This document shows, piece by piece, positions 1-47,325 of a stretch of 47,325 bases of DNA (within the stretch, counting starts at the first letter, position 1; each line of letters starts with the position of its first letter). Source of the DNA: Candidatus Terrybacteria bacterium RIFCSPHIGHO2_01_FULL_43_35 (lineage in GTDB: Bacteria > Patescibacteriota > Minisyncoccia > Terrybacterales > GWB1-40-14). The notes beneath the pieces were generated by a model, which was not told the origin of the DNA, did no database searches, and worked only from the letters and a program-made list of their open reading frames with translations. Position numbers and translations under genes: made by a program. Location of the stretch: the NCBI GenBank assembly GCA_001822815.1, contig MHSR01000001.1, positions 1 to 47,325 on the forward strand. Reading direction: 5' to 3'.

Positions 1-92
1 GTCGTTGCATCAACGGCCTCGTTTTCATCAAATTTAAGAGTACCGGTCAACCGTTCAAAAAAAGATTTAGGGCTATTTTGTTTATCGGTCAT
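1..92 (-). CDS. N-terminus of an unidentified protein (cut by window edge)
   Basis: On the minus strand an open frame begins with ATG at 92-90 and runs off the window edge. The visible 30 residues start MTDKQNSPKSFFERLTG and are hydrophilic, with no signal peptide or membrane segment. A TATAAC-like box lies just upstream of the ATG on the minus strand, so it may have its own promoter. It follows prsW in the same direction with a gap of about 85 bases. The family is not recognised from so short a piece. Confidence rests on the uninterrupted frame to the edge and the syntenic position. Confidence 0.45.
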   Translation of the reverse strand, partial: MTDKQNSPKSFFERLTGTLKFDENEAVDAT

Positions 93-176
93 TTTTAAAT
101 GAGGTTATAGAAGTTGGGGCGCAAGGCATAGTTTTATTTAACTAAACCCCTTACCCTAAACACTAAACCTTGATAA

Positions 177-995
177 TTAACTTTCTTGTGCATGGTCGCC
201 TAAATTTACAAAATTGTGGTTGCGGCTCAAACGGTGTAAATGTTGTATTAGTACAAATAAACCCGCCGCGCTGACCACAAGTAATAATATTATGGATCTA
301 AAAAAGTAATTAAAGTTTTCGCTGCCAAGTTCTGTTTCTGCCGTAATACCCACGAATATATTATACAGTCCGTGAACTAACGTTGCAATCGCAACCCCGG
401 GAATAAGCAATATGAAATGAGATTTTTTACTGAAAAAGGCCCGAGCTAAAGCATATCCGACCATGCCGGATGATAGGGTGTGCAAGAATGTTGCTCCCAG
501 GAAACGTAGTGTCAGCACTGCGGTAATGTCATGAAATTGAGCCCTATGTCCGGCAAGATAGTTTACTGTGGAAACGTTTTCAACAGCCGCAAACCCCAGC
601 GCGGCGATAATCATATATATCATCGCGTCAATCGGTTCATCGAAATCCCTTTTTCTTAGCACCGTAAAGAATACCGCCAGATATTTGACTATTTCTTCAA
701 TGAAGGCAATACCAAAGAAGTTAAAAAATAAGAAAACCGGTGTCGTGACTTCTTTGAGCGCATTCATAACTTGGCCGGATGTTTGTGCGCATTCGGATGG
801 TAAAATGAAACAAGCAACATTTACTTCAAGAATAGCGGCGGCGAAAGCCGAGATCATTCCCACAACAAAAACCCAAAGCACGAGGCGTTTTGGTTCAGGT
901 TTTACGTCCTCGTGCAGATAAAAAGCCAGCCAAATAATGGATGGCAATAATCCCATTATGGCCAGAATTACAAAAGAAGATAGATTAATCTGCAT
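177..995 (-). CDS. prsW: PrsW-family intramembrane metalloprotease
   Basis: This 272-aa polytopic membrane protein has about seven hydrophobic segments. The PrsW/CPBP-like motifs are visible: EEIVKY at residues 100-105, a GFAAVEN block ending at E139-N140, H172 in a membrane helix, and H208 in VHGLYN. In the PrsW family these Glu and His residues form the presumed metal site that cuts membrane-bound anti-sigma factors; the substrate here is unknown. The start lies four bases after the valS stop on the same strand, so the two are probably co-transcribed. No cognate anti-sigma/sigma pair is in the window. The family call is solid; the role is inferred. Confidence 0.88.
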   Translation of the reverse strand: MQINLSSFVILAIMGLLPSIIWLAFYLHEDVKPEPKRLVLWVFVVGMISAFAAAILEVNVACFILPSECAQTSGQVMNALKEVTTPVFLFFNFFGIAFIEEIVKYLAVFFTVLRKRDFDEPIDAMIYMIIAALGFAAVENVSTVNYLAGHRAQFHDITAVLTLRFLGATFLHTLSSGMVGYALARAFFSKKSHFILLIPGVAIATLVHGLYNIFVGITAETELGSENFNYFFRSIILLLVVSAAGLFVLIQHLHRLSRNHNFVNLGDHAQES

Positions 996-999
996 GTGT

Positions 1000-3249
1000 T
1001 TATTTTTGGGTTTTTGGCCACGACTCTATCATTAAGAGCGACGATCCGTCTCCTTTTATATTATCCCAAATCGCTTCGGTAATATATGGCATAAAGGGAT
1101 GGAGAAGTTTAAGAATTTGGCTTAGAGAATAAAGTAATATTTTTTGCGTATCGGCTTTCTCCGACGCATTTTTCAGTTGCGTTTTCGCGGCTTCAATATA
1201 AATATCGGCGAACTCATGCCACGTAAACTGGTAAATATTTTGCGCCGCTTCGTGCAAGGCCAGATTATCCAGATTTTTGGTTACGGTTTTAATCGTATCG
1301 TTCAATTCTTTAGTAATTTTTTTATCCGGTTCTGTTAACGGTCTTGGTGCTTCTTTCGGTAATTTCGCGCCTTCAACGTTCATAATTATAAAGCGTGAAA
1401 TGTTCCATAGTTTATTGGCAAAATGCTTCATTCCGCGTATTTTTTCTTCAGCCAAAGGAATATCGTTGCCGGCGGCAGTTGAGAAAATTAGAGCGAAACG
1501 AAGCGCATCGGCTCCGTAAGTGTCAATTACGCCCAATGGATCAACCACATTTCCTTTGCTTTTGGACATTTTTTGCCTGTCTTTGTCGCGTACCAGGCCA
1601 TGCAGAAACACCGTTCTGAACGGCTCTTTCCCGATTCGATAATAAGAAAGCATTATCATGCGCGCAACCCAGAAAAACAGAATGTCCCATCCCGTCTCCA
1701 TAACCGAAGTAGGGAAGTAAGTTTCAAAATCTTTTTCTCCATTAGCCATTAAAGTTGCATACGGCCATTGTCCTGAAGAAAACCAAGTATCAAAGGTATC
1801 AGGATCCTTGTTCAGTTTTTGCGATGCGCATTTTGGACAAGCAGTGATTTTATCTTCAGTATCTATGATATTTTCTCCGCAGTCGGCGCAGTATTTCACC
1901 GGAATGGGGATGCCCCACCAAATCTGACGACTGATTGGCCAGTCACGAAGATTATTCATCCAGTGAAGAAATATTGCTCTAAATCTGTCAGGAATTATTT
2001 TAACGCCCAGATCAGTATCTTTATTTATATTTTTCTTAAGTTTTTCATCTAACGTCGTTCCAATATTAACAGCCCTTACCGCCATATCTCTAAGCGAAGA
2101 CCCATTTGGTAATGGTTTAGTTGTCGCCACATACCATTGCGGAACTATTAATGGTTCAATTACGTTGCCGCATTTGTAGCATAATTGAACGTTGTGTTTA
2201 TAAGCGTCATCAATTTTTACTAGCAGGCCACGTGCTTTGAGATCGGCAACTATTTTTTCGCGCGCCTCTTTTATTTTCATTCCCGCATATGGGCCGGTAA
2301 GTTCATTTAGGCGACCGAATTTGTCTATAACCTGTTTCGGTCCCGGAATTTCATCTTTATGGCGCGTCCATATCTCAAAGTCTGCCGGGTCATGTGCCGG
2401 CGTCACTTTAACGACTCCAGTTCCGAATTCAGGATCCACGGCTTCGTCAGCTATCACGCGCAGTTTTACCGGTCCGGCCTGCCCAGCCCCGGTTTCATGA
2501 AACTGGGGCTGGGTGAACATTTCAACTTCTATTTCCTGACCGATATATTGTTTATATCTCTCGTCGTTGGGATTTACGGCAACGCCAGTATCGCCGAATT
2601 TGGTTTCCGGACGCACCGTGGCGAGTGTAAACGGTCCATATTTCATATAATAAAGCGGGTCCTGGCGCTCTTCGTATTTTGTTTCAAGGTCAGAAAGCGT
2701 GGTCTGGTGTTTGGTGCACCAGTTTGAGATGCGCTCGCCGCGATATACCAGGCCATCATCAACCATTTTTTTGAATGTTTCATATACTATTTTTATGATG
2801 CGCGGATCAAGCGTAAATACATTGCGCGACCAGTCACAGGATGCGCCGAGGCGTTTGATGCCTTCTTCGCTATTGTGTTTGTTTTCTTGGACAAAGCCCC
2901 ATATTTCTTTGTAGAACTCTTCGCGCTGCATTTTAAAACGACTGCGGCCTTCTTTTTCAAGTTTTTTCTCAAATACCACTTGTGTTTCAAAACCGGCGTG
3001 ATCGGTGCCTGGCAGCCATAGCGTTTTGAAGCCGCGCATGCGGTGATAGCGTATGAGAATATCTTCGATTGTAAACCCTAAGGCATGACCAACATGCAGA
3101 GGAGCGTTGGCATTGGGCGGCGGCATTATTATGGTATATGGTTCGCCGTTGCCGGGTAAATTATCAGGATTAAAAAAACCGCTCGCTTCCCATCGAGCGT
3201 ATATCTCTTTTTCTGTTGCTTGTGGATCGTAATTCTTGGGCAATTCCAT
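1000..3249 (-). CDS. valS: Valyl-tRNA synthetase, short form
   Basis: Class I aminoacyl-tRNA synthetase that charges tRNA-Val in the cytoplasm. The HIGH-type signature reads HVGH at residues 52-55 after PPPNANAP. The KMSKS loop (DRQKMSKSKGN) is near residue 560. The editing (CP1) domain contains TWFSS-type and zinc-ribbon sequences (CYKCG near 355, then two CxxC pairs near 455-475). The protein is only 749 aa, against about 880-950 in most bacteria. It ends just after the anticodon-binding helices (HPFMPYITEAIW) and lacks the C-terminal coiled-coil arm. It lies 27 bases downstream of tsaD and 4 bases upstream of prsW, in one apparent operon. The amino acid specificity is assigned from overall similarity to ValS. 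Confidence 0.93.
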   Translation of the reverse strand: MELPKNYDPQATEKEIYARWEASGFFNPDNLPGNGEPYTIIMPPPNANAPLHVGHALGFTIEDILIRYHRMRGFKTLWLPGTDHAGFETQVVFEKKLEKEGRSRFKMQREEFYKEIWGFVQENKHNSEEGIKRLGASCDWSRNVFTLDPRIIKIVYETFKKMVDDGLVYRGERISNWCTKHQTTLSDLETKYEERQDPLYYMKYGPFTLATVRPETKFGDTGVAVNPNDERYKQYIGQEIEVEMFTQPQFHETGAGQAGPVKLRVIADEAVDPEFGTGVVKVTPAHDPADFEIWTRHKDEIPGPKQVIDKFGRLNELTGPYAGMKIKEAREKIVADLKARGLLVKIDDAYKHNVQLCYKCGNVIEPLIVPQWYVATTKPLPNGSSLRDMAVRAVNIGTTLDEKLKKNINKDTDLGVKIIPDRFRAIFLHWMNNLRDWPISRQIWWGIPIPVKYCADCGENIIDTEDKITACPKCASQKLNKDPDTFDTWFSSGQWPYATLMANGEKDFETYFPTSVMETGWDILFFWVARMIMLSYYRIGKEPFRTVFLHGLVRDKDRQKMSKSKGNVVDPLGVIDTYGADALRFALIFSTAAGNDIPLAEEKIRGMKHFANKLWNISRFIIMNVEGAKLPKEAPRPLTEPDKKITKELNDTIKTVTKNLDNLALHEAAQNIYQFTWHEFADIYIEAAKTQLKNASEKADTQKILLYSLSQILKLLHPFMPYITEAIWDNIKGDGSSLLMIESWPKTQK

Positions 3250-3276
3250 GAATACCCAACCATAATAACAGATTTC

Positions 3277-4368
3277 TTATAAGCGTACACGTACGTTCTT
3301 CCACGTACCGCGCTTGCCTCCAAGCCACTGAAAATATCCAGCCGCGGCTATCATAGCCGCATTATCTAAAGCAAGACCAACTGTAGGTATTTTAAGTACT
3401 GTTTTTGGCAGTTCATAAGTTATGCGTTCGGATAGCTGACGCCTTAATTCTTGGTTGGCCGAAACTCCGCCGCCAATAATCACAGTTTTGGCGTTATATT
3501 TTTTTGCCGCGCGCAAAGTTTTTGATAGCAATACGTCCACTACCGCTTGTTGAAATTCCGCGCATATTTCATTTCTTATTTCTTGAGGCAATCGCTTGCC
3601 GTATTTTTTATGAAGATCTTGCGTCAGGTATAAGACAGCTGTTTTTAAGCCAGAAAAACTGAAGTTATAATCACCAGAATTCATCATCGGTCGTGGCAAG
3701 GTAATGTTTATTTTTCGCTTTGCGCTTTGCGTTTTACGCTTAGCCGCTGCAGCAGCGGCGACAGGCGGTCCTCCCGGAAAGGGTAGGCCAAGCATGCGCG
3801 CAACTTTATCAAAAGCTTCGCCAGCGGCATCATCCAAAGTTTCGCCTATAAGTTTCATGTGATTGTAGTCTTGCATTAAAATAATTTGGGTATGTCCGCC
3901 AGAAACCAGCAAACCAACCGCCGGAAATTTTATCGTTTTGGAATTTGGAATTTGGGTTTTGGATTTTGGTACATTTGTTGGCACCAACAAATGTGCGACC
4001 GCGTGTCCTTGCATATGATCAATGCCCAAAATAGGTTTTTTAAGCGCCCAGGCTAATGCGCGTGCGGCATTAACGCCGACAAGTAAAGCTGGCATAAGTC
4101 CCGGATGATCGGTTACGGATATTAAGTCTATTTCCTTGGGCTTTATTTTTGCCGCGTTGAAAGCCTTTTTGAATACAGGAACGATGTTTTTGGCGTGTGC
4201 CCGCGCGGCCATAGCCGGCATAACCCCGCCGTATTTTCTGTGGATTTTAACTTGCGAAGATACCACGTTGCTTAAAATCTTGAACTTCGGATTTTTGATT
4301 GAACCCGAAGCCCTGACAATAGAAGCGCAGGTATCATCGCAAGAAGTTTCAATTCCAAGTATAATCAT
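3277..4368 (-). CDS. tsaD: tRNA N6-adenosine threonylcarbamoyltransferase TsaD
   Basis: Kae1/TsaD ASKHA-fold protein that transfers threonylcarbamoyl to A37 of ANN-decoding tRNAs, normally with TsaB, TsaC and TsaE (none seen here). The start MIILGIETSCDDT matches the family N-terminus, and a TATAGC-like box lies about 12 bases upstream. An in-frame ATG at 4389 would add MSQYSNS. The metal-binding motif is HMQGH followed by AHLL, and LVSGGHTQ and NFSFSGLKTA follow. Two insertions are odd: a Lys/Pro/Asn-rich stretch between AHLL and FPAVGLL (about 15 residues), and an Ala/Lys-rich stretch after FPGGPP. Their DNA resembles the low-complexity spacer sequence seen between genes in this window. Confidence 0.93.
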   Translation of the reverse strand: MIILGIETSCDDTCASIVRASGSIKNPKFKILSNVVSSQVKIHRKYGGVMPAMAARAHAKNIVPVFKKAFNAAKIKPKEIDLISVTDHPGLMPALLVGVNAARALAWALKKPILGIDHMQGHAVAHLLVPTNVPKSKTQIPNSKTIKFPAVGLLVSGGHTQIILMQDYNHMKLIGETLDDAAGEAFDKVARMLGLPFPGGPPVAAAAAAKRKTQSAKRKINITLPRPMMNSGDYNFSFSGLKTAVLYLTQDLHKKYGKRLPQEIRNEICAEFQQAVVDVLLSKTLRAAKKYNAKTVIIGGGVSANQELRRQLSERITYELPKTVLKIPTVGLALDNAAMIAAAGYFQWLGGKRGTWKNVRVRL

Positions 4369-4452
4369 ACTGTTGCTATATTGAGACATTTTTGATACTT
4401 TTGGAAGTGCAAGGAAGCGTAAGGCTTAAAGCGGAAAGTGTAAAACTAAAGT

Positions 4453-4493
4453 ATCTCCGCGAAGCGGAGATTAAAAATGTCGCCCTTGGCGAC
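4453..4493. repeat. Two short palindromes between tsaD and tRNA-Glu
   Basis: ATCTCCGC-GAA-GCGGAGAT (4453-4471) and GTCGCC-CTT-GGCGAC (4479-4493) lie side by side in an A/T-rich spacer. Neither is followed by a clear T-tract on the plus strand. They sit between the divergent 5' ends of tsaD and tRNA-Glu, so a terminator role is unlikely. They look like small hairpin repeats. Confidence 0.5.
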
Positions 4494-4534
4494 TCACCAA
4501 ACTTTTTACTTTTGCATTTTGAATTTGAGGTAAT

Positions 4535-4606
4535 GGCCCCGTCGTCTAATGGTTAGGACGTCGCCCCTTCAAGGCGGCAATACGGGTTCGATTCCCGTCG
4601 GGGCTA
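4535..4606 (+). tRNA. tRNA-Glu(TTC), with unusual C33
   Basis: A 72-nt cloverleaf: acceptor GGCCCCG/CGGGGCT (first pair G-U), D arm GTC..GAC, anticodon stem TCGCC/GGCGG, loop CCTTCAA with anticodon TTC, variable CAAT, T arm ACGGG-TTCGATT-CCCGT, discriminator A. The overall sequence closely matches bacterial tRNA-Glu. Position 33 is C rather than the near-universal U. CCA is not encoded. Confidence 0.93.
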
Positions 4607-4650
4607 CATTTGCTTTTTAGATCAATCCATTGTATTATTATTAATGATGA

Positions 4651-4790
4651 ATCCCGTTAGAGACAGCATAACGGGAAATTATAAGTAATTTGTACGGTAT
4701 ACAGATATTAAATTTTTAAACAAGATCAAGGCGCAATTTACGGAAGCGCTTTAAATTCCTCCGTAAAGCGCTTCCTATCTCTAACGGGAT
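4651..4790 (+). promoter_or_regulatory. CCCGTTAG element A: 140-bp inverted-repeat 5' leader
   Basis: The left arm ATCCCGTTAGAGACAG (4651-4666) pairs with the right arm CTATCTCTAACGGGAT (4775-4790) at 15 of 16 positions. The final AT is the start of the ATG of the 76-aa gene. An inner hairpin, GGAAGCGCTTTA / TAAAGCGCTTCC, lies at 4742-4774. The left arm can instead pair locally with AACGGG at 4669-4674. TATTAT boxes lie about 10-18 bases before the left arm, so transcription may begin close to the element. Sequence, length and hairpin match elements B and C. The function is inferred. Confidence 0.7.
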
Positions 4791-5019
4791 GAAAAGGAAC
4801 AAAGAAGAAATGGAGCTTAACCAGAGACTCATACCGCTTCCGGCGTTTTTGGCTTCATACAATAAAAATATTCCCGCAAGTTTTCCGCAAGCCTCTGTCG
4901 CAATATTAAAAAAGTTTCAGGGAACCTATCCCATGCTTTTTAAGAAAGGCAATATGTGGTCTATAGATCAGCATCGTAAGAAATTGATTGATTGGCTTTC
5001 TGTATATCGTGATATCTAA
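4789..5019 (+). CDS. Unidentified 76-aa protein
   Basis: A small soluble, basic protein (MKRNKEEMELNQRLIPLPAF...), with no signal peptide or membrane segment. It contains an aromatic/hydrophobic C-terminal half (MLFKKGNMWSIDQHRKKLIDWL) that looks like a compact helical fold. I do not recognise the family. The ATG is fused to the right arm of a CCCGTTAG element, as for pilT and gatA, which supports the gene being real and the start correct. A weak hairpin (TCCTC/GAGGA, then a T-run) follows at 5067-5093 and could terminate it. Confidence 0.65.
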   Translation: MKRNKEEMELNQRLIPLPAFLASYNKNIPASFPQASVAILKKFQGTYPMLFKKGNMWSIDQHRKKLIDWLSVYRDI

Positions 5020-5097
5020 AATATCCGGAGAAGTCCCTCATTAGAACTTTCTTGTTTCAAAAATATTCCTCCATAATTTGCGAGGATTTTTTGTTTA

Positions 5098-5170
5098 CCC
5101 CGTTAGAGGCCACGCCTCCGCCAGAGGCAGGCCCAAAAAGTGCCTGCGGGGCGGGCTGCCTCTAACGGGG
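5098..5170. repeat. CCCGTTAG element G: short GC-rich variant
   Basis: The arms CCCCGTTAGAGGC (5098-5110) and GCCTCTAACGGGG (5158-5170) are perfectly complementary over 13 bp. The interior is GC-rich and self-complementary (GCCTCCGCC with GGGGCGGGC; AGGCAGGC with GCCTGC). It shares the terminal core with elements A-F but not their interior. It lies between the 76-aa gene and the exonuclease gene, about 65 bases before the latter's start, so it is not joined to a start codon. Confidence 0.7.
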
Positions 5171-5218
5171 TTTACGCCCATGGTTTGGTTTTGAAACTGG
5201 ACAAAATTAAGGCTTGGC

Positions 5219-5224
5219 TATACT
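5219..5224 (+). promoter_or_regulatory. -10 box of the exonuclease gene
   Basis: TATACT ends 10 bases before the ATG at 5235, so transcription would start almost at the start codon (leaderless mRNA). This supports choosing 5235 over the upstream TTG at 5214, which overlaps the box. Confidence 0.5.
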
Positions 5225-5234
5225 CTTATATTTA

Positions 5235-5837
5235 ATGAATTCTAATGATATCAATAATGACCCAAATATAAGACCACTGGCTTTTTTGGATACGGAGACT
5301 ACCGGGCGCTATCCTGGCATGCACGAATTGCTGGAAATAGGAGTGGTTATTGCGCGCGCCGATAATTTGGCGATGATGGATTCGTTTGCCATAAAAGTTA
5401 AACCAGAACATATAGAAAAAGCCGAACCTGAAGCATTGGCTGTAAACCGCTGGAATGAAGAAGAGTGGCGTGATGCATTGCCTATTGCTGAAGCAATAAA
5501 GATATTTGGCGAGCGTGCGCGAGGTGCCACGCCCGTAGGCTGGAACGTTTCTTTTGACCGCTCTTTTTTGGAGCCGGCCATGAACAGGCTTGGGTTAGTG
5601 CTTGATGATTTCGCCCTTGATTATACTTGGCGGGATATAAAAATGGACTTTATCCGCTGGGCTTATCTCACTGGCCAGGAAGAAAAATTCGCGCCGCGTT
5701 TCAGTTTGTCTTCGGCCATGCGGTATTTCGGCATATCAGCCGATGATCATCACCGCGCCTTGCCAGACGCTATCGCCACCTGGCAAATGGCGCAACGTCT
5801 CGAAGAAGAGTTCGCAAAACTCAAAATCAAATCCTAA
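5235..5837 (+). CDS. DEDDh 3'-5' exonuclease (DnaQ/RNase T-like)
   Basis: A 200-aa single-domain exonuclease. The catalytic set is visible: D19 and E21 in FLDTETTG (Exo I), D108 in NVSFDRSF (Exo II), and H173 with D178 in HHRALPDA (Exo III, the H-x4-D of DEDDh enzymes). Such proteins remove nucleotides from DNA or RNA 3' ends. This one carries no polymerase domain, so it could be a free-standing proofreading subunit or a repair/RNA-trimming nuclease. The ATG at 5235 is preferred because a -10 box overlaps the earlier TTG at 5214. It is a single gene between a hairpin element and the prkA cluster. Confidence 0.88.
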   Translation: MNSNDINNDPNIRPLAFLDTETTGRYPGMHELLEIGVVIARADNLAMMDSFAIKVKPEHIEKAEPEALAVNRWNEEEWRDALPIAEAIKIFGERARGATPVGWNVSFDRSFLEPAMNRLGLVLDDFALDYTWRDIKMDFIRWAYLTGQEEKFAPRFSLSSAMRYFGISADDHHRALPDAIATWQMAQRLEEEFAKLKIKS

Positions 5838-5919
5838 TTATTGACTCTTGCTAATTATTTTCGTACGCTAAAGGCAACTAAAAGTTCATTGATAAAGCTT
5901 TAGAAAGCAGGAGCCAATC

Positions 5920-8067
5920 ATGAACATCGAGTTGCTGGTTTTTGCCTCGGCAATCTTTTTGATTGCGGCCGCGTTGATTGTATTTGCAGCCGTGTTAATC
6001 GAAAAGCGATTAAGCGCTTTGAACAAAACACTTTCAGCTAACAGGAATCAACCCTCGGACGAGTCTGTCGAAGAAATGCCGCAATTAACCGGCAATAAGG
6101 AAACTTCAATTGAAGACACAAAGCCGATTCCACCGTCTCAGCCAAAACCAGAGATGACCGTAGCTGATTTTCTGGAGAAAGCAAAATCTGATCCTCAAAT
6201 GCTTGAGAGTGCGGCGCAGATGATTTATCGCGCGGTTTTTGAAGAGCCTGGATTCATCAAGATTTCTCATGAAACCAATGCGAAAGCTTCGCAAGCCATA
6301 GGACTTATTCCTGGCCAGACATTGAATGTTCCTAAATCCTTCTACGGTCAATTTTTCGGCAGGGAGCGGGAGTTGGCCCAGTTGACTCTGTTTATGGCTT
6401 CGGCCGCCAAGGGAGCTGAAGACGCGCGACAGGTTTTTGCTTTGGTGGGCCCGCGCGGCACAGGCAAATCGCAGATGATCGAGTTCATGAAGCGCAAGAT
6501 AACCGGACAGGTTATTTACACGCTTAAAGGCTGCGACAATAATGATCATCCAATGTGGATTACGCCTTTGAATAAGCGCAACGCATTGGCCGAAGAATAC
6601 GGATTTATGCCCGGATCTACCCCGTCTGCTTTACCAACGCATCCGACGTTCAGAGGCGATATATGCCCGCAGTGCCGTTTACGTCTTGAACAGGAATATA
6701 ATTTTGAATGGCGTAAGTTCCCGGTAGTGAAGAGAAAAATTTCTTCGCGCCGCGGCGTTGGCATTGCCGTAGTGGATCCTGTTGATCCTAACAACCAAGA
6801 TATCGGTGTTCTTATCGGCACCATTTCTATTAAGGATCTTGATAAATACGATGAAGGCGACCCGCGCACCATGGTTTTACGCGGAGCATTCAACAAAATG
6901 AACCGCGGCATCGGCGAATTCCGAGAAGGATGGAATAACGATTCTCAATATTTGTATCCCATCATCTTCTCTACGCAGGAAGGCACTGTTGATTCGCCCG
7001 GTCAATACGAGCTGGTTTCGCACGATTCTTGCCAGGTTTTCCACTCTAACATGGGAAGTTGGCACAAGTTCCTGTCTGACCCAAACAGCGAGGCGCTTAT
7101 TGGCCGCGTTGAGCCGATACTGTATAGACATCTTTTGCGTTATACCGAAGAAGCCAAGGTTTATGAAAAGGAACGTCAGCGTTCTTTGTACGGAAGGTCA
7201 AACATCTCGCCGCATACCCTGGAAGCTTTAGCCTTCCATGCGGTTATAACTCGTTGCGATCCTCAGATTGATAAGCCCATAGGTTATGATAAGGCGTTGA
7301 TTTATGATGGCTTCGGCATCGATCCTATGAACACGCCTCAGAAATTGCTGCAGATGTCGCCAAAAGATGGCTTGATGGGTTTGGATAGCCGTTTCTTCAC
7401 TAAAGTGCTTGGTGAGGCTTATGCAAGATCAGGAGGAGCTTGTTTAATCTGGAGTGATTTGCGAAATCAAGTTTCACAAAGCCTCAAGAGAAATTTTGAG
7501 GTAGGGGAATTAACTCTTCCTGAATTCAACTATTTCCAGGAAGTGCTTGCCCAAGCCGACGTTTTTTACCTCAACAGTCTCGATAATGACCTTAAGTTTA
7601 TAAGCAGCAAGGCAATGCAAGAATTGGCTCTTAATCTTTTCTATAAATATTGCGATCATTTGCGGCGTTGGAGCGTAAGGCATAAAGCCCGCATTCATAG
7701 CCAAGATGAAAGCATATTTCCTGAGTATAGCGAAGACGTTTTAAGCGTAATAGAAAAGCATCTCGGTGTACGCGCCAACGATCTTGATGGTTTCCGTGAG
7801 GAGTTTGTTGATTGGCTGATTGATTACGAAACGCGCAACAAAGAACAACCCAAGTGGGATGTTCATCCGCGTCTGCGTAGAGCCATTGAATCCGTTTTGT
7901 GGACGCGCCTGCAGAACATTTTGCGCATTCCGCAGTCATCCGCGCTCCTTTCGGAAGAAGATGCGCTTATCTATCGCTCGGTTGTTGCCGAAATGCTTAC
8001 GCGCGGCTATCACGAAGATTGCGTTGACCGCGTTCTGGCCTCCGCTTCAGATCTTTGGACAACATAA
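5920..8067 (+). CDS. prkA: PrkA/YeaG-type serine protein kinase, membrane-anchored
   Basis: A 715-aa protein related to PrkA/YeaG, an AAA+-type ATPase with a C-terminal kinase-like domain. It has a Walker A motif GPRGTGKS at 177-184, NNDHPMW near 207-213, the block PNNQDIGVLIG, and ATP-domain sequence STQEGT. Unlike E. coli YeaG (about 640 aa) it has an N-terminal transmembrane helix (residues about 5-28), a charged linker to about 80, and a CPQC pair at 249-252. A clear Shine-Dalgarno site (AGCAGGAG) precedes the ATG. It is followed by a terminator, then yeaH and spoVR homologues, a grouping known for stress and stationary-phase functions in other bacteria. Confidence 0.92.
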   Translation: MNIELLVFASAIFLIAAALIVFAAVLIEKRLSALNKTLSANRNQPSDESVEEMPQLTGNKETSIEDTKPIPPSQPKPEMTVADFLEKAKSDPQMLESAAQMIYRAVFEEPGFIKISHETNAKASQAIGLIPGQTLNVPKSFYGQFFGRERELAQLTLFMASAAKGAEDARQVFALVGPRGTGKSQMIEFMKRKITGQVIYTLKGCDNNDHPMWITPLNKRNALAEEYGFMPGSTPSALPTHPTFRGDICPQCRLRLEQEYNFEWRKFPVVKRKISSRRGVGIAVVDPVDPNNQDIGVLIGTISIKDLDKYDEGDPRTMVLRGAFNKMNRGIGEFREGWNNDSQYLYPIIFSTQEGTVDSPGQYELVSHDSCQVFHSNMGSWHKFLSDPNSEALIGRVEPILYRHLLRYTEEAKVYEKERQRSLYGRSNISPHTLEALAFHAVITRCDPQIDKPIGYDKALIYDGFGIDPMNTPQKLLQMSPKDGLMGLDSRFFTKVLGEAYARSGGACLIWSDLRNQVSQSLKRNFEVGELTLPEFNYFQEVLAQADVFYLNSLDNDLKFISSKAMQELALNLFYKYCDHLRRWSVRHKARIHSQDESIFPEYSEDVLSVIEKHLGVRANDLDGFREEFVDWLIDYETRNKEQPKWDVHPRLRRAIESVLWTRLQNILRIPQSSALLSEEDALIYRSVVAEMLTRGYHEDCVDRVLASASDLWTT

Positions 8068-8076
8068 CTATTTTTT

Positions 8077-8104
8077 AACCCCAGCAAGCTGGGGTTTTTA
8101 ATTT
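8077..8104 (+). terminator. Rho-independent terminator after prkA
   Basis: AACCCCAGC-AA-GCTGGGGTT followed by TTTTAATTTTT, 10 bases after the prkA stop. It may set the level of the downstream yeaH-spoVR genes. Confidence 0.85.
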
Positions 8105-8184
8105 TTAGAATTTCTTTACATGCCCGCAAACTTGAGTTAAAGTATGAACAATCTATCCTTGAAAATCTTTGGACGAGGTCAACA

Positions 8185-9327
8185 ATGTCCGTAAGGATAT
8201 CCGATAGGCGTGATGAAGGCCCGCGTTTTATCCAGCGCGATATTAAGCGCCATAAAGCGCTAATCCACAAGAATTTGATGAAGCGCCTGCACGATTTGAT
8301 CGCTAATGAAGAAGTTATTTCCTCGGAAGGCAGCAGGAAAATACGTGTTAAAATCTCCACGCTTAAAGAGCCCCAATTCCGTTTTGGACATGCGCCTCAA
8401 GGGGTGGGTGAAGGCGGCGGCGTGCGGAAAGGCCAACAGCTTCCAGGTTCCCAGCCTGGCCAATCCCAAGGTAATGGACAGCAGGCTGGCAGTGAGCCAG
8501 GTGAAGAGATTTACGAAGAATACACGGTGGACGAAATTTTTGATGCCCTTATTGCCGATCTTAACTTGCCGGATCTTGAGCCCAAAGTTAAAGGCGCTCT
8601 CGAACTTGATCGGGTCAGTAAATCCAAGGGCACTCAGCCGCGCGGCAATATGTCGCGTCTGCACAGGCGCGCTTCAGCTAAGCGCAGAATTAAGCGTCGC
8701 ATTGCGCAAGGCGCCGTCTCCGCAGAACGTTTTCCATTCAGAGAAGAAGACCTGCGTTTTCGCAGGCGCGTGCGAGAACCACGCCCAGAATCAAACGCGG
8801 TTGTCATACTTGCGCGAGACGTTTCAGGTTCAATGAGTGACGAGAAGAAATATATTTCTAAGGCGATGTGCTGGTTAATAACAAAATGGGTGCGCAGAAA
8901 ATATACTAATGTTAAAACAGTTTTTATCGCGCATCACACCGAGGCCAGTGAGGTTAGTGAGAAAGAATTCTTTACGCGAGTTTCTTCTGGGGGCACGGCA
9001 ATTTCATCTGCCTATAAAGAAGCTAAGCGCATTATTGGCGAGAAGTACCAGCCGGCTTTTTGGGATGTTTATTTCGTGCACTGCTCAGACGGTGAAAACG
9101 AAGATAGAGATCGCGATCCGGCGCTCGAGGCTGCCGAAGCTTTACTTAAATTTGTAAAACTTTTTGGTTACGTCGAAATTAAAACAACCCAATCCTTTAT
9201 CGCCAAATTCAAAGAGTTAGCCGCGGCTTATCTTAATTTTTCAGCAGTCAGCATAAAAGAAAAAAACCAGGTGGCTAGAGCCTTTATAAATATGCTTTCG
9301 CATATAAATGATGGAGCTGAAGCATGA
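8185..9327 (+). CDS. yeaH: YeaH/YhbH (DUF444) von Willebrand A-domain protein
   Basis: A 380-aa protein of the DUF444 family. The N-terminus (RISDRRDEGPRFIQRDI) is typical, followed by a Gly/Gln-rich linker (about 70-105), a very basic stretch (158-198), and a vWA domain. The MIDAS motif is DVSGSMS, D212-S218, with the later Thr in SGGTA and the Asp in HCSDGENE. In E. coli YeaH is encoded next to the kinase YeaG and acts with it. The preceding spacer holds the prkA terminator. The stop overlaps the spoVR start by four bases (ATGA), which implies translational coupling. Confidence 0.93.
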   Translation: MSVRISDRRDEGPRFIQRDIKRHKALIHKNLMKRLHDLIANEEVISSEGSRKIRVKISTLKEPQFRFGHAPQGVGEGGGVRKGQQLPGSQPGQSQGNGQQAGSEPGEEIYEEYTVDEIFDALIADLNLPDLEPKVKGALELDRVSKSKGTQPRGNMSRLHRRASAKRRIKRRIAQGAVSAERFPFREEDLRFRRRVREPRPESNAVVILARDVSGSMSDEKKYISKAMCWLITKWVRRKYTNVKTVFIAHHTEASEVSEKEFFTRVSSGGTAISSAYKEAKRIIGEKYQPAFWDVYFVHCSDGENEDRDRDPALEAAEALLKFVKLFGYVEIKTTQSFIAKFKELAAAYLNFSAVSIKEKNQVARAFINMLSHINDGAEA

Positions 9328-10688
9328 GCCACAACTGGACGGTTGAAGAATTGTCGCATTGGGCCAACATTGTCGATGCAACAGCGCGATCTTTTGGGCT
9401 GCAGCCGCGCCAGATGGATTTTGTTATAGTTTCTCCCGATCGTCTAATCGAGATACAAGCCTATAACGCGCCTTTGGGGCATGCGCACTGGTCGCGCGGC
9501 AAAACCTTTCAGGTTTGGCAGACTATGCGCGATGTCAAAGGTGCCGGAGCCCTTGAAGTGGCCTTTAATGCCGATCCCTGCTTTGCGGCCCTAAGACCTG
9601 ATCAGAGTTTCGTGGCTCAATTGGTTATCATGGCGCATACCATTGCGCATAATGATTTTTTTGCCAATAATCGCTGGTTTGCCAAAACTTCACCAGATAC
9701 GATATTGAATCGTCTTGCCGAAAACAGAAAACTCGTCAACGCTTATATGAAACGCTATGGGGAAAAACAAGTCGAGAAAGTTCTTGATGCCGCACATGCC
9801 ATTGCCGTGCAAAGACCTTTGGTCGGCGGCCAAGATCGCGATTGGCTCTTGAGCTACATCATTGACTATTCGCCGTCTCTGCAGGATTGGCAGAAAGATC
9901 TTTGCCGAGTAGTAGAAAACGAAACCGACCACTTCATTTGGCAGTATGAAACCAAAATCATGAACGAAGGTTGGGCCAGTTTGTGGCAGAAACGTATCGT
10001 TAATGCTTTACCCATTACTGAGGAACAGCGCTTTGAAGCCAAGGACTGGTATGCGGCTATTACCAAGCGCGGCGCCTCTTCGGCTTTTGGCGAAGCCGTA
10101 AATCCGTATCATCTCGGCTTTGCCATATTTGAAGATCTCAAGAATCGCTGGGATGCTATGGCAGAAGGAAGTTTTATTTCCAATGAAGAAAATAACGATA
10201 ATGACGTTTGGGATGGTTTGAACGGAACAGATAAATTACTGCAGGTTCGCAGCCTATACCGTGATAGAAGGTTCTTACAGGATTTTCTTACCCAAGAAGT
10301 AGGCATACAACTTGGTCTATGGCGCTATGGTCCTAATGCACGAGGCTCTCAAATGGTGATTGTTACCGACACCATGGAAGAGGGATCTTTTGAGAATATA
10401 CGCAATGAACTTATGCGCGATTGCGGTCTGGGCTCTTTTCCTTCGGTATCGATTAAAGATACGAACTACAAGAATAGACATGAGTGGCTGTTTGTTCACA
10501 ACTGGGACGGTCGTGATTTGGACGTAAGTTATACCAGGCTAACGCTTATGGCCCTGTTTGATCTTCTTGGGCCGGTATGGCTTGAGACCAGAACACGCAA
10601 GCGCAATGCTCCTTACTTTTATTATTTTGATGGCGCCAGTTTCTTGTCTGGAGCCGAGGGCAGTTCGCGTTCTACTTTGCCCAGATAG
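9324..10688 (+). CDS. spoVR: SpoVR/YcgB family protein
   Basis: A 454-aa soluble protein of the SpoVR family (YcgB in E. coli). It begins WTVEELSHWANIVDATARSF and has the characteristic segments FQVWQTMRDVKGAG, HTIAHNDFFANN, and NEGWASLWQKR. SpoVR was first linked to the Bacillus spore cortex, but non-sporulating bacteria also carry it with PrkA and YeaH, so a spore role is not implied. The biochemical activity is unknown. It starts within the yeaH stop codon and ends just before a strong terminator, so the cluster finishes here. Confidence 0.93.
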   Translation: MSHNWTVEELSHWANIVDATARSFGLQPRQMDFVIVSPDRLIEIQAYNAPLGHAHWSRGKTFQVWQTMRDVKGAGALEVAFNADPCFAALRPDQSFVAQLVIMAHTIAHNDFFANNRWFAKTSPDTILNRLAENRKLVNAYMKRYGEKQVEKVLDAAHAIAVQRPLVGGQDRDWLLSYIIDYSPSLQDWQKDLCRVVENETDHFIWQYETKIMNEGWASLWQKRIVNALPITEEQRFEAKDWYAAITKRGASSAFGEAVNPYHLGFAIFEDLKNRWDAMAEGSFISNEENNDNDVWDGLNGTDKLLQVRSLYRDRRFLQDFLTQEVGIQLGLWRYGPNARGSQMVIVTDTMEEGSFENIRNELMRDCGLGSFPSVSIKDTNYKNRHEWLFVHNWDGRDLDVSYTRLTLMALFDLLGPVWLETRTRKRNAPYFYYFDGASFLSGAEGSSRSTLPR

Positions 10689-10701
10689 TAATTAGCCGAT
10701 T

Positions 10702-10730
10702 ATCCCGCAAAAAATGCGGGATTTTTTATT
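10702..10730 (+). terminator. Terminator after spoVR
   Basis: ATCCCGCA-AAAAA-TGCGGGAT followed by TTTTTATT, 13 bases after the spoVR stop. Confidence 0.88.
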
Positions 10731-10780
10731 CGTGAATTTGCCCTTTGCGTTGGACCATAGCATAGCGCATGTAGATTACA

Positions 10781-10786
10781 TATAAT
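10781..10786 (+). promoter_or_regulatory. -10 box of the glycosyltransferase gene
   Basis: TATAAT ends 7 bases before the ATG at 10794, so the mRNA would be leaderless or nearly so. No Shine-Dalgarno site is present. Confidence 0.6.
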
Positions 10787-10793
10787 TAAAATC

Positions 10794-12386
10794 ATGGCGT
10801 CCAACAGCACAAGTGAAGATATCATATCTAAAAAACCATATTTGTTCTGGGGCAAGGCTCCTGACATTCAAGATGCCGCAAGCCGCAAAGTGTGGCGTTT
10901 TATGGAAATGTTGCCAGGATTGCTCTCTTTCGGCACTATTTTTGTTTTGACAGCGCTCTCATTTTTACTCCCATGGGCCGTAGCCATATTCATAATACTT
11001 TTTGACTTAATATGGCTGATGAGGGTCCTGTCTTTGTCTTTGCATCTCATAATTTCTTATCGCAAAGTTAAGCGGTCCATGCGTACTAATTGGTTGGTTA
11101 AGCTGAAAGACATTGTCAATTACAATCCCAAGCTAGGTATAAGCGATTGGCATGATTTGTGGCATTTGGTGATTCTGCCCATGTATAAAGAGCCGAAAGA
11201 GGTTATTGAAGAAACTTTGACCGCTTTATCAAAAAGCGATTACCCAAAAGACAGATTATTGGTGGTTGTGGCTTGCGAAGAACGAGCGGGAGAGGATCAA
11301 TGGCAGATGGCCAATGCGGTTGCGGCTAACTTTAAAAGTTATTTTGCCGATCTTATTCTTACTAAGCATCCCGCAAATATAGTTGGAGAAATCGCCGGTA
11401 AGGGCTCCAATGAAACTTGGGCAGCCAGGGAAGCCGTTGGCTTGTTGATCCAACCTAAGGATATTGACCCGCGCAGGGTTATTGTTTCATCTTTTGATAT
11501 TGATACGCGCATTTATCCGCAATATTTTTCCTGCCTTACTTATACCTTTCTTATTACCAAAGATCCTCTGCATGTCAGCTATCAACCCATTCCTCTTTAT
11601 AACAATAATATTTGGGAGGCGCCGGCTTTCTCCAGACTTGTGGCAACTGGCAATACCATCTGGCAAATGATCCAGCAGGTGCGGCCAGAGCAAATGGAAA
11701 CTTTTTCATCGCACGCCATGAGTTTGGATTCGCTGATAAAAATAGGTTTTTGGAACACTAAAGTAGTTTCAGAGGATTCGTTGATTTTTTATCAGGCCTT
11801 TCTGGCGTTTGAAGGCCGTTATCGGGTTGTGCCGCTTTTTTATCCTGTATCTATGGATACTAATGTGGGCGAAAATTTTATTGACACCATCAGTAATGTT
11901 TATAGGCAGCAAAGAAGATGGGCCTATGGCGCAGAAAAAATACCGTATCTTTTCTACGGATTTTTAAAAACAAAGCAGATATCTTTAAAGAAAAAGATAT
12001 TCCATATGTGGGTCATATTGGATGGTTTTTGGTCTTGGGCTTGCGGAGCCATTCTTATTTTTATCTTCGGCTGGCTGCCACTCGTGGCCGGCGGCGAGCA
12101 TTTTCAGTCATCGGTATTGGCGACCAATCTACCCTATGTAACAAGTTTTATGCTTAATATTGCCCTGATTGGTATTGTCATCAATGGCGTTTTGGCCTTC
12201 TTACTTCTTCCGCCTCGACCAAAGTACGTTTCGCGTTTAGTTCCGGCATCAATAGTTTTGCAATGGTTTCTCTTGCCGGTAATAATTATAATTTTTGGCT
12301 CCTTGCCCGCTTTGGATGCGCAAGCACGATTGCTCTTCGGAAAATATATGGGTTTTTGGGTGACCCCAAAATCCAGGACCAAATAG
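10794..12386 (+). CDS. Membrane glycosyltransferase, family 2
   Basis: A 530-aa inner-membrane enzyme. Two hydrophobic segments (about 45-90) precede a cytoplasmic GT-A catalytic domain, and several helices follow (about 400-520). Motifs: VILPMYKEP near 127-134, the D-x-D pair at 235-237 (SFDIDT), acidic SED at 326-328, and QQRRW at 372-376. This D, DxD, ED, QxxRW set is typical of processive family-2 transferases that move a sugar from a nucleotide donor and often export the chain. The sugar and polymer are unknown. The gene has its own near-leaderless promoter and converges on recG with 2 bases between stops. Confidence 0.85.
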   Translation: MASNSTSEDIISKKPYLFWGKAPDIQDAASRKVWRFMEMLPGLLSFGTIFVLTALSFLLPWAVAIFIILFDLIWLMRVLSLSLHLIISYRKVKRSMRTNWLVKLKDIVNYNPKLGISDWHDLWHLVILPMYKEPKEVIEETLTALSKSDYPKDRLLVVVACEERAGEDQWQMANAVAANFKSYFADLILTKHPANIVGEIAGKGSNETWAAREAVGLLIQPKDIDPRRVIVSSFDIDTRIYPQYFSCLTYTFLITKDPLHVSYQPIPLYNNNIWEAPAFSRLVATGNTIWQMIQQVRPEQMETFSSHAMSLDSLIKIGFWNTKVVSEDSLIFYQAFLAFEGRYRVVPLFYPVSMDTNVGENFIDTISNVYRQQRRWAYGAEKIPYLFYGFLKTKQISLKKKIFHMWVILDGFWSWACGAILIFIFGWLPLVAGGEHFQSSVLATNLPYVTSFMLNIALIGIVINGVLAFLLLPPRPKYVSRLVPASIVLQWFLLPVIIIIFGSLPALDAQARLLFGKYMGFWVTPKSRTK

Positions 12387-12388
12387 CT

Positions 12389-14545
12389 TTAAGACAAATG
12401 TAAGTTTGCGCTTACGCGCGCAATTCTTTGGCCAAGTTCGGGATATTTTTTTATATTCGGATCTTCACGCAAAAATTCTTTGGCCGCCTCGCGAGAGCGC
12501 TCAATTAGATTTATGTCTTTGAGAGCTCGTGCGGTTATTTCTGACAAGCCGGATTGCTTCACGCCCAAAATGTCTCCCGGACCGCGTATTTCTAAATCTT
12601 GTTCGGCGAGTTCCGGTCCGGATGAAGATTTTTCAAATGCTTTTAGGCGCGCGGTTTTTCCGCCCTGCTCTACTACCAAAAAACATATCGATTCATGCTC
12701 GCCGCGGCCTATTCTTCCGCGGAGCTGGTGTAGTTGTGCCAAGCCGAATCTTTCCGCACCTTCAATAATCATAATCGTTGCATTGGGTATATCTATACCG
12801 ACTTCTATTACGGTTGTTGCGACCAGAATATTTATTTTTCCTTTTTTAAAATCAGACATAACCGCTTCTTTTTCTTGTGCTTTAAGCTGGCCGTGGAGCA
12901 AGCCGACTTTAAGTTCTGGAAATATATCTTTGGCTATTTTTTCATATTCAATTTCCGCGGCTTTGGCGGCTAGCTTTTCTGATTTTTTGACCAATGGATA
13001 GACTATAAAAGCCTGGCGGCCTTTTGTTATTTCTTGTTGAACTGTTTCGTAAACAAGACTTATATTTTCAATGGCCACAATTTCTGTTTTCACGGGTTTT
13101 CTGGATGACGGCAATTCGTTCATGGCCGACAAATCCAAATCCCCGAATATGGTCAAAGCAAGACTGCGGGGAATGGGCGTTGCGGTCATGGTTAAAAAAT
13201 GAGGGTTTATGGTATATGATCCGGCATTGAATTCTTGCTGTATCTTGTTTAAATTGGCCCGTTGCTCAACGCCAAAACGATGTTGTTCGTCAACCACGGC
13301 AAGCCCCAGTTTCCTGAATTTTAACGGTTCATTGGGCAATAGACTGCTTTTCGTTTTTGATTGGCCAAGGGCCCGTTTGCTTATTAAGGCATGCGTCCCT
13401 ACCAGAATATCTATTTCTCCAGCTTTTATTTCTTTGAATAGTTTTGGTTTGGAAATAGTTATGGCTGAAGCCGCAAGCCGTTTTGGCGTAACCTTGGATG
13501 TTGAGCCGGTGAACAGCGCAACGCGAATGTGAAATGGAACAAGTAAACGCGCCAGTTCTTTAAAATGCTGTTGCGCAAGAATTTCAGTAGGCGCCATTAT
13601 CACCGATTGATATCCTTGTTTGGCCGCATTCAGCATGGCCATGGCCGCTACCAAAGTTTTTCCGCTGCCTACCTCACCCATAATCAAACGATTCATCGGT
13701 GAAACTCCTTCCATATCCTTCAATACCTGAAAAGCCGATTTTCTTTGTGCTTCAGTCAATTCCCACGGCAGACGGGATAAGAAATCTCTTATTAAATCAA
13801 CGCCCATATAAATGGGCGGAGCTTTATGGTTTGCCATTCGCAGTTTGGATTGCAGAGTTGCGCATTCTATCAGAAACAATTCTTCAAAGCTTAAGCGCTT
13901 GATGGCTTTTTGTGCATCGGTTTTAGTTTGAGGTGCGTGTATAATCTGTATGGCCGTATTTATATCCAATAAATTTTCTTTTTTTAAGATTTCTTCCGGG
14001 ATTGTTTCGGAAATTGGTCCGATTTTTTTTAGCGCCTGGCCGATTATGTAGCGCAGCCAGCGGGATGTTACTCCTTCGGTTTCGGGATATATGGGCAGAA
14101 GACCCTTATTTTCTTTACTTGAGAGTTCGCCATCTATACCTTCCCAGAAGGTAACGCCTATATAATTTCCGTTTTTGGAAGCGCTGTATTTGCCCGAAGC
14201 CAGAATATACTTGCCTTCGCGTAGCCTATTTTCAAGCCATGGTTGGTTGAACCAAAGCAGTTTTACGTTGTCGGAGCCGTCGCTAAGCAGGGCTTCAAGT
14301 ATATGCATTCTTTTTTTCCAAGTTCGCGTACCTTTAACGGAAAGTATTTTCCCGGTAACGGTTACGGTTGAACCAGCTTGCAAGTTTTTAATAGGTGTGA
14401 TTTCTGAAAAATCTTCATATCTGCTGGGCACGTGCCATAAAAGATTCTGGATCGTATATAACCCAAGGCCGCGGCCAAGATTAGACGCAAAAGCAGGGGA
14501 TACGGTAGCGAGTTTTGTTATCGGATCACTTAAAGATAGGGGCAT
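12389..14545 (-). CDS. recG: ATP-dependent DNA helicase RecG
   Basis: A 718-aa helicase that reverses stalled forks and branch-migrates recombination intermediates. An N-terminal wedge/OB domain (HVPSRYEDFS; VTVTGKI) is followed by helicase motifs: Walker A GEVGSGKT, DEQHRFGVEQR (motif II), TMTATPIPRSL (motif III), and the C-terminal TRG-type region QLHQLRGRIGRG. The length agrees with a normal RecG (about 690-700 aa). It stands alone on the minus strand, converging with the glycosyltransferase gene. Confidence 0.95.
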   Translation of the reverse strand: MPLSLSDPITKLATVSPAFASNLGRGLGLYTIQNLLWHVPSRYEDFSEITPIKNLQAGSTVTVTGKILSVKGTRTWKKRMHILEALLSDGSDNVKLLWFNQPWLENRLREGKYILASGKYSASKNGNYIGVTFWEGIDGELSSKENKGLLPIYPETEGVTSRWLRYIIGQALKKIGPISETIPEEILKKENLLDINTAIQIIHAPQTKTDAQKAIKRLSFEELFLIECATLQSKLRMANHKAPPIYMGVDLIRDFLSRLPWELTEAQRKSAFQVLKDMEGVSPMNRLIMGEVGSGKTLVAAMAMLNAAKQGYQSVIMAPTEILAQQHFKELARLLVPFHIRVALFTGSTSKVTPKRLAASAITISKPKLFKEIKAGEIDILVGTHALISKRALGQSKTKSSLLPNEPLKFRKLGLAVVDEQHRFGVEQRANLNKIQQEFNAGSYTINPHFLTMTATPIPRSLALTIFGDLDLSAMNELPSSRKPVKTEIVAIENISLVYETVQQEITKGRQAFIVYPLVKKSEKLAAKAAEIEYEKIAKDIFPELKVGLLHGQLKAQEKEAVMSDFKKGKINILVATTVIEVGIDIPNATIMIIEGAERFGLAQLHQLRGRIGRGEHESICFLVVEQGGKTARLKAFEKSSSGPELAEQDLEIRGPGDILGVKQSGLSEITARALKDINLIERSREAAKEFLREDPNIKKYPELGQRIARVSANLHLS

Positions 14546-14692
14546 AATCTTACCTTAAACCCCCATGGGGTTCATTGGAAGGTTTTGTAAAATTAATTAT
14601 AAGATATCAAAATAGACAAAATTCGTCCCGAAGCCGCATTGGGACGAATAACCAAAATTTTGACTTTTGCATTTTGATTTTTGAATTTAGTT

Positions 14693-14767
14693 TGGTGCCC
14701 TCGAGAGGAATCGAACCCCTATTTGAAGCTCCGCAAGCTTCCGTCCTATCCGTTGAACGACGAGGGC
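14693..14767 (-). tRNA. tRNA-Arg(GCG), CCA encoded
   Basis: On the minus strand: acceptor GCCCTCG/CGAGGGC, anticodon stem GAAGC/GCTTC, loop TTGCGGA with anticodon GCG, T loop TTCGATT, discriminator A and an encoded CCA. GCG reads CGC (CGU by wobble); many bacteria use ACG instead. Confidence 0.93.
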
Positions 14768-14876
14768 GAGTTTGCTAGATAGCGCAAAGTTTAAAACGAA
14801 AAGCGTAAAAGAATAACTAATATTTTTAACTTTTAGTTTTCCCGCCAGTGACGGAGCACTTTAAGTTTATTATGTA

Positions 14877-15617
14877 TCAGAGGCCAAGAAACCTTGCAAG
14901 CGTATCGGTTATAGAAAGTTGTTGTTCTTCTTCTTTCAAAAAATCAATTAATATGGCTCTAATCTTGTTGGGATCCGTATCACCAAGCGGTATGAATATC
15001 AGGGGCATAAAAGATTTTTTTGAGCGCAAGGCTATTTCTTTCATTTCGGGCGGATGATAGAAAATCCAAAAAGCAGTCAGGTCGTCAAACGAAAATAATT
15101 TTTTGGCAGCATAAACTCCTTGCGGCGTGATGGCAAAAGTTATCGTGCGCGGATGTTTAAAGAATGTAATCAGCACGGTAAACGTGCCGATTAAGCTTAC
15201 CAAAACGCTGGTGAAGCTTTTTAAGATAAAGTAGGAGATTAAAGCTAAAACCGAACCGATACCCAATACGGCGGGCGCCCATATATTTTTGTCTTTTTCG
15301 TGATAAGCGTATTCGGGCGCAAGCCAATCCATTAATGCATCCGGATGTTTTATTATTTCCGGTTCTCTTTTCGTTTCTTTAACCTCAACCGGCGTGGCGG
15401 CTTTTGAGTCGCTTTCTTCTTGCGGTTCAGATTTTTCTTCTTTTACCTGTGGAAGTTTAAACGGCAATATCGGCGCTTCTTTTTGTTGTGGCAAAGGGTT
15501 GGTTTGTGTTGCCGACGCAAGTTTTGTTTCAAGCGGCGTTGAATCTGCGGGCGTTTTTGCAGGAAGAGGCTTTATATTCCGCAGATCAACGACATTTTTG
15601 GGTAGGTTGTCTGGCAT
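14877..15617 (-). CDS. Unidentified membrane protein, disordered N-terminus
   Basis: A 246-aa protein. Residues 1-90 are Pro/Glu/Lys-rich and probably unstructured. They are followed by a short motif (DALMDWLAPEYAYHEKD) and two adjacent membrane helices (about 112-150). The C-terminal part resembles a PH-like cytoplasmic domain (TFAITPQGVYAAKKLFSFDDLTAFW...). I recognise it only as a type common in Patescibacteria and cannot give a function. It lies between tRNA-Arg and tRNA-Ser on the same strand and has no clear ribosome binding site. Confidence 0.75.
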   Translation of the reverse strand: MPDNLPKNVVDLRNIKPLPAKTPADSTPLETKLASATQTNPLPQQKEAPILPFKLPQVKEEKSEPQEESDSKAATPVEVKETKREPEIIKHPDALMDWLAPEYAYHEKDKNIWAPAVLGIGSVLALISYFILKSFTSVLVSLIGTFTVLITFFKHPRTITFAITPQGVYAAKKLFSFDDLTAFWIFYHPPEMKEIALRSKKSFMPLIFIPLGDTDPNKIRAILIDFLKEEEQQLSITDTLARFLGL

Positions 15618-15682
15618 AAATATTATTTAATTACAGGGACGCTTAGTTTCATGGCTACCACCACATTCATATATGTCATAAG

Positions 15683-15769
15683 CGGAGAGGGTGGGATTCG
15701 AACCCACGAACCCCTTTCGGAGTTAACGCCTTAGCACGGCGCCGCTTTCGGCCACTCAGCCACCTCTCC
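15683..15769 (-). tRNA. tRNA-Ser(GCT) with extended flanking stem
   Basis: On the minus strand: an 87-nt class II tRNA with acceptor GGAGAGG/CCTCTCC, anticodon loop GTGCTAA (anticodon GCT), a long variable arm (TTAACTCCGAAAGGGGTT region), T loop TTCGAAT and discriminator G. The ten bases on each side are also perfectly complementary, which lengthens the acceptor stem in the precursor to 17 bp. CCA is not encoded. Confidence 0.94.
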
Positions 15770-15819
15770 GCTTATGACACAAAGTTATTGTAGAACCTAT
15801 CCAATCACCGTTACTCGTT

Positions 15820-16113
15820 TTATTTATCCGCATCAGGATAAACATCTTTGTTTTTGTCTATCTGTTCATCTTCGTATGGCGCAGCGAGTCGACGGTAAAA
15901 TTCCTGTTTAACGTTTTCTAATACTCCGGTGATACGCGCGATATGCCTATATCGATGCTCCGGCATTATGGCTATTAGCAATTTAGTTATTACATAATTA
16001 AACAATCCTTCATAATTTCCATCGTTTGCCACAGTTCGTTCTTTTACTGCTTGCGCCAGTACATTGATTTTCTCATCTAAATAATCTCTGTCTTCTTGAG
16101 GAATATATGGCAT
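15820..16113 (-). CDS. Unidentified 97-aa soluble protein
   Basis: It begins MPYIPQEDRDYLDEKINVLA and has a central segment LFNYVITKLLIAI with a conserved-looking NYVIT core, then an acidic C-terminus. No membrane segment or signal is present; it is predicted all-helical. I recall similar small proteins starting MPYIPQ(E/D)xR in other Patescibacteria and phages (a DUF6899-like family), but this is memory and not a search result. The role is unknown. It lies between the two tRNA-Ser genes. Confidence 0.75.
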   Translation of the reverse strand: MPYIPQEDRDYLDEKINVLAQAVKERTVANDGNYEGLFNYVITKLLIAIMPEHRYRHIARITGVLENVKQEFYRRLAAPYEDEQIDKNKDVYPDADK

Positions 16114-16303
16114 GTGCCGAAGTTGCCCGCGCCATGCGCTGATGCAACTTTGTGCATCTCGAGCTCAACGAGGGAATACATTATTTTTCATTTTTAGCTT
16201 TTACTTTTTAATTTATCTAACTCTTTTACCTTATAATAGCTCGACTAAACGGTCAAACATTTTAACTTGCCCACGTTATAACCCAGTGATAATCTATTCA
16301 CAT

Positions 16304-16393
16304 GGAGGGGTGCCTGAGTGGTTGAAAGGGACAGTCTTGAAAACTGTTATACCCGCAAGGGTATCGCGAGTTCGAATCTCGCCCCCTCCGCCA
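16304..16393 (+). tRNA. tRNA-Ser(TGA), CCA encoded
   Basis: Class II tRNA: acceptor GGAGGGG/CCCCTCC, anticodon stem ACAGT/ACTGT with loop CTTGAAA (anticodon TGA), long variable arm TACCCGCAAGGGTA, T arm GCGAG-TTCGAAT-CTCGC, discriminator G, then encoded CCA. Confidence 0.95.
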
Positions 16394-16417
16394 ATAAAAA
16401 TCGAAGTTTATTTAAAG

Positions 16418-16474
16418 TTGCAAAAAGAACATCCAAAGAGTAGTATTTAATTTGGATGTTCTTTGAATTTGCAA
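16418..16474 (+). repeat. Long inverted repeat before the 282-aa gene
   Basis: AAAGAACATCCAAA and TTTGGATGTTCTTT are complementary, and flanking TTGCAAA / TTTGCAA extends the stem with a small bulge. It ends about 15 bases before the downstream ATG. There is no T-tract, so it is more like a leader hairpin than a terminator, though it could end the tRNA-Ser transcript. Confidence 0.6.
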
Positions 16475-16488
16475 GGGGAGTTAACCTA

Positions 16489-17337
16489 ATGATTTCTGAA
16501 CTTCTTCCGCGTTACTGCGAAGAATACAAAAAAGATATCGTATATACGGTTATAAGATCCATAATTGTTGAAGGACATGAGGTGGCGTGGATGGAGTATA
16601 CGGGACACATTGCGTACGACATTATGGGTCAGGGTCGAGAAGGGCAATCTTTTGTCGGTCGTGCGCTTTACTGTGAATGTGATTTTATCGAAGGCGTCGG
16701 CTGGAGAATAAAAGGCGGCCAAAGATATAGTTTGGATGGCGGAGAAAAATGCCTGTATCGCAAGGCGGCTGTTTATCTGCGCCATCTTGAATTGCGCAGA
16801 GAATATCTTTCTCGTTTCCAAGACGAAGAATCATGGGGCGATTCATTTGTCTTGCGTCAGCATATAAACGAGATAATCTTGGATCTTGTTGAAAAGGCCA
16901 AGGTCGGGGAATTTATTGAAGATGGTAGCGGTGCCGCATTTTGGGACGGATACTTTTATCTACAAACCGTAGCTGATATCACCGATCAATTCATCGGGCA
17001 TCTTTGGGAAAACGTACATCAATTAGTCGAAGAGAAAAAGATTGGCCTTGAAGGTGCTGTTATCCAGCCATATCGCGAGCCGCCTCCTCCAGAATGGGTA
17101 GAATTTTCTCGTATTGAAGACAAGGGTTGGGTTGGTATTGCTTCCTTGCCCGGACATCGCAAAATGGCGCGTGAATGGAGGCTTGAAGTTTTGAAGCCAG
17201 ACGGTATCCCGGCATATAGACATATTCCTGGTTTGGTTCTTACGCATGACCCCGAATTTGGTCCGGACGTAGAGGACGTTGCGCGAGTCGAACAAAAACT
17301 TCGCCAGCTTATTAAAAGTGCGAAGAAAAGAAAATAA
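16489..17337 (+). CDS. Unidentified 282-aa soluble protein
   Basis: The start at 16489 has a good Shine-Dalgarno site (AAGGGGAG, 8 bases upstream). An earlier in-frame ATG at 16456 lies inside the hairpin repeat. The protein (MISELLPRYCEEYKKDIVYT...) is rich in Glu, Tyr and Trp, has no membrane segment, and carries a proline cluster (YREPPPPEW near residues 197-205). The C-terminus is basic (IKSAKKRK). I do not recognise the family. With its own RBS and a terminator behind it, it appears to be an independent unit unrelated to the pilus genes. Confidence 0.75.
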   Translation: MISELLPRYCEEYKKDIVYTVIRSIIVEGHEVAWMEYTGHIAYDIMGQGREGQSFVGRALYCECDFIEGVGWRIKGGQRYSLDGGEKCLYRKAAVYLRHLELRREYLSRFQDEESWGDSFVLRQHINEIILDLVEKAKVGEFIEDGSGAAFWDGYFYLQTVADITDQFIGHLWENVHQLVEEKKIGLEGAVIQPYREPPPPEWVEFSRIEDKGWVGIASLPGHRKMAREWRLEVLKPDGIPAYRHIPGLVLTHDPEFGPDVEDVARVEQKLRQLIKSAKKRK

Positions 17338-17344
17338 GCAGATG

Positions 17345-17378
17345 AACCGCTTTCTGGTTTAATGAAAGCGGTTTTTAT
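17345..17378 (+). terminator. Terminator after the 282-aa gene
   Basis: AACCGCTTTC...GAAAGCGGTT followed by TTTATT, 7 bases after the stop. It slightly overlaps the end of comF on the opposite strand. Confidence 0.8.
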
Positions 17379-18064
17379 TCTTTCGCCACAACCGCGGCCC
17401 AAACCGAACGCGCGCCATTTTGTTTTAAAATAATCGCACATTCTTTTAAAGTTGAGCAGGTTGTGGCCACATCATCTATCAACAAGATATTCCTGTTTTG
17501 TATTTTTTCGGCATCGTCTATAGCGAATGCGCCGCGTACGTTTTCCTCGCGTAATTTACGCGATAATCCAAGCTGTGGTGTTGTACTCCTTCGTCTTTGC
17601 AATATCTCATCTTCGGCTAGCTCTACTCCTAACAGTCGTGAAACCGTTTGGGCTATCAGAAATGATTGGTTAAAGCCGCGCGAGCGAAGGCGTTCATTAG
17701 ACAGCGGGATAGGGACGGCCAAAAGATTATATTTAACATAGTCGGGTATAGTGTAGTGTAGGGCATGGGCCAGCGTAGCCCCAAGCGGTTGGGCTAGGTC
17801 TTTTACAAAAAGATATTTAAGATTATGTATAGCCGTTTTGCCTATGGGGTGGTGATACGGCATGGCCACAACAAACCTTTTTAAATAAAGCTTAACGTTA
17901 CAGTTCTGACAAATTTTACCTTCAACCAGTCTTTTTGAGCATACCGGGCAAATGATATTTACATATTCAAAAAGCGTTCCATGACACTTTGAACACAAAA
18001 AGCCGCGTTTTAGTTCTGTGCCGCAACCTATGCAATTATACGGGAAAATTAAGTCGTTTATCAT
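17375..18064 (-). CDS. comF: ComF family phosphoribosyltransferase-like protein
   Basis: A 229-aa protein. The N-terminus has zinc-finger cysteines in pairs (CIGCG, CSKC, CPVC, CQNC), followed by a PRTase-like domain with the PRPP loop NILLIDDVATTCST near the C-terminus and the family motif RGFNQSFLIAQ. ComF/ComFC proteins are needed for DNA uptake in naturally competent bacteria, probably after import. Here the gene is divergent from the pilus operon that starts 67 bases away, which fits competence but does not prove it. Confidence 0.92.
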   Translation of the reverse strand: MINDLIFPYNCIGCGTELKRGFLCSKCHGTLFEYVNIICPVCSKRLVEGKICQNCNVKLYLKRFVVAMPYHHPIGKTAIHNLKYLFVKDLAQPLGATLAHALHYTIPDYVKYNLLAVPIPLSNERLRSRGFNQSFLIAQTVSRLLGVELAEDEILQRRRSTTPQLGLSRKLREENVRGAFAIDDAEKIQNRNILLIDDVATTCSTLKECAIILKQNGARSVWAAVVAKE

Positions 18065-18120
18065 ATTTTTTACTGCCCCAATCCTTTAAATATATGCTTT
18101 TGTGGCTACAAGGCCCATGG

Positions 18121-18126
18121 TATAAT
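18121..18126 (+). promoter_or_regulatory. -10 box of the pilus operon
   Basis: TATAAT ends 4 bases before the first pilM ATG (18131), or 7 before the second ATG. The transcript is likely leaderless. Confidence 0.6.
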
Positions 18127-18130
18127 AATA

Positions 18131-19243
18131 ATGATGATTTGGAACCCATTCACTAGAAAGCCGAGGGGATTTTTAGGTATTGATATCGGTACTTCTTCAG
18201 TTAAGGTTGTTGAACTTGCCGGTGTCAAAAAGGGCGGCATCGCGCTTGGAACTTATGGCGAGCTTAAAGCCTACGGATATTTGAAGAGGCTTTCTGACCC
18301 GATACAGGGCAGTTCTTTACAGATGCTTGATAGCGAGGTGGCCGAAATGATCAAACGCATTTTGGATGAGTGTAATGCCAAAAGTAGTGCCGCTTCAATG
18401 TCTATTCCGGTTTTCTCTTCATTTTTCACATTACTGGAGCTGCCGTCAATGAGCGATAAGGAATTGGCCAATGCCATACCTTTTCAGGCTCGTCAGCTTG
18501 TGCCCATACCCATATCCGAAGTTGTTTTGGATTGGGAAATAATCGGACGTTTTAATCCGCGGGCCGACTCGCCAAACGCGCAAGAACGTCTCTTGGTTTT
18601 GTTGGTGGCGGTTCCACGTGAAGTAGTGGATAAATATGTCCGTGTGGCAAAACTTGCTGGCGTGGAGTTGCGCGGTCTTGAAGTAGAAACCTTTAGCATG
18701 GTGCGTGCTCTTTTGCGCGATAATGAAGATACGAATCTTTTGCTTGATATCGGCGCGCGTTCCACCAATATAACCATAGTTGATGGAGGGGCAATACGCA
18801 TGAGCCACAATTTGGATATTTCTGGTAATGAATTTACAAGAGCATTGGCGCATTCTTTGGGAGTAAATATGAAAAGAGCCGAAGAGCATAAAATTACCAG
18901 CGGTATTTTACAAAAAGGAGGAGAGCTTGAATCTTCTAGAGCGTTGATTCCGCTGATAGATGCCATTATGCAGGATGCCGAAAAAATAATGAATATATAT
19001 TACCGTAAGTACGGACATAAAGTTGTAAGAATCATGTTGGGTGGAGGAAGCACTAATCTGCCCGGTTTGGTTGAATACCTCTCTTCGCGTTTCGGAAAAG
19101 AAGTTGTTGTTGGTGATCCGTTCCACGGTATTGTTTTCCCCAATATCCTTGAGCCAATTATTAGGGATATCGGTCCGGCTTTTTCCGTGAGCGTAGGTTT
19201 GGCCTTAAGAGAGCTTGTGCCTCAGAAAACTTTTGCAAAATAA
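18131..19243 (+). CDS. pilM: Type IV pilus assembly ATPase-like protein PilM
   Basis: A 370-aa cytoplasmic actin-like protein. The phosphate-1 motif is FLGIDIGTSSVKVVEL (about residues 14-29), and the later nucleotide motifs LLLDIGARSTNITIVDGG and RIMLGGGSTNLPGL are clear. PilM forms a cytoplasmic ring that binds the N-terminal tail of PilN and links the platform to the motors. It is the first gene of the run pilM-pilN-pilO-118aa-pilB, with short gaps throughout. Confidence 0.94.
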   Translation: MMIWNPFTRKPRGFLGIDIGTSSVKVVELAGVKKGGIALGTYGELKAYGYLKRLSDPIQGSSLQMLDSEVAEMIKRILDECNAKSSAASMSIPVFSSFFTLLELPSMSDKELANAIPFQARQLVPIPISEVVLDWEIIGRFNPRADSPNAQERLLVLLVAVPREVVDKYVRVAKLAGVELRGLEVETFSMVRALLRDNEDTNLLLDIGARSTNITIVDGGAIRMSHNLDISGNEFTRALAHSLGVNMKRAEEHKITSGILQKGGELESSRALIPLIDAIMQDAEKIMNIYYRKYGHKVVRIMLGGGSTNLPGLVEYLSSRFGKEVVVGDPFHGIVFPNILEPIIRDIGPAFSVSVGLALRELVPQKTFAK

Positions 19244-19252
19244 TTCATAAAA

Positions 19253-19834
19253 ATGGCTATAACCATCACATCTAAGGGCTATGGAGATGTAAAGAAATCC
19301 GTCAATTACGGCTCTTCAACCAATTTCATTTTTATTGCTTCAGTTGTTATTTTTTCCAGCGTGATGCTGGTTTGGCTTGGGCTTTTCGCGGTTAATTTTT
19401 CTGTTCAGAACCAGAGCAATGATTTAAGTGATCAGCGCGCGAAACTTGAAAAAGAAAAAAACGCGGTCAAGCCCAAGGAAACAAAACTTCTGGACGTACA
19501 AAAAAGAATCTCACAGATAAACAAAATCATCCAAACTCATCCCAACGGCAAATATTTATTTGATACTTTGGCCAAGGGGACACGAGGAGATGTAAAGTTT
19601 AGAAATGCTCGTGTTGATTTTATCAACGGGACGCTAACCATGGATGGTGAAGCGGCCACTTATCCGGCATTGTCATTGCAGTTATTGGCATTCGAGCCGA
19701 GTTTTCAGAACTGGATACGTTCTATGCAGATAAAAAACATAAAGCGTGTTGTTGATGCGTCCGGGAGCGCCGGTGCCGTATCTTTCAATTTGTTTATAAC
19801 CTTCGATCAAAAAATACTTCTTAACAAGGATTAA
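19253..19834 (+). CDS. pilN: Pilus assembly protein PilN-like
   Basis: A 193-aa bitopic membrane protein: a short cytoplasmic tail, one membrane helix (about residues 26-48), a coiled coil (LSDQRAKLEKEKNAV...), then a ferredoxin-like periplasmic domain. Sequence similarity to classical PilN is weak. The call rests on topology and on the position between pilM (9 bases upstream) and a PilO-like gene. No INLLP-type tail for PilM binding is seen; the N-terminus reads MAITITSKGYGDVKKS. Confidence 0.75.
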   Translation: MAITITSKGYGDVKKSVNYGSSTNFIFIASVVIFSSVMLVWLGLFAVNFSVQNQSNDLSDQRAKLEKEKNAVKPKETKLLDVQKRISQINKIIQTHPNGKYLFDTLAKGTRGDVKFRNARVDFINGTLTMDGEAATYPALSLQLLAFEPSFQNWIRSMQIKNIKRVVDASGSAGAVSFNLFITFDQKILLNKD

Positions 19835-19867
19835 TTTTAAAATCACCCCTTAAAAGAATTGTTATTT

Positions 19868-20449
19868 ATGGATTTCAGGATAATCGTTTCAATTTTTCTT
19901 TTACTCGGCAGTTTTGTTGGTGCGGCTTTAGGCGCGTTTCCTGCATGGCAGTCCATAAGCGAATCTATCATCGCCAAAAAAGACGTTGAACGGCACGTGC
20001 GGGATTTAGGGGTGTATTTTAACAACCTTAAAAAATTAGAGGCCGATATTAAAAATAACATTGATGTTGAAAAATGTACCAGATTGAATAACATCGCCCC
20101 AGCCGGAGTAGATCTGCCGCAATTATTGATTCAGTTTGATAATTTGGCCGCTATTTATCAAGCCCGTCTTGGCTCCATAAATATTAATGAACCCACGAGT
20201 ATTTCGGAGGAGGCTGGATCGGTTAAGACATCCGGCTTGTCCCTGGAGATTCCCATAACTAATTTTAATCAAATCTTTCAGTTTTTTGACGATTTATACT
20301 ATTTAGAAAGGCTTACGGACATAAAAGCCGTAGATTTAAATGTTCCAGATCTAACCAAACCCGAAGAGAAAGTTTCGGTGTTGAATAACTTGAGGGTGGC
20401 AGTTTTCAGTTCGATTCGTGCTTTGGACTGCGATAATTTAACAAAATAG
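19868..20449 (+). CDS. pilO: Pilus assembly protein PilO-like
   Basis: A 193-aa bitopic protein: one N-terminal membrane helix (about 4-26), a helical stretch, and a C-terminal alpha/beta domain (LSLEIPITNFNQIFQFFDDL...) with the PilO-type pattern of a sequence-binding loop followed by a phase of beta strands. The ATG at 19868 is chosen; a TTG at 19859 would add three residues. PilO pairs with PilN in the platform complex. Assignment is by topology and order. Confidence 0.75.
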   Translation: MDFRIIVSIFLLLGSFVGAALGAFPAWQSISESIIAKKDVERHVRDLGVYFNNLKKLEADIKNNIDVEKCTRLNNIAPAGVDLPQLLIQFDNLAAIYQARLGSININEPTSISEEAGSVKTSGLSLEIPITNFNQIFQFFDDLYYLERLTDIKAVDLNVPDLTKPEEKVSVLNNLRVAVFSSIRALDCDNLTK

Positions 20450-20451
20450 TT

Positions 20452-20808
20452 ATGCTTCTGCCAAAGATAAGTACTGCATCAAAAATTAAGTCTATAGATT
20501 TAGGAGGCGGCATGTTTGATTTTTTCCGCCGCCACTTGTTCCAGATTTTCTTCGCGGCGTGGTTTATTACCATGGTTATTGTCGTGGCTTTTATGTATGT
20601 TGAAATAAACAGAGAATTAAATGCTCCGATAGCCGAACGCACTTCCGCAAAGTTTAAGCTTGAGAAATTAGACACAAGCATTTTTAACAACCCTATTTTC
20701 AAGAATCTTCGTACCGTGGGTTCGCGCCCTCAAGAAATAGATTATAAACAGTGCCTGGGTGTGCCCGGTCGGCCCAGCGCCTTTACAGAGTTTGTGCCAT
20801 GCCCGTAA
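20452..20808 (+). CDS. Small bitopic protein of the pilus operon
   Basis: A 118-aa protein with one membrane helix (about residues 29-49) and a short outer region ending in Cys and Pro-rich sequence. It occupies the place of pilP in classical operons, but it lacks a lipobox and the PilP beta-domain. It cannot bind a secretin if none exists, as the lack of pilQ suggests. The 3' end overlaps the pilB start by ten bases. The role is unknown; it may be a clade-specific platform part. Confidence 0.7.
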   Translation: MLLPKISTASKIKSIDLGGGMFDFFRRHLFQIFFAAWFITMVIVVAFMYVEINRELNAPIAERTSAKFKLEKLDTSIFNNPIFKNLRTVGSRPQEIDYKQCLGVPGRPSAFTEFVPCP

Positions 20809-22613
20809 CAAAACCACCAACTTCATCCGGATCCATTTCGCATCCTCACGGTAAAGCTTCGGGTACCCAGGATTTTATAGACCATCTCGTAAAAGAGAAA
20901 GTTATTTCATTGCAGCAAGCTAAGGATGTTTTAAATGAAGCCTCACGATTGAATAAGCCAGTCGAAGCCGCAATTTTATCCAAGGAGATTATGAATGAAG
21001 AGGATTTGCTGGCGGAAAAAGCCTCTTTTTTGGGCCTAGACTGGCGTTTGATCCCCACAGAGCAGAAGATACCCGAAGCAATACTTTCACAGATACCAGA
21101 GGAAGCCGCAAAAACTTATCGCATGGTGCCTCTGGCGCGCGACGGCAACATTTTGGAAGTCGGCATGATAACTCCAGAAGATGTCCGGGCCCAGGAAGCA
21201 TTGCAATTTATTGCGGCTCGCAACAATTTTATACCCAAACGCATTCTAATTTCTCCTATAGGTTATGAAGTAATTGTGAGGCAATACCGAAGTTTGGGCG
21301 GTGAGGTTACGGCTGCGCTTGGCGAATTGGAAAAAGAACTTCAAAAGACCGAAGAAATCGAAACTAGGCCAGCGCCGCAGCGCACCGTTGGAGAAATTCT
21401 TGAAGAAGAAGCTCCTATAGTTAAAATGGTTTCGGTCATTTTGAGACATGCTTCTGAAGGAGGGGCTTCCGATATACACATAGAACCCTTAGGCGATAGG
21501 TTGCGTGTCCGTTTCCGTATGGATGGCATACTGCATACATCCATCCTTTTACCTATAGCCGTGCATCCGGCCATAGTTTCAAGAATTAAAATCCTCGCCA
21601 ATCTTAAAATAGATGAGACAAGATTACCTCAAGATGGCCGTTTCCATGCTGTCATGGAGGGTAAAGAATTTGATTTTCGCGTCGCAACGCTTCCAACCGC
21701 CAATGGCGAAAAAGTAACTATCCGTGTTTTGGACCCCACAACTGGCGTAAAAAGCTTGGGTGACTTGGGCGTTGTGGGTCATAACCGACAGGTTATTGAA
21801 GGCGGCATTAGAAAACCTTACGGTATGATCCTTATTTCAGGACCTACGGGTTCAGGCAAATCAACAACTCTTTATGCATTACTTAAGATTCTTAATAAAG
21901 AGGTCGTAAATATAGTAAGCTTGGAAGATCCTATTGAATATACTATTGACGGCGTTAATCAGTCGCAGATACACGAAGACATCGGTTATACATTTTCATC
22001 GGGCTTAAGGCACATTTTGCGGGGTGACCCCAACGTTATAATGGTAGGCGAGATACGCGATTCCGACACGGCCAAGTTAGCCATACATGCAGCTCTAACC
22101 GGACATTTAGTTTTGACCACTATACATACTAATAATGCAGTGGGTATAATCCCGCGAATTATAGATATGGGCGTTGAACCATTTCTTGTCCCGTCTTCGG
22201 TTGCAGTAGGCATTGCCCAGCGTCTGGTACAAAAATTATGCAACAATTGCAAGACTATTGTTTCTCCCGAAAGAGGGAACCTGGCTATTATAGAACGTGA
22301 ATTGAAGAATCTGCCGGAAGAAGAAAAAAAGCGCATACCGGCCGGACCCATTAAAGTTTGGAACGCGCCTGGATGCGATAAGTGCGCAGGGCATGGAACA
22401 AAGGGGCGCATAGCCATTTTTGAATCTTTCGATATGACGCAGGAAATGGAGCAGATAATCGTTGACGATCTAACCGAAGGCAAGATACTTGAAGAAATAA
22501 AACGTCAAGGCATGGTGACTATGCTTCAGGACGGAATCTTGAAAGCTCTGGAGGGCATAGTTTCAATAGAAGAAGTATTGAGGGTCGTTGAAGAGCACGA
22601 ATCAAATAGTTAA
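20799..22613 (+). CDS. pilB: Pilus extension ATPase PilB (GspE family)
   Basis: A 604-aa hexameric motor ATPase. It has an N-terminal GspE/MshEN domain (LAEKASFLGLDWRLIP), an Asp box (DIHIEP), Walker A GPTGSGKST near residue 349, Walker B with NVIMVGEIRDSDTA near 410-425, a His box, and a zinc-binding tetracysteine (CNNC, CDKC). The ATG at 20799 overlaps the end of the 118-aa gene. The frame continues upstream to 20751, but that stretch is the other gene read in a different frame. It powers pilin addition. Confidence 0.95.
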   Translation: MPVTKPPTSSGSISHPHGKASGTQDFIDHLVKEKVISLQQAKDVLNEASRLNKPVEAAILSKEIMNEEDLLAEKASFLGLDWRLIPTEQKIPEAILSQIPEEAAKTYRMVPLARDGNILEVGMITPEDVRAQEALQFIAARNNFIPKRILISPIGYEVIVRQYRSLGGEVTAALGELEKELQKTEEIETRPAPQRTVGEILEEEAPIVKMVSVILRHASEGGASDIHIEPLGDRLRVRFRMDGILHTSILLPIAVHPAIVSRIKILANLKIDETRLPQDGRFHAVMEGKEFDFRVATLPTANGEKVTIRVLDPTTGVKSLGDLGVVGHNRQVIEGGIRKPYGMILISGPTGSGKSTTLYALLKILNKEVVNIVSLEDPIEYTIDGVNQSQIHEDIGYTFSSGLRHILRGDPNVIMVGEIRDSDTAKLAIHAALTGHLVLTTIHTNNAVGIIPRIIDMGVEPFLVPSSVAVGIAQRLVQKLCNNCKTIVSPERGNLAIIERELKNLPEEEKKRIPAGPIKVWNAPGCDKCAGHGTKGRIAIFESFDMTQEMEQIIVDDLTEGKILEEIKRQGMVTMLQDGILKALEGIVSIEEVLRVVEEHESNS

Positions 22614-22652
22614 AATATAATCAATAAAATTTAATCTAGATATAAAATAAGA

Positions 22653-22792
22653 ATCCCGTTAGGGACAGCATAGGCGTGTTATACTTAATTTATAAATTCA
22701 TACATATATTAATTTTTAATACATGAGTTAGGAAGCAATGTACGGGAGCGCTTTAGCTTCTTCCGTAAAGCGCTTCCTGTCTCTAACGGGAT
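22653..22792 (+). promoter_or_regulatory. CCCGTTAG element B: 140-bp leader of pilT
   Basis: The left arm ATCCCGTTAGGGACAG (22653-22668) pairs with CTGTCTCTAACGGGAT (22777-22792), with one G-U pair. The last two bases are the first two of the pilT ATG. The inner hairpin GGGAGCGCTTTA / TAAAGCGCTTCC keeps pairing through a G-U. TATAAA at 22641-22646 would place the transcript start at the first base of the element. Length and interior match elements A and C. Confidence 0.75.
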
Positions 22793-23858
22793 GAATTACG
22801 AACAAGAATTAGACGATTTACTATCAACGGTTGCGATGCAATCCGCATCAGATATTCATATTGCTGTCGGGCGCTATCCGACAATTAGAGTAGACGATTC
22901 TTTATTGCCGCTTTCTTCTAAAAAAATATTGATACCTGAAGATACCGAGAGTTTCGCCAAAGTTATAATGTCTAAAGCCCAATGGGAATTGTTTTTGGCG
23001 ACCAAAGAGATAGATTTAGGCTATTCATTTAAAGATAAGGCACGATTTCGCGTCAATATTTTCAGACAAAAAACTTTTATTTCTATAGTAATGCGCTTAA
23101 TCCCAGCGCATATAAGAACAGTAGATGAATTGGCCCTGCCGCCCATATTGCACGAGTTCACGCGTCATGCTCAAGGGTTTTTTCTTATGGTTGGGCCTGC
23201 CGGTCACGGCAAATCTACAACACTGGCCGCGCTTGTGGATGAAATTAATCACGAAAGAGCCGATCATATAATAACCATAGAAGATCCAATAGAATATTTA
23301 TATCAGCAAGACCGGTCAATTATTGACCAGCGTGAAGTGGGGATAGATACAAATGATTTCATTACCGCTTTACGTTCCGCCTTCCGTCAGGATCCGGATG
23401 TTATATTGGTTGGTGAAATGCGTGACGCCGAAACAATTTCCGCCGCACTGACAGCTGCTGAAACGGGCCATTTGATCTATTCAACTCTGCACACGAATAA
23501 TGCCGCCCAGACCATTGATCGTATAATAGATACCTTTCCTGCCGGGCAGCAGGGGCAGGTCCGCAATCAATTGGCTATGACCTTGACCGGCGTTGTTTCA
23601 GAAAGACTTATTCCTCGTCTTGAAGGAGGGCGAATACCTGCCTGTGAAGTTATGATAGCCACGCCGGCAGTGCGCAATTTGATCCGCGAGGCTAAAACTC
23701 ACGAGATAGATTTGGTCATTGAAACAAGTGCCGATGAGGGTATGATTTCGCTGAACCGCGCCTTGGCCGAGATGGCCAAAAAAAGAGAGATCTCTTTGGA
23801 AAACGCTGAACTTTATTCTTCAAATCCAAGCGAATTGCGCATGTTAATTGGACGGTAA
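22791..23858 (+). CDS. pilT: Pilus retraction ATPase PilT
   Basis: A 355-aa hexameric ATPase: Walker A VGPAGHGKST near residues 136-145, Asp box EDPIEYLY, Walker B RQDPDVILVGEMRDAET near 199-215, and His box TGHLIYSTLHTNNAAQTIDR. The length is normal for PilT. It drives pilus retraction, as needed for twitching and DNA uptake. It has its own leader (element B) rather than a short gap to pilB, so its expression is probably set separately from extension. Confidence 0.95.
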   Translation: MNYEQELDDLLSTVAMQSASDIHIAVGRYPTIRVDDSLLPLSSKKILIPEDTESFAKVIMSKAQWELFLATKEIDLGYSFKDKARFRVNIFRQKTFISIVMRLIPAHIRTVDELALPPILHEFTRHAQGFFLMVGPAGHGKSTTLAALVDEINHERADHIITIEDPIEYLYQQDRSIIDQREVGIDTNDFITALRSAFRQDPDVILVGEMRDAETISAALTAAETGHLIYSTLHTNNAAQTIDRIIDTFPAGQQGQVRNQLAMTLTGVVSERLIPRLEGGRIPACEVMIATPAVRNLIREAKTHEIDLVIETSADEGMISLNRALAEMAKKREISLENAELYSSNPSELRMLIGR

Positions 23859-23967
23859 ATTATAAATTAAAAAGTAAAAGCGGAAAATTAAAAATTCAGG
23901 GAATTCGCCATTGGCGGATCACGATAGTTTTTAGTTTTTCATTTTACGTTTTAAATTTTCAAAGGAA

Positions 23968-25176
23968 GTGTCCACTTATTTTTATCAGGCGCGCACCACA
24001 CAAGGCGAAATACAAACCGGGGTTATCGAAGCCGGCTCTCATGACGCGGCTGTTGCTGTTCTTCAGCGGCACGGGCTTTTTATTACTAACCTCGCCGAAA
24101 CGCAAAGCCGGTCTCTATTTAAGAAAGATTTTAAGCTTTTTGAGCGCATTAGCCGCAAAGAATTGGTAAATTTTTCACGGCAGATATCGGTCCTTTTCGA
24201 AGCGCGAGTCCCCCTGGTTGAATCCGTGCGTACGCTTGGCGAACAGACAAAAAATTTAACCTTCCGTAAGACCCTCATGGCTATCGCCACGGACGTTGAT
24301 TCGGGAAAACCATTTTCTGAAGCCTTAAGCCGTTTTCCAAAAGTTTTTTCGCCATTTTACGTTAATATAATTAAGTCTGGTGAGGCTTCCGGGCGCTTAG
24401 AGGAAGCTTTTAATTATCTAGCTGATTATTTAGACCGTGAATACGCGTTAATTTCTAAAGTCAGAGGAGCTTTTATATATCCCATTTTTGTTTTTGTGGT
24501 TTTCGTGGTCGTAACCGCTATTATGGTTGTTTTTATAGTGCCAAAACTTCAGGACGTATTGAACGAATCTGGGCAGCAATTTCCTTTGCCTACACGCGTT
24601 TTGATAGGCCTTTCGGGTTTTGCCAGAAGTTACGGCATTTTTTTACTGTTAGGTTTGGCTATAGCGGGCATAATGTTTTTTTACTACATCAAAACAAAAG
24701 AAGGCAAGGTTTGGTGGGATGCCGTTTCTTTGCGTATGCCGATTTTCGGCAATCTTCTAAAAAACATCTACGTTGCTCGCTTCAGCGATAATTTAGGAAC
24801 GTTGATATCCTCTGGTTTGCCTATAATTCAGGCAATAGGCATTACAAAAAATATTGTTGGTAATGAGATGTTTGCCCGCATGCTTGCGGAAGCAGAAGAG
24901 GCCGTCAAGCGCGGAGAGATGATAAATACGGTTGTTCATGGGCAGTGGTTTGTACCAGGTATGGTTGCCGAAATGATAGCGGTAGGTGAGAAGACTGGAA
25001 AGTTAGACGTAATCTTGGGACATGTTGCGCGTTTCTTCAGGCGAGAAGTTGATGTGGCCGTAGAAAATATAGTTTCGTTGATAGAGCCCATCTTGATTGT
25101 TTCTTTGGGGCTAATTGTGGCCGTGCTTGTTGCGGCAATCTTATTGCCGATATATAATTTAGCTAGTGCTTTTTAA
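23968..25176 (+). CDS. pilC: Inner-membrane platform protein PilC
   Basis: A 402-aa protein of the T2SSF/PilC family. It has two copies of the platform domain (each a helical cytoplasmic bundle; first with NFSRQISVLFEARVPLVESV, second with RFSDNLGTLISSGLPIIQAIG) and three membrane helices (about 170-200, 225-245, 370-400). The start is GTG with a Shine-Dalgarno AAAGGAA just upstream. The C-terminal LIEPILIVSLGLIVAVLV is typical. It couples the motors to pilin insertion. Confidence 0.94.
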   Translation: MSTYFYQARTTQGEIQTGVIEAGSHDAAVAVLQRHGLFITNLAETQSRSLFKKDFKLFERISRKELVNFSRQISVLFEARVPLVESVRTLGEQTKNLTFRKTLMAIATDVDSGKPFSEALSRFPKVFSPFYVNIIKSGEASGRLEEAFNYLADYLDREYALISKVRGAFIYPIFVFVVFVVVTAIMVVFIVPKLQDVLNESGQQFPLPTRVLIGLSGFARSYGIFLLLGLAIAGIMFFYYIKTKEGKVWWDAVSLRMPIFGNLLKNIYVARFSDNLGTLISSGLPIIQAIGITKNIVGNEMFARMLAEAEEAVKRGEMINTVVHGQWFVPGMVAEMIAVGEKTGKLDVILGHVARFFRREVDVAVENIVSLIEPILIVSLGLIVAVLVAAILLPIYNLASAF

Positions 25177-25245
25177 ATCAGCGTATAGCGATTAACGCAT
25201 GGCGCATAGTGTAGCGATCTAAACGTTTAATGCTAGATGCTTTAA

Positions 25246-25450
25246 ATCCCGTTAGAAGCCGCGATCGCAACAAATTAACAGTAAACCCCGTTAGAAAGTT
25301 ATTTCCGAAACTTTTATAGAGAATATTATATTTGATATGTTTGTGATGCGAGCTTTCTAACGGGGTAAAAATATCTATTTCGTATATATTATCAATACAA
25401 GTAATTTTGCAGATTTAAGATTATTGATCGCGATCTGCTTCTAACGGGAT
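25246..25450 (+). repeat. CCCGTTAG element D, interrupted by element E
   Basis: ATCCCGTTAGAAGC (25246-25259) and GCTTCTAACGGGAT (25437-25450) are perfectly complementary. A second helix GCGATC (25261-25266) / GATCGC (25426-25431) lies inside. Another complete element (E) is contained within it, and element C follows three bases later. The block fills the 400-base gap between pilC and the first pilin gene. Confidence 0.7.
25286..25365 (+). repeat. CCCGTTAG element E, nested inside D
   Basis: CCCCGTTAGAAAG (25286-25298) and CTTTCTAACGGGG (25353-25365) form a perfect 13-bp stem enclosing an A/T-rich loop of 54 bases. The nesting could come from insertion of one element into another, or from local duplication. 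Confidence 0.7.
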
Positions 25451-25452
25451 AA

Positions 25453-25594
25453 ATCCCGTTAGAGACAACCTAACGGGCAAGAGCAAATAATTTGTATTCT
25501 ATAAAAATGATTAAAGTTTTAAGCAGGATTTATGCGCGATATTACGGAAGCGCTTTAATCTATTCCGTAAAGCGCTTCCTGCCTCTAACGGGAT
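25453..25594 (+). promoter_or_regulatory. CCCGTTAG element C: leader of the first pilin gene
   Basis: The left arm begins ATCCCGTTAGAGACA (25453) and the right arm ends CTCTAACGGGAT (25594). The inner hairpin GGAAGCGCTTTA / TAAAGCGCTTCC is identical to that of element A. The left arm can also pair with CTAACGGG at 25470-25477, an alternative 8-bp hairpin. The pilin ATG comes 6 bases after the element. Confidence 0.72.
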
Positions 25595-25599
25595 AAATT

Positions 25600-26154
25600 A
25601 TGAAATTACATATTTTTAAAAAATATAGGTACGCAAGCGGGTTTACCCTAATTGAACTTCTCGTCGTCATTGCCATCATTGCCGTCTTGGCGGCAATAGT
25701 TTTGGTGGCTTTAAATCAGTCCCGCGTTAGGGCCAGGGATTCGCGCCGACTGCAAGATCTCCATCAAGTCGCTCTAGCCTTGGATGTTTACGCGCAATTT
25801 CAAAGTGAACAGCTTTATCCTGCAGTGGCGCCGGATACAAATGGCCCGGATAACGCGCAGTTTATAAGTATTAATAATGAGCTTGTTGCCGATAAATTAA
25901 TTCAGGCGCCGCCGGCTGACCCGCTTGATCCCACACGGCAATTTGTTGGGCATATTTCTGACGATCAAAGATCATTCCTTTTGGGAGGAGATCTGGAACA
26001 ATCCAATGCCGCCTGCGGTGCGGATTATGACGGCGTTGATTTGGATACGGATAGTACAGATAGTACCTGCGCTGAGGCAACTCCAGGTGAATGTCTTGGA
26101 GATGAGGTAGACGTTATAGACTATTGTGTTTGCAAAGGCCCGCAATGTGGTTAA
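25600..26154 (+). CDS. Type IV pilin (major pilin candidate 1)
   Basis: A 184-aa prepilin: a basic leader of 14 residues, cleavage site G14|F15 ([19 protein letters not shown]), with Glu5 of the mature protein present. An alpha-helical stem is followed by a globular domain. The C-terminus ends in a cysteine motif, [11 protein letters not shown], shared with the next pilin. Its 5' region carries three CCCGTTAG elements. It lies directly in the pilC-pilD interval, the usual place for major pilins, but which of the two is the main subunit cannot be told from sequence. Confidence 0.92.
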
Positions 26155-26271
26155 CTATAATGTGGATAAGTTTTAACCGGCTTATCTTAAAAATAGCGTT
26201 ATTCCGTGTTATTATAAATATTGGATTTGCCGCCTAAACATAGGCAGATTTTACAAAAGGGGGTGACAATT

Positions 26272-26886
26272 ATGACTAAAGTTATAAACCGTTATCGCAA
26301 GTTGCTTAGCGCAAGAGCGCAGGGCGGTTTTACCCTGATTGAATTATTGGTGGTTATTGCTATTATTGCGGTTTTGGCCGCTGTCGTTTTGGTCGCTCTA
26401 GGAAACGCCAGGACTCGCTCACGCGACGCCAGACGCGTTTCAGACCTCAATAACATTGCTTTGGCCCTTGAAATATATGTTGACCAGGCCGCAGACGGAT
26501 TGTACCCAACCATAGGAACGTCTGACACTCCAGCAACCATGATTACTCAATGGGGCGACTTGCTCACGGCTTTAAGAGGTCCGGATATAATTCAGGGAGA
26601 TGTTCAAGACCCATTGAATACTAATACTCGCGTTTACAGCGCGCAGCATAATAATACCGGTACGGCTCGCTCTTCTTATTTGTTAGCTACTGATTTGGAA
26701 ACCGCCAGCACGGCCTCATGCGCATCTGACTATGATGACGCCACCATCGGTGCGGCTCCGGTAGCCTCTGCTAACGGTTGCGGGGAAGGCCCCCCGGCCG
26801 GCCTTACTCCTGGTAACTGTGATGGCGCTGAAACCGGCACCATTCCTGTTGACTATTGTATTTGTAACGGGCCTGCGTGTGGATAA
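26272..26886 (+). CDS. Type IV pilin (major pilin candidate 2)
   Basis: A 204-aa prepilin that starts after a strong Shine-Dalgarno (AAAAGGGGGTGA), so ATG 26272 is chosen over 26221. The leader has 19 residues, then G19|F20 with [17 protein letters not shown] and Glu5. The middle (RTRSRDARRVSDLNNIALALEIY) parallels pilin 1, and the C-terminus (DYCICNGPACG) is nearly the same. The strong RBS, in a region where most genes have none, suggests high expression. It is followed by a long hairpin. Confidence 0.93.
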   Translation: MTKVINRYRKLLSARAQGGFTLIELLVVIAIIAVLAAVVLVALGNARTRSRDARRVSDLNNIALALEIYVDQAADGLYPTIGTSDTPATMITQWGDLLTALRGPDIIQGDVQDPLNTNTRVYSAQHNNTGTARSSYLLATDLETASTASCASDYDDATIGAAPVASANGCGEGPPAGLTPGNCDGAETGTIPVDYCICNGPACG

Positions 26887-26903
26887 ATTTTGTTCGCTGC
26901 TTA

Positions 26904-26988
26904 AATCCGGGCTTCTCTTAAATCTTTAAGCGTTTCTTTTAAAGGAGCGTTACTGAAGATTTACAAGAAGCCCGGATTGTTTTGTTAA
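26904..26988 (+). terminator. Long-armed hairpin and T-tract after pilin 2
   Basis: AATCCGGGCTTCT (26904-26916) and AGAAGCCCGGATT (26966-26978) form a perfect 13-bp stem, followed by GTTTTGTT. The 49-base loop is unusually large for a terminator. The architecture resembles the CCCGTTAG elements but with unrelated arms. Confidence 0.65.
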
Positions 26989-27008
26989 TATCTAAAAATT
27001 AAATAGCC

Positions 27009-27896
27009 ATGTACGCATTTACAGCTATTTTTTGTTTTATCTTCGGAACCATTTGCGGAAGTTTTATAGATACGGTAGCTGAGCGCTGGGGACAAGATAA
27101 ATCCATAATGGGTCGCTCGCGCTGTGTGGATTGCGGCAAAATTCTTCGTTGGCGGGAACTCATACCAATTTTTAGTTTTCTAGCCCTGCATGGCAAATGC
27201 AGCGCTTGTGGCATTAAAATACCAAAGCGTCATTTATTCACTGAAACCTTGACCGGCTTGGCGTTCGCCGTTCTGTTTTTGAGTCTGCCGACATCAAAGT
27301 ATATTTATCTTTTGGATTTTAAAAATGAAGCCGCGTTTTTTATCAACCTTTTATTTCTATGGCTAGTGTCAGGCGTCATTCTAGTCATATTATTTAGCGA
27401 CGCAAGATTTTTTGTAATTCCCGATTTGGCATCTATACCCTCTGCCTTTTTTATTCTTTCGTACTCCTTCTTTCTTGATTTCGTGGCTCCTAAAATAGCC
27501 CTTTTTTCATTTTTGCACACGCCTGCCTTCACAGGCTCTTTTCACGTTTTACCCAGCTTTTATGAGTCTTTGCTTGGTGCTTTGGTTGCCGCGCTTTTCT
27601 TTTTTTCAATTTCTTTTGTATCAAAAGGCACGTGGATGGGTTGGGGCGATGGCAAATTCGCTTTGATGCTCGGTGCTTTGTTCGGCTGGCCTTTTGTTGC
27701 CGCCATAATATTTTTAGCCTTTGTCTTGGGTTCTATAGTCGGCTCTATTCTTATGATTAAACGAGAAGCTACGATGAAAAGCCTTTTGCCCTTCGGCGTG
27801 TTTTTGGGGGCTTCGGCTCTGTTCTTCCTGATATTCCAAAATACTCATGACGGCTCGGCTTTCAGGCTTTTTGTTGAGGGCTTTGTTTCACTATAA
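27009..27896 (+). CDS. pilD: Prepilin peptidase / methyltransferase PilD
   Basis: A 295-aa polytopic aspartic protease that removes prepilin leaders and N-methylates the new end. The N-terminal loop has four cysteines in two pairs (CVDC, CSAC), as in bifunctional PilD. The catalytic aspartates are visible in FSDARFFVIPD and in the GWGDGKFALMLGA (GxGD) motif. About seven membrane helices are predicted. It would process every pilin-like protein of this window. Confidence 0.94.
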   Translation: MYAFTAIFCFIFGTICGSFIDTVAERWGQDKSIMGRSRCVDCGKILRWRELIPIFSFLALHGKCSACGIKIPKRHLFTETLTGLAFAVLFLSLPTSKYIYLLDFKNEAAFFINLLFLWLVSGVILVILFSDARFFVIPDLASIPSAFFILSYSFFLDFVAPKIALFSFLHTPAFTGSFHVLPSFYESLLGALVAALFFFSISFVSKGTWMGWGDGKFALMLGALFGWPFVAAIIFLAFVLGSIVGSILMIKREATMKSLLPFGVFLGASALFFLIFQNTHDGSAFRLFVEGFVSL

Positions 27897-27925
27897 ATAA
27901 CCAAAACGGTCGTTAGTTAAATATT

Positions 27926-28199
27926 AAGTGCAACACCCCGAGCGGTGCTGCCTCGCGGAAGCCTAGCGGGCAAGGTGTCGCGCTTTGAGCTTCGCTAGGT
28001 GCAGCCGCATCCGTCTCGCGTCTGCAAGGAATCTTTCCATTAATAAAGCCGTTCCGGCAACATAGAACAAGCCTTAAGGCCGCTCACCGAATGCGGCTAC
28101 ACAACGGCGGCGAGCTAGGTTCAAGTGAGAGTGCAAGCACCACGCTTGGGCGCGAGACACGTCTTTGCGAGGCAGCACCCGAGGGAAAATGTTGCGCTT
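27926..28199. ncRNA. Candidate structured RNA, family unknown
   Basis: This 274-base stretch is markedly GC-richer than its flanks, has no convincing ORF, and folds on itself. The outer stem is AAGTGCAACA / TGTTGCGCTT, and the next is a perfect 13-bp GGTGCTGCCTCGC / GCGAGGCAGCACC (27944-27956 / 28167-28179). Inside are GTCTCGCG / CGCGAGAC, CCTAGCG / CGCTAGG, GCCG-TTC-CGGC, and GCCGC / GCGGC. I see no consensus of RNase P RNA, tmRNA, SRP RNA or 6S RNA. The strand cannot be decided. It could also be a degenerate mobile inverted repeat. Confidence 0.45.
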
Positions 28200-28247
28200 C
28201 AGAATTGAATGTAGGGGTAAAAAGTTTACTTCTTGGCAATAAAATAT

Positions 28248-28253
28248 TATAAT
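28248..28253 (+). promoter_or_regulatory. -10 box of the 44-aa membrane protein gene
   Basis: TATAAT ends 10 bases before ATG 28264, in a strongly A/T-rich stretch just downstream of the structured region. Confidence 0.55.
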
Positions 28254-28263
28254 AGACTATAAT

Positions 28264-28398
28264 ATGTTCAAACACATTTTATCTAAACTGTTTAATCGTC
28301 CGACCGCTGCCGACAAGCGTTTTTGGTCAGCTATAGGTGTTCTGGTTGCCTTTGCGGTTATAGGCGCCATGTGGCTCCTTTTTTCAGCATTGAAATAG
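28264..28398 (+). CDS. 44-aa single-pass membrane protein
   Basis: A short frame with a good -10 box. The protein has a basic N-terminus (MFKHILSKLFNRP), the segment KRFWSAIGVLVAFAVIGAMW, and a short end (LLFSALK). The pattern W-x-AIGVL-x2-F-x2-G-x2-W recurs in the next protein (YWRAIGVLLIFTAVGTFW), so the two share an N-terminal module. Function unknown. It could be a small pilus-associated or regulatory membrane peptide. Confidence 0.6.
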   Translation: MFKHILSKLFNRPTAADKRFWSAIGVLVAFAVIGAMWLLFSALK

Positions 28399-28478
28399 CA
28401 AAAGCTATTTGCGTGCTTCACGAGCCTACGCGTAAATTAGTGGCTTTAATTATATAATTTAGAAGCCGATTTTAGTTT

Positions 28479-28973
28479 ATGGCTCATCATTTGCCCCAAA
28501 TTATTAATAATGTTCTTTTTCCGCATAAAGCGGTAAGTAAGGGATATTGGCGCGCAATCGGCGTGTTGTTGATTTTTACGGCTGTCGGCACTTTTTGGTT
28601 TTTTTATCGGATCATGCTAAATGCAGACTTTTTTTTCGTCTCCGATCTAAACGGCCCGCAAGTTTATACGAATAACCGTGTTTATCCGCCGCTTCGCGGT
28701 GAGGCTTTCGTGCAATTTGAATTTGGCATCAAGCCTGTCCGCGCTTTCCGTGGATCAATCATTGACGGTATGTCCATAGCCGATGTTGTTGAACAGGCAG
28801 CAGTCGCGGGTAATTTCAATATAGCTTGGCATCCTGTGCCGACTATAGACGGTATCAACGATGGTTTTGAAGGTAAGCATTGGATATTTTATAGAAATAG
28901 CGACCGCCTAATAGAGTCGCCCGACAGCGTTTCGGTTAGTCCGGGTGACGAAATATTCGCTCGTTTCCAGTAA
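28479..28973 (+). CDS. Membrane-anchored protein with DUF4430-like domain
   Basis: A 164-aa protein: a cytoplasmic N-terminus, one membrane helix (about residues 26-46) within the module shared with the 44-aa protein, then an extracellular domain. The domain has the order seen in DUF4430/transcobalamin-like C-terminal domains (DGMSIADVVEQA..., TIDGINDGFEGKHWIFYRN, VSPGDEIFARF). Such domains often occur at the ends of surface proteins. The similarity is from memory. It lies before the giant pilin, separated by element H. Confidence 0.65.
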   Translation: MAHHLPQIINNVLFPHKAVSKGYWRAIGVLLIFTAVGTFWFFYRIMLNADFFFVSDLNGPQVYTNNRVYPPLRGEAFVQFEFGIKPVRAFRGSIIDGMSIADVVEQAAVAGNFNIAWHPVPTIDGINDGFEGKHWIFYRNSDRLIESPDSVSVSPGDEIFARFQ

Positions 28974-29000
28974 TGCTCATTTTAGGCATTTTAGAGTAAA

Positions 29001-29101
29001 CCCCTCACCAAAGCATATTTACCATAAGTAAAAACGCTTTTTATTTTTAACAATACCGCCCTTGCCATGGCCATTTTATTATCAAGCGCTTTGGTGAGGG
29101 G
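29001..29101 (+). promoter_or_regulatory. Inverted-repeat leader H (CCCCTCACCAAAGC arms)
   Basis: CCCCTCACCAAAGC (29001-29014) and GCTTTGGTGAGGGG (29088-29101) are perfectly complementary over 14 bp. The arms are unrelated to CCCGTTAG, but the layout is the same: GTAAA before the left arm, GTAAA after the right arm, and a start codon 14 bases later. Confidence 0.65.
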
Positions 29102-29115
29102 GTAAAGCCGTTACC

Positions 29116-32100
29116 ATGCAACCGGAAAAAAATTCAGGTTTTTCTCTTCTTGAATTGTTAATAGTCATGGGAATTACGGTTGTAATCGTACTTGCGGCTT
29201 TTATCAATTCAAGCAGCGGTGATCGTGCGCAGGCCATCAGACTTCAAAGCAGCGATATTGCTTTGGCTTTAGCTGAAGCTAGGGATAAGGCAGCGGCCGC
29301 GGTTCCTTTCAACGGAGCGCCCGTATATGGATACGGCGTTTTTTTCAGTTTAACAAGCCCGCAAAGTTTTGTAGTCTATGCCGATATTAATAACAATATG
29401 ATCTGTGACGATATTGCTTGCGGATGTACGAGCGGTTGTGAAAGAGAAAAAGTTGAAGTGCGGATCCTTAACTCCAAAACCAGTCTTTATGGTTTATCTG
29501 TAGGAGATCCGCCAACCGTCGCTCCTGGTAACGCCGGCAACACTATGGCCGTATATTTCTGTCCGCCCAATCCAAACGTGTTTATTTTTGGCGCTAGCGA
29601 CACCACGGGCACCAATTGCTCAAGCGTTGGTGCAACCTCACAGGTTCGCGGAGATATTTATGTCGGCGGCAAAGGAGGGGCAACTGATCTAAATGCTTTG
29701 GGCGTCGTTACGGTGCGTAAAACCGGCGCGGTAGCCATAGGTTTTGGTATTTCGGACACGCCGCAGGTTGGTGTGCCGTTTACGGAAACGACACCTGCGC
29801 CCGCGCCTAATTTGAATCAAGTGCGTTACCATTGGCGCAACGATAGCGGCGCGGAAAATGCCAATAATTCGTCTACGAACGGAACAGAAAACACGCCGAT
29901 TTCAGGCCTGGCTAAAGCAAGCGCCAAAAGATTGAGGATAGAAGTAAACAATGCGGGTACTGCGAATTCGTCAGCCGTCGCTTACGCCCTTCAATATCGG
30001 CTAAAGGGTTCGCAATGCGATTCAGGCGGAACCTGGACAACCGTTCCCGTGACGCTGACTGCGGCAAACGAACATTGGCAGATAGCCGCCGACTCAGGCA
30101 ACTTAATAGCAAACGCCAGCCCAACAAGTAATGTTGCTGTAAGTTTTGGCGGAACCAGCGATGAGAATATTGTTTTCCGCGCAGGATATTTTATGGATAC
30201 CGCTGGCGCCACTCCCACTTTAACACTCAACATGGGAGAATTTACAGAAATCGAATATAATTTAAAAGCTACTTCTTACGCCAATGATGGCAAAGCCTAT
30301 TGTTTCCGTGTCAGCAACGCGGGATCAGTTGGCAACATGAGTTTTAGCCGCTATCCGGAAGCTTCTATTATAGGTCCTAATTTAACGCAGTTGCACTATC
30401 GCTGGCGTAACGATAATAACAGTGAGGTTCTAGCTACTTGGGCGGGGCCTGAAGACGCAAAATTGAATAATATGCCGCGATACAAAAATATACGTTTGCG
30501 TATGGAAGTTTCCAATCAAGGCGATGGAAATTCTGCCGCCATACCTTATAGATTAGAATATGCACAGCGCCAGGGCGGCTCTTGCGGCGGAGGAGACGAA
30601 ACTTTTTTGGCTGTACCAACAGATACCAGTGCCGCGTGGAAAATCTCTGATTCTATAAACCTAACCGACGGTACCGCAACAACCAATGTATCAGGCGGTT
30701 TGACCGATGACGCTGGCCATACTTTTGTCGCCGGACAAGTCAAAGATAATGGTAACGCGACAACGGGAATTACTTTAAGCACCACCCAGTTAACTGAAAT
30801 AGAATATTCTCTGCAGGCCACGAGTAATGCTTTAGGCGGAAACTTTTACTGCTTCCGTCTGACCAATGCCGGCTCAATAAGCGCTTTCACATATAAAATA
30901 TTGCCGGAAGTTTCCGTTCTTACTTTTCCGACCGTTGCCGTGGACACTACTTATAAGTATGCTTGGAACGATAGTGTCGGCTGGATAGATTTGCGTCCTG
31001 ATTTCTCCAACAATCTTTATGTCCATGTCGGCGAGTCTGATTTTTACGGGTACGGCAAAATTTTAAGTTCGCCGGGGTATATAAGTTTCAATTGCTTCAC
31101 GCCGAATGAATGTCTAAGTTCAAACTATAAAGTTAGCCGGGCCGCCAACGGCGATGTTTCTGGCTGGGCTTGGAGCGAAAATTACGGCTGGATAAGTTTT
31201 AACTGTTTGAACACCTCAAGTTGCGCAACCGTCAATTACAAGGTGAATATTAATTCTCAAACAGGAGTATTCACCGGCTGGGCTTGGAATGATTCCATAG
31301 GCTGGATAAGTTTTAATTGCGCCAACATCGTCAATGAATGTACCAACTCTAATTATTATACGAGTCTTGAAGTCCCGACTGGCGAAACTTTATTCGTGAA
31401 TCTTTCCTCAACACCATCGTTGGGTAACGTGCCTATAACGGTTAGTCTTTGGGCCGCGGTCACCGGGAGCGCAAGTGGAACAATAAACTATAAATTTGAT
31501 TGTACCAATGACGGAACTTATGATGTTGTTATTCTAAACCAGTCGCCTTCAAGCGGCGACGCCAGCTACACGGCCACCAACGCATGCACCTATAATATCT
31601 CTGCTGTTTACACTGCTAAGGTTTTGGTTGAGCGCGGCTCAAGCAGTAATACTAATACCGTAACCATTAACGCCACCCAACTTTTTTTGCCAGATTTGAT
31701 TAGTCAGTCTCTTACATATACGCCCCCGAGTCCAAATGAGGACAACAGCATGACCTTTTCCGGGACAATCAAAAATGACGGTAATGTGGCCTCTGGGACT
31801 TCTTCAACATCGCGCTTGCGCATAGATATAAATAATGATGGGGGTGGAATTAGTTGGGATGTTGTTCCAGCAACGGCGTCCACCGGTACTTTGATTGCCG
31901 GAGCCACAGAACAGGAAACTTGGAGCAATGTTTGGACGGCTGTCGCGGGTACGCACCTTTTTGAAATTTGCGCCGACAACGGCGGGGCGATTTCTGAATT
32001 AAACGAAACTAACAATTGCGCCAGTCAGCTCTTTAGTGTGGCTTCGTTGGCGCCCATTGTAACCACCAACGCGGCAACAAGCGTTACAATGACTTCAGCC

Positions 32101-33210
32101 ACACTTAATGGTTCGGCAAATCCAAAGGGATTTTCATCAACCGGCTGGTTTAGATACAGCACTACCAATCCGGGTACATGTAATGATACTTTTGGCACAC
32201 GAGTTCCGGCATCTGGGGGCACTGCGTTGGGAAGCGGAACTTCAGCGGTGGCATATAGCCAAGCCGCATCAAGTTTAAGCGCGGGCGCCACATATTATTA
32301 TTGCGCGATTGCAAATAACGTTTATGGTACAAGTTTCGGCACCATTCAAAGTTTTATTGCCGCAGTAGTTCCGTCTGCGCCAACTTCTTTAACCGCAATT
32401 GATCAAAATGGACAGGCGGCGCTTAGCTGGGTGGCACCAGCGTCAAACGGCGGTTCCGTAATTAGTGACTATGCCATTTATCGCGGCACAACTTCAGGAA
32501 CGGAAATTTATCTTTTAAATACCGGGAGTACCGCAACTACATATACGAATACTGGCCTCACGAACGGCACGACATATTACTATAAAGTAGCAGCTGTTAA
32601 TGTGGTTGGCACAGGCGCACAAAGTAATGAAGTTAGCGCCACGCCGAGATTGCCAATCTTTACTGATACAGGATTTAAAACAGCGCTCGCTCAGGCGGCA
32701 GTTGCTTCAGGCGCAGACGACAATAATGGTTTTGAAATAACGCCGACAAATACTACTGCTAATGATGCTGCTTATGCGGAGAGTGCAAACACCGGTACGG
32801 GAAATGCCACTGACGGTTGCACTACATTTAATCAGTCCGAGGACGATGCTCATGATTTTTACAATTTTTCTTTTGACACCAGCATACCGGCTTACGCAAC
32901 CATAGACGGTATTGCCGCCACCACTATTGCCAAGTGGAGCGTGCAACCCGGAGTAAATAATTTATGTCTTGGCTTGTCGTGGGATGGCGGCACAAGCTGG
33001 ACCGCGGCCTATGAGTCTACCGATTTGCCGACTTCTGATGAAACCTCGAATTACGGTTCCTCTTCTGACAAATGGGGCCGCAGCTCTTGGAACATTTCAG
33101 AATTAGGAAGTACTAATTTCAGACTGCGCGTCATGATTGACCCAGGAGGTTCAGATACCACCACCGCTTACTTGGATTATCTAGCGGTCAAGGTTTATTA
33201 CACCTATTAA
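29116..33210 (+). CDS. Giant pilin-like adhesin, 1364 aa, multi-domain
   Basis: A prepilin leader is at the N-terminus: G8|F9 with SLLELLIVMGITVVIVLAA and Glu5. A GspH-like pilin domain follows (to about 200). Two copies of a beta domain begin RYHWRNDS and HYRWRNDN (about 235-430 and 430-610). Next come repeats with GWAW and GWISFNC (about 615-740), a PKD-like domain, a CARDB domain (about 860-975), two fibronectin-III-like domains (about 980-1185), and a C-terminal beta region. Pilin processing by PilD would place it in the pilus, most likely at the tip, as a large adhesin. Most cysteines occur in pairs. The leader H sits just before its ATG. Confidence 0.9.
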   Translation: MQPEKNSGFSLLELLIVMGITVVIVLAAFINSSSGDRAQAIRLQSSDIALALAEARDKAAAAVPFNGAPVYGYGVFFSLTSPQSFVVYADINNNMICDDIACGCTSGCEREKVEVRILNSKTSLYGLSVGDPPTVAPGNAGNTMAVYFCPPNPNVFIFGASDTTGTNCSSVGATSQVRGDIYVGGKGGATDLNALGVVTVRKTGAVAIGFGISDTPQVGVPFTETTPAPAPNLNQVRYHWRNDSGAENANNSSTNGTENTPISGLAKASAKRLRIEVNNAGTANSSAVAYALQYRLKGSQCDSGGTWTTVPVTLTAANEHWQIAADSGNLIANASPTSNVAVSFGGTSDENIVFRAGYFMDTAGATPTLTLNMGEFTEIEYNLKATSYANDGKAYCFRVSNAGSVGNMSFSRYPEASIIGPNLTQLHYRWRNDNNSEVLATWAGPEDAKLNNMPRYKNIRLRMEVSNQGDGNSAAIPYRLEYAQRQGGSCGGGDETFLAVPTDTSAAWKISDSINLTDGTATTNVSGGLTDDAGHTFVAGQVKDNGNATTGITLSTTQLTEIEYSLQATSNALGGNFYCFRLTNAGSISAFTYKILPEVSVLTFPTVAVDTTYKYAWNDSVGWIDLRPDFSNNLYVHVGESDFYGYGKILSSPGYISFNCFTPNECLSSNYKVSRAANGDVSGWAWSENYGWISFNCLNTSSCATVNYKVNINSQTGVFTGWAWNDSIGWISFNCANIVNECTNSNYYTSLEVPTGETLFVNLSSTPSLGNVPITVSLWAAVTGSASGTINYKFDCTNDGTYDVVILNQSPSSGDASYTATNACTYNISAVYTAKVLVERGSSSNTNTVTINATQLFLPDLISQSLTYTPPSPNEDNSMTFSGTIKNDGNVASGTSSTSRLRIDINNDGGGISWDVVPATASTGTLIAGATEQETWSNVWTAVAGTHLFEICADNGGAISELNETNNCASQLFSVASLAPIVTTNAATSVTMTSATLNGSANPKGFSSTGWFRYSTTNPGTCNDTFGTRVPASGGTALGSGTSAVAYSQAASSLSAGATYYYCAIANNVYGTSFGTIQSFIAAVVPSAPTSLTAIDQNGQAALSWVAPASNGGSVISDYAIYRGTTSGTEIYLLNTGSTATTYTNTGLTNGTTYYYKVAAVNVVGTGAQSNEVSATPRLPIFTDTGFKTALAQAAVASGADDNNGFEITPTNTTANDAAYAESANTGTGNATDGCTTFNQSEDDAHDFYNFSFDTSIPAYATIDGIAATTIAKWSVQPGVNNLCLGLSWDGGTSWTAAYESTDLPTSDETSNYGSSSDKWGRSSWNISELGSTNFRLRVMIDPGGSDTTTAYLDYLAVKVYYTY

Positions 33211-33220
33211 TTATTCGTGT

Positions 33221-33226
33221 TATAAT
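33221..33226 (+). promoter_or_regulatory. -10 box of the GIGTTSP-repeat protein gene
   Basis: TATAAT ends 7 bases before ATG 33234, implying a leaderless transcript. Confidence 0.6.
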
Positions 33227-33233
33227 TATAGTT

Positions 33234-34370
33234 ATGAGAAATAAGCCTTTTATCCAAAAAACAATTGCAACTTTAACCCTTGTTTTAAGCGTCGCTACAG
33301 TATTTTTGGCTGTAAAATTTGTTTCGGCTTGGACCGGTCCTACGCAGCCACCTCCCGACGGCAATATTTCAGCTTTATTATCGGGCAGCGGAACTGTAAA
33401 TTACATACCAAAGTGGACAAGCCCTACTGCTTTGGGTAATTCGCTGATTTTTGACAATGGCACGAACGTCGGCATTGGGACGACGAGTCCACAATCAAAA
33501 CTCCACATTAACGATCCCGGCACGACATACAACGGAGAAGTCGGTGCGATAAGCGTCCGCCTTGGCAGCAATGAGGTCAAGCGCCTCTATATAGGCTGGG
33601 ACAACGCTCTCGATACTAACGGGGCTGCGTACTTGCAGTCCGTGCAGAGCGGCGTCGCGTATCGTTCACTGCTTTTTAATCCCTCTGGTGGCAACGTCGG
33701 CATTGGTACAACATCTCCAAGCGCTTTGTTAGATGTCGCAGATATCTATTCTGCTGGAGGAAGAAACCTTGAAATCGGCGATGATGTATTTTTAACCGAT
33801 GTTGATGCGGCCAATACATTAGGTATTTACGGGCAACAAAATAGCGCCATTGCAACATTGCATTTGGGTAGCGGCGGTGCCTCAATTTCAGGTTCTGGAA
33901 GTAATATCGGCATTGGGACTACAAGCCCCGGCACAAAACTTACGGTTTCCGGTGGAATAGATTCCGCTCTTGCGACTGCAAATTCCGGCTACATCATTTC
34001 TGGTAATCCGTCTGGCCAGCACATAACTATTGATGATAACGAGATTATGTCTAAAGCCACAGGCACCACCGGCGCTACTTTATATGTACAGAATGACGGA
34101 GGAACTACTACTTTCGGCGGCCCAATAAATATAGGCCGTAGTGTACCAACGGCTAGTTGCAGTGTTGCTGCCGGTGCTACGACAGCCTGTACTGCCTCCT
34201 GTGCAGCGGGTTATACGGTCACAGGCGGCGGTTTCTATAGTACAGGAGCAACTACCTTTGCAGTAGATAGCTACCCTAGTACAACGACTACCTGGAAAGT
34301 TGATTATAGAAATCCAGGCGGCTCTAGCATAACGGTGACAGTTTATGCTGTTTGTTATCAACTCATCTAA
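33234..34370 (+). CDS. Secreted surface protein with NVGIGTTSP repeats
   Basis: A 378-aa protein with a signal peptide (MRNKPFIQKTIATLTLVL..., hydrophobic to about residue 30, cleavage near VSA-W). Three copies of (N/S)(V/I)GIGTTSP lie at about 81-89, 155-163 and 224-232, and the spacing between them is similar. This motif is common in phage tail-fibre-like and Patescibacterial surface proteins. The C-terminal part has a Cys-rich segment (CSVAAGATTACTASCAAG) and a beta domain. A GC-rich block (about 33470-33670) inside the gene has a different codon style and may have been acquired. Binding target unknown. Confidence 0.8.
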   Translation: MRNKPFIQKTIATLTLVLSVATVFLAVKFVSAWTGPTQPPPDGNISALLSGSGTVNYIPKWTSPTALGNSLIFDNGTNVGIGTTSPQSKLHINDPGTTYNGEVGAISVRLGSNEVKRLYIGWDNALDTNGAAYLQSVQSGVAYRSLLFNPSGGNVGIGTTSPSALLDVADIYSAGGRNLEIGDDVFLTDVDAANTLGIYGQQNSAIATLHLGSGGASISGSGSNIGIGTTSPGTKLTVSGGIDSALATANSGYIISGNPSGQHITIDDNEIMSKATGTTGATLYVQNDGGTTTFGGPINIGRSVPTASCSVAAGATTACTASCAAGYTVTGGGFYSTGATTFAVDSYPSTTTTWKVDYRNPGGSSITVTVYAVCYQLI

Positions 34371-34390
34371 CTTATTAAATTTATAATTTC

Positions 34391-34418
34391 AAAACCCCGT
34401 TTTACGCGGGGTTTTTGT
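34391..34418 (+). terminator. Terminator after the GIGTTSP-repeat gene
   Basis: AAAACCCCG...CGGGGTTTTTG, 20 bases after the stop. Confidence 0.85.
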
Positions 34419-34421
34419 TTT

Positions 34422-34470
34422 CCAGCCCCAATTAAGAATTGGGGCTGGGCCTAAATTAGAGTATAATAAT
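34422..34470 (+). repeat. Terminator-promoter cassette, copy 1
   Basis: CCAGCCCCAATT-AAG-AATTGGGGCTGG hairpin (34422-34448), then TAAATTAGAGTATAATAAT (34452-34470), a good -10 region. The same hairpin plus the identical 19-base promoter segment recurs at 35000-35063. Confidence 0.75.
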
Positions 34471-34555
34471 TTACGAAGCTGTTGAAGTCAGATGTAGTTG
34501 TAAGAATATATAGTTGTGGTTATAATGCGTAAGTGAAATTTAAAGCGTAAAATCA

Positions 34556-34891
34556 ATGGACGAAAAATACATCAAGACAATCTTAATAGAACAACGTGAA
34601 GAATACCAGCGCTATATGGGCGCCTTGGTTGAGGATTTTACCTCTAAGATTCAATTGATTGCAGAAACGTTAAGAGGGATGCACGATCAGCTTATTGCGC
34701 TTCGCGATATGGTTGCCAAGAATACAAAGGACATTGAAACGCTGAGAAATATGGTTGCTCAAAATACCGAAGACATTGAAATCATTAAAGCCGATTTACA
34801 TATCATTAAAGACGATCTTAAAGAAAAAGTTGGCAGAGATGAATTTAAGGTACTTGAGCGACGGGTCGGAATGCTGGAGCAAAAATCCTAA
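34556..34891 (+). CDS. Coiled-coil protein, 111 aa
   Basis: MDEKYIKTILIEQREEYQRYMGALVEDF..., almost entirely helical. A repeated pattern LR(D/N)MVA(K/Q)NT(K/E)DIE occurs twice near residues 49-75, followed by IIKADLHIIKDDLKEKV. It has no membrane segment. Similar small coiled-coil proteins are frequent near Patescibacterial spacer repeats, often without known role. It is bounded by two copies of the same terminator-promoter cassette. A TATAAT box at 34521 gives a leader of about 25 bases. Confidence 0.75.
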   Translation: MDEKYIKTILIEQREEYQRYMGALVEDFTSKIQLIAETLRGMHDQLIALRDMVAKNTKDIETLRNMVAQNTEDIEIIKADLHIIKDDLKEKVGRDEFKVLERRVGMLEQKS

Positions 34892-34999
34892 CACCCCTTG
34901 CGGGAAGCCATTTGGGCGCCGGACTAATTTAAGTCAGACTTCAATAACTTCAACGGCCATTCAACAAAATAGGGCCGTTTTCGCCACGTTAGAAGTTTA

Positions 35000-35063
35000 C
35001 CCAGCCCCAATTCTTAATTGGGGCTGGGTTTTTGTTTAAGGCTTTAAATTAGAGTATAATAAT
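35000..35063 (+). repeat. Terminator-promoter cassette, copy 2
   Basis: CCCAGCCCCAATT-CTT-AATTGGGGCTGGG followed by TTTTTG, a strong terminator for the coiled-coil gene, then TAAATTAGAGTATAATAAT (35045-35063), which could drive the next gene. Confidence 0.8.
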
Positions 35064-35131
35064 AACGAAAAGTAAAAGCGCAAAAGGAAAAATAATGACC
35101 CAAAACTGAAAATTTCTAATTCCTACTTTTT

Positions 35132-37465
35132 ATGAAGGCCTTTTTATTATCTATTCCCAAAACAATTGCCAACAATATCAGCATAATTCTTGTTTTAGCC
35201 GCGGCGTTTTTTGTGCCGTTTTTCTTTTTGCCGTTTACGTCGGAGCAATTGGAGTTTAACAAGCAAGCCTTGGTTATCGTTTTAGCATTTACGGCCTTTT
35301 TGGCTCTTATCCTAAAGGCATTGTTTGTCGGCCAGATAAGCTTTAGAGGTTCTGTTGTAAATTCTTTAGCAGTTATATCATTTTTGGGTATTTTGGTTGC
35401 GGCAATTTTCTCGCAAGATACGCAAAAAAGCTTGTTTGGGTTCGGCTTTGGCGCGCATGAGGCCGCCTTTACCGCTTTAGGATTTCTTTTCCTTTATCTG
35501 GTCATCATTTCTTCTTTCACTAACCGTTCCAGTTTATTGCTTATCAGAATTTTGCTGTTGGCTGGTTTAGCCGCAGCCATAATGTTTTTTGTATTTGTAT
35601 CTGGTGTTTTTGGGAGCTTTGTAAGCCCTGATTTTTCAACCATAGGCAGCACAAGTTCTCAAGGCTTGTTTTTGTCAGCGGCTATGGCTTTGGCTCTTGG
35701 GGGCGCTATGCTTTGGCGAGGTTTTTGGAAGAAGATCTCTGTTGCCGCCGCCGTTTTTATATTCATAACCGCCGCGTTTGTATTCCAGCATTGGGTTTGG
35801 ATAGTTTTTTCTGCCGCGGCGTTATTCATGTTGGTTGTTTACCTCGTTATGTTCAAGAAACTCGCGGCCGATTTTTACTCCACGCTTATTTTGGCTTCGG
35901 CTACGGGCCTGGCAATAGGGTTAATATTTTTTCCTCCTCCAATAAGTTTATTGTATTCATCGGGTGAAATATCTCCATCATATTCGGCTAGTGCGGATAT
36001 TGCCGTTTCTTCCTTGGTGAACAAGCCGCTTTTTGGATTCGGTCCAGGAAACTGGGATATGACATATAATCTTTATTTTCCTTCGGATGTGAACAACGGC
36101 AATTTTTGGAACGTCAGTTTTGCTCAATCCGGCTCAAAAATGTTGACTATACCCGCGATCGGCGGATTAACCGGTTTGGTTAGTTGGATCATATTCGTTG
36201 GCGCAACAGTTTTGCTGGGTTTGCAAAAACTGGCCATTTTACCTTCCGCAGTGCGTTTTAGCGGTCTCAAGAACATGATGGTTGCCTTGCGTCAAAAGTT
36301 CTTTGAAGAAAAAAGTGATGCATCGGCTTACGATTATGATATCAGCCACGTAATTTTCCCGGCATTTTTTGCCTGGCTTGTTTTGGCGTTGGGCCAGTTG
36401 TTTCTGGGCTCAAATATGACGCTGGAAACATTTTTTTGGCTTTTGAGCGGGCTTCTTGTCGCCGCATCCAAAAAACAAGCGCGTCACACCCAAATTGATC
36501 CGTCCGATGACAACGGTGAATTATCGTTTATAAAATTCCCGCGTAAATCGCTGGCTTTTCAGTTTTTGACTGTTTCGGCAATAATCCTTTTGATAGGAAT
36601 TTTGGCTAGTGGGATATTTTTTGGAAGGCGCTATAAAGCATCACTGGATTTTTATCGCGGCAACATTGAGTTTAATCAAGGGAAGTATGCGCAAGCCGCC
36701 AAGTTTTTTCAGTCGGCGGCTGCACTTGAGCCCGTTGGCTCGCTTTACTTGCGAGCGATTAGTGATGCGGCCGTAAATTTCATTACCGCAGAAATTTCGT
36801 CCGTTTCTGTTTCAGAAACAAAGTTATCGCAGCTATTCGATTATGCATCCGTAGCATCTGATGCTGTAGATAAGGCCGTGCTTTTAGAACCCAACCAAGT
36901 TGATAATTGGGCCCAAAGCGGCCGTGTTTATAAATCCTTAGCCAGTTTATTAAATGTAGGTGGCGCCAGAGAAAAATCCAAGGCTTCTTGGGATAAAGCC
37001 ATTACACTCGCGCCAAAAAATCCTCAATTGGTTACAGAGTTGGGAAAACTGCAATATGATCTTTGGGTAGCCAGTACTGGCAATAATTTATCCCCTGACA
37101 GTGAAAACTATTTTGCGCAGGCTCAAGGCTCTTTTTTAAAAGCTATTGATTTGAAGAAGAATTATGTGCCTGCGCATTTTAATCTTGGATTTCTGTATTA
37201 CCAGAGCGGCAAAATTCAGGAAGCGCAGAACGAATTTTCCATAGTGATTTACTTAGATCCAGCCAATGTACAAGCATTGACCCTTGCCGCCCTTATTCTT
37301 GATGATCGTGGTGATAAGGCCGGGGCTATCGCACATTTCCAAAGGATTCACAGATTAAGACCTAACGATACAGCCATCAATCAAGTTCTTGAAAATCTTC
37401 GTGCCGGAAAATCTGCCAGAGAAGGGCTGTCTGATTTTGGCTTAGTAATTCCATTGTATCCATGA
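35132..37465 (+). CDS. O-antigen ligase-like membrane protein with TPR tail
   Basis: A 777-aa protein with about eleven membrane helices (about 10-430, with one near 470-490), followed by a soluble C-terminal TPR region (about 505-765; e.g. YVPAHFNLGFLYYQSGKIQEAQNEFSIVIYLDP). The layout is that of Wzy_C ligases and pilin O-glycosyltransferases with TPR extensions. The region NKPLFGFGPGNWDM fits the family, but the catalytic His expected soon after (AHN-like) is not seen; FAQSGSKML stands there. It may be a variant or inactive ligase. The pilus neighbourhood suggests surface or pilin glycosylation, which is inference. Confidence 0.78.
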   Translation: MKAFLLSIPKTIANNISIILVLAAAFFVPFFFLPFTSEQLEFNKQALVIVLAFTAFLALILKALFVGQISFRGSVVNSLAVISFLGILVAAIFSQDTQKSLFGFGFGAHEAAFTALGFLFLYLVIISSFTNRSSLLLIRILLLAGLAAAIMFFVFVSGVFGSFVSPDFSTIGSTSSQGLFLSAAMALALGGAMLWRGFWKKISVAAAVFIFITAAFVFQHWVWIVFSAAALFMLVVYLVMFKKLAADFYSTLILASATGLAIGLIFFPPPISLLYSSGEISPSYSASADIAVSSLVNKPLFGFGPGNWDMTYNLYFPSDVNNGNFWNVSFAQSGSKMLTIPAIGGLTGLVSWIIFVGATVLLGLQKLAILPSAVRFSGLKNMMVALRQKFFEEKSDASAYDYDISHVIFPAFFAWLVLALGQLFLGSNMTLETFFWLLSGLLVAASKKQARHTQIDPSDDNGELSFIKFPRKSLAFQFLTVSAIILLIGILASGIFFGRRYKASLDFYRGNIEFNQGKYAQAAKFFQSAAALEPVGSLYLRAISDAAVNFITAEISSVSVSETKLSQLFDYASVASDAVDKAVLLEPNQVDNWAQSGRVYKSLASLLNVGGAREKSKASWDKAITLAPKNPQLVTELGKLQYDLWVASTGNNLSPDSENYFAQAQGSFLKAIDLKKNYVPAHFNLGFLYYQSGKIQEAQNEFSIVIYLDPANVQALTLAALILDDRGDKAGAIAHFQRIHRLRPNDTAINQVLENLRAGKSAREGLSDFGLVIPLYP

Positions 37466-37511
37466 AATAATTAATCACGGTCTAAATAAATTCAACAATA
37501 GAATTTTTTTG

Positions 37512-38138
37512 ATGATTATGATGCCAAATTATAATCCGTCAGCCGGCGGACCAAATCACCACCCCAAAGCCAAGGCCTTTTCGGTGATGGAAGTAATTAT
37601 TGCTATAACAATTGTGGGCTTGGTATCTTCGGCGTGCTTGTCGCTATTGGCCACCTCTTTCCGTATCAATAGGAACATTAGAAATTCTCTGGTGGCTTCT
37701 GGACTCGCCCAGGAAGGCATTGAATTTGTGCGCTCACTAAGAGATAGCAATTGGCTTGCCGGTAAAACTGCTGACGGTACAACCTGTACTTTAGGGACAA
37801 CGCAGTGGCGAGAAAATTTGTGTCAAGGCGTTTATGTTATGGATTACACGGATACTATTCTGCAAAACGACAGTTCGCTTCTATACCGAAGTACGGCCGC
37901 GGCCACCCAGGGTTTTTATGTGCGGACTTCGACCGACAACATGGCTACGCCATTCCGTCGCGAAATCACTATAAGCAATTCTGCCGACGACGGAAGCACT
38001 GTGCAATACGAACCAAATATTGAATTTGTTGTTTCGGTTCGTGTTTACTGGTGTCGTCAAGGCAATCAGCCATGCCCCGCTTCCGACGAAAACGTCTTAT
38101 ATGTTGAAGAAAAATTTAGGAATTGGTTGGGGTCATAA
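37512..38138 (+). CDS. Minor pilin, PilV-like
   Basis: A 208-aa prepilin. The processing site is A|F (KAKAFSVMEVIIAITIVGLVSS), with alanine at -1 instead of glycine; Glu5 is kept. The ectodomain contains four cysteines (TTCTLG, ENLCQG, YWCRQGNQPC). It is the first of three adjacent minor pilin genes, in the PilV/GspI position. Several closely spaced ATGs (37512-37521) make the exact start uncertain. Confidence 0.85.
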   Translation: MIMMPNYNPSAGGPNHHPKAKAFSVMEVIIAITIVGLVSSACLSLLATSFRINRNIRNSLVASGLAQEGIEFVRSLRDSNWLAGKTADGTTCTLGTTQWRENLCQGVYVMDYTDTILQNDSSLLYRSTAAATQGFYVRTSTDNMATPFRREITISNSADDGSTVQYEPNIEFVVSVRVYWCRQGNQPCPASDENVLYVEEKFRNWLGS

Positions 38139-38160
38139 AATGTTAATTATGTTTTAAATC

Positions 38161-38775
38161 ATGGTATTCAAAAACAATAAAAACCTATTATCCGGTTCAG
38201 AAGGATTTTCGGTTATGGAAACCGTTGTGGCTATTTTTATATTTTCTATGGTTATTCTTGTTGCCAGCGGCACTCTTATGTCGGTAATACGCAACCAGAG
38301 GTCAGCCCTAAAAGACCAAGAGCTTATGGATAGCATGCGTGGCGCTCGAGAAATAATCAGCAAGGCGGTGCGTGTTGGTTATGATTACACAGTTCCGGAT
38401 TCGCCACTTAATACCAATATTACATTCAATCATCCGGCGAAATTGGGACTTGCCGATTGCCCAGGAACACCGCCGTGTCCAGTCAGGTATTATCTCCAAG
38501 ACACTAACGATATGGGTACGATTTATGAACAGAATTGTCCAGATGGTTGCCCGGGAGTTGTTGGCTGTGATTTAGTCGTTGGAACTCCGGGTTGCTCTAT
38601 TCCCATTACTTCTGAACAGATAGATGTTACCAAACTTCAATTTATCACTGTAGGCTACGGAGTTGCTGATCAAGTACAATCGCGCGTCATGATGTATATG
38701 GAGGCATCTTCGGCCGACGGTACAAAAACAATTGCTACTCAGACAATGTTATCTCAGCGAGCCCTGGATTTGTAG
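38161..38775 (+). CDS. Minor pilin, PilW/GspJ-like
   Basis: A 204-aa prepilin: leader to G15, then FSVMETVVAIFIFSMVILVASG with Glu5. A helical neck (LKDQELMDSMRGAREIISKAVRVG) is typical for PilW/GspJ. The ectodomain is cysteine-rich (CPGTPPCPV; CPDGCPGVVGC). It lies 22 bases after the PilV-like gene and 20 before the PilX-like start. Confidence 0.85.
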   Translation: MVFKNNKNLLSGSEGFSVMETVVAIFIFSMVILVASGTLMSVIRNQRSALKDQELMDSMRGAREIISKAVRVGYDYTVPDSPLNTNITFNHPAKLGLADCPGTPPCPVRYYLQDTNDMGTIYEQNCPDGCPGVVGCDLVVGTPGCSIPITSEQIDVTKLQFITVGYGVADQVQSRVMMYMEASSADGTKTIATQTMLSQRALDL

Positions 38776-38795
38776 GCGTATTGCCTTTAAATTTT

Positions 38796-39179
38796 ATGCA
38801 ATCTAAAATAATTAATTCGAGCAATAAAAGCTATTTGCGGCGCGATAAAGGTTATTCCCTGGCTATAGTTATTATTTTGATGAGCGTGGCTTTAAGTTCC
38901 GTGTTGGCCGTTGCCGCGATTTTTTTGCGAGAGTATCGCCTGAATACCGACATTAAATTTTCCACGCAAGCGTTCTATGCCGCCGAAACCGGCGTTGAAC
39001 GTTTTGCTTGGGAATATAGGCGCAATAATTTAGTTGGTTCAGGTCAATATTCTTGTACAAGCGGATGTCTGGGTAATAACACTACCTATGTAGTCACTTA
39101 CGATTTTGTCTCCAGTGCGTATGTTGAATCTGTGGGTACCGCCAACCAGACCAAAAGAGCCGTGCGGGTCAGTTTTTAG
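38796..39179 (+). CDS. Minor pilin, PilX/GspK-like, lacking Glu5
   Basis: A 127-aa protein with the leader end KG|YSLAIVIILMSVALSSVLAV and the PilX/GspK hallmark AFYAAETGVERFAWEYR. Mature position 5 is Ile/Ala instead of Glu, as in GspK-type tip pilins that cap the fibre. It is much shorter than classical PilX or GspK, with one small disulfide loop (CTSGC). The ATG at 38796 is chosen over a TTG at 38781. Confidence 0.85.
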   Translation: MQSKIINSSNKSYLRRDKGYSLAIVIILMSVALSSVLAVAAIFLREYRLNTDIKFSTQAFYAAETGVERFAWEYRRNNLVGSGQYSCTSGCLGNNTTYVVTYDFVSSAYVESVGTANQTKRAVRVSF

Positions 39180-39205
39180 TTTTGCCCATCTGATTTTATT
39201 AGTTA

Positions 39206-41296
39206 ATGCACAAATTTGATATTGTGACTAACTCGAACGAAAAAAAGAATGCGGCGGGACGTATTGTAAAATTACGCAAAGAAATAGAAAGGCACCGGTA
39301 TCTTTATCATGTGCTGGATAAGCCAGAGATATCTGACGCGGCTCTGGACTCTTTGAAGCACGAGCTTGAACAATTGGAATTTACGTATCCGGAATTAATA
39401 ACGCCGGATTCTCCAACACAGCGTATAGGGGGCAAGGCTAGAAAGGAATTTTCAAAAGTTCGGCACGAGAGAGCCATGCTTTCTTTTAATGACGCTTTTT
39501 CTCAAGAAGAAATACTAGCCTGGGTTAAGCGTAACGAGGATTTTTTAGAGAGTCGTGTATTGGGTGGCTGGTATGGTGAACTGAAAATAGATGGATTGGC
39601 AGTCTCGCTGGTTTATCGGGACGGCATTTTGGTTTCTGGCTCAACGCGAGGAGACGGAATAATAGGGGAGGATGTCACTGCTAATTTAAGGACCATAGAG
39701 GCTTTACCCATGAAGTTAAGGGATAGTACTGTTATTGCTAGAGATTTAGAAAAGGCGGGTTTCCTGCAGGCTTCAAAATTGCTTAAACAAGGATGGCCGC
39801 GTGAAATAGAGGTTCGAGGGGAGGTTTTTATGAATACAGCTGATTTTGTCCTATTAAATAAGGCACAGAAGAAAGCCGGACTTTCGCCATACGCCAATCC
39901 GCGCAATGTCGCGGCAGGTTCAGTAAGACAGCTTGACCCAGCAATTACTGCTTCGCGTCGGCTTGATTCATTCGCTTATGATTTAATAAATGATTTTGGG
40001 CAGCGTACTCATGAAGAAGCTCATGCCATTCTTAAAATTTTAGGGTTCAAAACAAACACCCACAATAAGTTTTGTGCAAGCATTGAAGATGTTTTTGATT
40101 TTCATCATAAAAAGGCTACTTTGAGAGAAGGGCTTCCTTATGAGATAGACGGCATAGTTGTTATAGTTAACGATAATTCTTTATTTACAAAGTTGGGTGT
40201 AATAGGCAAAGCGCCGCGAGGTGCCGTCGCTTATAAATTTGCCTTGAAAGAAGCCGAAACAATTGTTGAAAATATAAAGGTTCAAGTGGGCAGGACTGGC
40301 GCCTTGACGCCCGTTGCTACCCTGAAGCCGGTTGAGATAGGCGGTGTCACTATACGTCATGCCAGTTTGCATAATGCTGATGAGATAGAGCGCCTGGGTC
40401 TGCGGATAAAAGATACCGTGATAGTCGCCAGAGCCGGTGATGTAATACCTAAAGTGTTGCGGGTTCTGCCGTCTTTGAGGCCCAAGAATGCTGTAAAATT
40501 CACCATGCCTTCAAAATGTCCTTCCTGCGGGAGCAAGGTGGAAAAACTTTCGGGTGATGTCATATTGCGCTGTAAAAATAAAAAATGTCCGTCTCGTAAC
40601 CGCGAATGGCTTTATCACTTCACATCGCGCGCCGCATTTGATATCGTGGGTCTTGGACCAAAGATTCTTAACCGCTTATTAGATGAGGGATTGATAGAAG
40701 ACGCCGCTGACATTTTCAGTTTAAAGCCACAAGATTTGTCGCAATTATTCAGGTTCGGCGATAAATCCGCTAAGAACATATGCGATTCTATCGCGAAACG
40801 CAAGATAATTCCGCTTGAGAAATTCATTTATGCGCTTGGTATACCCAATGTTGGTGAGGAAACGGCTATAGTTTTAGCTCAAAAATACGGCAGTTTGGAT
40901 AAAATTATCAAGGCAACTAATGAATCTCTGGATGATATAGAAGATATCGGTAGCCTCACGGCCCAAAGTATAGCCACTTGGTTCGTAAATAAGAATAACA
41001 GTGCATTAATTAAGAAATTCAAAAAAGCGGGGATTGTTGTATTGCCGCATAAAAAAGAGTTAGCGGGAAGCGTGCTGGCTGGCAAGACTTTTGTTTTGAC
41101 CGGCAGCTTGGCCTTGTTGACCAGAGATGAAGCCAAGGCTAAGATCAGGCATGTTGGCGGCACAATTTCCGAAAGCGTAAGCTCAAATACGAATTTTGTT
41201 GTGGTCGGCAGTGAGCCGGGGGAGAAGTATGAGAAAGCCAAGAAGTTGGGGATTAAAACAATAAACGAAGAAGAGTTTATAAAAATGTTACAATAA
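39206..41296 (+). CDS. ligA: NAD-dependent DNA ligase LigA
   Basis: A 696-aa replicative DNA ligase. The adenylation motif is ELKIDG with K127 as nucleophile, followed by STRGDGIIGEDVT. The zinc finger is CPSC...CKNKKC, then helix-hairpin-helix repeats (GIPNVGEETA; IEDIGSLTAQSI) and a C-terminal BRCT domain (GKTFVLTGSL...). The length is normal. It seals nicks with NAD as cofactor. It follows the minor pilins with a 26-base gap and may share their transcript. Confidence 0.97.
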   Translation: MHKFDIVTNSNEKKNAAGRIVKLRKEIERHRYLYHVLDKPEISDAALDSLKHELEQLEFTYPELITPDSPTQRIGGKARKEFSKVRHERAMLSFNDAFSQEEILAWVKRNEDFLESRVLGGWYGELKIDGLAVSLVYRDGILVSGSTRGDGIIGEDVTANLRTIEALPMKLRDSTVIARDLEKAGFLQASKLLKQGWPREIEVRGEVFMNTADFVLLNKAQKKAGLSPYANPRNVAAGSVRQLDPAITASRRLDSFAYDLINDFGQRTHEEAHAILKILGFKTNTHNKFCASIEDVFDFHHKKATLREGLPYEIDGIVVIVNDNSLFTKLGVIGKAPRGAVAYKFALKEAETIVENIKVQVGRTGALTPVATLKPVEIGGVTIRHASLHNADEIERLGLRIKDTVIVARAGDVIPKVLRVLPSLRPKNAVKFTMPSKCPSCGSKVEKLSGDVILRCKNKKCPSRNREWLYHFTSRAAFDIVGLGPKILNRLLDEGLIEDAADIFSLKPQDLSQLFRFGDKSAKNICDSIAKRKIIPLEKFIYALGIPNVGEETAIVLAQKYGSLDKIIKATNESLDDIEDIGSLTAQSIATWFVNKNNSALIKKFKKAGIVVLPHKKELAGSVLAGKTFVLTGSLALLTRDEAKAKIRHVGGTISESVSSNTNFVVVGSEPGEKYEKAKKLGIKTINEEEFIKMLQ

Positions 41297-41319
41297 CCCT
41301 AAAACCTAAAATCTCAATC

Positions 41320-41619
41320 ATGATTTCTAAGGAACAAGTTTTAAAAAGTGCTGGCCTGGCTAAGATCAAATTAACCCAAGCCGAAGAGGACAAATTTTCA
41401 AAAGAATTGTCAGGGATTATCGCGTATGTGGATGAGCTAAAAAAGGTGGACACGCGCGGCGTTGAGCCGGTGGCTCACGCAATAGGCCTTGAAGACGCGT
41501 TTCGTAAAGACAGCAAAGAACCAAATATTCATATACCGCAAGGTCGAGAATTACTAAATCAAGCGCCTAAAACTAAGGATGGATATGTAGTTGTGCCAAG
41601 AATTTTAGCCGATCTTTAG
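41320..41619 (+). CDS. gatC: Glu/Asp-tRNA amidotransferase subunit GatC
   Basis: A 99-aa GatC with the usual helical N-terminus (VLKSAGLAKIKLTQAEEDKFSKELSGII), middle (GVEPVAHAIGL) and C-terminal DGYVVVPRIL. It wraps GatA and GatB in the GatCAB enzyme that makes Gln-tRNA-Gln (and Asn-tRNA-Asn). It lies 24 bases after ligA. GatB is not in this window. Confidence 0.95.
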   Translation: MISKEQVLKSAGLAKIKLTQAEEDKFSKELSGIIAYVDELKKVDTRGVEPVAHAIGLEDAFRKDSKEPNIHIPQGRELLNQAPKTKDGYVVVPRILADL

Positions 41620-41649
41620 TTAGTATTTAAGTTAATTGGAAAGTTATGG

Positions 41650-41783
41650 ATCCCGTTAGAAGTCTTTGGCATAAAAATTTCTTGGAAATTTTTATACAAG
41701 AAAATAACGGGGCATTAATCAAAAGTCTGTACAAGCTTATAAATTAGCCATAATTAAGAGTTAATACAGACTTCTAACGGAAT
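41650..41783 (+). promoter_or_regulatory. CCCGTTAG element F: leader of gatA
   Basis: ATCCCGTTAGAAGTCT (41650-41665) pairs with AGACTTCTAACGGAAT (41768-41783), with one mismatch. The last AT is the start of the gatA ATG. The interior holds ATAAAAATTT / AAATTTTTAT, a copy of TAACGGGG at 41706-41713 that can capture the left arm, and AAGTCTGTA / TACAGACTT that can capture the right arm. The two states exclude each other. Confidence 0.72.
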
Positions 41784-43281
41784 GGAGATATCAGACATGA
41801 CTATAAAGAAAACAAGAGAGCTTCTTGGCAAAAAAGAAGTTTCTGCTTCCGAGCTTGTGTCTTATTATATTGCTAATATCGAAAAAGAAAATAAAGACCT
41901 GAATGCTTATTTGTCGGTTTTTAATGACGATGCTTTAAAACAAGCCAAGAAAATCGATGAGCGTATTGAGCAGGGTGAAGAAATTGGTCTTCTCGGCGGT
42001 ATCCCAGTGGCTATAAAAGATAATATTTTGGTTGAAGGCAAGATAGCTACTGCCGGTTCAAAAATACTTGAAAATTATATTTCAGCTTATGATGCTACGG
42101 TGGTTAGTAGGCTTGAAGCAGCCGGAGCCATTATTCTTGGCAAAACAAATCTTGATGAATTTGCGATGGGTTCTTCTTGTGAGCAATCGGCTTTTGGCCC
42201 GACTAAAAATCCTCGTGATAGAACATACGTTCCTGGGGGATCTTCCGGCGGCTCGGCCTGTGCCGTAGCCGGAGATATGGCAATGGCCGCGTTGGGTTCG
42301 GACACGGGCGGTTCAATTCGCCAGCCCGCCTCCTTCTGCGGTATAGTCGGGTTAAAGCCAACTTATGGTCGCGTGTCGCGTTTCGGCTTGATGGCTATGG
42401 CCTCTTCGCTTGATCAGATAGGCCCTATGGCTAAAAATGTATATGATGCCGCTTTGATTTTTTCAGTTATTTCTGGACAAGATGAAAATGACGCGACTAC
42501 GCTTCCGGAAGGTTCTTTTGAAATGGACGATAAAATTTTCTCCGGAGATATAAATGGCCTGAAAATAGGTTTGCCCAAGGAGTATTTTATTGAAGGGCTT
42601 GATGATAATGTTCGCGGTATAATAGAAAAATCGGTTAAAGATTTGGAAGCACGGGGAGCAGTAATCAAGCCCGTAAGTCTGCCGCATGCGGCTAATGGCT
42701 TGGCTACTTATTATCTGATTATGCCAGCTGAAGTTTCAGCTAATTTGGCTCGCTATGACGGAATACGTTATGGTTATTCGGTCGCGAGAGAAAACTCTCC
42801 GTCGCAGAGCTCCTCAGGCCATTCGGCTCTGAGAGCTTCAGACTCGATGAGGCCTTCGGTGTGGGATATATTTGTTGAAAGTCGATCTCAGGGCTTTGGT
42901 GACGAGGTGCGCCGAAGAATAATTCTTGGCACATTTGCTCTCTCCAGCGGATATTACGATGCCTATTATCACAAGGCCCAGTTGGTACGAGCCTTGATCA
43001 GGCAAGATTTTGTAGATACCTTCAAGAACGTGGACGTACTGTTGACGCCCACTTCGCCAACCTTGCCTTTTAAATTAGGAGATCGTATGCAAGATCCTTT
43101 ATCTATGTATCTTGCGGATGTATACACGGTTTCTGCTAATTTAGCAGGTATACCTGGGATATCGGTTAATGCTGGAAATGTAAATGGTTTACCGGTGGGG
43201 TGCCAGTTTTTGGCTTCGTTTAGGCGCGAAGACTTACTTTTCCGTGTCGCTCATGTATATGAACAGATAGTTAATAATTAA
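41782..43281 (+). CDS. gatA: Glu/Asp-tRNA amidotransferase subunit GatA
   Basis: A 499-aa amidase-signature enzyme that releases ammonia from glutamine for GatCAB. The Ser-cisSer-Lys triad is in place at K79 (PVAIKDN), S154 (PGGSSGGSA) and S178 (DTGGSIRQP), the same numbers as in Staphylococcus GatA, which supports the start at 41782. An insertion rich in Ser (about residues 336-357, RENSPSQSSSGHSALRAS) lies before the FGDEVRRRI block and has no match in typical GatA. It is separated from gatC by element F. Confidence 0.96.
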   Translation: MEISDMTIKKTRELLGKKEVSASELVSYYIANIEKENKDLNAYLSVFNDDALKQAKKIDERIEQGEEIGLLGGIPVAIKDNILVEGKIATAGSKILENYISAYDATVVSRLEAAGAIILGKTNLDEFAMGSSCEQSAFGPTKNPRDRTYVPGGSSGGSACAVAGDMAMAALGSDTGGSIRQPASFCGIVGLKPTYGRVSRFGLMAMASSLDQIGPMAKNVYDAALIFSVISGQDENDATTLPEGSFEMDDKIFSGDINGLKIGLPKEYFIEGLDDNVRGIIEKSVKDLEARGAVIKPVSLPHAANGLATYYLIMPAEVSANLARYDGIRYGYSVARENSPSQSSSGHSALRASDSMRPSVWDIFVESRSQGFGDEVRRRIILGTFALSSGYYDAYYHKAQLVRALIRQDFVDTFKNVDVLLTPTSPTLPFKLGDRMQDPLSMYLADVYTVSANLAGIPGISVNAGNVNGLPVGCQFLASFRREDLLFRVAHVYEQIVNN

Positions 43282-43290
43282 CAATCGAAC

Positions 43291-43860
43291 ATGGATTACA
43301 TAATTTCTTTGATCTTCAATAATTATTCAACTTCCCAGCTGCTTTTTTCACAGATTTCATCTTTCTTTGAACTGCCCTCTTGGTTGGAGCAGATTCTGCC
43401 CGTAGTCAAGTTTTTGGCCGGTATATTTTCTATTTTATCCTTCGCCTTCATTGTTCTTATAATAATCAGGCTTAACCGTTTAATGTTTTCATCGATAGTT
43501 CAAAATGTGACTGCATCTATCCATGCAGAAAATCTTCCCGCCGACAAGCTCGCTAAACAATGGACAAAGATAAAGGGTAGGATAAGTCAAAATACTGAGG
43601 CCGAGTGGAAGCTTGCGGTTATTGAGGCGGATAAGTTAGTAGATGATATACTCAAGAAAATGGGCTATCCAGGCGAAGACATGGGCGATCGTTTAAAAAG
43701 CATTAAGCCCGAACAGCTTGCTTCCCTGAACATTCTTTGGGAAGCGCATAAGTTAAGGAATACCATCGTGCACGACACCGAATTTTATGCTTCTGAACTT
43801 GAGATAAAAAATGCCATAGATCATTACGAAACATTTTTGAAAGAGGTTGAGGTAATGTGA
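43291..43860 (+). CDS. Membrane protein with HEPN-like C-terminal domain
   Basis: A 189-aa protein. One strong membrane helix (about 36-60) is followed by a coiled linker and a helical C-terminal domain ending WEAHKLRNTIVHD...IDHYETFL. The R156-N-x3-H161 pattern matches the R-x4-6-H signature of HEPN nucleases or nucleotide-binding proteins. It lies 9 bases after gatA, so it is probably co-transcribed. Whether it is an active RNase is unknown; no paired nucleotidyltransferase (MNT) gene is adjacent. Confidence 0.7.
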   Translation: MDYIISLIFNNYSTSQLLFSQISSFFELPSWLEQILPVVKFLAGIFSILSFAFIVLIIIRLNRLMFSSIVQNVTASIHAENLPADKLAKQWTKIKGRISQNTEAEWKLAVIEADKLVDDILKKMGYPGEDMGDRLKSIKPEQLASLNILWEAHKLRNTIVHDTEFYASELEIKNAIDHYETFLKEVEVM

Positions 43861-43946
43861 TATTTCTTATATAATCCGGCCGCGCCTTTTACAAGTTGTT
43901 TAGTATTGGTTAGAGTATACAATACAGCCTGTCTCTAATGCGCCAT

Positions 43947-44013
43947 CGCGGGGTGGAGGACCGGTACCATCGTCCCGATCTCAGTAAGATCGGGAAGGAG
44001 CGGGTTCAATTCC
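43947..44013 (+). pseudogene. Partial, altered copy of tRNA-fMet
   Basis: It begins like the intact tRNA (CGCGGGGTGGAGGACCGGTA), but the D stem is broken (CCAT instead of CCTC). The anticodon arm is replaced by a perfect 9-bp hairpin, TCCCGATCT-CAGTA-AGATCGGGA. It ends in the T arm (CGGGTTCAATTCC), where the GIY-YIG ATG follows. The 3' acceptor strand is missing. AAGGAG in the variable region could serve as a Shine-Dalgarno site about 14 bases before the ATG. Confidence 0.75.
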
Positions 44014-44014
44014 T

Positions 44015-44284
44015 ATGTTTACGGTCTATATTTTATATAGTTTTTCTAAGGACAAATATTATATAGGACAAACCAACAACTTAATTCATAGAATAGAGCG
44101 TCATAATGAAAATAGGGTTCGCGCCACTAAATTTCGTGGCCCTTGGCAATTGTTGTATAGTGAAGAATATGCTACGCGTGGCGAGGCATTGAAGCGCGAG
44201 CGATTTTTGAAAAGCAGAAAAGACAGAAAGTTTATTGAACAAATCATCGCGGGGTGGAGGACCGGTACCTCGGCGGTCTCATAA
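44015..44284 (+). CDS. GIY-YIG endonuclease ending inside tRNA-fMet
   Basis: An 89-aa single-domain nuclease: VYILYS...KYYIGQTNNL (GIY-YIG core), RIERHN with the catalytic Arg, and E in EATRGEALKRER. It belongs to the small UPF0213/URI-type group. Its last 14 residues (IAGWRTGTSAVS) are encoded by the 5' part of tRNA-fMet, and the TAA stop begins with the last base of the anticodon. Thus the gene and the tRNA overlap by 37 bases. The substrate is unknown; the location suggests that the tRNA gene is its insertion site. Confidence 0.88.
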   Translation: MFTVYILYSFSKDKYYIGQTNNLIHRIERHNENRVRATKFRGPWQLLYSEEYATRGEALKRERFLKSRKDRKFIEQIIAGWRTGTSAVS

Positions 44285-44318
44285 GCCGCAGGAGCGGGTT
44301 CAATTCCCGCCCCCGCAA
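44248..44318 (+). tRNA. tRNA-fMet(CAT), initiator
   Basis: A 71-nt cloverleaf: acceptor CGCGGGG/CCCCGCA with the C1-A72 mismatch typical for initiators, D stem GAGG/CCTC with A11-U24, anticodon stem GCGGT/GCCGC, loop CTCATAA (anticodon CAT), T arm GCGGG-TTCAATT-CCCGC, discriminator A. The third G-C pair of the usual GGG/CCC anticodon stem is U-G here. CCA is not encoded. Confidence 0.92.
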
Positions 44319-44352
44319 CACCAATAATTGATAAATCATTAATAATATTTTT

Positions 44353-44742
44353 ATGAACAAAAAAATGATCATTATATCTTCCGTAATCCTGGCGGTATTA
44401 ATAATAGCGTTAGGTGTTTGGTATTTTAGAGCCGGTACTTCCACAAATAATATTACATCTGACAACGATACCAGCGCAGTTAAAACTCCCACATTTGAAG
44501 AACAAAAAACAGAACAATTAGAGTTTGCTCAGCGTGTTTATAGTCAGTACAAAACTGCGGGTGGTAATATGTCTAGCGGTCCGTGTTTAAGCAACGGCAC
44601 TGAATGGGTCGTGGATGTTGTCCATAATCCGCGACAAGCTGTAGATGATTTGCCGGCAAATCAATGTCCGTCTTACCTATCCGGTCTTTCAAAACATTTT
44701 ATCGAATTGGATCTTAGCGGTAATCTTGTTAGAGCCCAGTAG
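44353..44742 (+). CDS. Unidentified membrane-anchored protein, 129 aa
   Basis: An N-terminal membrane anchor (MNKKMIIISSVILAVLIIALGVWYF) is followed by a Ser/Thr/Asn-rich linker and a small extracytoplasmic domain with two cysteines (GPCLSNG, NQCPSYL) that may form a disulfide. No lipobox is seen. I do not recognise the family. It lies between tRNA-fMet and tRNA-Met with its own A/T-rich upstream region. Confidence 0.7.
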   Translation: MNKKMIIISSVILAVLIIALGVWYFRAGTSTNNITSDNDTSAVKTPTFEEQKTEQLEFAQRVYSQYKTAGGNMSSGPCLSNGTEWVVDVVHNPRQAVDDLPANQCPSYLSGLSKHFIELDLSGNLVRAQ

Positions 44743-44804
44743 TTGTTTTTTCTAGCTCGTATATTTTGGGGGCTTGCCTTTTGTGGCGCTGATTTTAGTT
44801 TTAT

Positions 44805-44877
44805 GCCTGGGTAGCTCAGCGGTAGAGCAATGCTCTCATAAGGCAGAGGTTCGTGGGTTCGAATCCCACCCCAGGCA
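44805..44877 (+). tRNA. tRNA-Met(CAT), elongator (or Ile2)
   Basis: A 73-nt cloverleaf: acceptor GCCTGGG/CCCAGGC, D arm GCTC-AGCGGTA-GAGC, anticodon loop CTCATAA (CAT), T arm CGTGG/CCCAC region, discriminator A. The closed first pair (G1-C72) excludes initiator. A lysidine-modified tRNA-Ile2 also has CAT and cannot be excluded by eye. Confidence 0.9.
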
Positions 44878-44910
44878 CAATTTTTGACGTTGACTTTTTA
44901 ATTTTTTAAT

Positions 44911-44938
44911 GGACCGTTGGTGTAGCCTGGTTAACACT
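44911..44938 (+). pseudogene. tRNA-like 5' fragment before the LAGLIDADG gene
   Basis: GGACCGT-TG followed by a perfect D arm, GTGT-AGCCTGGTTA-ACAC, with the usual U8 and G18-G19. After that the sequence enters the LAGLIDADG reading frame (TTG start at 44941). No matching 3' part (an ACGGTCC strand or second T arm) is present downstream. Confidence 0.65.
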
Positions 44939-44940
44939 AT

Positions 44941-45627
44941 TTGTACGTGCCTATCTTTAAAAATAAAAACGAAAATTTCTTTAAAAAGTGGACTCCAGAA
45001 ATGGCTTATGTCTTGGGTTATTTTTGTGCAGACGGCAGTATGTTCGTTAACCCTCGCGGTGGGCATTTCACCGCTTTTTATTCAAACGATAGGCAATTAC
45101 TTGAATTTGTGCGAACCGTTCTTGCGGCTGAGCATAAAATCAGCAAGAAGAAGAAAAACGACAGGAGAAAACACACAAGCTATTTTCTCCAATTTGGTAG
45201 TAAGAAGATGTATTATGATTTAATCCGACTGGGTTTAGTTCCTCGTAAGAGTCAACGATTAATTTTACCGCCGGTACCTTCTGTTTATTTTGCGGCATTC
45301 GTTCGGGGTTATTTTGATGGCGATGGAAATATTGTTTACGGTTTTTATCGGCGATCCAATCGTGCAAAGCCAGCTCGTATACTTGCCGTTCGTTTTACAT
45401 GCGGTAGCAAATATTTTCTTGAGGCCTTTGCCAAGCGCATCCACAAAGAAATAGGCATTTCGGGAAGTTTTTTCTTTCAGTCAAGAGCTTGGCGTCTTGG
45501 ATATAGTAATCGACCAGCGTATAAACTTTTGAATTATATGTATGGAGACCATAGGGATAATTTTCCGATACTTCCACGAAAATATAATAAGTTTCTAGAA
45601 GCCAAAAAAGTTTTGGTTAATTTATAA
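44941..45627 (+). CDS. LAGLIDADG homing endonuclease
   Basis: A 228-aa protein with two LAGLIDADG motifs, MAYVLGYFCADGS (about residues 21-33) and FVRGYFDGDGN (about 120-130), the monomeric two-motif type that cuts long asymmetric sites. The conserved segment FFKKWTPEMAYVLG begins before the first ATG, so translation probably starts at TTG 44941 or GTG 44947, 2-8 bases past the tRNA-like fragment. It ends five bases before tRNA-Asp. I see no group I intron core around it, so it looks free-standing. Confidence 0.9.
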   Translation: MYVPIFKNKNENFFKKWTPEMAYVLGYFCADGSMFVNPRGGHFTAFYSNDRQLLEFVRTVLAAEHKISKKKKNDRRKHTSYFLQFGSKKMYYDLIRLGLVPRKSQRLILPPVPSVYFAAFVRGYFDGDGNIVYGFYRRSNRAKPARILAVRFTCGSKYFLEAFAKRIHKEIGISGSFFFQSRAWRLGYSNRPAYKLLNYMYGDHRDNFPILPRKYNKFLEAKKVLVNL

Positions 45628-45632
45628 AATAT

Positions 45633-45707
45633 GGGCCCGTGGACCAGCCTGGAGTGGTCGGCTCCCTGTCACGGAGCAGATCGAGGGTTCAAATCCCTCC
45701 GGGCCCG
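45633..45707 (+). tRNA. tRNA-Asp(GTC)
   Basis: A 75-nt cloverleaf: acceptor GGGCCCG/CGGGCCC, D stem GACC/GGTC, anticodon stem GCTCC/GGAGC, loop CTGTCAC (anticodon GTC), T arm GAGGG-TTCAAAT-CCCTC, discriminator G. It starts five bases after the LAGLIDADG stop. CCA is not encoded. Confidence 0.94.
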
Positions 45708-45716
45708 CATTAAAGA

Positions 45717-45752
45717 AATTTAAATCCAGCCTTGTGCTGGATTAAATTTTTT
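45717..45752 (+). terminator. Terminator after tRNA-Asp
   Basis: AATCCAGC-CTTGT-GCTGGATT with A/T-rich flanks and TTTTTTG, ten bases after the tRNA. Confidence 0.8.
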
Positions 45753-45794
45753 GTTGTGACCGCAACGACCCTATAACTGCTACGGGGAAAATGA

Positions 45795-45800
45795 TATAAT
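45795..45800 (+). promoter_or_regulatory. -10 box of the LamG-pilin gene
   Basis: TATAAT lies 17 bases before ATG 45818; the 5' leader would be about 11 bases. Confidence 0.55.
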
Positions 45801-45817
45801 TTTTATGTGATCCAAAT

Positions 45818-47122
45818 ATGATCTTCAGTAACGCCAAAGTGAACGGTTTTACGTTGCTTGAATTATTGATAGTCGTGTCAATACTGACCATTTTGGCCGT
45901 GATTGTGGTTGTAGTCATCAATCCCTCGCAGATACTGGCAGAGTCCAGAGACGCTCAACGCATTTCAGACAGCGCTGCGATCAAGACGGCGGTGCCAACA
46001 TACCTGCTGGCCAACAGTACTACCGCTGATCTGGATGGTCCTAACCACACTACGTCTTGTTCCGGAGAAGCAACGCAAAAAGTTTTCGTATCCGTGCCTT
46101 CAGACAACGGCGAGACAGCGCCAAATGATCTGCCAGTTGGATGGTCATACAGTCAGGTCACCTCGGCAAATTTAGGTAAGGTTGACGGAGCCGGGTGGCT
46201 GCCCATCAATTTCAATTCAGGACAAGCATCGCCATTGAGTAATCTTCCCATAGATCCCACCAATACTTTTGCCACAGGTCAATATTATATGTATACATGT
46301 TCGCGCGGCGCCGGTACGTATGAGCTTGATATCAAAATGAGTTCTGCCAAATATGGCCAGAACGGTTCTTTAGATAAAATGACGAATGACGGAGGAGATA
46401 ATGTCGGCAGATATGAAACTGGAACTAGTTTGACGATCGGTCCTCCCGATTATTCGCATGCAGTGTTAAACACTTCAGGACTGGTATCATATTGGCGGTT
46501 GGGAGAGGCGTCTGGCGTCAACGCCGCTGACGCGCTGGGGCTGAACAATGGTACCTACGTCAGTTCGCCCACGCTCGGAGAGGCGGGGCTGCTCGTGGAT
46601 GATGAGAATACCGCCGCCACGTTCAACGGCAGTTCGCAGTATGTCCTGGTTGCGTCGGCCAAAATCATCGGCGGGCTGTCGTCGTGGTCGATCGTCGCGT
46701 GGGTCAGTAACGCCAGCATTACGCTCCGGCGGCCCATATACGCTGAGCGGCCGTCGTCCGGGAACGACCTGCTGAAGATGGAACTAAACAGTGGTACCGG
46801 CAATATCGCGTTGACGTATCGGGACGACGTGGGCACTCTTAATCAGCCTATCGGCACGGCCTCGCTCGCTGGTGGGCCGCACCTCGCGGCAATCACCAAA
46901 TCCGGCACAGCGAGCGCCTTCTATGTCGACGGTGCGGCGGCTGGCACAGCGACTTTGACAGCGACCGACACATGGACGAACGCCGGGATCGAGAGCCGTA
47001 TCAGCGCGGATACGTCGGGACAGTACCTCAACGCGACCATAGACGAGGTCGCCCTTTACAACGTCGTCTTGACGCCATCGCAAATTACTTATCTCTACAA
47101 TCTCGGAATTTCAAACCAATAA
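45818..47122 (+). CDS. Pilin fused to a LamG-like (concanavalin A-fold) domain
   Basis: A 434-aa prepilin: leader to G10, then FTLLELLIVVSILTILAVIVVVV with Glu5, then a pilin-type domain to about residue 205. The C-terminal half (about 215-430) is a LamG/Laminin_G_3 domain: GLVSYWRLGEASG, ATFNGSSQYV, WSIVAWV, TIDEVALYNVVLTPSQITYLYN. Such domains bind glycans or proteins. The DNA changes sharply near 46500 to high GC with C/G-ending codons, unlike the pilin half, which suggests that the adhesive domain was acquired separately. Confidence 0.88.
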   Translation: MIFSNAKVNGFTLLELLIVVSILTILAVIVVVVINPSQILAESRDAQRISDSAAIKTAVPTYLLANSTTADLDGPNHTTSCSGEATQKVFVSVPSDNGETAPNDLPVGWSYSQVTSANLGKVDGAGWLPINFNSGQASPLSNLPIDPTNTFATGQYYMYTCSRGAGTYELDIKMSSAKYGQNGSLDKMTNDGGDNVGRYETGTSLTIGPPDYSHAVLNTSGLVSYWRLGEASGVNAADALGLNNGTYVSSPTLGEAGLLVDDENTAATFNGSSQYVLVASAKIIGGLSSWSIVAWVSNASITLRRPIYAERPSSGNDLLKMELNSGTGNIALTYRDDVGTLNQPIGTASLAGGPHLAAITKSGTASAFYVDGAAAGTATLTATDTWTNAGIESRISADTSGQYLNATIDEVALYNVVLTPSQITYLYNLGISNQ

Positions 47123-47144
47123 GCGATAGGTTCGTAGTGTGAAA

Positions 47145-47306
47145 ATGTATGATTTATACGAACACCCGGTTCATATACGCAATATTAGAAATGAATTTAA
47201 CAAGAAGTCCAAACAAATAAAGTTAAGAACATTCAAGCTCTTCATCATAAAAAATCTTCATTGGCTTCAAAAAAGTTTTCCAATTAGGGCGATGCCGCCC
47301 GTATAG
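47145..47306 (+). CDS. Possible 53-aa protein
   Basis: An open frame, MYDLYEHPVHIRNIRNEF..., basic and soluble, ending in PPV before TAG. No Shine-Dalgarno or clear promoter is seen, and I do not recognise it. It could be a small gene, a remnant, or chance. Confidence 0.3.
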   Translation: MYDLYEHPVHIRNIRNEFNKKSKQIKLRTFKLFIIKNLHWLQKSFPIRAMPPV

Positions 47307-47325
47307 GCGAGCCTCGCCTCGCAAT

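Follow-up and report, generated by a model that had tools for sequence, protein, structure and literature searches.

Judged from sequence comparison, the three hairpins at positions 4651 to 4790, 22653 to 22792, and 25453 to 25594 of the window (the whole 47,325-nt stretch of DNA analyzed here) are likely to be MITEs, nonautonomous copies of a transposable element that inhabits Patescibacteria, with a GIY-YIG protein as the putative mobilizer. The element is mobile, has defined ends, duplicates its target, is positioned at start codons, and has a coding partner; the GIY-YIG protein that this partner encodes is probably the mobilizing enzyme.

Elements in the window

The three copies had been delimited in an earlier note, and their lengths, arms, and sequence are as described there. 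They belong to family A, which ranks first among direct-repeat families in the window, and their predicted hairpin folds are far better than those of dinucleotide shuffles (z scores of −5.6, −6.4, and −4.4 for copies 1 to 3). The copies are real, but the element itself, TCCCGTTAG...CTAACGGGA, is one base shorter at each end than had been drawn, and the four bases beyond each trimmed end are the target duplication. Copy 1 (138 bp, positions 4652 to 4789, forward strand) and copy 2 (22654 to 22791, forward strand) end on a start codon, as had been observed (GGGATG at 4789 and 22791), with the final base of the element serving as the A of the start codon of a small ORF at 4789 in the first case and of a gene for a T2SSE-family ATPase (pilT-like; 22791 to 23858) in the second. 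Copy 1 is flanked by TGAA on the left (4648 to 4651) and on the right (4790 to 4793), the latter giving the TG of the start codon. The right duplication of copy 2 is likewise TGAA (22792 to 22795), and its left counterpart (22650 to 22653) is AGAA, with one change.

Copy 3 (25454 to 25593, forward strand) leaves a gap of 6 bases before the pilin ATG at 25600, again as described earlier. It adjoins a family B element (25247 to 25449, forward strand) that has GCGATCGC-type ends and the same terminal inverted repeat (TIR), within which a C/G-ended element of ∼80 bp with the same TIR and a TAAA duplication is nested (25286 to 25365). The TAAA at 25450 to 25453, common to the right side of the family B element and the left side of copy 3, recurs as the right duplication of copy 3 (25594 to 25597) and at 25243 to 25246; this repetition is the product of serial insertion into one site. 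The window also holds a 73-bp GC-rich, C/G-ended element away from start codons (5098 to 5170), with the same TIR and a TTTA duplication, and a fourth start-codon element (41651 to 41782, forward strand), with one mismatch in its right TIR and a TGGA duplication, which gives the A of the start codon to an amidase gene (gatA-like, 499 aa).

Some features ascribed to the copies hold only in part. The TATAAA box is real before copy 2, but copies 1 and 3 have none, and the right hairpin is kept in all copies. The left-arm hairpin is not retained in every copy (it is absent from copy 2). The association of two of the three genes with the pilus does not extend to the remaining family A genes in the genome, which were assigned from sequence as SSB, RpoC, ATP synthase alpha, a nucleotidyltransferase, a CorA-like protein, and a small unknown. 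A pilus regulon was ruled out because the family A genes are functionally unrelated.

Element ends and target duplication

The element ends read (T/C)CCCGTTAGA…TCTAACGGG(A/G) and form an inverted repeat of at least 10 bp, which reaches 13 bp in the coding copies. In 82 of 82 pairs with exact TIRs, the two bases that border CCC/GGG on the outside are complementary to each other. A 4-bp flanking duplication with the consensus TNNA is complete in 53 of these 82 pairs and in 52 of 79 pairs of an independent set, and flank positions 2 to 5 of the 82 pairs agree in ∼80% of cases each. Agreement persists where the outer flank base departs from the usual T or A (5/5 and 6/7), and the duplication is therefore 4 bp long. 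A 6-bp duplication, a 2-bp core, and Tn916-like coupling sequences had also been considered; the 82-pair analysis replaced them with the 4-bp duplication and a TIR that is one base longer. Inverted terminal repeats together with a target duplication of fixed length are as expected of MITEs and DNA transposons. Families B to F have the same ends and target as family A.

Insertion polymorphism and placement at start codons

Five element-bearing genes have orthologues in a sister species (G001, compared in partial sequence) that begin at the same ATG and are free of the element. The sister orthologues share the start codon without the element; thus, the elements are insertions. Conversely, most of the 12 start-abutting elements of the sister species are missing from the orthologues in this genome, and one site, at the CorA-like gene, is filled in both. 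Such empty orthologous sites are the insertion polymorphism expected of MITEs and DNA transposons, and the conservation upstream of orthologous genes expected of a cis-regulatory RNA was not found.

The earlier note had named genome-wide copies lacking a bias toward start codons as a refutation of its reading; the bias is present. In the T/A-ended families, ATGAA is rebuilt from the last base of the element, which provides the A of the start codon, and from the duplicated TGAA, which provides the rest. ATGRA-type insertions in this genome lie on start codons in 12 of 13 cases, compared to 27% expected from the share among available noncoding or start sites (binomial P of ∼1e-6). Placement on start codons distinguishes T/A-ended elements (35/47) from C/G-ended ones (5/35; Fisher P = 5e-8). 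At public sites, an ORF of at least 60 aa opens at the element-edge ATG in 72 of 80 cases, versus 24% for random ATGA sequences. G/C-ended elements convert ATG to GTG. Selection against insertions elsewhere may account for the placement more than target choice does. Restoration of the ATG, and translation that here seems to be independent of a Shine-Dalgarno sequence, would make insertion at start codons tolerable.

The hairpins had been interpreted as a transferable cis-regulatory RNA. A transferable hairpin family at start codons was borne out; a primary role as an RNA leader was not. A horizontally transferred leader, a folded RNA of 140 nt that would close its stem with the AUG of the downstream gene and govern that gene's translation, agrees with the strong predicted fold, with the end of the element on the AUG, and with the retention of the right hairpin in all copies. 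We nevertheless regard it as improbable, since the elements have transposon ends, duplications, and GIY-YIG-coding relatives, the genes downstream are unrelated, and most sister-species orthologues lack the element upstream. No Rfam family was matched at the gathering threshold. Family A has too few changes for covariation to be informative about structure, and the covariation seen does not rise above shuffles (43 to 85 of 500). Among 83 short start-abutting elements, the promoter motifs TATAAT, TANAAT, and TTGACA were no commoner in sense than in antisense or in shuffled interiors, and a Shine-Dalgarno sequence was found in 2, so that neither signal is enriched and both were rejected as element-borne features. 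Any regulatory role would be secondary.

Coding relatives and the candidate mobilizing enzyme

As expected if the hairpins are MITEs of a DNA transposon, coding relatives with the same ends were found. These autonomous-looking elements of ∼275 bp, of which an intact copy is present in this genome (C22:5918-6199), contain as their sole gene a ∼94-aa GIY-YIG nuclease, whose catalytic domain matches PF01541 at 57 to 64 bits (cutoff, 22.6). The gene takes its stop codon from the target, whose ATGA contributes the TGA (GGA-TGA overlapping A-TGA). Of 26 public full-size copies, 22 have an open frame: 11 use the host-side ATG on the left, and the other 11 use an internal start codon. Codon-position entropies (1.15 at the third position, 0.63 at the first, and 0.44 at the second) demonstrate purifying selection on the gene. 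Its close homologues (at least 58% identity) lie mostly inside TIRs, and genomes richer in TIRs tend to have more GIY-YIG genes (Spearman coefficient of 0.46, P = 3e-7, 112 genomes).

MITEs and coding elements have in common the 27 nt of the right end and the internal inverted repeat; in its AT-rich interior, the 140-bp form bears only a weak resemblance to the nuclease gene (z of −0.2 to 5.3). The internal repeat arms of copy 1, GGAAGCGCTTTA / TAAAGCGCTTCC (4742 to 4776, forward strand), recur in the coding 275-bp elements at a distance of ∼150 nt; the arms that pair in the hairpin are separated inverted repeats within the GIY-YIG gene. Both inverted repeats of the coding elements are kept through two-sided changes (37 cells versus 10.4 in shuffled data, 0/500). 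The covarying internal repeat probably serves as a further recognition site or forms a folded, single-strand intermediate. In the proposed mechanism, the GIY-YIG protein would cut the element ends and RTNNAY-like targets, moving its own element and, in trans, the MITEs.

Alternatively, the element could be mobile as described with the GIY-YIG gene as a passenger, the TIRs being recognized by a host recombinase or an unlinked transposase. The relative G021 bears on this point: it has 85 TIR motifs, yet no close TIR-borne GIY-YIG gene was found for it in the searched set and in the part of its sequence compared, either because the gene has been lost or is inactive or because its TIRs are moved by something else. 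Families B to F carry the same ends, and no coding version of them was found. Cleavage by characterized homing endonucleases of the GIY-YIG type produces 2-nt 3′ extensions (PMC2988022), a stagger that differs from the 4-bp duplication and would not by itself account for it. Against a passenger stand the correlation between gene and TIR numbers, the purifying selection, the inverted repeats embedded in the gene, and the lack of a second enzyme: no other protein was found encoded within a TIR pair in 2.7 Mb, and long TIR pairs proved to be two elements flanking host genes rather than the ends of a different autonomous element. We consider the passenger reading unlikely, though less so than the RNA leader.

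Relation to known systems

The GIY-YIG-associated elements resemble prokaryotic MITEs in being short and multicopy, with inverted terminal repeats, a target-site duplication, and the ends of a coding relative. They differ in that the partner is a ∼94-aa GIY-YIG nuclease instead of a DDE or HUH transposase and in that the insertion point coincides exactly with a start codon, whose ATG is rebuilt. Small hairpin ends are also typical of REP/RAYT and IS200/IS605 derivatives, and REP-like elements mobilized by a Y1 (RAYT/IS200-like) transposase would suit small hairpins in many copies in a small genome. The ends and duplication differ, however; Y1 transposition is not known to produce a 4-bp target duplication, unlike what is seen here. 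The enzyme is also missing: a PF01797 gene is absent from this genome, from the sister species, and from 14 of 28 TIR-rich relatives, and Y1 transposase number is uncorrelated with TIR number (Spearman coefficient of 0.05, 112 genomes). This origin has a negligible probability and was ruled out on the absence and lack of correlation of the transposase.

Free-standing GIY-YIG homing endonucleases such as the T4 seg genes (PMC2988022) are likewise small, stand-alone, invasive genes at gene boundaries. Their route of spread is homing to a cognate allele, whereas the elements here occupy many unrelated gene starts instead of a single cognate site and have inverted terminal repeats, 4-bp duplications, and noncoding derivatives. 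The rRNA insertion sequences of CPR bacteria share the hosts and occasionally encode GIY-YIG proteins, but they are introns or insertions in rRNA genes, outside protein start codons, in which LAGLIDADG enzymes predominate, and the term "inverted repeat" is absent from the main text of the report (PMC11270868).

It is about an even question whether the elements form a new transposon class, in which a self-sufficient element of ∼275 bp, with a sole ∼94-aa GIY-YIG nuclease as its transposase, aims at translation starts, borrows a host stop codon (and, in some copies, a start codon), and leaves a restored ATG, accompanied by MITE families across Patescibacteria. Classical insertion sequences are far larger. 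If real, the class would add a nuclease fold for which no stand-alone role as a transposase is known, would give Patescibacteria a class-wide mobile element of their own in streamlined genomes, and would show how the start codons of essential genes (ssb, topA, rpoC, atpA, and gatA) can receive an element while the host survives. In many genes, the elements alter the 5′ region and the start codon (ATG to GTG), and they would lead to wrong annotation of leaders and small ORFs.

Distribution

No match indicated carriage of the element by a phage or plasmid, and close homologues of its GIY-YIG protein were not found among 50,697 phage records. Family A has eight full-length copies, on both strands, in genome GCA_001822815.1 and at least three full-length copies plus partial ones in the compared sequence of the sister species. 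The end motif CCCGTTAGA occurs 83 times in this genome, versus 8 for a reversed-motif control. Across the class, counts of this motif are high but patchy, and the carriers that have a taxonomic name are Patescibacteria without exception.

Families of Short Elements with Common Ends

The three 140-bp hairpin elements of family A (window 4651-4790, 22653-22792, and 25453-25594; copies 1 to 3) are present exactly as the earlier note described them, form the top repeat family of the window, and fold far better than shuffled sequence. The observation proved far more general than noted, and the note's interpretation of the elements as a transferable regulatory RNA leader is only partly supported. 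In the window's own genome (G000; 827 kb in 25 contigs searched), family A has eight full-length copies, on both strands. The 9-mer CCCGTTAGA occurs there 83 times, versus 8 for its reversed control, mostly in inverted pairs spaced 57 to 275 bp apart. At least five families have the same ends and different interiors: A (140 bp), B (∼118 to 203 bp, with GCGATCGC ends), D and E (∼125 bp), and the GC-rich F (∼67 to 73 bp). The abundance of CCCGTTAGA is patchy over the class, from 0 to 143 per genome. The palindromic CCAGCCCC...GGGGCTGGG repeats (window 2482-2513, 34422-34449, and 35000-35028) are a different small hairpin family.

Terminal Repeats, Target Duplication, and Mobility

The ends were analyzed in 82 pairs from G000, the sister-species genome G001, and three further genomes with the same terminal inverted repeat (TIR) (G021, G062, and G009), with exact ends as the sole selection criterion. 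The bases just outside CCC and after GGG are complementary in 82/82 pairs, and the terminal repeat is therefore (T/C)CCCGTTAGA. Each of the next four flanking bases matches between left and right in ∼80% of pairs, and all four match in 53/82; non-consensus outer flank bases also match (5/5 and 6/7). The target duplication is thus 4 bp, with the consensus TNNA inside an RTNNAY-like site. Neighboring elements have one duplication in common: copy 3 and the adjoining B element (window 25247-25593) are accompanied by three copies of TAAA, an arrangement produced by serial insertion into one site. Here and at C8:38192-38533 of G000, one gene is preceded by a stack of A and B elements, with B itself containing another element, reflecting repeated insertion at the same site.

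Comparison with 614 kb of G001 demonstrated that the elements are mobile. The G001 orthologues of the open reading frame (ORF) at 4789, gatA, ssb, topA, and a nucleotidyltransferase gene have the same ATG start without the element; conversely, most of 12 start-abutting G001 elements are missing from the G000 orthologues. One filled site, at a CorA-like gene, is common to both genomes, with a B element stacked there in G000. At one G001 site, an element from a family ending in G has changed ATG to GTG.

Placement on Start Codons

The element edge on start codons, claimed for two of the three window copies, is a general feature. With genes called by a simple longest-ORF procedure, elements whose outermost bases are T/A lie with their edge on a real gene's start codon in 12/13 ATGRA-type insertions in G000, whereas 27% would be expected from the available sites (186 start, 513 noncoding nonstart; p ∼1e-6). 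Across the five genomes, an ORF of ≥60 amino acids is abutted by 35/47 T/A-ended versus 5/35 C/G-ended elements (p = 5e-8). At 80 public sites chosen by right-end sequence alone, such an ORF opens at the element ATG in 72, versus 24% for random ATGA. Genes named from their N termini include topA (three times), murG, ruvX, rpsH, dnaJ, map, metG, and those for CTP synthase and L35. The topA starts were struck repeatedly, in different lineages, and across Patescibacteria the start-codon elements fall into three size classes (∼118, 187, and 275 bp).

This placement arises because the junction reads GGG-A|TGAA, with A from the element and TGAA from the duplicated target. Mere site availability is insufficient as an explanation; the enzyme may favor these sites, or insertions elsewhere may be lost to selection. 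A set of 83 short start-abutting elements showed no promoter or Shine-Dalgarno enrichment. Shine-Dalgarno-like words are not commoner before genes in G000 (45/455 ATG-start genes of ≥450 bp, leftmost starts) than in background (32 to 45/455), which suggests Shine-Dalgarno-independent initiation; separation of genes from their native upstream regions may be tolerated for this reason.

A Coding Relative

Throughout the class, the right-end 27 nt are also present in ∼275-bp elements that encode a GIY-YIG protein (PF01541, 57 to 64 bits); among solved structures, the UPF0213 protein 1zg2 is closest to it in sequence. The protein ends in ...LKRFLSLTG, and the target's ATGA supplies the TGA that serves as its stop codon. 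The reading frame of the intact G000 copy (C22:5918-6199; MNPVRD...) starts from the left, host-side ATG, as it does in 11 of 26 full-size public copies; another 11 use an internal start codon, and the remaining 4 are broken. Purifying selection acts on the gene. GIY-YIG genes at least 58% identical to it lie nearly always within TIRs, whereas those of lower identity hardly ever do; a search of 2.7 Mb revealed no further protein encoded between TIRs. Over 112 genomes, TIR number correlates with GIY-YIG gene number (rho = 0.46) and not with that of Y1 transposases (rho = 0.05), which are absent from G000. The data establish the ends, the 4-bp duplication, the start-codon placement, and the mobility of the elements. 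That the GIY-YIG protein mobilizes them is the best-supported inference; its main difficulty is the 4-bp duplication, which this role leaves unexplained.

In 17 coding copies, the outer repeat is 13 bp, and an internal repeat pairs GGAARCGYTTTA near the middle with its complement adjoining the right end. Both are kept by two-sided changes (37 cells versus 10.4 in shuffles, 0/500), mostly at synonymous positions. The arms of the internal hairpin reported for family A are this same pair, moved close together; the pair may act as two binding sites for a protein or as a folded strand. Family A itself offers very little sequence variation for covariation, and its interior is only weakly similar to the nuclease gene.

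In GTDB genomes, a 21-base pattern had at least 114 matches. Among the 80 matches listed, all named carriers are Patescibacteria/CPR (including Nomura-, Kaiser-, Zambryski-, Wolfe-, Levy-, Woyke-, and Doudnabacteria and Kazan), and the remainder are "bacterium" records; viral contigs, phages, and plasmids gave no element matches. No paper in the open-access library searched linked MITEs with CPR or Patescibacteria, and none there that treats GIY-YIG together with terminal inverted repeats and a target duplication describes such an element in its title or abstract.

A separate GIY-YIG ORF without CCCGTTAGA ends (window 44015-44242; PF01541, 58 bits) has an incomplete tRNA-Met-like copy on one side and an intact tRNA-Met on the other, and is bracketed by a direct repeat of 25 bp from the 5′ portion of the tRNA (43944-43968 and 44245-44269); the segment 43944-44319 looks like a separate homing-type insertion. 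A LAGLIDADG_3 homing-endonuclease-like ORF (44941-45627; 54.9 bits) lies between tRNA-Met (44805-44878) and tRNA-Asp (45633-45708).

Follow-up and report, generated by a model that had tools for sequence, protein, structure and literature searches.

Among the described systems closest to the locus analyzed here, SegB is a free-standing GIY-YIG endonuclease of the phage T4/T6 tRNA cluster that cuts inside tRNA genes, prefers the motif RAWTSGAAC, and drives tandem tRNA-segB amplification (PMC13096335; SegB is also the subject of Brok-Volchanskaya 2008, as cited there). Both systems place a free-standing GIY-YIG gene beside tRNA genes, but SegB is phage-borne and neighbors a tRNA array, whereas the cassettes described here occur in cellular phyla, and the SegB passages of PMC13096335 describe neither a nuclease inside a tRNA gene that it rebuilds nor a palindrome-marked leftover. 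A tblastn comparison of the protein encoded at the locus with a phage collection returned no match. CPR bacteria carry LAGLIDADG insertions in their rRNA genes, where GIY-YIG genes are sparse, and the available sections of PMC11270868 make no mention of tRNA. A full-text literature search, with preprints and most subscription journals outside its scope, found no account of GIY-YIG cassettes lodged in the tRNA genes of cellular organisms, and the accessible portions of PMC8172020, PMC7143001, and PMC12455944 do not deal with GIY-YIG genes carried in tRNA genes.

Group I introns with homing endonucleases likewise place nuclease genes at conserved sites of RNA genes and spare the essential RNA; the introns do so by splicing, whereas the cassette described here duplicates a part of the tRNA. 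Integrative elements of tRNA genes use tyrosine recombinases, and the insert restores the tRNA gene that was entered. That restoration is common to both systems, but the cassette is only about 300 bp long, has no visible integrase, usually restores the 5′ portion of the tRNA, and leaves behind a copy that bears a palindrome. REP palindromes associate with RAYT transposases, and the likeness lies in small palindromes scattered through the genome and in a linked nuclease gene with a palindrome at its side. RAYTs belong to the HUH tyrosine transposases, whereas the protein described here is of the GIY-YIG type and its gene resides in tRNA genes.

Anatomy of the fMet cassette

The window, the whole 47,325-nt stretch of the Candidatus Terrybacteria bacterium RIFCSPHIGHO2_01_FULL_43_35 genome that was analyzed, contains a tRNA-fMet locus best explained as a free-standing, homing-endonuclease-like GIY-YIG cassette that regenerates the tRNA gene it splits and that would move by cutting, and as belonging to a class of very small mobile cassettes that is widespread (a probability of roughly two in three for both statements). 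The anatomy of the locus (Table 1), the recurrence of the arrangement across isotypes and phyla, the existence of empty sites, the tracking of isotype by the nuclease, and the conservation of the palindrome are established at the level of sequence comparison.

Table 1. Features of the fMet cassette and of the neighboring tRNA-Asp locus, in window coordinates
Feature	Position	Strand	Remarks
Broken tRNA-fMet, 5′ piece	43944..43968	+	tRNA positions -3..22; matches 44245-44269, 25 bases identical
Divergent bases in place of the anticodon arm	43969..43995	+	27 bases
Inverted repeat TCCCGATCT-CAGTA-AGATCGGGA	43973-43995	+	the window's counterpart of palindrome H
Broken tRNA-fMet, second piece	43996..44013	+	tRNA positions 43-60, variable region to T arm; 18 bases, identical to the intact copy
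GIY-YIG endonuclease ORF	44015..44284	+	89 aa; UPF0213/SLX1-like
Intact tRNA-fMet (CAT)	44248..44319	+	ARAGORN; Rfam 54.9 bits; the genome's sole intact fMet
Broken tRNA-Asp, 5′ piece	44911..44937	+	27 bases; 12 best of 333 tRNAs all Asp; score 21, next isotype 9
LAGLIDADG_3 endonuclease ORF	44941..45627	+	ends 5 nt before tRNA-Asp
Intact tRNA-Asp	45633..45708	+	D arm differs from the broken Asp piece

The order given in the preliminary description, a broken tRNA-fMet copy followed by the small GIY-YIG ORF and an intact tRNA-fMet, is confirmed in the sequence, as is the overlap of the two genes: the first 37 bases of the intact tRNA double as coding sequence and supply the last ~12 residues of the protein, and the third anticodon base is the first base of the TAA stop at 44282. 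Two flanking segments had been described as identical at both ends; the 18-base segment holds, while the one given as 24 bases really comprises 25 and begins one base earlier. The inverted repeat within the divergent segment would form a strong hairpin (stem 8-9 bp, loop 5 nt), and a single T separates the second broken piece from the ATG. The broken copy is called as a tRNA by neither ARAGORN nor Rfam. Its chain score of 36 exceeds that of every other-isotype tRNA drawn for comparison with this region (up to 25), and because the score beats all controls and the arrangement recurs widely, the arrangement is not a product of chance. The host genome (827 kb, 98% complete) contains no further intact fMet, in agreement with the single-copy status claimed earlier, and its one other fMet match is the broken fragment.

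Three candidate interpretations of the locus were rejected. A group I intron, or a spliced tRNA, is at odds with the finding that Rfam detects no intron family in the window and that the downstream tRNA is complete. An integrase-type element would need an integrase, and there is no integrase-sized ORF between the tRNA copies. A duplicated 5′ leader was likewise discarded, as only about 3 bases of identity extend upstream of the tRNA; across loci the leader is hardly duplicated, with identity at the control level beyond about -3, and so the right boundary has no clear homology arm.

Recurrence and structure of related cassettes

The window protein was searched against 285 genomes of the class and the best-scoring loci were retrieved (L005, where the ORF runs past the contig end, and L169, without a tblastn hit, are omitted). 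A GIY-YIG match at E 1e-8 is present in 205 of the 285. A same-strand tRNA begins between -110 and +130 from the stop in 77 of 120 hits, a fraction that describes the best matches to the window protein, with their bias toward tRNA association, and not GIY-YIG genes at large. These 77 loci span 17 isotypes, and in 37 the tRNA overlaps the ORF. A tRNA lies within 130 nt upstream in 18 of the 120 hits (some loci are counted in both groups), and neither end carries a tRNA in 29 of 119 usable hits; in the window genome itself, four of five GIY-YIG hits lack a tRNA in the flanks examined. Nearly all tRNA calls in the class loci are in the sense orientation (133 versus 4 antisense). Beyond the class, the same tRNA-downstream arrangement is found in 20 of 29 loci of a phylum sample; two loci of the sample, L200 and L205, duplicate class loci. 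A scan of named genomes with the alignment of one clade placed the tRNA downstream in 28 of 70 loci, upstream in 14, and at neither end in 28, with L265, L269, and L272 sitting in the downstream class although they are mirror cases whose palindrome-bearing copy was called by ARAGORN. The named-genome loci with a tRNA are spread over many Patescibacteria lineages, Bacteroidota, Chlorobiota, Omnitrophota, and Desantisbacteria. Small GIY-YIG genes whose 3′ end lies on a tRNA, which the preliminary description had proposed as the object of a search, are common among the class hits, and a gene-tRNA overlap confined to one locus, which would have told against it, is clearly not what is seen across these many tRNAs and several groups.

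Broken copies were sought within 220 nt before the ORF, as a single piece of the downstream tRNA or as two pieces in collinear order. Such a copy beats all tested tRNAs of other isotypes in 54 of the 77 class loci and exceeds all controls in 15 of the 20 phylum-sample loci, so that one broken copy with a regenerated intact tRNA recurs at many tRNAs, as first described for fMet. Typically tRNA(1..p) comes first, then H as one or two GC-rich palindromes, then tRNA(p+1..q), and a few bases further on the ATG; in L024, a clean initiator-tRNA case, positions 1-11 are followed by a palindromic insert of ~40 nt, positions 12-23, and then the ATG. The mirror order, a complete tRNA followed by the ORF and then the copy with H, is common in Bacteroidota; of the named-genome loci tested for it, all 17 show it, as do 7 of 18 in the class. 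In Pedobacter helvus, the mirror copy reads tRNA positions 14-38, TCCGCCAGCTGGCGGA, and 49-75, and in a few of the 17 named-genome mirror loci a separate palindrome is not evident. Insertion in the T arm, proposed from the window alone, does not generalize, as the tRNA position at which the ORF joins the broken copy varies greatly among loci and the arm that holds the palindrome (D, anticodon, or T) depends on the nuclease lineage. As a side observation, ARAGORN accepts the palindrome-bearing broken copies at L265, L269, and L272 as tRNA genes, and tRNA counts may be inflated in genomes with such copies.

H belongs to the cassette. In 47 of the 77 class loci, GC-rich hairpins lie in the 150 nt before the ORF, compared to 3/72 and 0/70 for far flanks. 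The sequence of H is not the same among cassettes. In Asn and Lys cassettes of unrelated hosts it sits at tRNA 13|17 or 14|18, and Asn cassettes with H at 13|17 occur in Doudna-, Uhr-, Sung-, Berkel-, and Saccharibacteria. In 11 of 18 Asn/Lys rows (excluded are five second copies from the same genomes, L238 for a nested palindrome, and L240 for another junction), every pair in the H stem and the flanking D stem is preserved and three of six H pairs have changed on both sides, which 1 of 500 shuffles equaled. L238, a Microgenomates Asn cassette, has one palindrome nested within another. Within isotypes, the tRNA arm that holds H tracks the nuclease tree (21 changes versus a mean of 26.7 and a lowest value of 22 in 200 within-isotype shuffles; 54 rows, five positions set by hand). 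In one clade H lies in the T loop, between GTTC and GAATC. This site, like the tRNA T-loop consensus, is the complement of the SegB motif RAWTSGAAC, and the position of H in this clade hints at SegB-like cleavage inside tRNA genes.

Nuclease, empty sites, and movement

The window ORF belongs to the GIY-YIG superfamily (Pfam PF01541, E 1.6e-15), and Y5, Y16, G18, R26, H30, E62, and K66 are invariant across 18 proteins compared. A profile search against solved structures ranks 1zg2 (E 1e-13) above SLX1 (1e-6) and I-TevI (5e-4), and Foldseek, applied to an AF2 model with a pLDDT of 89.9, returns 1zg2 and Slx1 as best matches; the protein is nearest to UPF0213 and SLX1 and not to I-TevI. A functional role for the tRNA-encoded C-terminus was considered and rejected: the commonest offset of -10 (14/77) sets the stop on tRNA positions 8-10, and AF2 confidence drops to 64 in the last block of the window protein. 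The tail looks incidental, with the frame running on into the tRNA until the first stop, and the odd tails of small GIY-YIG ORFs in these genomes would be explained as translated tRNA.

Occupied and empty alleles at a conserved locus, as expected of homing, are seen in two genomes of one genus. The gene order gatA - 189-aa gene - fMet - 129-aa gene is shared by the occupied G000 and the empty G001, with neighbor proteins that are 70, 67, and 46% identical (gatA, 189-aa, and 129-aa gene products, respectively) and no cassette before fMet in G001, which supplies the empty site that the preliminary description had proposed to look for. In G280 the corresponding gatA - 189-aa - fMet locus is also occupied by a cassette, and in most relatives fMet lacks the GIY-YIG gene. 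Homing would also lead the nuclease lineage to follow the target over the host. A tree was built from 116 proteins over 78 columns, with many of its forks unresolved. On it, tRNA isotype requires 40 changes, where the minimum is 16 and shuffles average 60 and never fall below 55; host family requires 62, where the minimum is 36 and shuffles average 69.1 and never fall below 66 (82 rows). The protein tree is thus a better fit to tRNA isotype than to host family; the Cys cassettes of four host families form one supported clade. It had been suggested that fMet-like fragments without a GIY-YIG gene in relatives would contradict the cassette. Among 25 gene-less fMet loci (L016 and L033, where no fMet was found, are omitted), such a fragment is clear in two (L017 and L032) and weak in L021, so that this contrary observation holds for a small part of the sample. 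In L017 and L032 the intact copy follows closely on the broken one and no ORF separates them, and these loci are probably remnants left after loss of the gene. By eye, another small GIY-YIG-like ORF is present in G001 (L009, about 1662-1916), directly after fMet and before the next tRNA-Met.

Together the anatomy, the recurrence, and the tree fit a mobile nuclease cassette that carries a replacement part, in which the nuclease would be the agent of movement. Points against it are the hits that lack a tRNA neighbor, most of those in the window genome among them, a survey built on best matches to the window protein, the nearness of that protein to UPF0213 and the structure-specific SLX1, and the right boundary with its missing homology arm. 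Such a cassette would consist of a GIY-YIG gene and a duplicate of one tRNA part, inserted into a tRNA gene so that one edge of the insert re-creates the full tRNA and splicing becomes unnecessary. Its general plan would be tRNA(1..p), H, the tRNA continuation to q, the ORF, and the complete tRNA, or the mirror image with the complete tRNA first. The nuclease may cleave a tRNA gene that is still uninterrupted, at a point near p whose arm (D, anticodon, or T) depends on lineage, after which repair templated by a cassette-bearing copy would install the cassette. The broken copy bears H at p, while the rebuilt tRNA keeps the tRNA sequence; since the intact copy thereby keeps the presumed target, some feature must spare it. 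H at p would disable the leftover copy and remove its cut site, and may also shorten the direct repeats able to delete the cassette. Because the target in the window is the sole initiator tRNA gene, precise loss of the cassette would restore the fMet gene and other losses would probably be lethal. The essential single-copy tRNA may protect the cassette from loss, as the preliminary description proposed. Sparing the host through a carried replacement part would amount to neither splicing nor site-specific integration, and resembles synthetic cleave-and-rescue gene drives. If so, selfish nuclease genes of CPR bacteria and Bacteroidota would have in essential tRNA genes a large habitat that has been overlooked.

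Competing explanations and dispersed palindromes

It is very improbable that a tRNA was duplicated in tandem by accident, with a passenger gene caught between the copies and ordinary decay breaking one of them. The gene-less broken copies at L017 and L032 would suit such an origin, but it is contradicted by the recurrence of one nuclease family at 17 isotypes, by the almost uniform sense orientation, and by a conserved palindrome at lineage-specific positions and the empty sites. A domesticated host gene that processes or regulates the adjacent tRNA could account for the overlap, the probable co-transcription with the tRNA, and the conserved catalytic residues; its patchy distribution, with 80 of 285 class genomes lacking a match at E 1e-8 and fMet without the gene in most relatives, makes this explanation highly implausible as well.

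A more serious competitor, though one considered unlikely, is a RAYT/REP-like system in which the GIY-YIG protein recognizes hairpins or cruciforms and spreads palindromes, with the gene resting in tRNA genes for their hairpin arms. The palindrome TCCGCCN(3,4)GGCGGA occurs 1064 times in 112 genomes, compared to 4 occurrences of a control palindrome of equal composition, and genomes with more GIY-YIG hits have more copies of it (rho 0.63, p 1e-13, n = 112; family means, rho 0.63, n = 62), as in REP/RAYT-type systems, but its count per genome does not follow that of LAGLIDADG hits (rho 0.02). GC content does not explain the correlation (partial rho 0.65, n = 49, with GC estimated from short loci). 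The hairpins upstream of the ORF and the compensatory changes that conserve H point in the same direction, as does the relation of the window protein to the structure-specific SLX1; the nearness to UPF0213 and SLX1 leaves room for structure-directed activity on hairpins, and hence for this palindrome reading. Against it, the link is a correlation only, the sequence of H varies among cassettes, none of 20 dispersed-palindrome loci (L207-L226) lies beside a GIY-YIG gene, and outside tRNA genes hairpin loops are favored weakly, with 3 of 200 shuffles giving as high a value. The dispersed 15-16-nt palindromes often occur as tandem pairs, and several are in frame in genes that by eye appear to encode UvrC, leucyl- and arginyl-tRNA synthetase, and SecF, where the tandem form translates as SAxGGSAxGG and the 16-mer as NPPAGG. 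Only tentatively, then, can the nuclease and these palindromes be proposed to make up, in Patescibacteria and Bacteroidota, a mobile system that is new and resembles REP/RAYT. Its nuclease would cut natural hairpin loops, chiefly those in the arms of tRNA genes, and a palindrome would be left at each cut as a scar blocking re-cutting. If true, the nuclease gene would ride along at tRNA genes and rebuild the tRNA, and elsewhere the palindrome alone would stay, often within essential proteins, where it would encode an in-frame Ser-Ala-x-Gly-Gly linker. The self-restoring homing cassette remains the preferred reading, and the cassette would offer a testable cause for the dispersed palindromes in these genomes.

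A parallel with a second nuclease family lies 0.6 kb downstream of the fMet cassette, where a LAGLIDADG_3 ORF stands between a broken Asp piece and the intact tRNA-Asp (Table 1). In the class, 24 of 29 located LAGLIDADG relatives, the window's own included, have a same-strand tRNA (Asp, Cys, Leu, Phe, or Val) at the 3′ end. A broken copy scores above all controls against its own intact tRNA at only 2 of the 24, and with broken copies this rare the parallel rests on the adjacency and on the Asp piece of the window. Elsewhere in the window, two GC-rich hairpins (4455-4493) occur just upstream of tRNA-Glu (4535-4607) without a nuclease gene, and are possibly a remnant.

What the first reader, a model, noticed from the sequence alone, without database searches (positions are those of the whole stretch)
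44911..45707. LAGLIDADG gene between a tRNA 5' half and tRNA-Asp: same layout as the GIY-YIG cassette
An unrelated nuclease family, 600 bases away, has the same order: tRNA-like 5' part with a perfect D arm, nuclease ORF starting within a few bases, intact tRNA five bases after the stop. No intron core and no 3' exon for the fragment are visible. Convergence of two nuclease families on one architecture suggests a general way for such genes to colonise tRNA loci.
Basis: partly seen in the sequence, partly recalled or inferred. Interest (0 to 1): 0.78.

Follow-up and report, generated by a model that had tools for sequence, protein, structure and literature searches.

The report
Homing nuclease gene parked in tRNA-Asp
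A DNA-cutting selfish gene sits between a broken 5' half of a tRNA-Asp gene and a complete replacement tRNA-Asp, and it belongs to a large, apparently undescribed family in Patescibacteria in which each branch sits next to one particular tRNA gene, which suggests a general way for such genes to invade essential tRNA genes without killing the host.

Summary
The 27-nt fragment at 44911-44937 is the 5' end of a tRNA-Asp with a perfect D arm (no chance matches in 100 shuffles). A LAGLIDADG gene starts at 44947, and an intact tRNA-Asp begins 5 nt after its stop. There is no group I intron and no 3' partner.

It is not a one-off. In a class-wide survey, 96 of 115 relatives end at the 5' edge of an intact same-strand tRNA, and each nuclease clade goes with one isoacceptor (Asp-GTC, Cys-GCA, Leu-GAG/TAG/CAG/TAA, Phe, Val). 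A Leu-CAA clade is the mirror image: intact tRNA, nuclease, 3' tRNA fragment. Own-isotype fragments precede 29/43 Leu-type and 13/47 Asp-type genes. Many keep two target-like halves around a changed centre and run into a -10 box, as an autorepressor operator would. Some neighbouring tRNA-Asp genes carry a group I intron in the anticodon or a recoded D arm. GIY-YIG relatives show the same layout (14 of 17).

Best explanation: a free-standing homing endonuclease that cuts this tRNA gene, leaves the broken half upstream, and travels with a working, probably resistant tRNA copy. Cleavage, resistance and repression are inferred. A same-genus relative has the tRNA-Asp without the nuclease.

The parts
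44805..44878 (+). intact tRNA-Met(CAT), upstream neighbour, also present at this place in the same-genus relative
44911..44937 (+). 5' fragment of tRNA-Asp (acceptor 5' strand, nt 8-9, complete D arm); resembles the native tRNA-Asp of relatives (GGACCGNTGGTGTAGCCYGGTTAACAC), not the intact copy downstream
44938..44946 (+). degenerate continuation of the fragment (TATTTGTAC, compare anticodon part CTGTCACG)
44947..45627 (+). free-standing LAGLIDADG homing endonuclease, 226 aa, two motifs (GYFCADG, GYFDGDG), catalytic Asp residues conserved
45633..45708 (+). intact tRNA-Asp(GTC) with recoded D arm (GACC-AGCCTGGAGT-GGTC, T at position 21)
45723..45750 (+). terminator-like hairpin after the tRNA-Asp
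43947..44013 (+). broken tRNA-fMet copy (nt 1-60, anticodon arm replaced by a hairpin) of the parallel GIY-YIG cassette
44015..44284 (+). GIY-YIG nuclease ORF of the parallel cassette; its end overlaps the intact tRNA-fMet
44248..44319 (+). intact tRNA-fMet of the parallel cassette

Best explanation
This is a free-standing LAGLIDADG homing endonuclease element specialised on the tRNA-Asp(GTC) gene. The nuclease recognises about 22-25 bp from the D loop to the anticodon. When it cuts a tRNA-Asp gene that lacks the element, repair copies the block 'nuclease gene + complete tRNA-Asp' into the break, so that the old gene is reduced to its 5' half (44911-44937) and the incoming tRNA-Asp takes over its essential function. 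The incoming tRNA is protected because its D arm is recoded or, in relatives, because a group I intron splits the site. In many relatives the retained half is kept as the nuclease's own promoter/operator, where binding would repress expression; in the window that part has decayed. Shown: anatomy, family-wide adjacency, isoacceptor specificity by clade, own-isotype fragments, mirror-image clade, locus without nuclease in the same genus. Inferred: cleavage of tRNA-Asp, order of events, resistance of the recoded tRNA, repression.
For: LAGLIDADG_3 at 1e-14 and PDB 2dch (I-Tsp061I) by sequence; model pLDDT 93.7, best Foldseek match 2dch, E 1.5e-11; catalytic Asp positions invariant or nearly so in 47 relatives. 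96 of 115 class-wide loci lie directly 5' of an intact same-strand tRNA, median stop-to-tRNA distance -9 nt, the tRNA's own TAG often being the stop. Isoacceptor maps on the nuclease tree with 12 changes, minimum 8, shuffled mean 85. Own-isotype copies upstream: Leu 29/43 and Asp 13/47 at p<=0.05; Leu upstreams score 24.0 against Leu tRNAs, 16.4 and 17.1 against Asp and Cys. Strict site patterns: 18/44 Leu and 8/54 Asp, 0 in all swapped controls. Sites run into a -10 box: 9/17 (1.75 expected) and 7/8 (0.6 expected). Mirror-image Leu-CAA clade. Same-genus G001 has tRNA-Met, NlpC/P60 gene, canonical tRNA-Asp and no nuclease. Recoded T21: 11/34 linked tRNA-Asp versus 2/75 unlinked, p=4e-5. Group I introns in linked tRNA-Asp, typically at CCTGT^CAC.
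Against: Most Asp-type loci (34/47) and Cys-type loci (16/18) show no significant upstream fragment, so insertion beside the tRNA without breaking it, or full decay of the fragment, is the commoner state. 19 of 45 distinct linked tRNA-Asp carry none of the three candidate protections (intron, T21, T32), and in the Leu group recoded D arms also occur without the nuclease. The 2/75 unlinked tRNAs with T21 show the change is not exclusive. The window fragment has no recognisable promoter. The window lacks the NlpC/P60 gene that relatives have at this place, so more than a simple insertion happened there. Sequences in the counts are related, so p-values are optimistic. There is no biochemical evidence.
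Confidence: 0.68

Rival explanations
1. Intergenic free-standing homing endonuclease: the gene inserts just 5' of the tRNA without breaking it, and the tRNA-like pieces upstream evolved later only as operators that mimic the homing site, as in I-TevI.
For: Conserved half sites with changed centre followed by a -10 box in Leu and Asp types; most pieces cover only D loop to anticodon; I-TevI operator precedent (PMC2988022).
Against: Some copies run from tRNA nt 1-3 through the D stem, which is no part of a 22-25 bp site: window, L105, L131, L113, and most GIY-YIG fragments. The mirror-image clade has 3' fragments after the gene, where no promoter is needed.
Confidence: 0.2
2. Tandem duplication of tRNA-Asp followed by decay of one copy, with the nuclease gene landing between them by chance.
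For: tRNA duplication and decay are common (general knowledge); G001 shows that gene content between tRNA-Met and tRNA-Asp varies.
Against: The association repeats in 96 of 115 loci and in several isoacceptors with clade specificity; fragment and intact copy in the window are different tRNA-Asp types, not recent duplicates.
Confidence: 0.05
3. Split or trans-spliced tRNA, or a degenerate group I intron joining the fragment to a 3' exon.
For: The fragment has a perfect D arm and lies close to the ORF; relatives have group I introns in tRNA-Asp.
Against: No intron core at E<=5; no 3' half for acceptor GGACCGT found in the genome with 1 mismatch allowed; the downstream tRNA-Asp is complete and pairs with itself.
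Confidence: 0.03
4. The tRNA next to the nuclease is there only to supply a processed 3' end or transcription context for the nuclease mRNA; the enzyme targets something else.
For: The stop codon is often supplied by the tRNA itself, giving a shared transcript.
Against: It does not explain isoacceptor-specific clades or target-like pieces of the same isotype upstream.
Confidence: 0.04

Closest known systems
T4 free-standing homing endonucleases and intronless homing (SegF, SegG; SegB in the T4 tRNA cluster)
   Same: Nuclease gene outside any intron, next to its presumed target, spread by repair of a cut allele; SegB lies among tRNA genes (PMC2988022).
   Different: Phage GIY-YIG/HNH enzymes; SegB's listed target is a tRNA intergenic region. 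Here it is a bacterial LAGLIDADG family with one clade per isoacceptor and a broken tRNA half left in place.
I-TevI autorepression (operator resembling the homing site over its own promoter)
   Same: A target-like sequence overlaps the nuclease promoter, altered so that it would be bound but poorly cut (PMC2988022).
   Different: Here inferred only from sequence; the operator is a piece of a tRNA gene and sometimes an obvious remnant of a broken one.
Collaborative homing and endonuclease-gene invasion (reviewed in PMC3984707)
   Same: [quoted passage not shown] here introns sit in the anticodon of nuclease-linked tRNA-Asp.
   Different: tRNA-Asp in cellular genomes; in the window itself no intron.
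Group I intron-encoded endonuclease of tRNA-fMet (Bonocora and Shub 2001, cited in PMC3984707)
   Same: Enzyme specific for a tRNA anticodon region.
   Different: That one is encoded inside the intron; this one is outside and occurs without an intron.
LAGLIDADG genes within rRNA insertions of CPR bacteria (I-ShaI, PMC11270868)
   Same: Same enzyme class in the same bacterial radiation.
   Different: Those are inside rRNA insertion sequences; the paper's main text never mentions tRNA.

Membership tests
LAGLIDADG homing endonuclease | two LAGLIDADG motifs with catalytic acidic residues in one chain | tested here: met
   GYFCADG and GYFDGDG; D29 invariant, D126 in 90% or more of 47 relatives; PF14528 1e-14
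LAGLIDADG homing endonuclease | two-lobed LAGLIDADG fold | tested here: met
   AF2 pLDDT 93.7; Foldseek best hit I-Tsp061I, E 1.5e-11, TM 0.64/0.70
LAGLIDADG homing endonuclease | site-specific DNA cleavage and homing | not testable with these tools
   needs purified protein
intron-encoded homing endonuclease | ORF inside a group I intron joining two exons | tested here: not met
   no Rfam intron at E<=5 in 43850-45800; no 3' exon for the fragment
free-standing endonuclease using intronless homing | gene outside introns and inteins, beside a conserved gene | tested here: met
   5 nt from tRNA-Asp; 96/115 relatives beside a tRNA
free-standing endonuclease using intronless homing | relatives with the same locus but without the nuclease | tested here: met
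   G001, same genus: tRNA-Met, NlpC/P60, intact tRNA-Asp, no nuclease match in the genome; the NlpC/P60 gene is missing in the window, so the exchange is not a clean insertion
free-standing endonuclease using intronless homing | cuts alleles lacking the element and spares its own | not testable with these tools
   recoded D arm is suggestive only
I-TevI-type autorepressor | homing-site-like operator overlapping the nuclease promoter | tested here: inconclusive
   present by sequence in many Leu- and some Asp-type relatives; not clear in the window
split or trans-spliced tRNA | matching 3' half elsewhere in the genome | tested here: not met

The most novel reading that the evidence does not exclude
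A radiation of isoacceptor-specific homing endonucleases in Patescibacteria spreads by destroying an essential tRNA gene and supplying a resistant replacement, and builds its own repressible promoter from the broken half of its victim; a second, unrelated nuclease family (GIY-YIG) does the same with further tRNAs. This would be a tRNA-gene replacement drive that also recodes tRNA bodies (A21 to T21 in tRNA-Asp).
Probability: 0.45. Interest if true: 0.9.

Novelty: new variant of a known kind. Interest (0 to 1): 0.77.

Why it matters
Essential tRNA genes in tiny genomes are expected to be poor homes for selfish DNA. A family in which each branch owns one tRNA isoacceptor gives a testable model of how nucleases choose and switch targets, how hosts stay alive after the hit, and how tRNA sequences may be rewritten under such attack. 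It also offers a natural source of LAGLIDADG enzymes with related but distinct tRNA-gene specificities, and a possible origin for operators that copy the homing site.

Tried and rejected
Local alignment of each upstream region to its own downstream tRNA was insensitive, because the linked tRNA is often a different or recoded type; scoring against all tRNAs of the isotype worked. A first Leu pattern had a wrong spacer and found nothing in any genome (not evidence); corrected. Rfam at the gathering threshold missed most tRNA-Asp introns; E-value mode found them. Split tRNA and hidden intron rejected. Protection by recoding alone is not a full explanation (19/45 linked tRNA-Asp without a candidate change). 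Bacillales relatives (L038, L040-L048, L050, L051) do not adjoin tRNAs and were set aside.

Full report
What is there. At 44911-44937 the window carries GGACCGT-TG-GTGT-AGCCTGGTTA-ACAC, the 5' end of a tRNA-Asp including a perfect D arm. The pattern occurs once in the window and never in 100 shuffles. Nine bases later, at GTG 44947, begins a 226-aa LAGLIDADG protein ending at 45627. Five bases after the stop an intact tRNA-Asp(GTC) begins (45633-45708). No group I intron reaches even E=5 in the region, and no 3' half with the matching acceptor sequence was found in the 0.83-Mb genome, one mismatch allowed.

The protein. It matches PF14528 (1e-14) and, by sequence and by fold, the archaeal homing endonuclease I-Tsp061I (PDB 2dch). 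The predicted structure is confident (pLDDT 93.7). The catalytic aspartates of both motifs are invariant or nearly so among 47 relatives. It therefore looks like an intact enzyme; activity was not tested.

The locus without the nuclease. Of the held genomes, G001 is in the same genus and has no match to the nuclease. Its syntenic locus reads gatA, 189-aa gene, tRNA-fMet, a GIY-YIG gene, 133-aa gene, tRNA-Met, an NlpC/P60 gene, tRNA-Asp (the NlpC/P60 name is my reading of the sequence). Two further members of the order have the same kind of gene between tRNA-Met and tRNA-Asp. Their tRNA-Asp genes (G001 GGACCCATGGTGTAGCCTGGTTTAACAC..., G003 GGGCCCGTGGTGTAGCCCGGTTAACAC...) are the type of the window's fragment. 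The window's intact tRNA-Asp is another type, with D arm GACC-AGCCTGGAGT-GGTC. So the fragment looks like the old native gene and the intact copy like the newcomer. The NlpC/P60 gene was not found in the window genome, so the exchange was not a single clean insertion.

The family. A genome-collection scan and a class-wide search of 383 genomes gave 115 distinct loci in the whole-genome survey. Of these, 96 end at the 5' edge of an intact tRNA on the same strand, median stop-to-tRNA distance -9 nt; often the TAG at tRNA positions 8-10 is the stop codon. The tRNA is Asp-GTC, Cys-GCA, Leu-GAG, Leu-TAG, Leu-CAG, Leu-TAA, Phe-GAA or Val-GAC. On a tree of 148 nucleases the isoacceptor label needs 12 changes where 8 is the least possible and 85 the mean of shuffles. 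Close relatives span Moran-, Wolfe-, Harrison-, Portnoy-, Kaiser-, Nomura- and Giovannonibacteria, with Peregrinibacteria and one Omnitrophota genome. Such isoacceptor-specific clades are what target specificity would produce. I read this as each clade cutting its own tRNA gene; that step is inference.

Fragments. Scoring the stretch before each nuclease against all tRNAs of its own isotype, 29 of 43 Leu-type and 13 of 47 Asp-type loci exceed shuffles at p<=0.05, and Leu-type stretches score clearly better against Leu (24.0) than against Asp (16.4) or Cys (17.1) tRNAs; Cys-type loci show little (2 of 18). A few pieces start at tRNA nt 1-3 (L105, L131, L113, window); most run from the D loop to the anticodon. 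Strict patterns give a site like TTGGTATACGCTATA-nn-CTTGAG before 18 Leu-type genes and GGTTAG-N9-CTGTCA before 8 Asp-type genes, with none in the swapped controls. Both ends match the tRNA while the centre differs, and a -10 box follows more often than in shuffles (9/17 against 1.75; 7/8 against 0.6). Conservation at positions fixed by the pattern is of course imposed. This resembles the arrangement shown experimentally for I-TevI, where a target-like operator overlaps the promoter and is bound but poorly cut (PMC2988022).

Mirror image. In a Leu-CAA clade the intact tRNA precedes the nuclease (5 of 6, 12-31 nt away) and a 3' piece of tRNA-Leu lies at its end in four (L115, L145, L010 at p=0.005; L128 at p=0.045). 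A gene that lands at a cut inside a tRNA and keeps one complete copy on either side gives both orders; an operator alone would not explain 3' pieces.

Protection. Twelve linked tRNA genes were resolved by ARAGORN with an insertion of 201-321 nt in the anticodon loop, typically CCTGT^CAC (L065 is labelled Ala there but reads as Asp), and most of those tested match the group I model. Among intron-less ones, T at position 21 occurs in 11 of 34 linked and 2 of 75 unlinked tRNA-Asp genes (p=4e-5, relatedness not corrected). Both unlinked cases have no nuclease next to the tRNA. Nineteen of 45 linked tRNAs show no candidate protection, and for Leu-GAG the recoded D arm is also frequent without the nuclease. 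Protection is therefore plausible for the window, not proven in general.

The second nuclease family. GIY-YIG relatives of the neighbouring cassette were sampled: of 17 lying upstream of a tRNA, 14 carry a piece of the same tRNA before the gene, usually from nt 1, over Asp, Gln, Leu, Pro, Asn, Lys, Tyr, Trp, Cys and fMet. Their fragments usually contain an inserted hairpin, which the LAGLIDADG ones do not.

What is known. Intronless homing by free-standing nucleases, autorepression, collaborative homing with introns and a tRNA-fMet anticodon-specific enzyme are described (PMC2988022, PMC3984707). LAGLIDADG genes of these bacteria have been described inside rRNA insertions (PMC11270868). The searches of the held open-access library found no report of tRNA-parked nucleases or tRNA-Asp introns in these bacteria; subscription papers were not searchable.

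Verdict. A real, repeated architecture: a new variant of free-standing homing endonucleases. Anatomy and family pattern are shown; cleavage, immunity, repression and the order of events are inferred.

Noticed in passing
window 43947-44319 and loci L171-L200: GIY-YIG genes with a same-isotype tRNA fragment before them (14 of 17 lying upstream of a tRNA); the broken copy usually holds an inserted palindromic hairpin, often in place of the anticodon arm or in the D arm.
   Followed up: partly
L054 about 1170-1360; L167 minus strand about 1066-900: A whole tRNA gene seems nested in the D loop of another tRNA-Met-like gene, flanked by an inverted repeat (ccctcaccattt/aaatggtgaggg).
   Followed up: no
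L002, L020, L023, L026, L032, L062, L063, L065, L067, L074, L078, L080 (also L033, L073): tRNA-Asp genes with a roughly 200-320 nt intron in the anticodon loop, most tested ones matching the group I model; L074 has a second group I match at 766-1064.
   Followed up: partly
L010, L115, L119, L128, L144, L145: Mirror-image clade: intact tRNA-Leu(CAA), nuclease, 3' tRNA-Leu fragment.
   Followed up: yes
L137, L160, L164: Related LAGLIDADG genes end directly before genes that, by reading their start, look like topA and dnaE rather than a tRNA.
   Followed up: no
L190: The same hairpin-bearing broken tRNA-Tyr seems to occur both before and after a GIY-YIG gene, ahead of an intact tRNA-Tyr.
   Followed up: no
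L147 2542-2976: NlpC/P60-like gene between tRNA-Met and tRNA-Asp in three relatives was not found in the window genome.
   Followed up: partly
L038, L040-L048, L050, L051: Bacillales relatives of the nuclease are not next to tRNAs; several are followed by a recurring motif like GTAGACATAATATANATTCTAGG.
   Followed up: no
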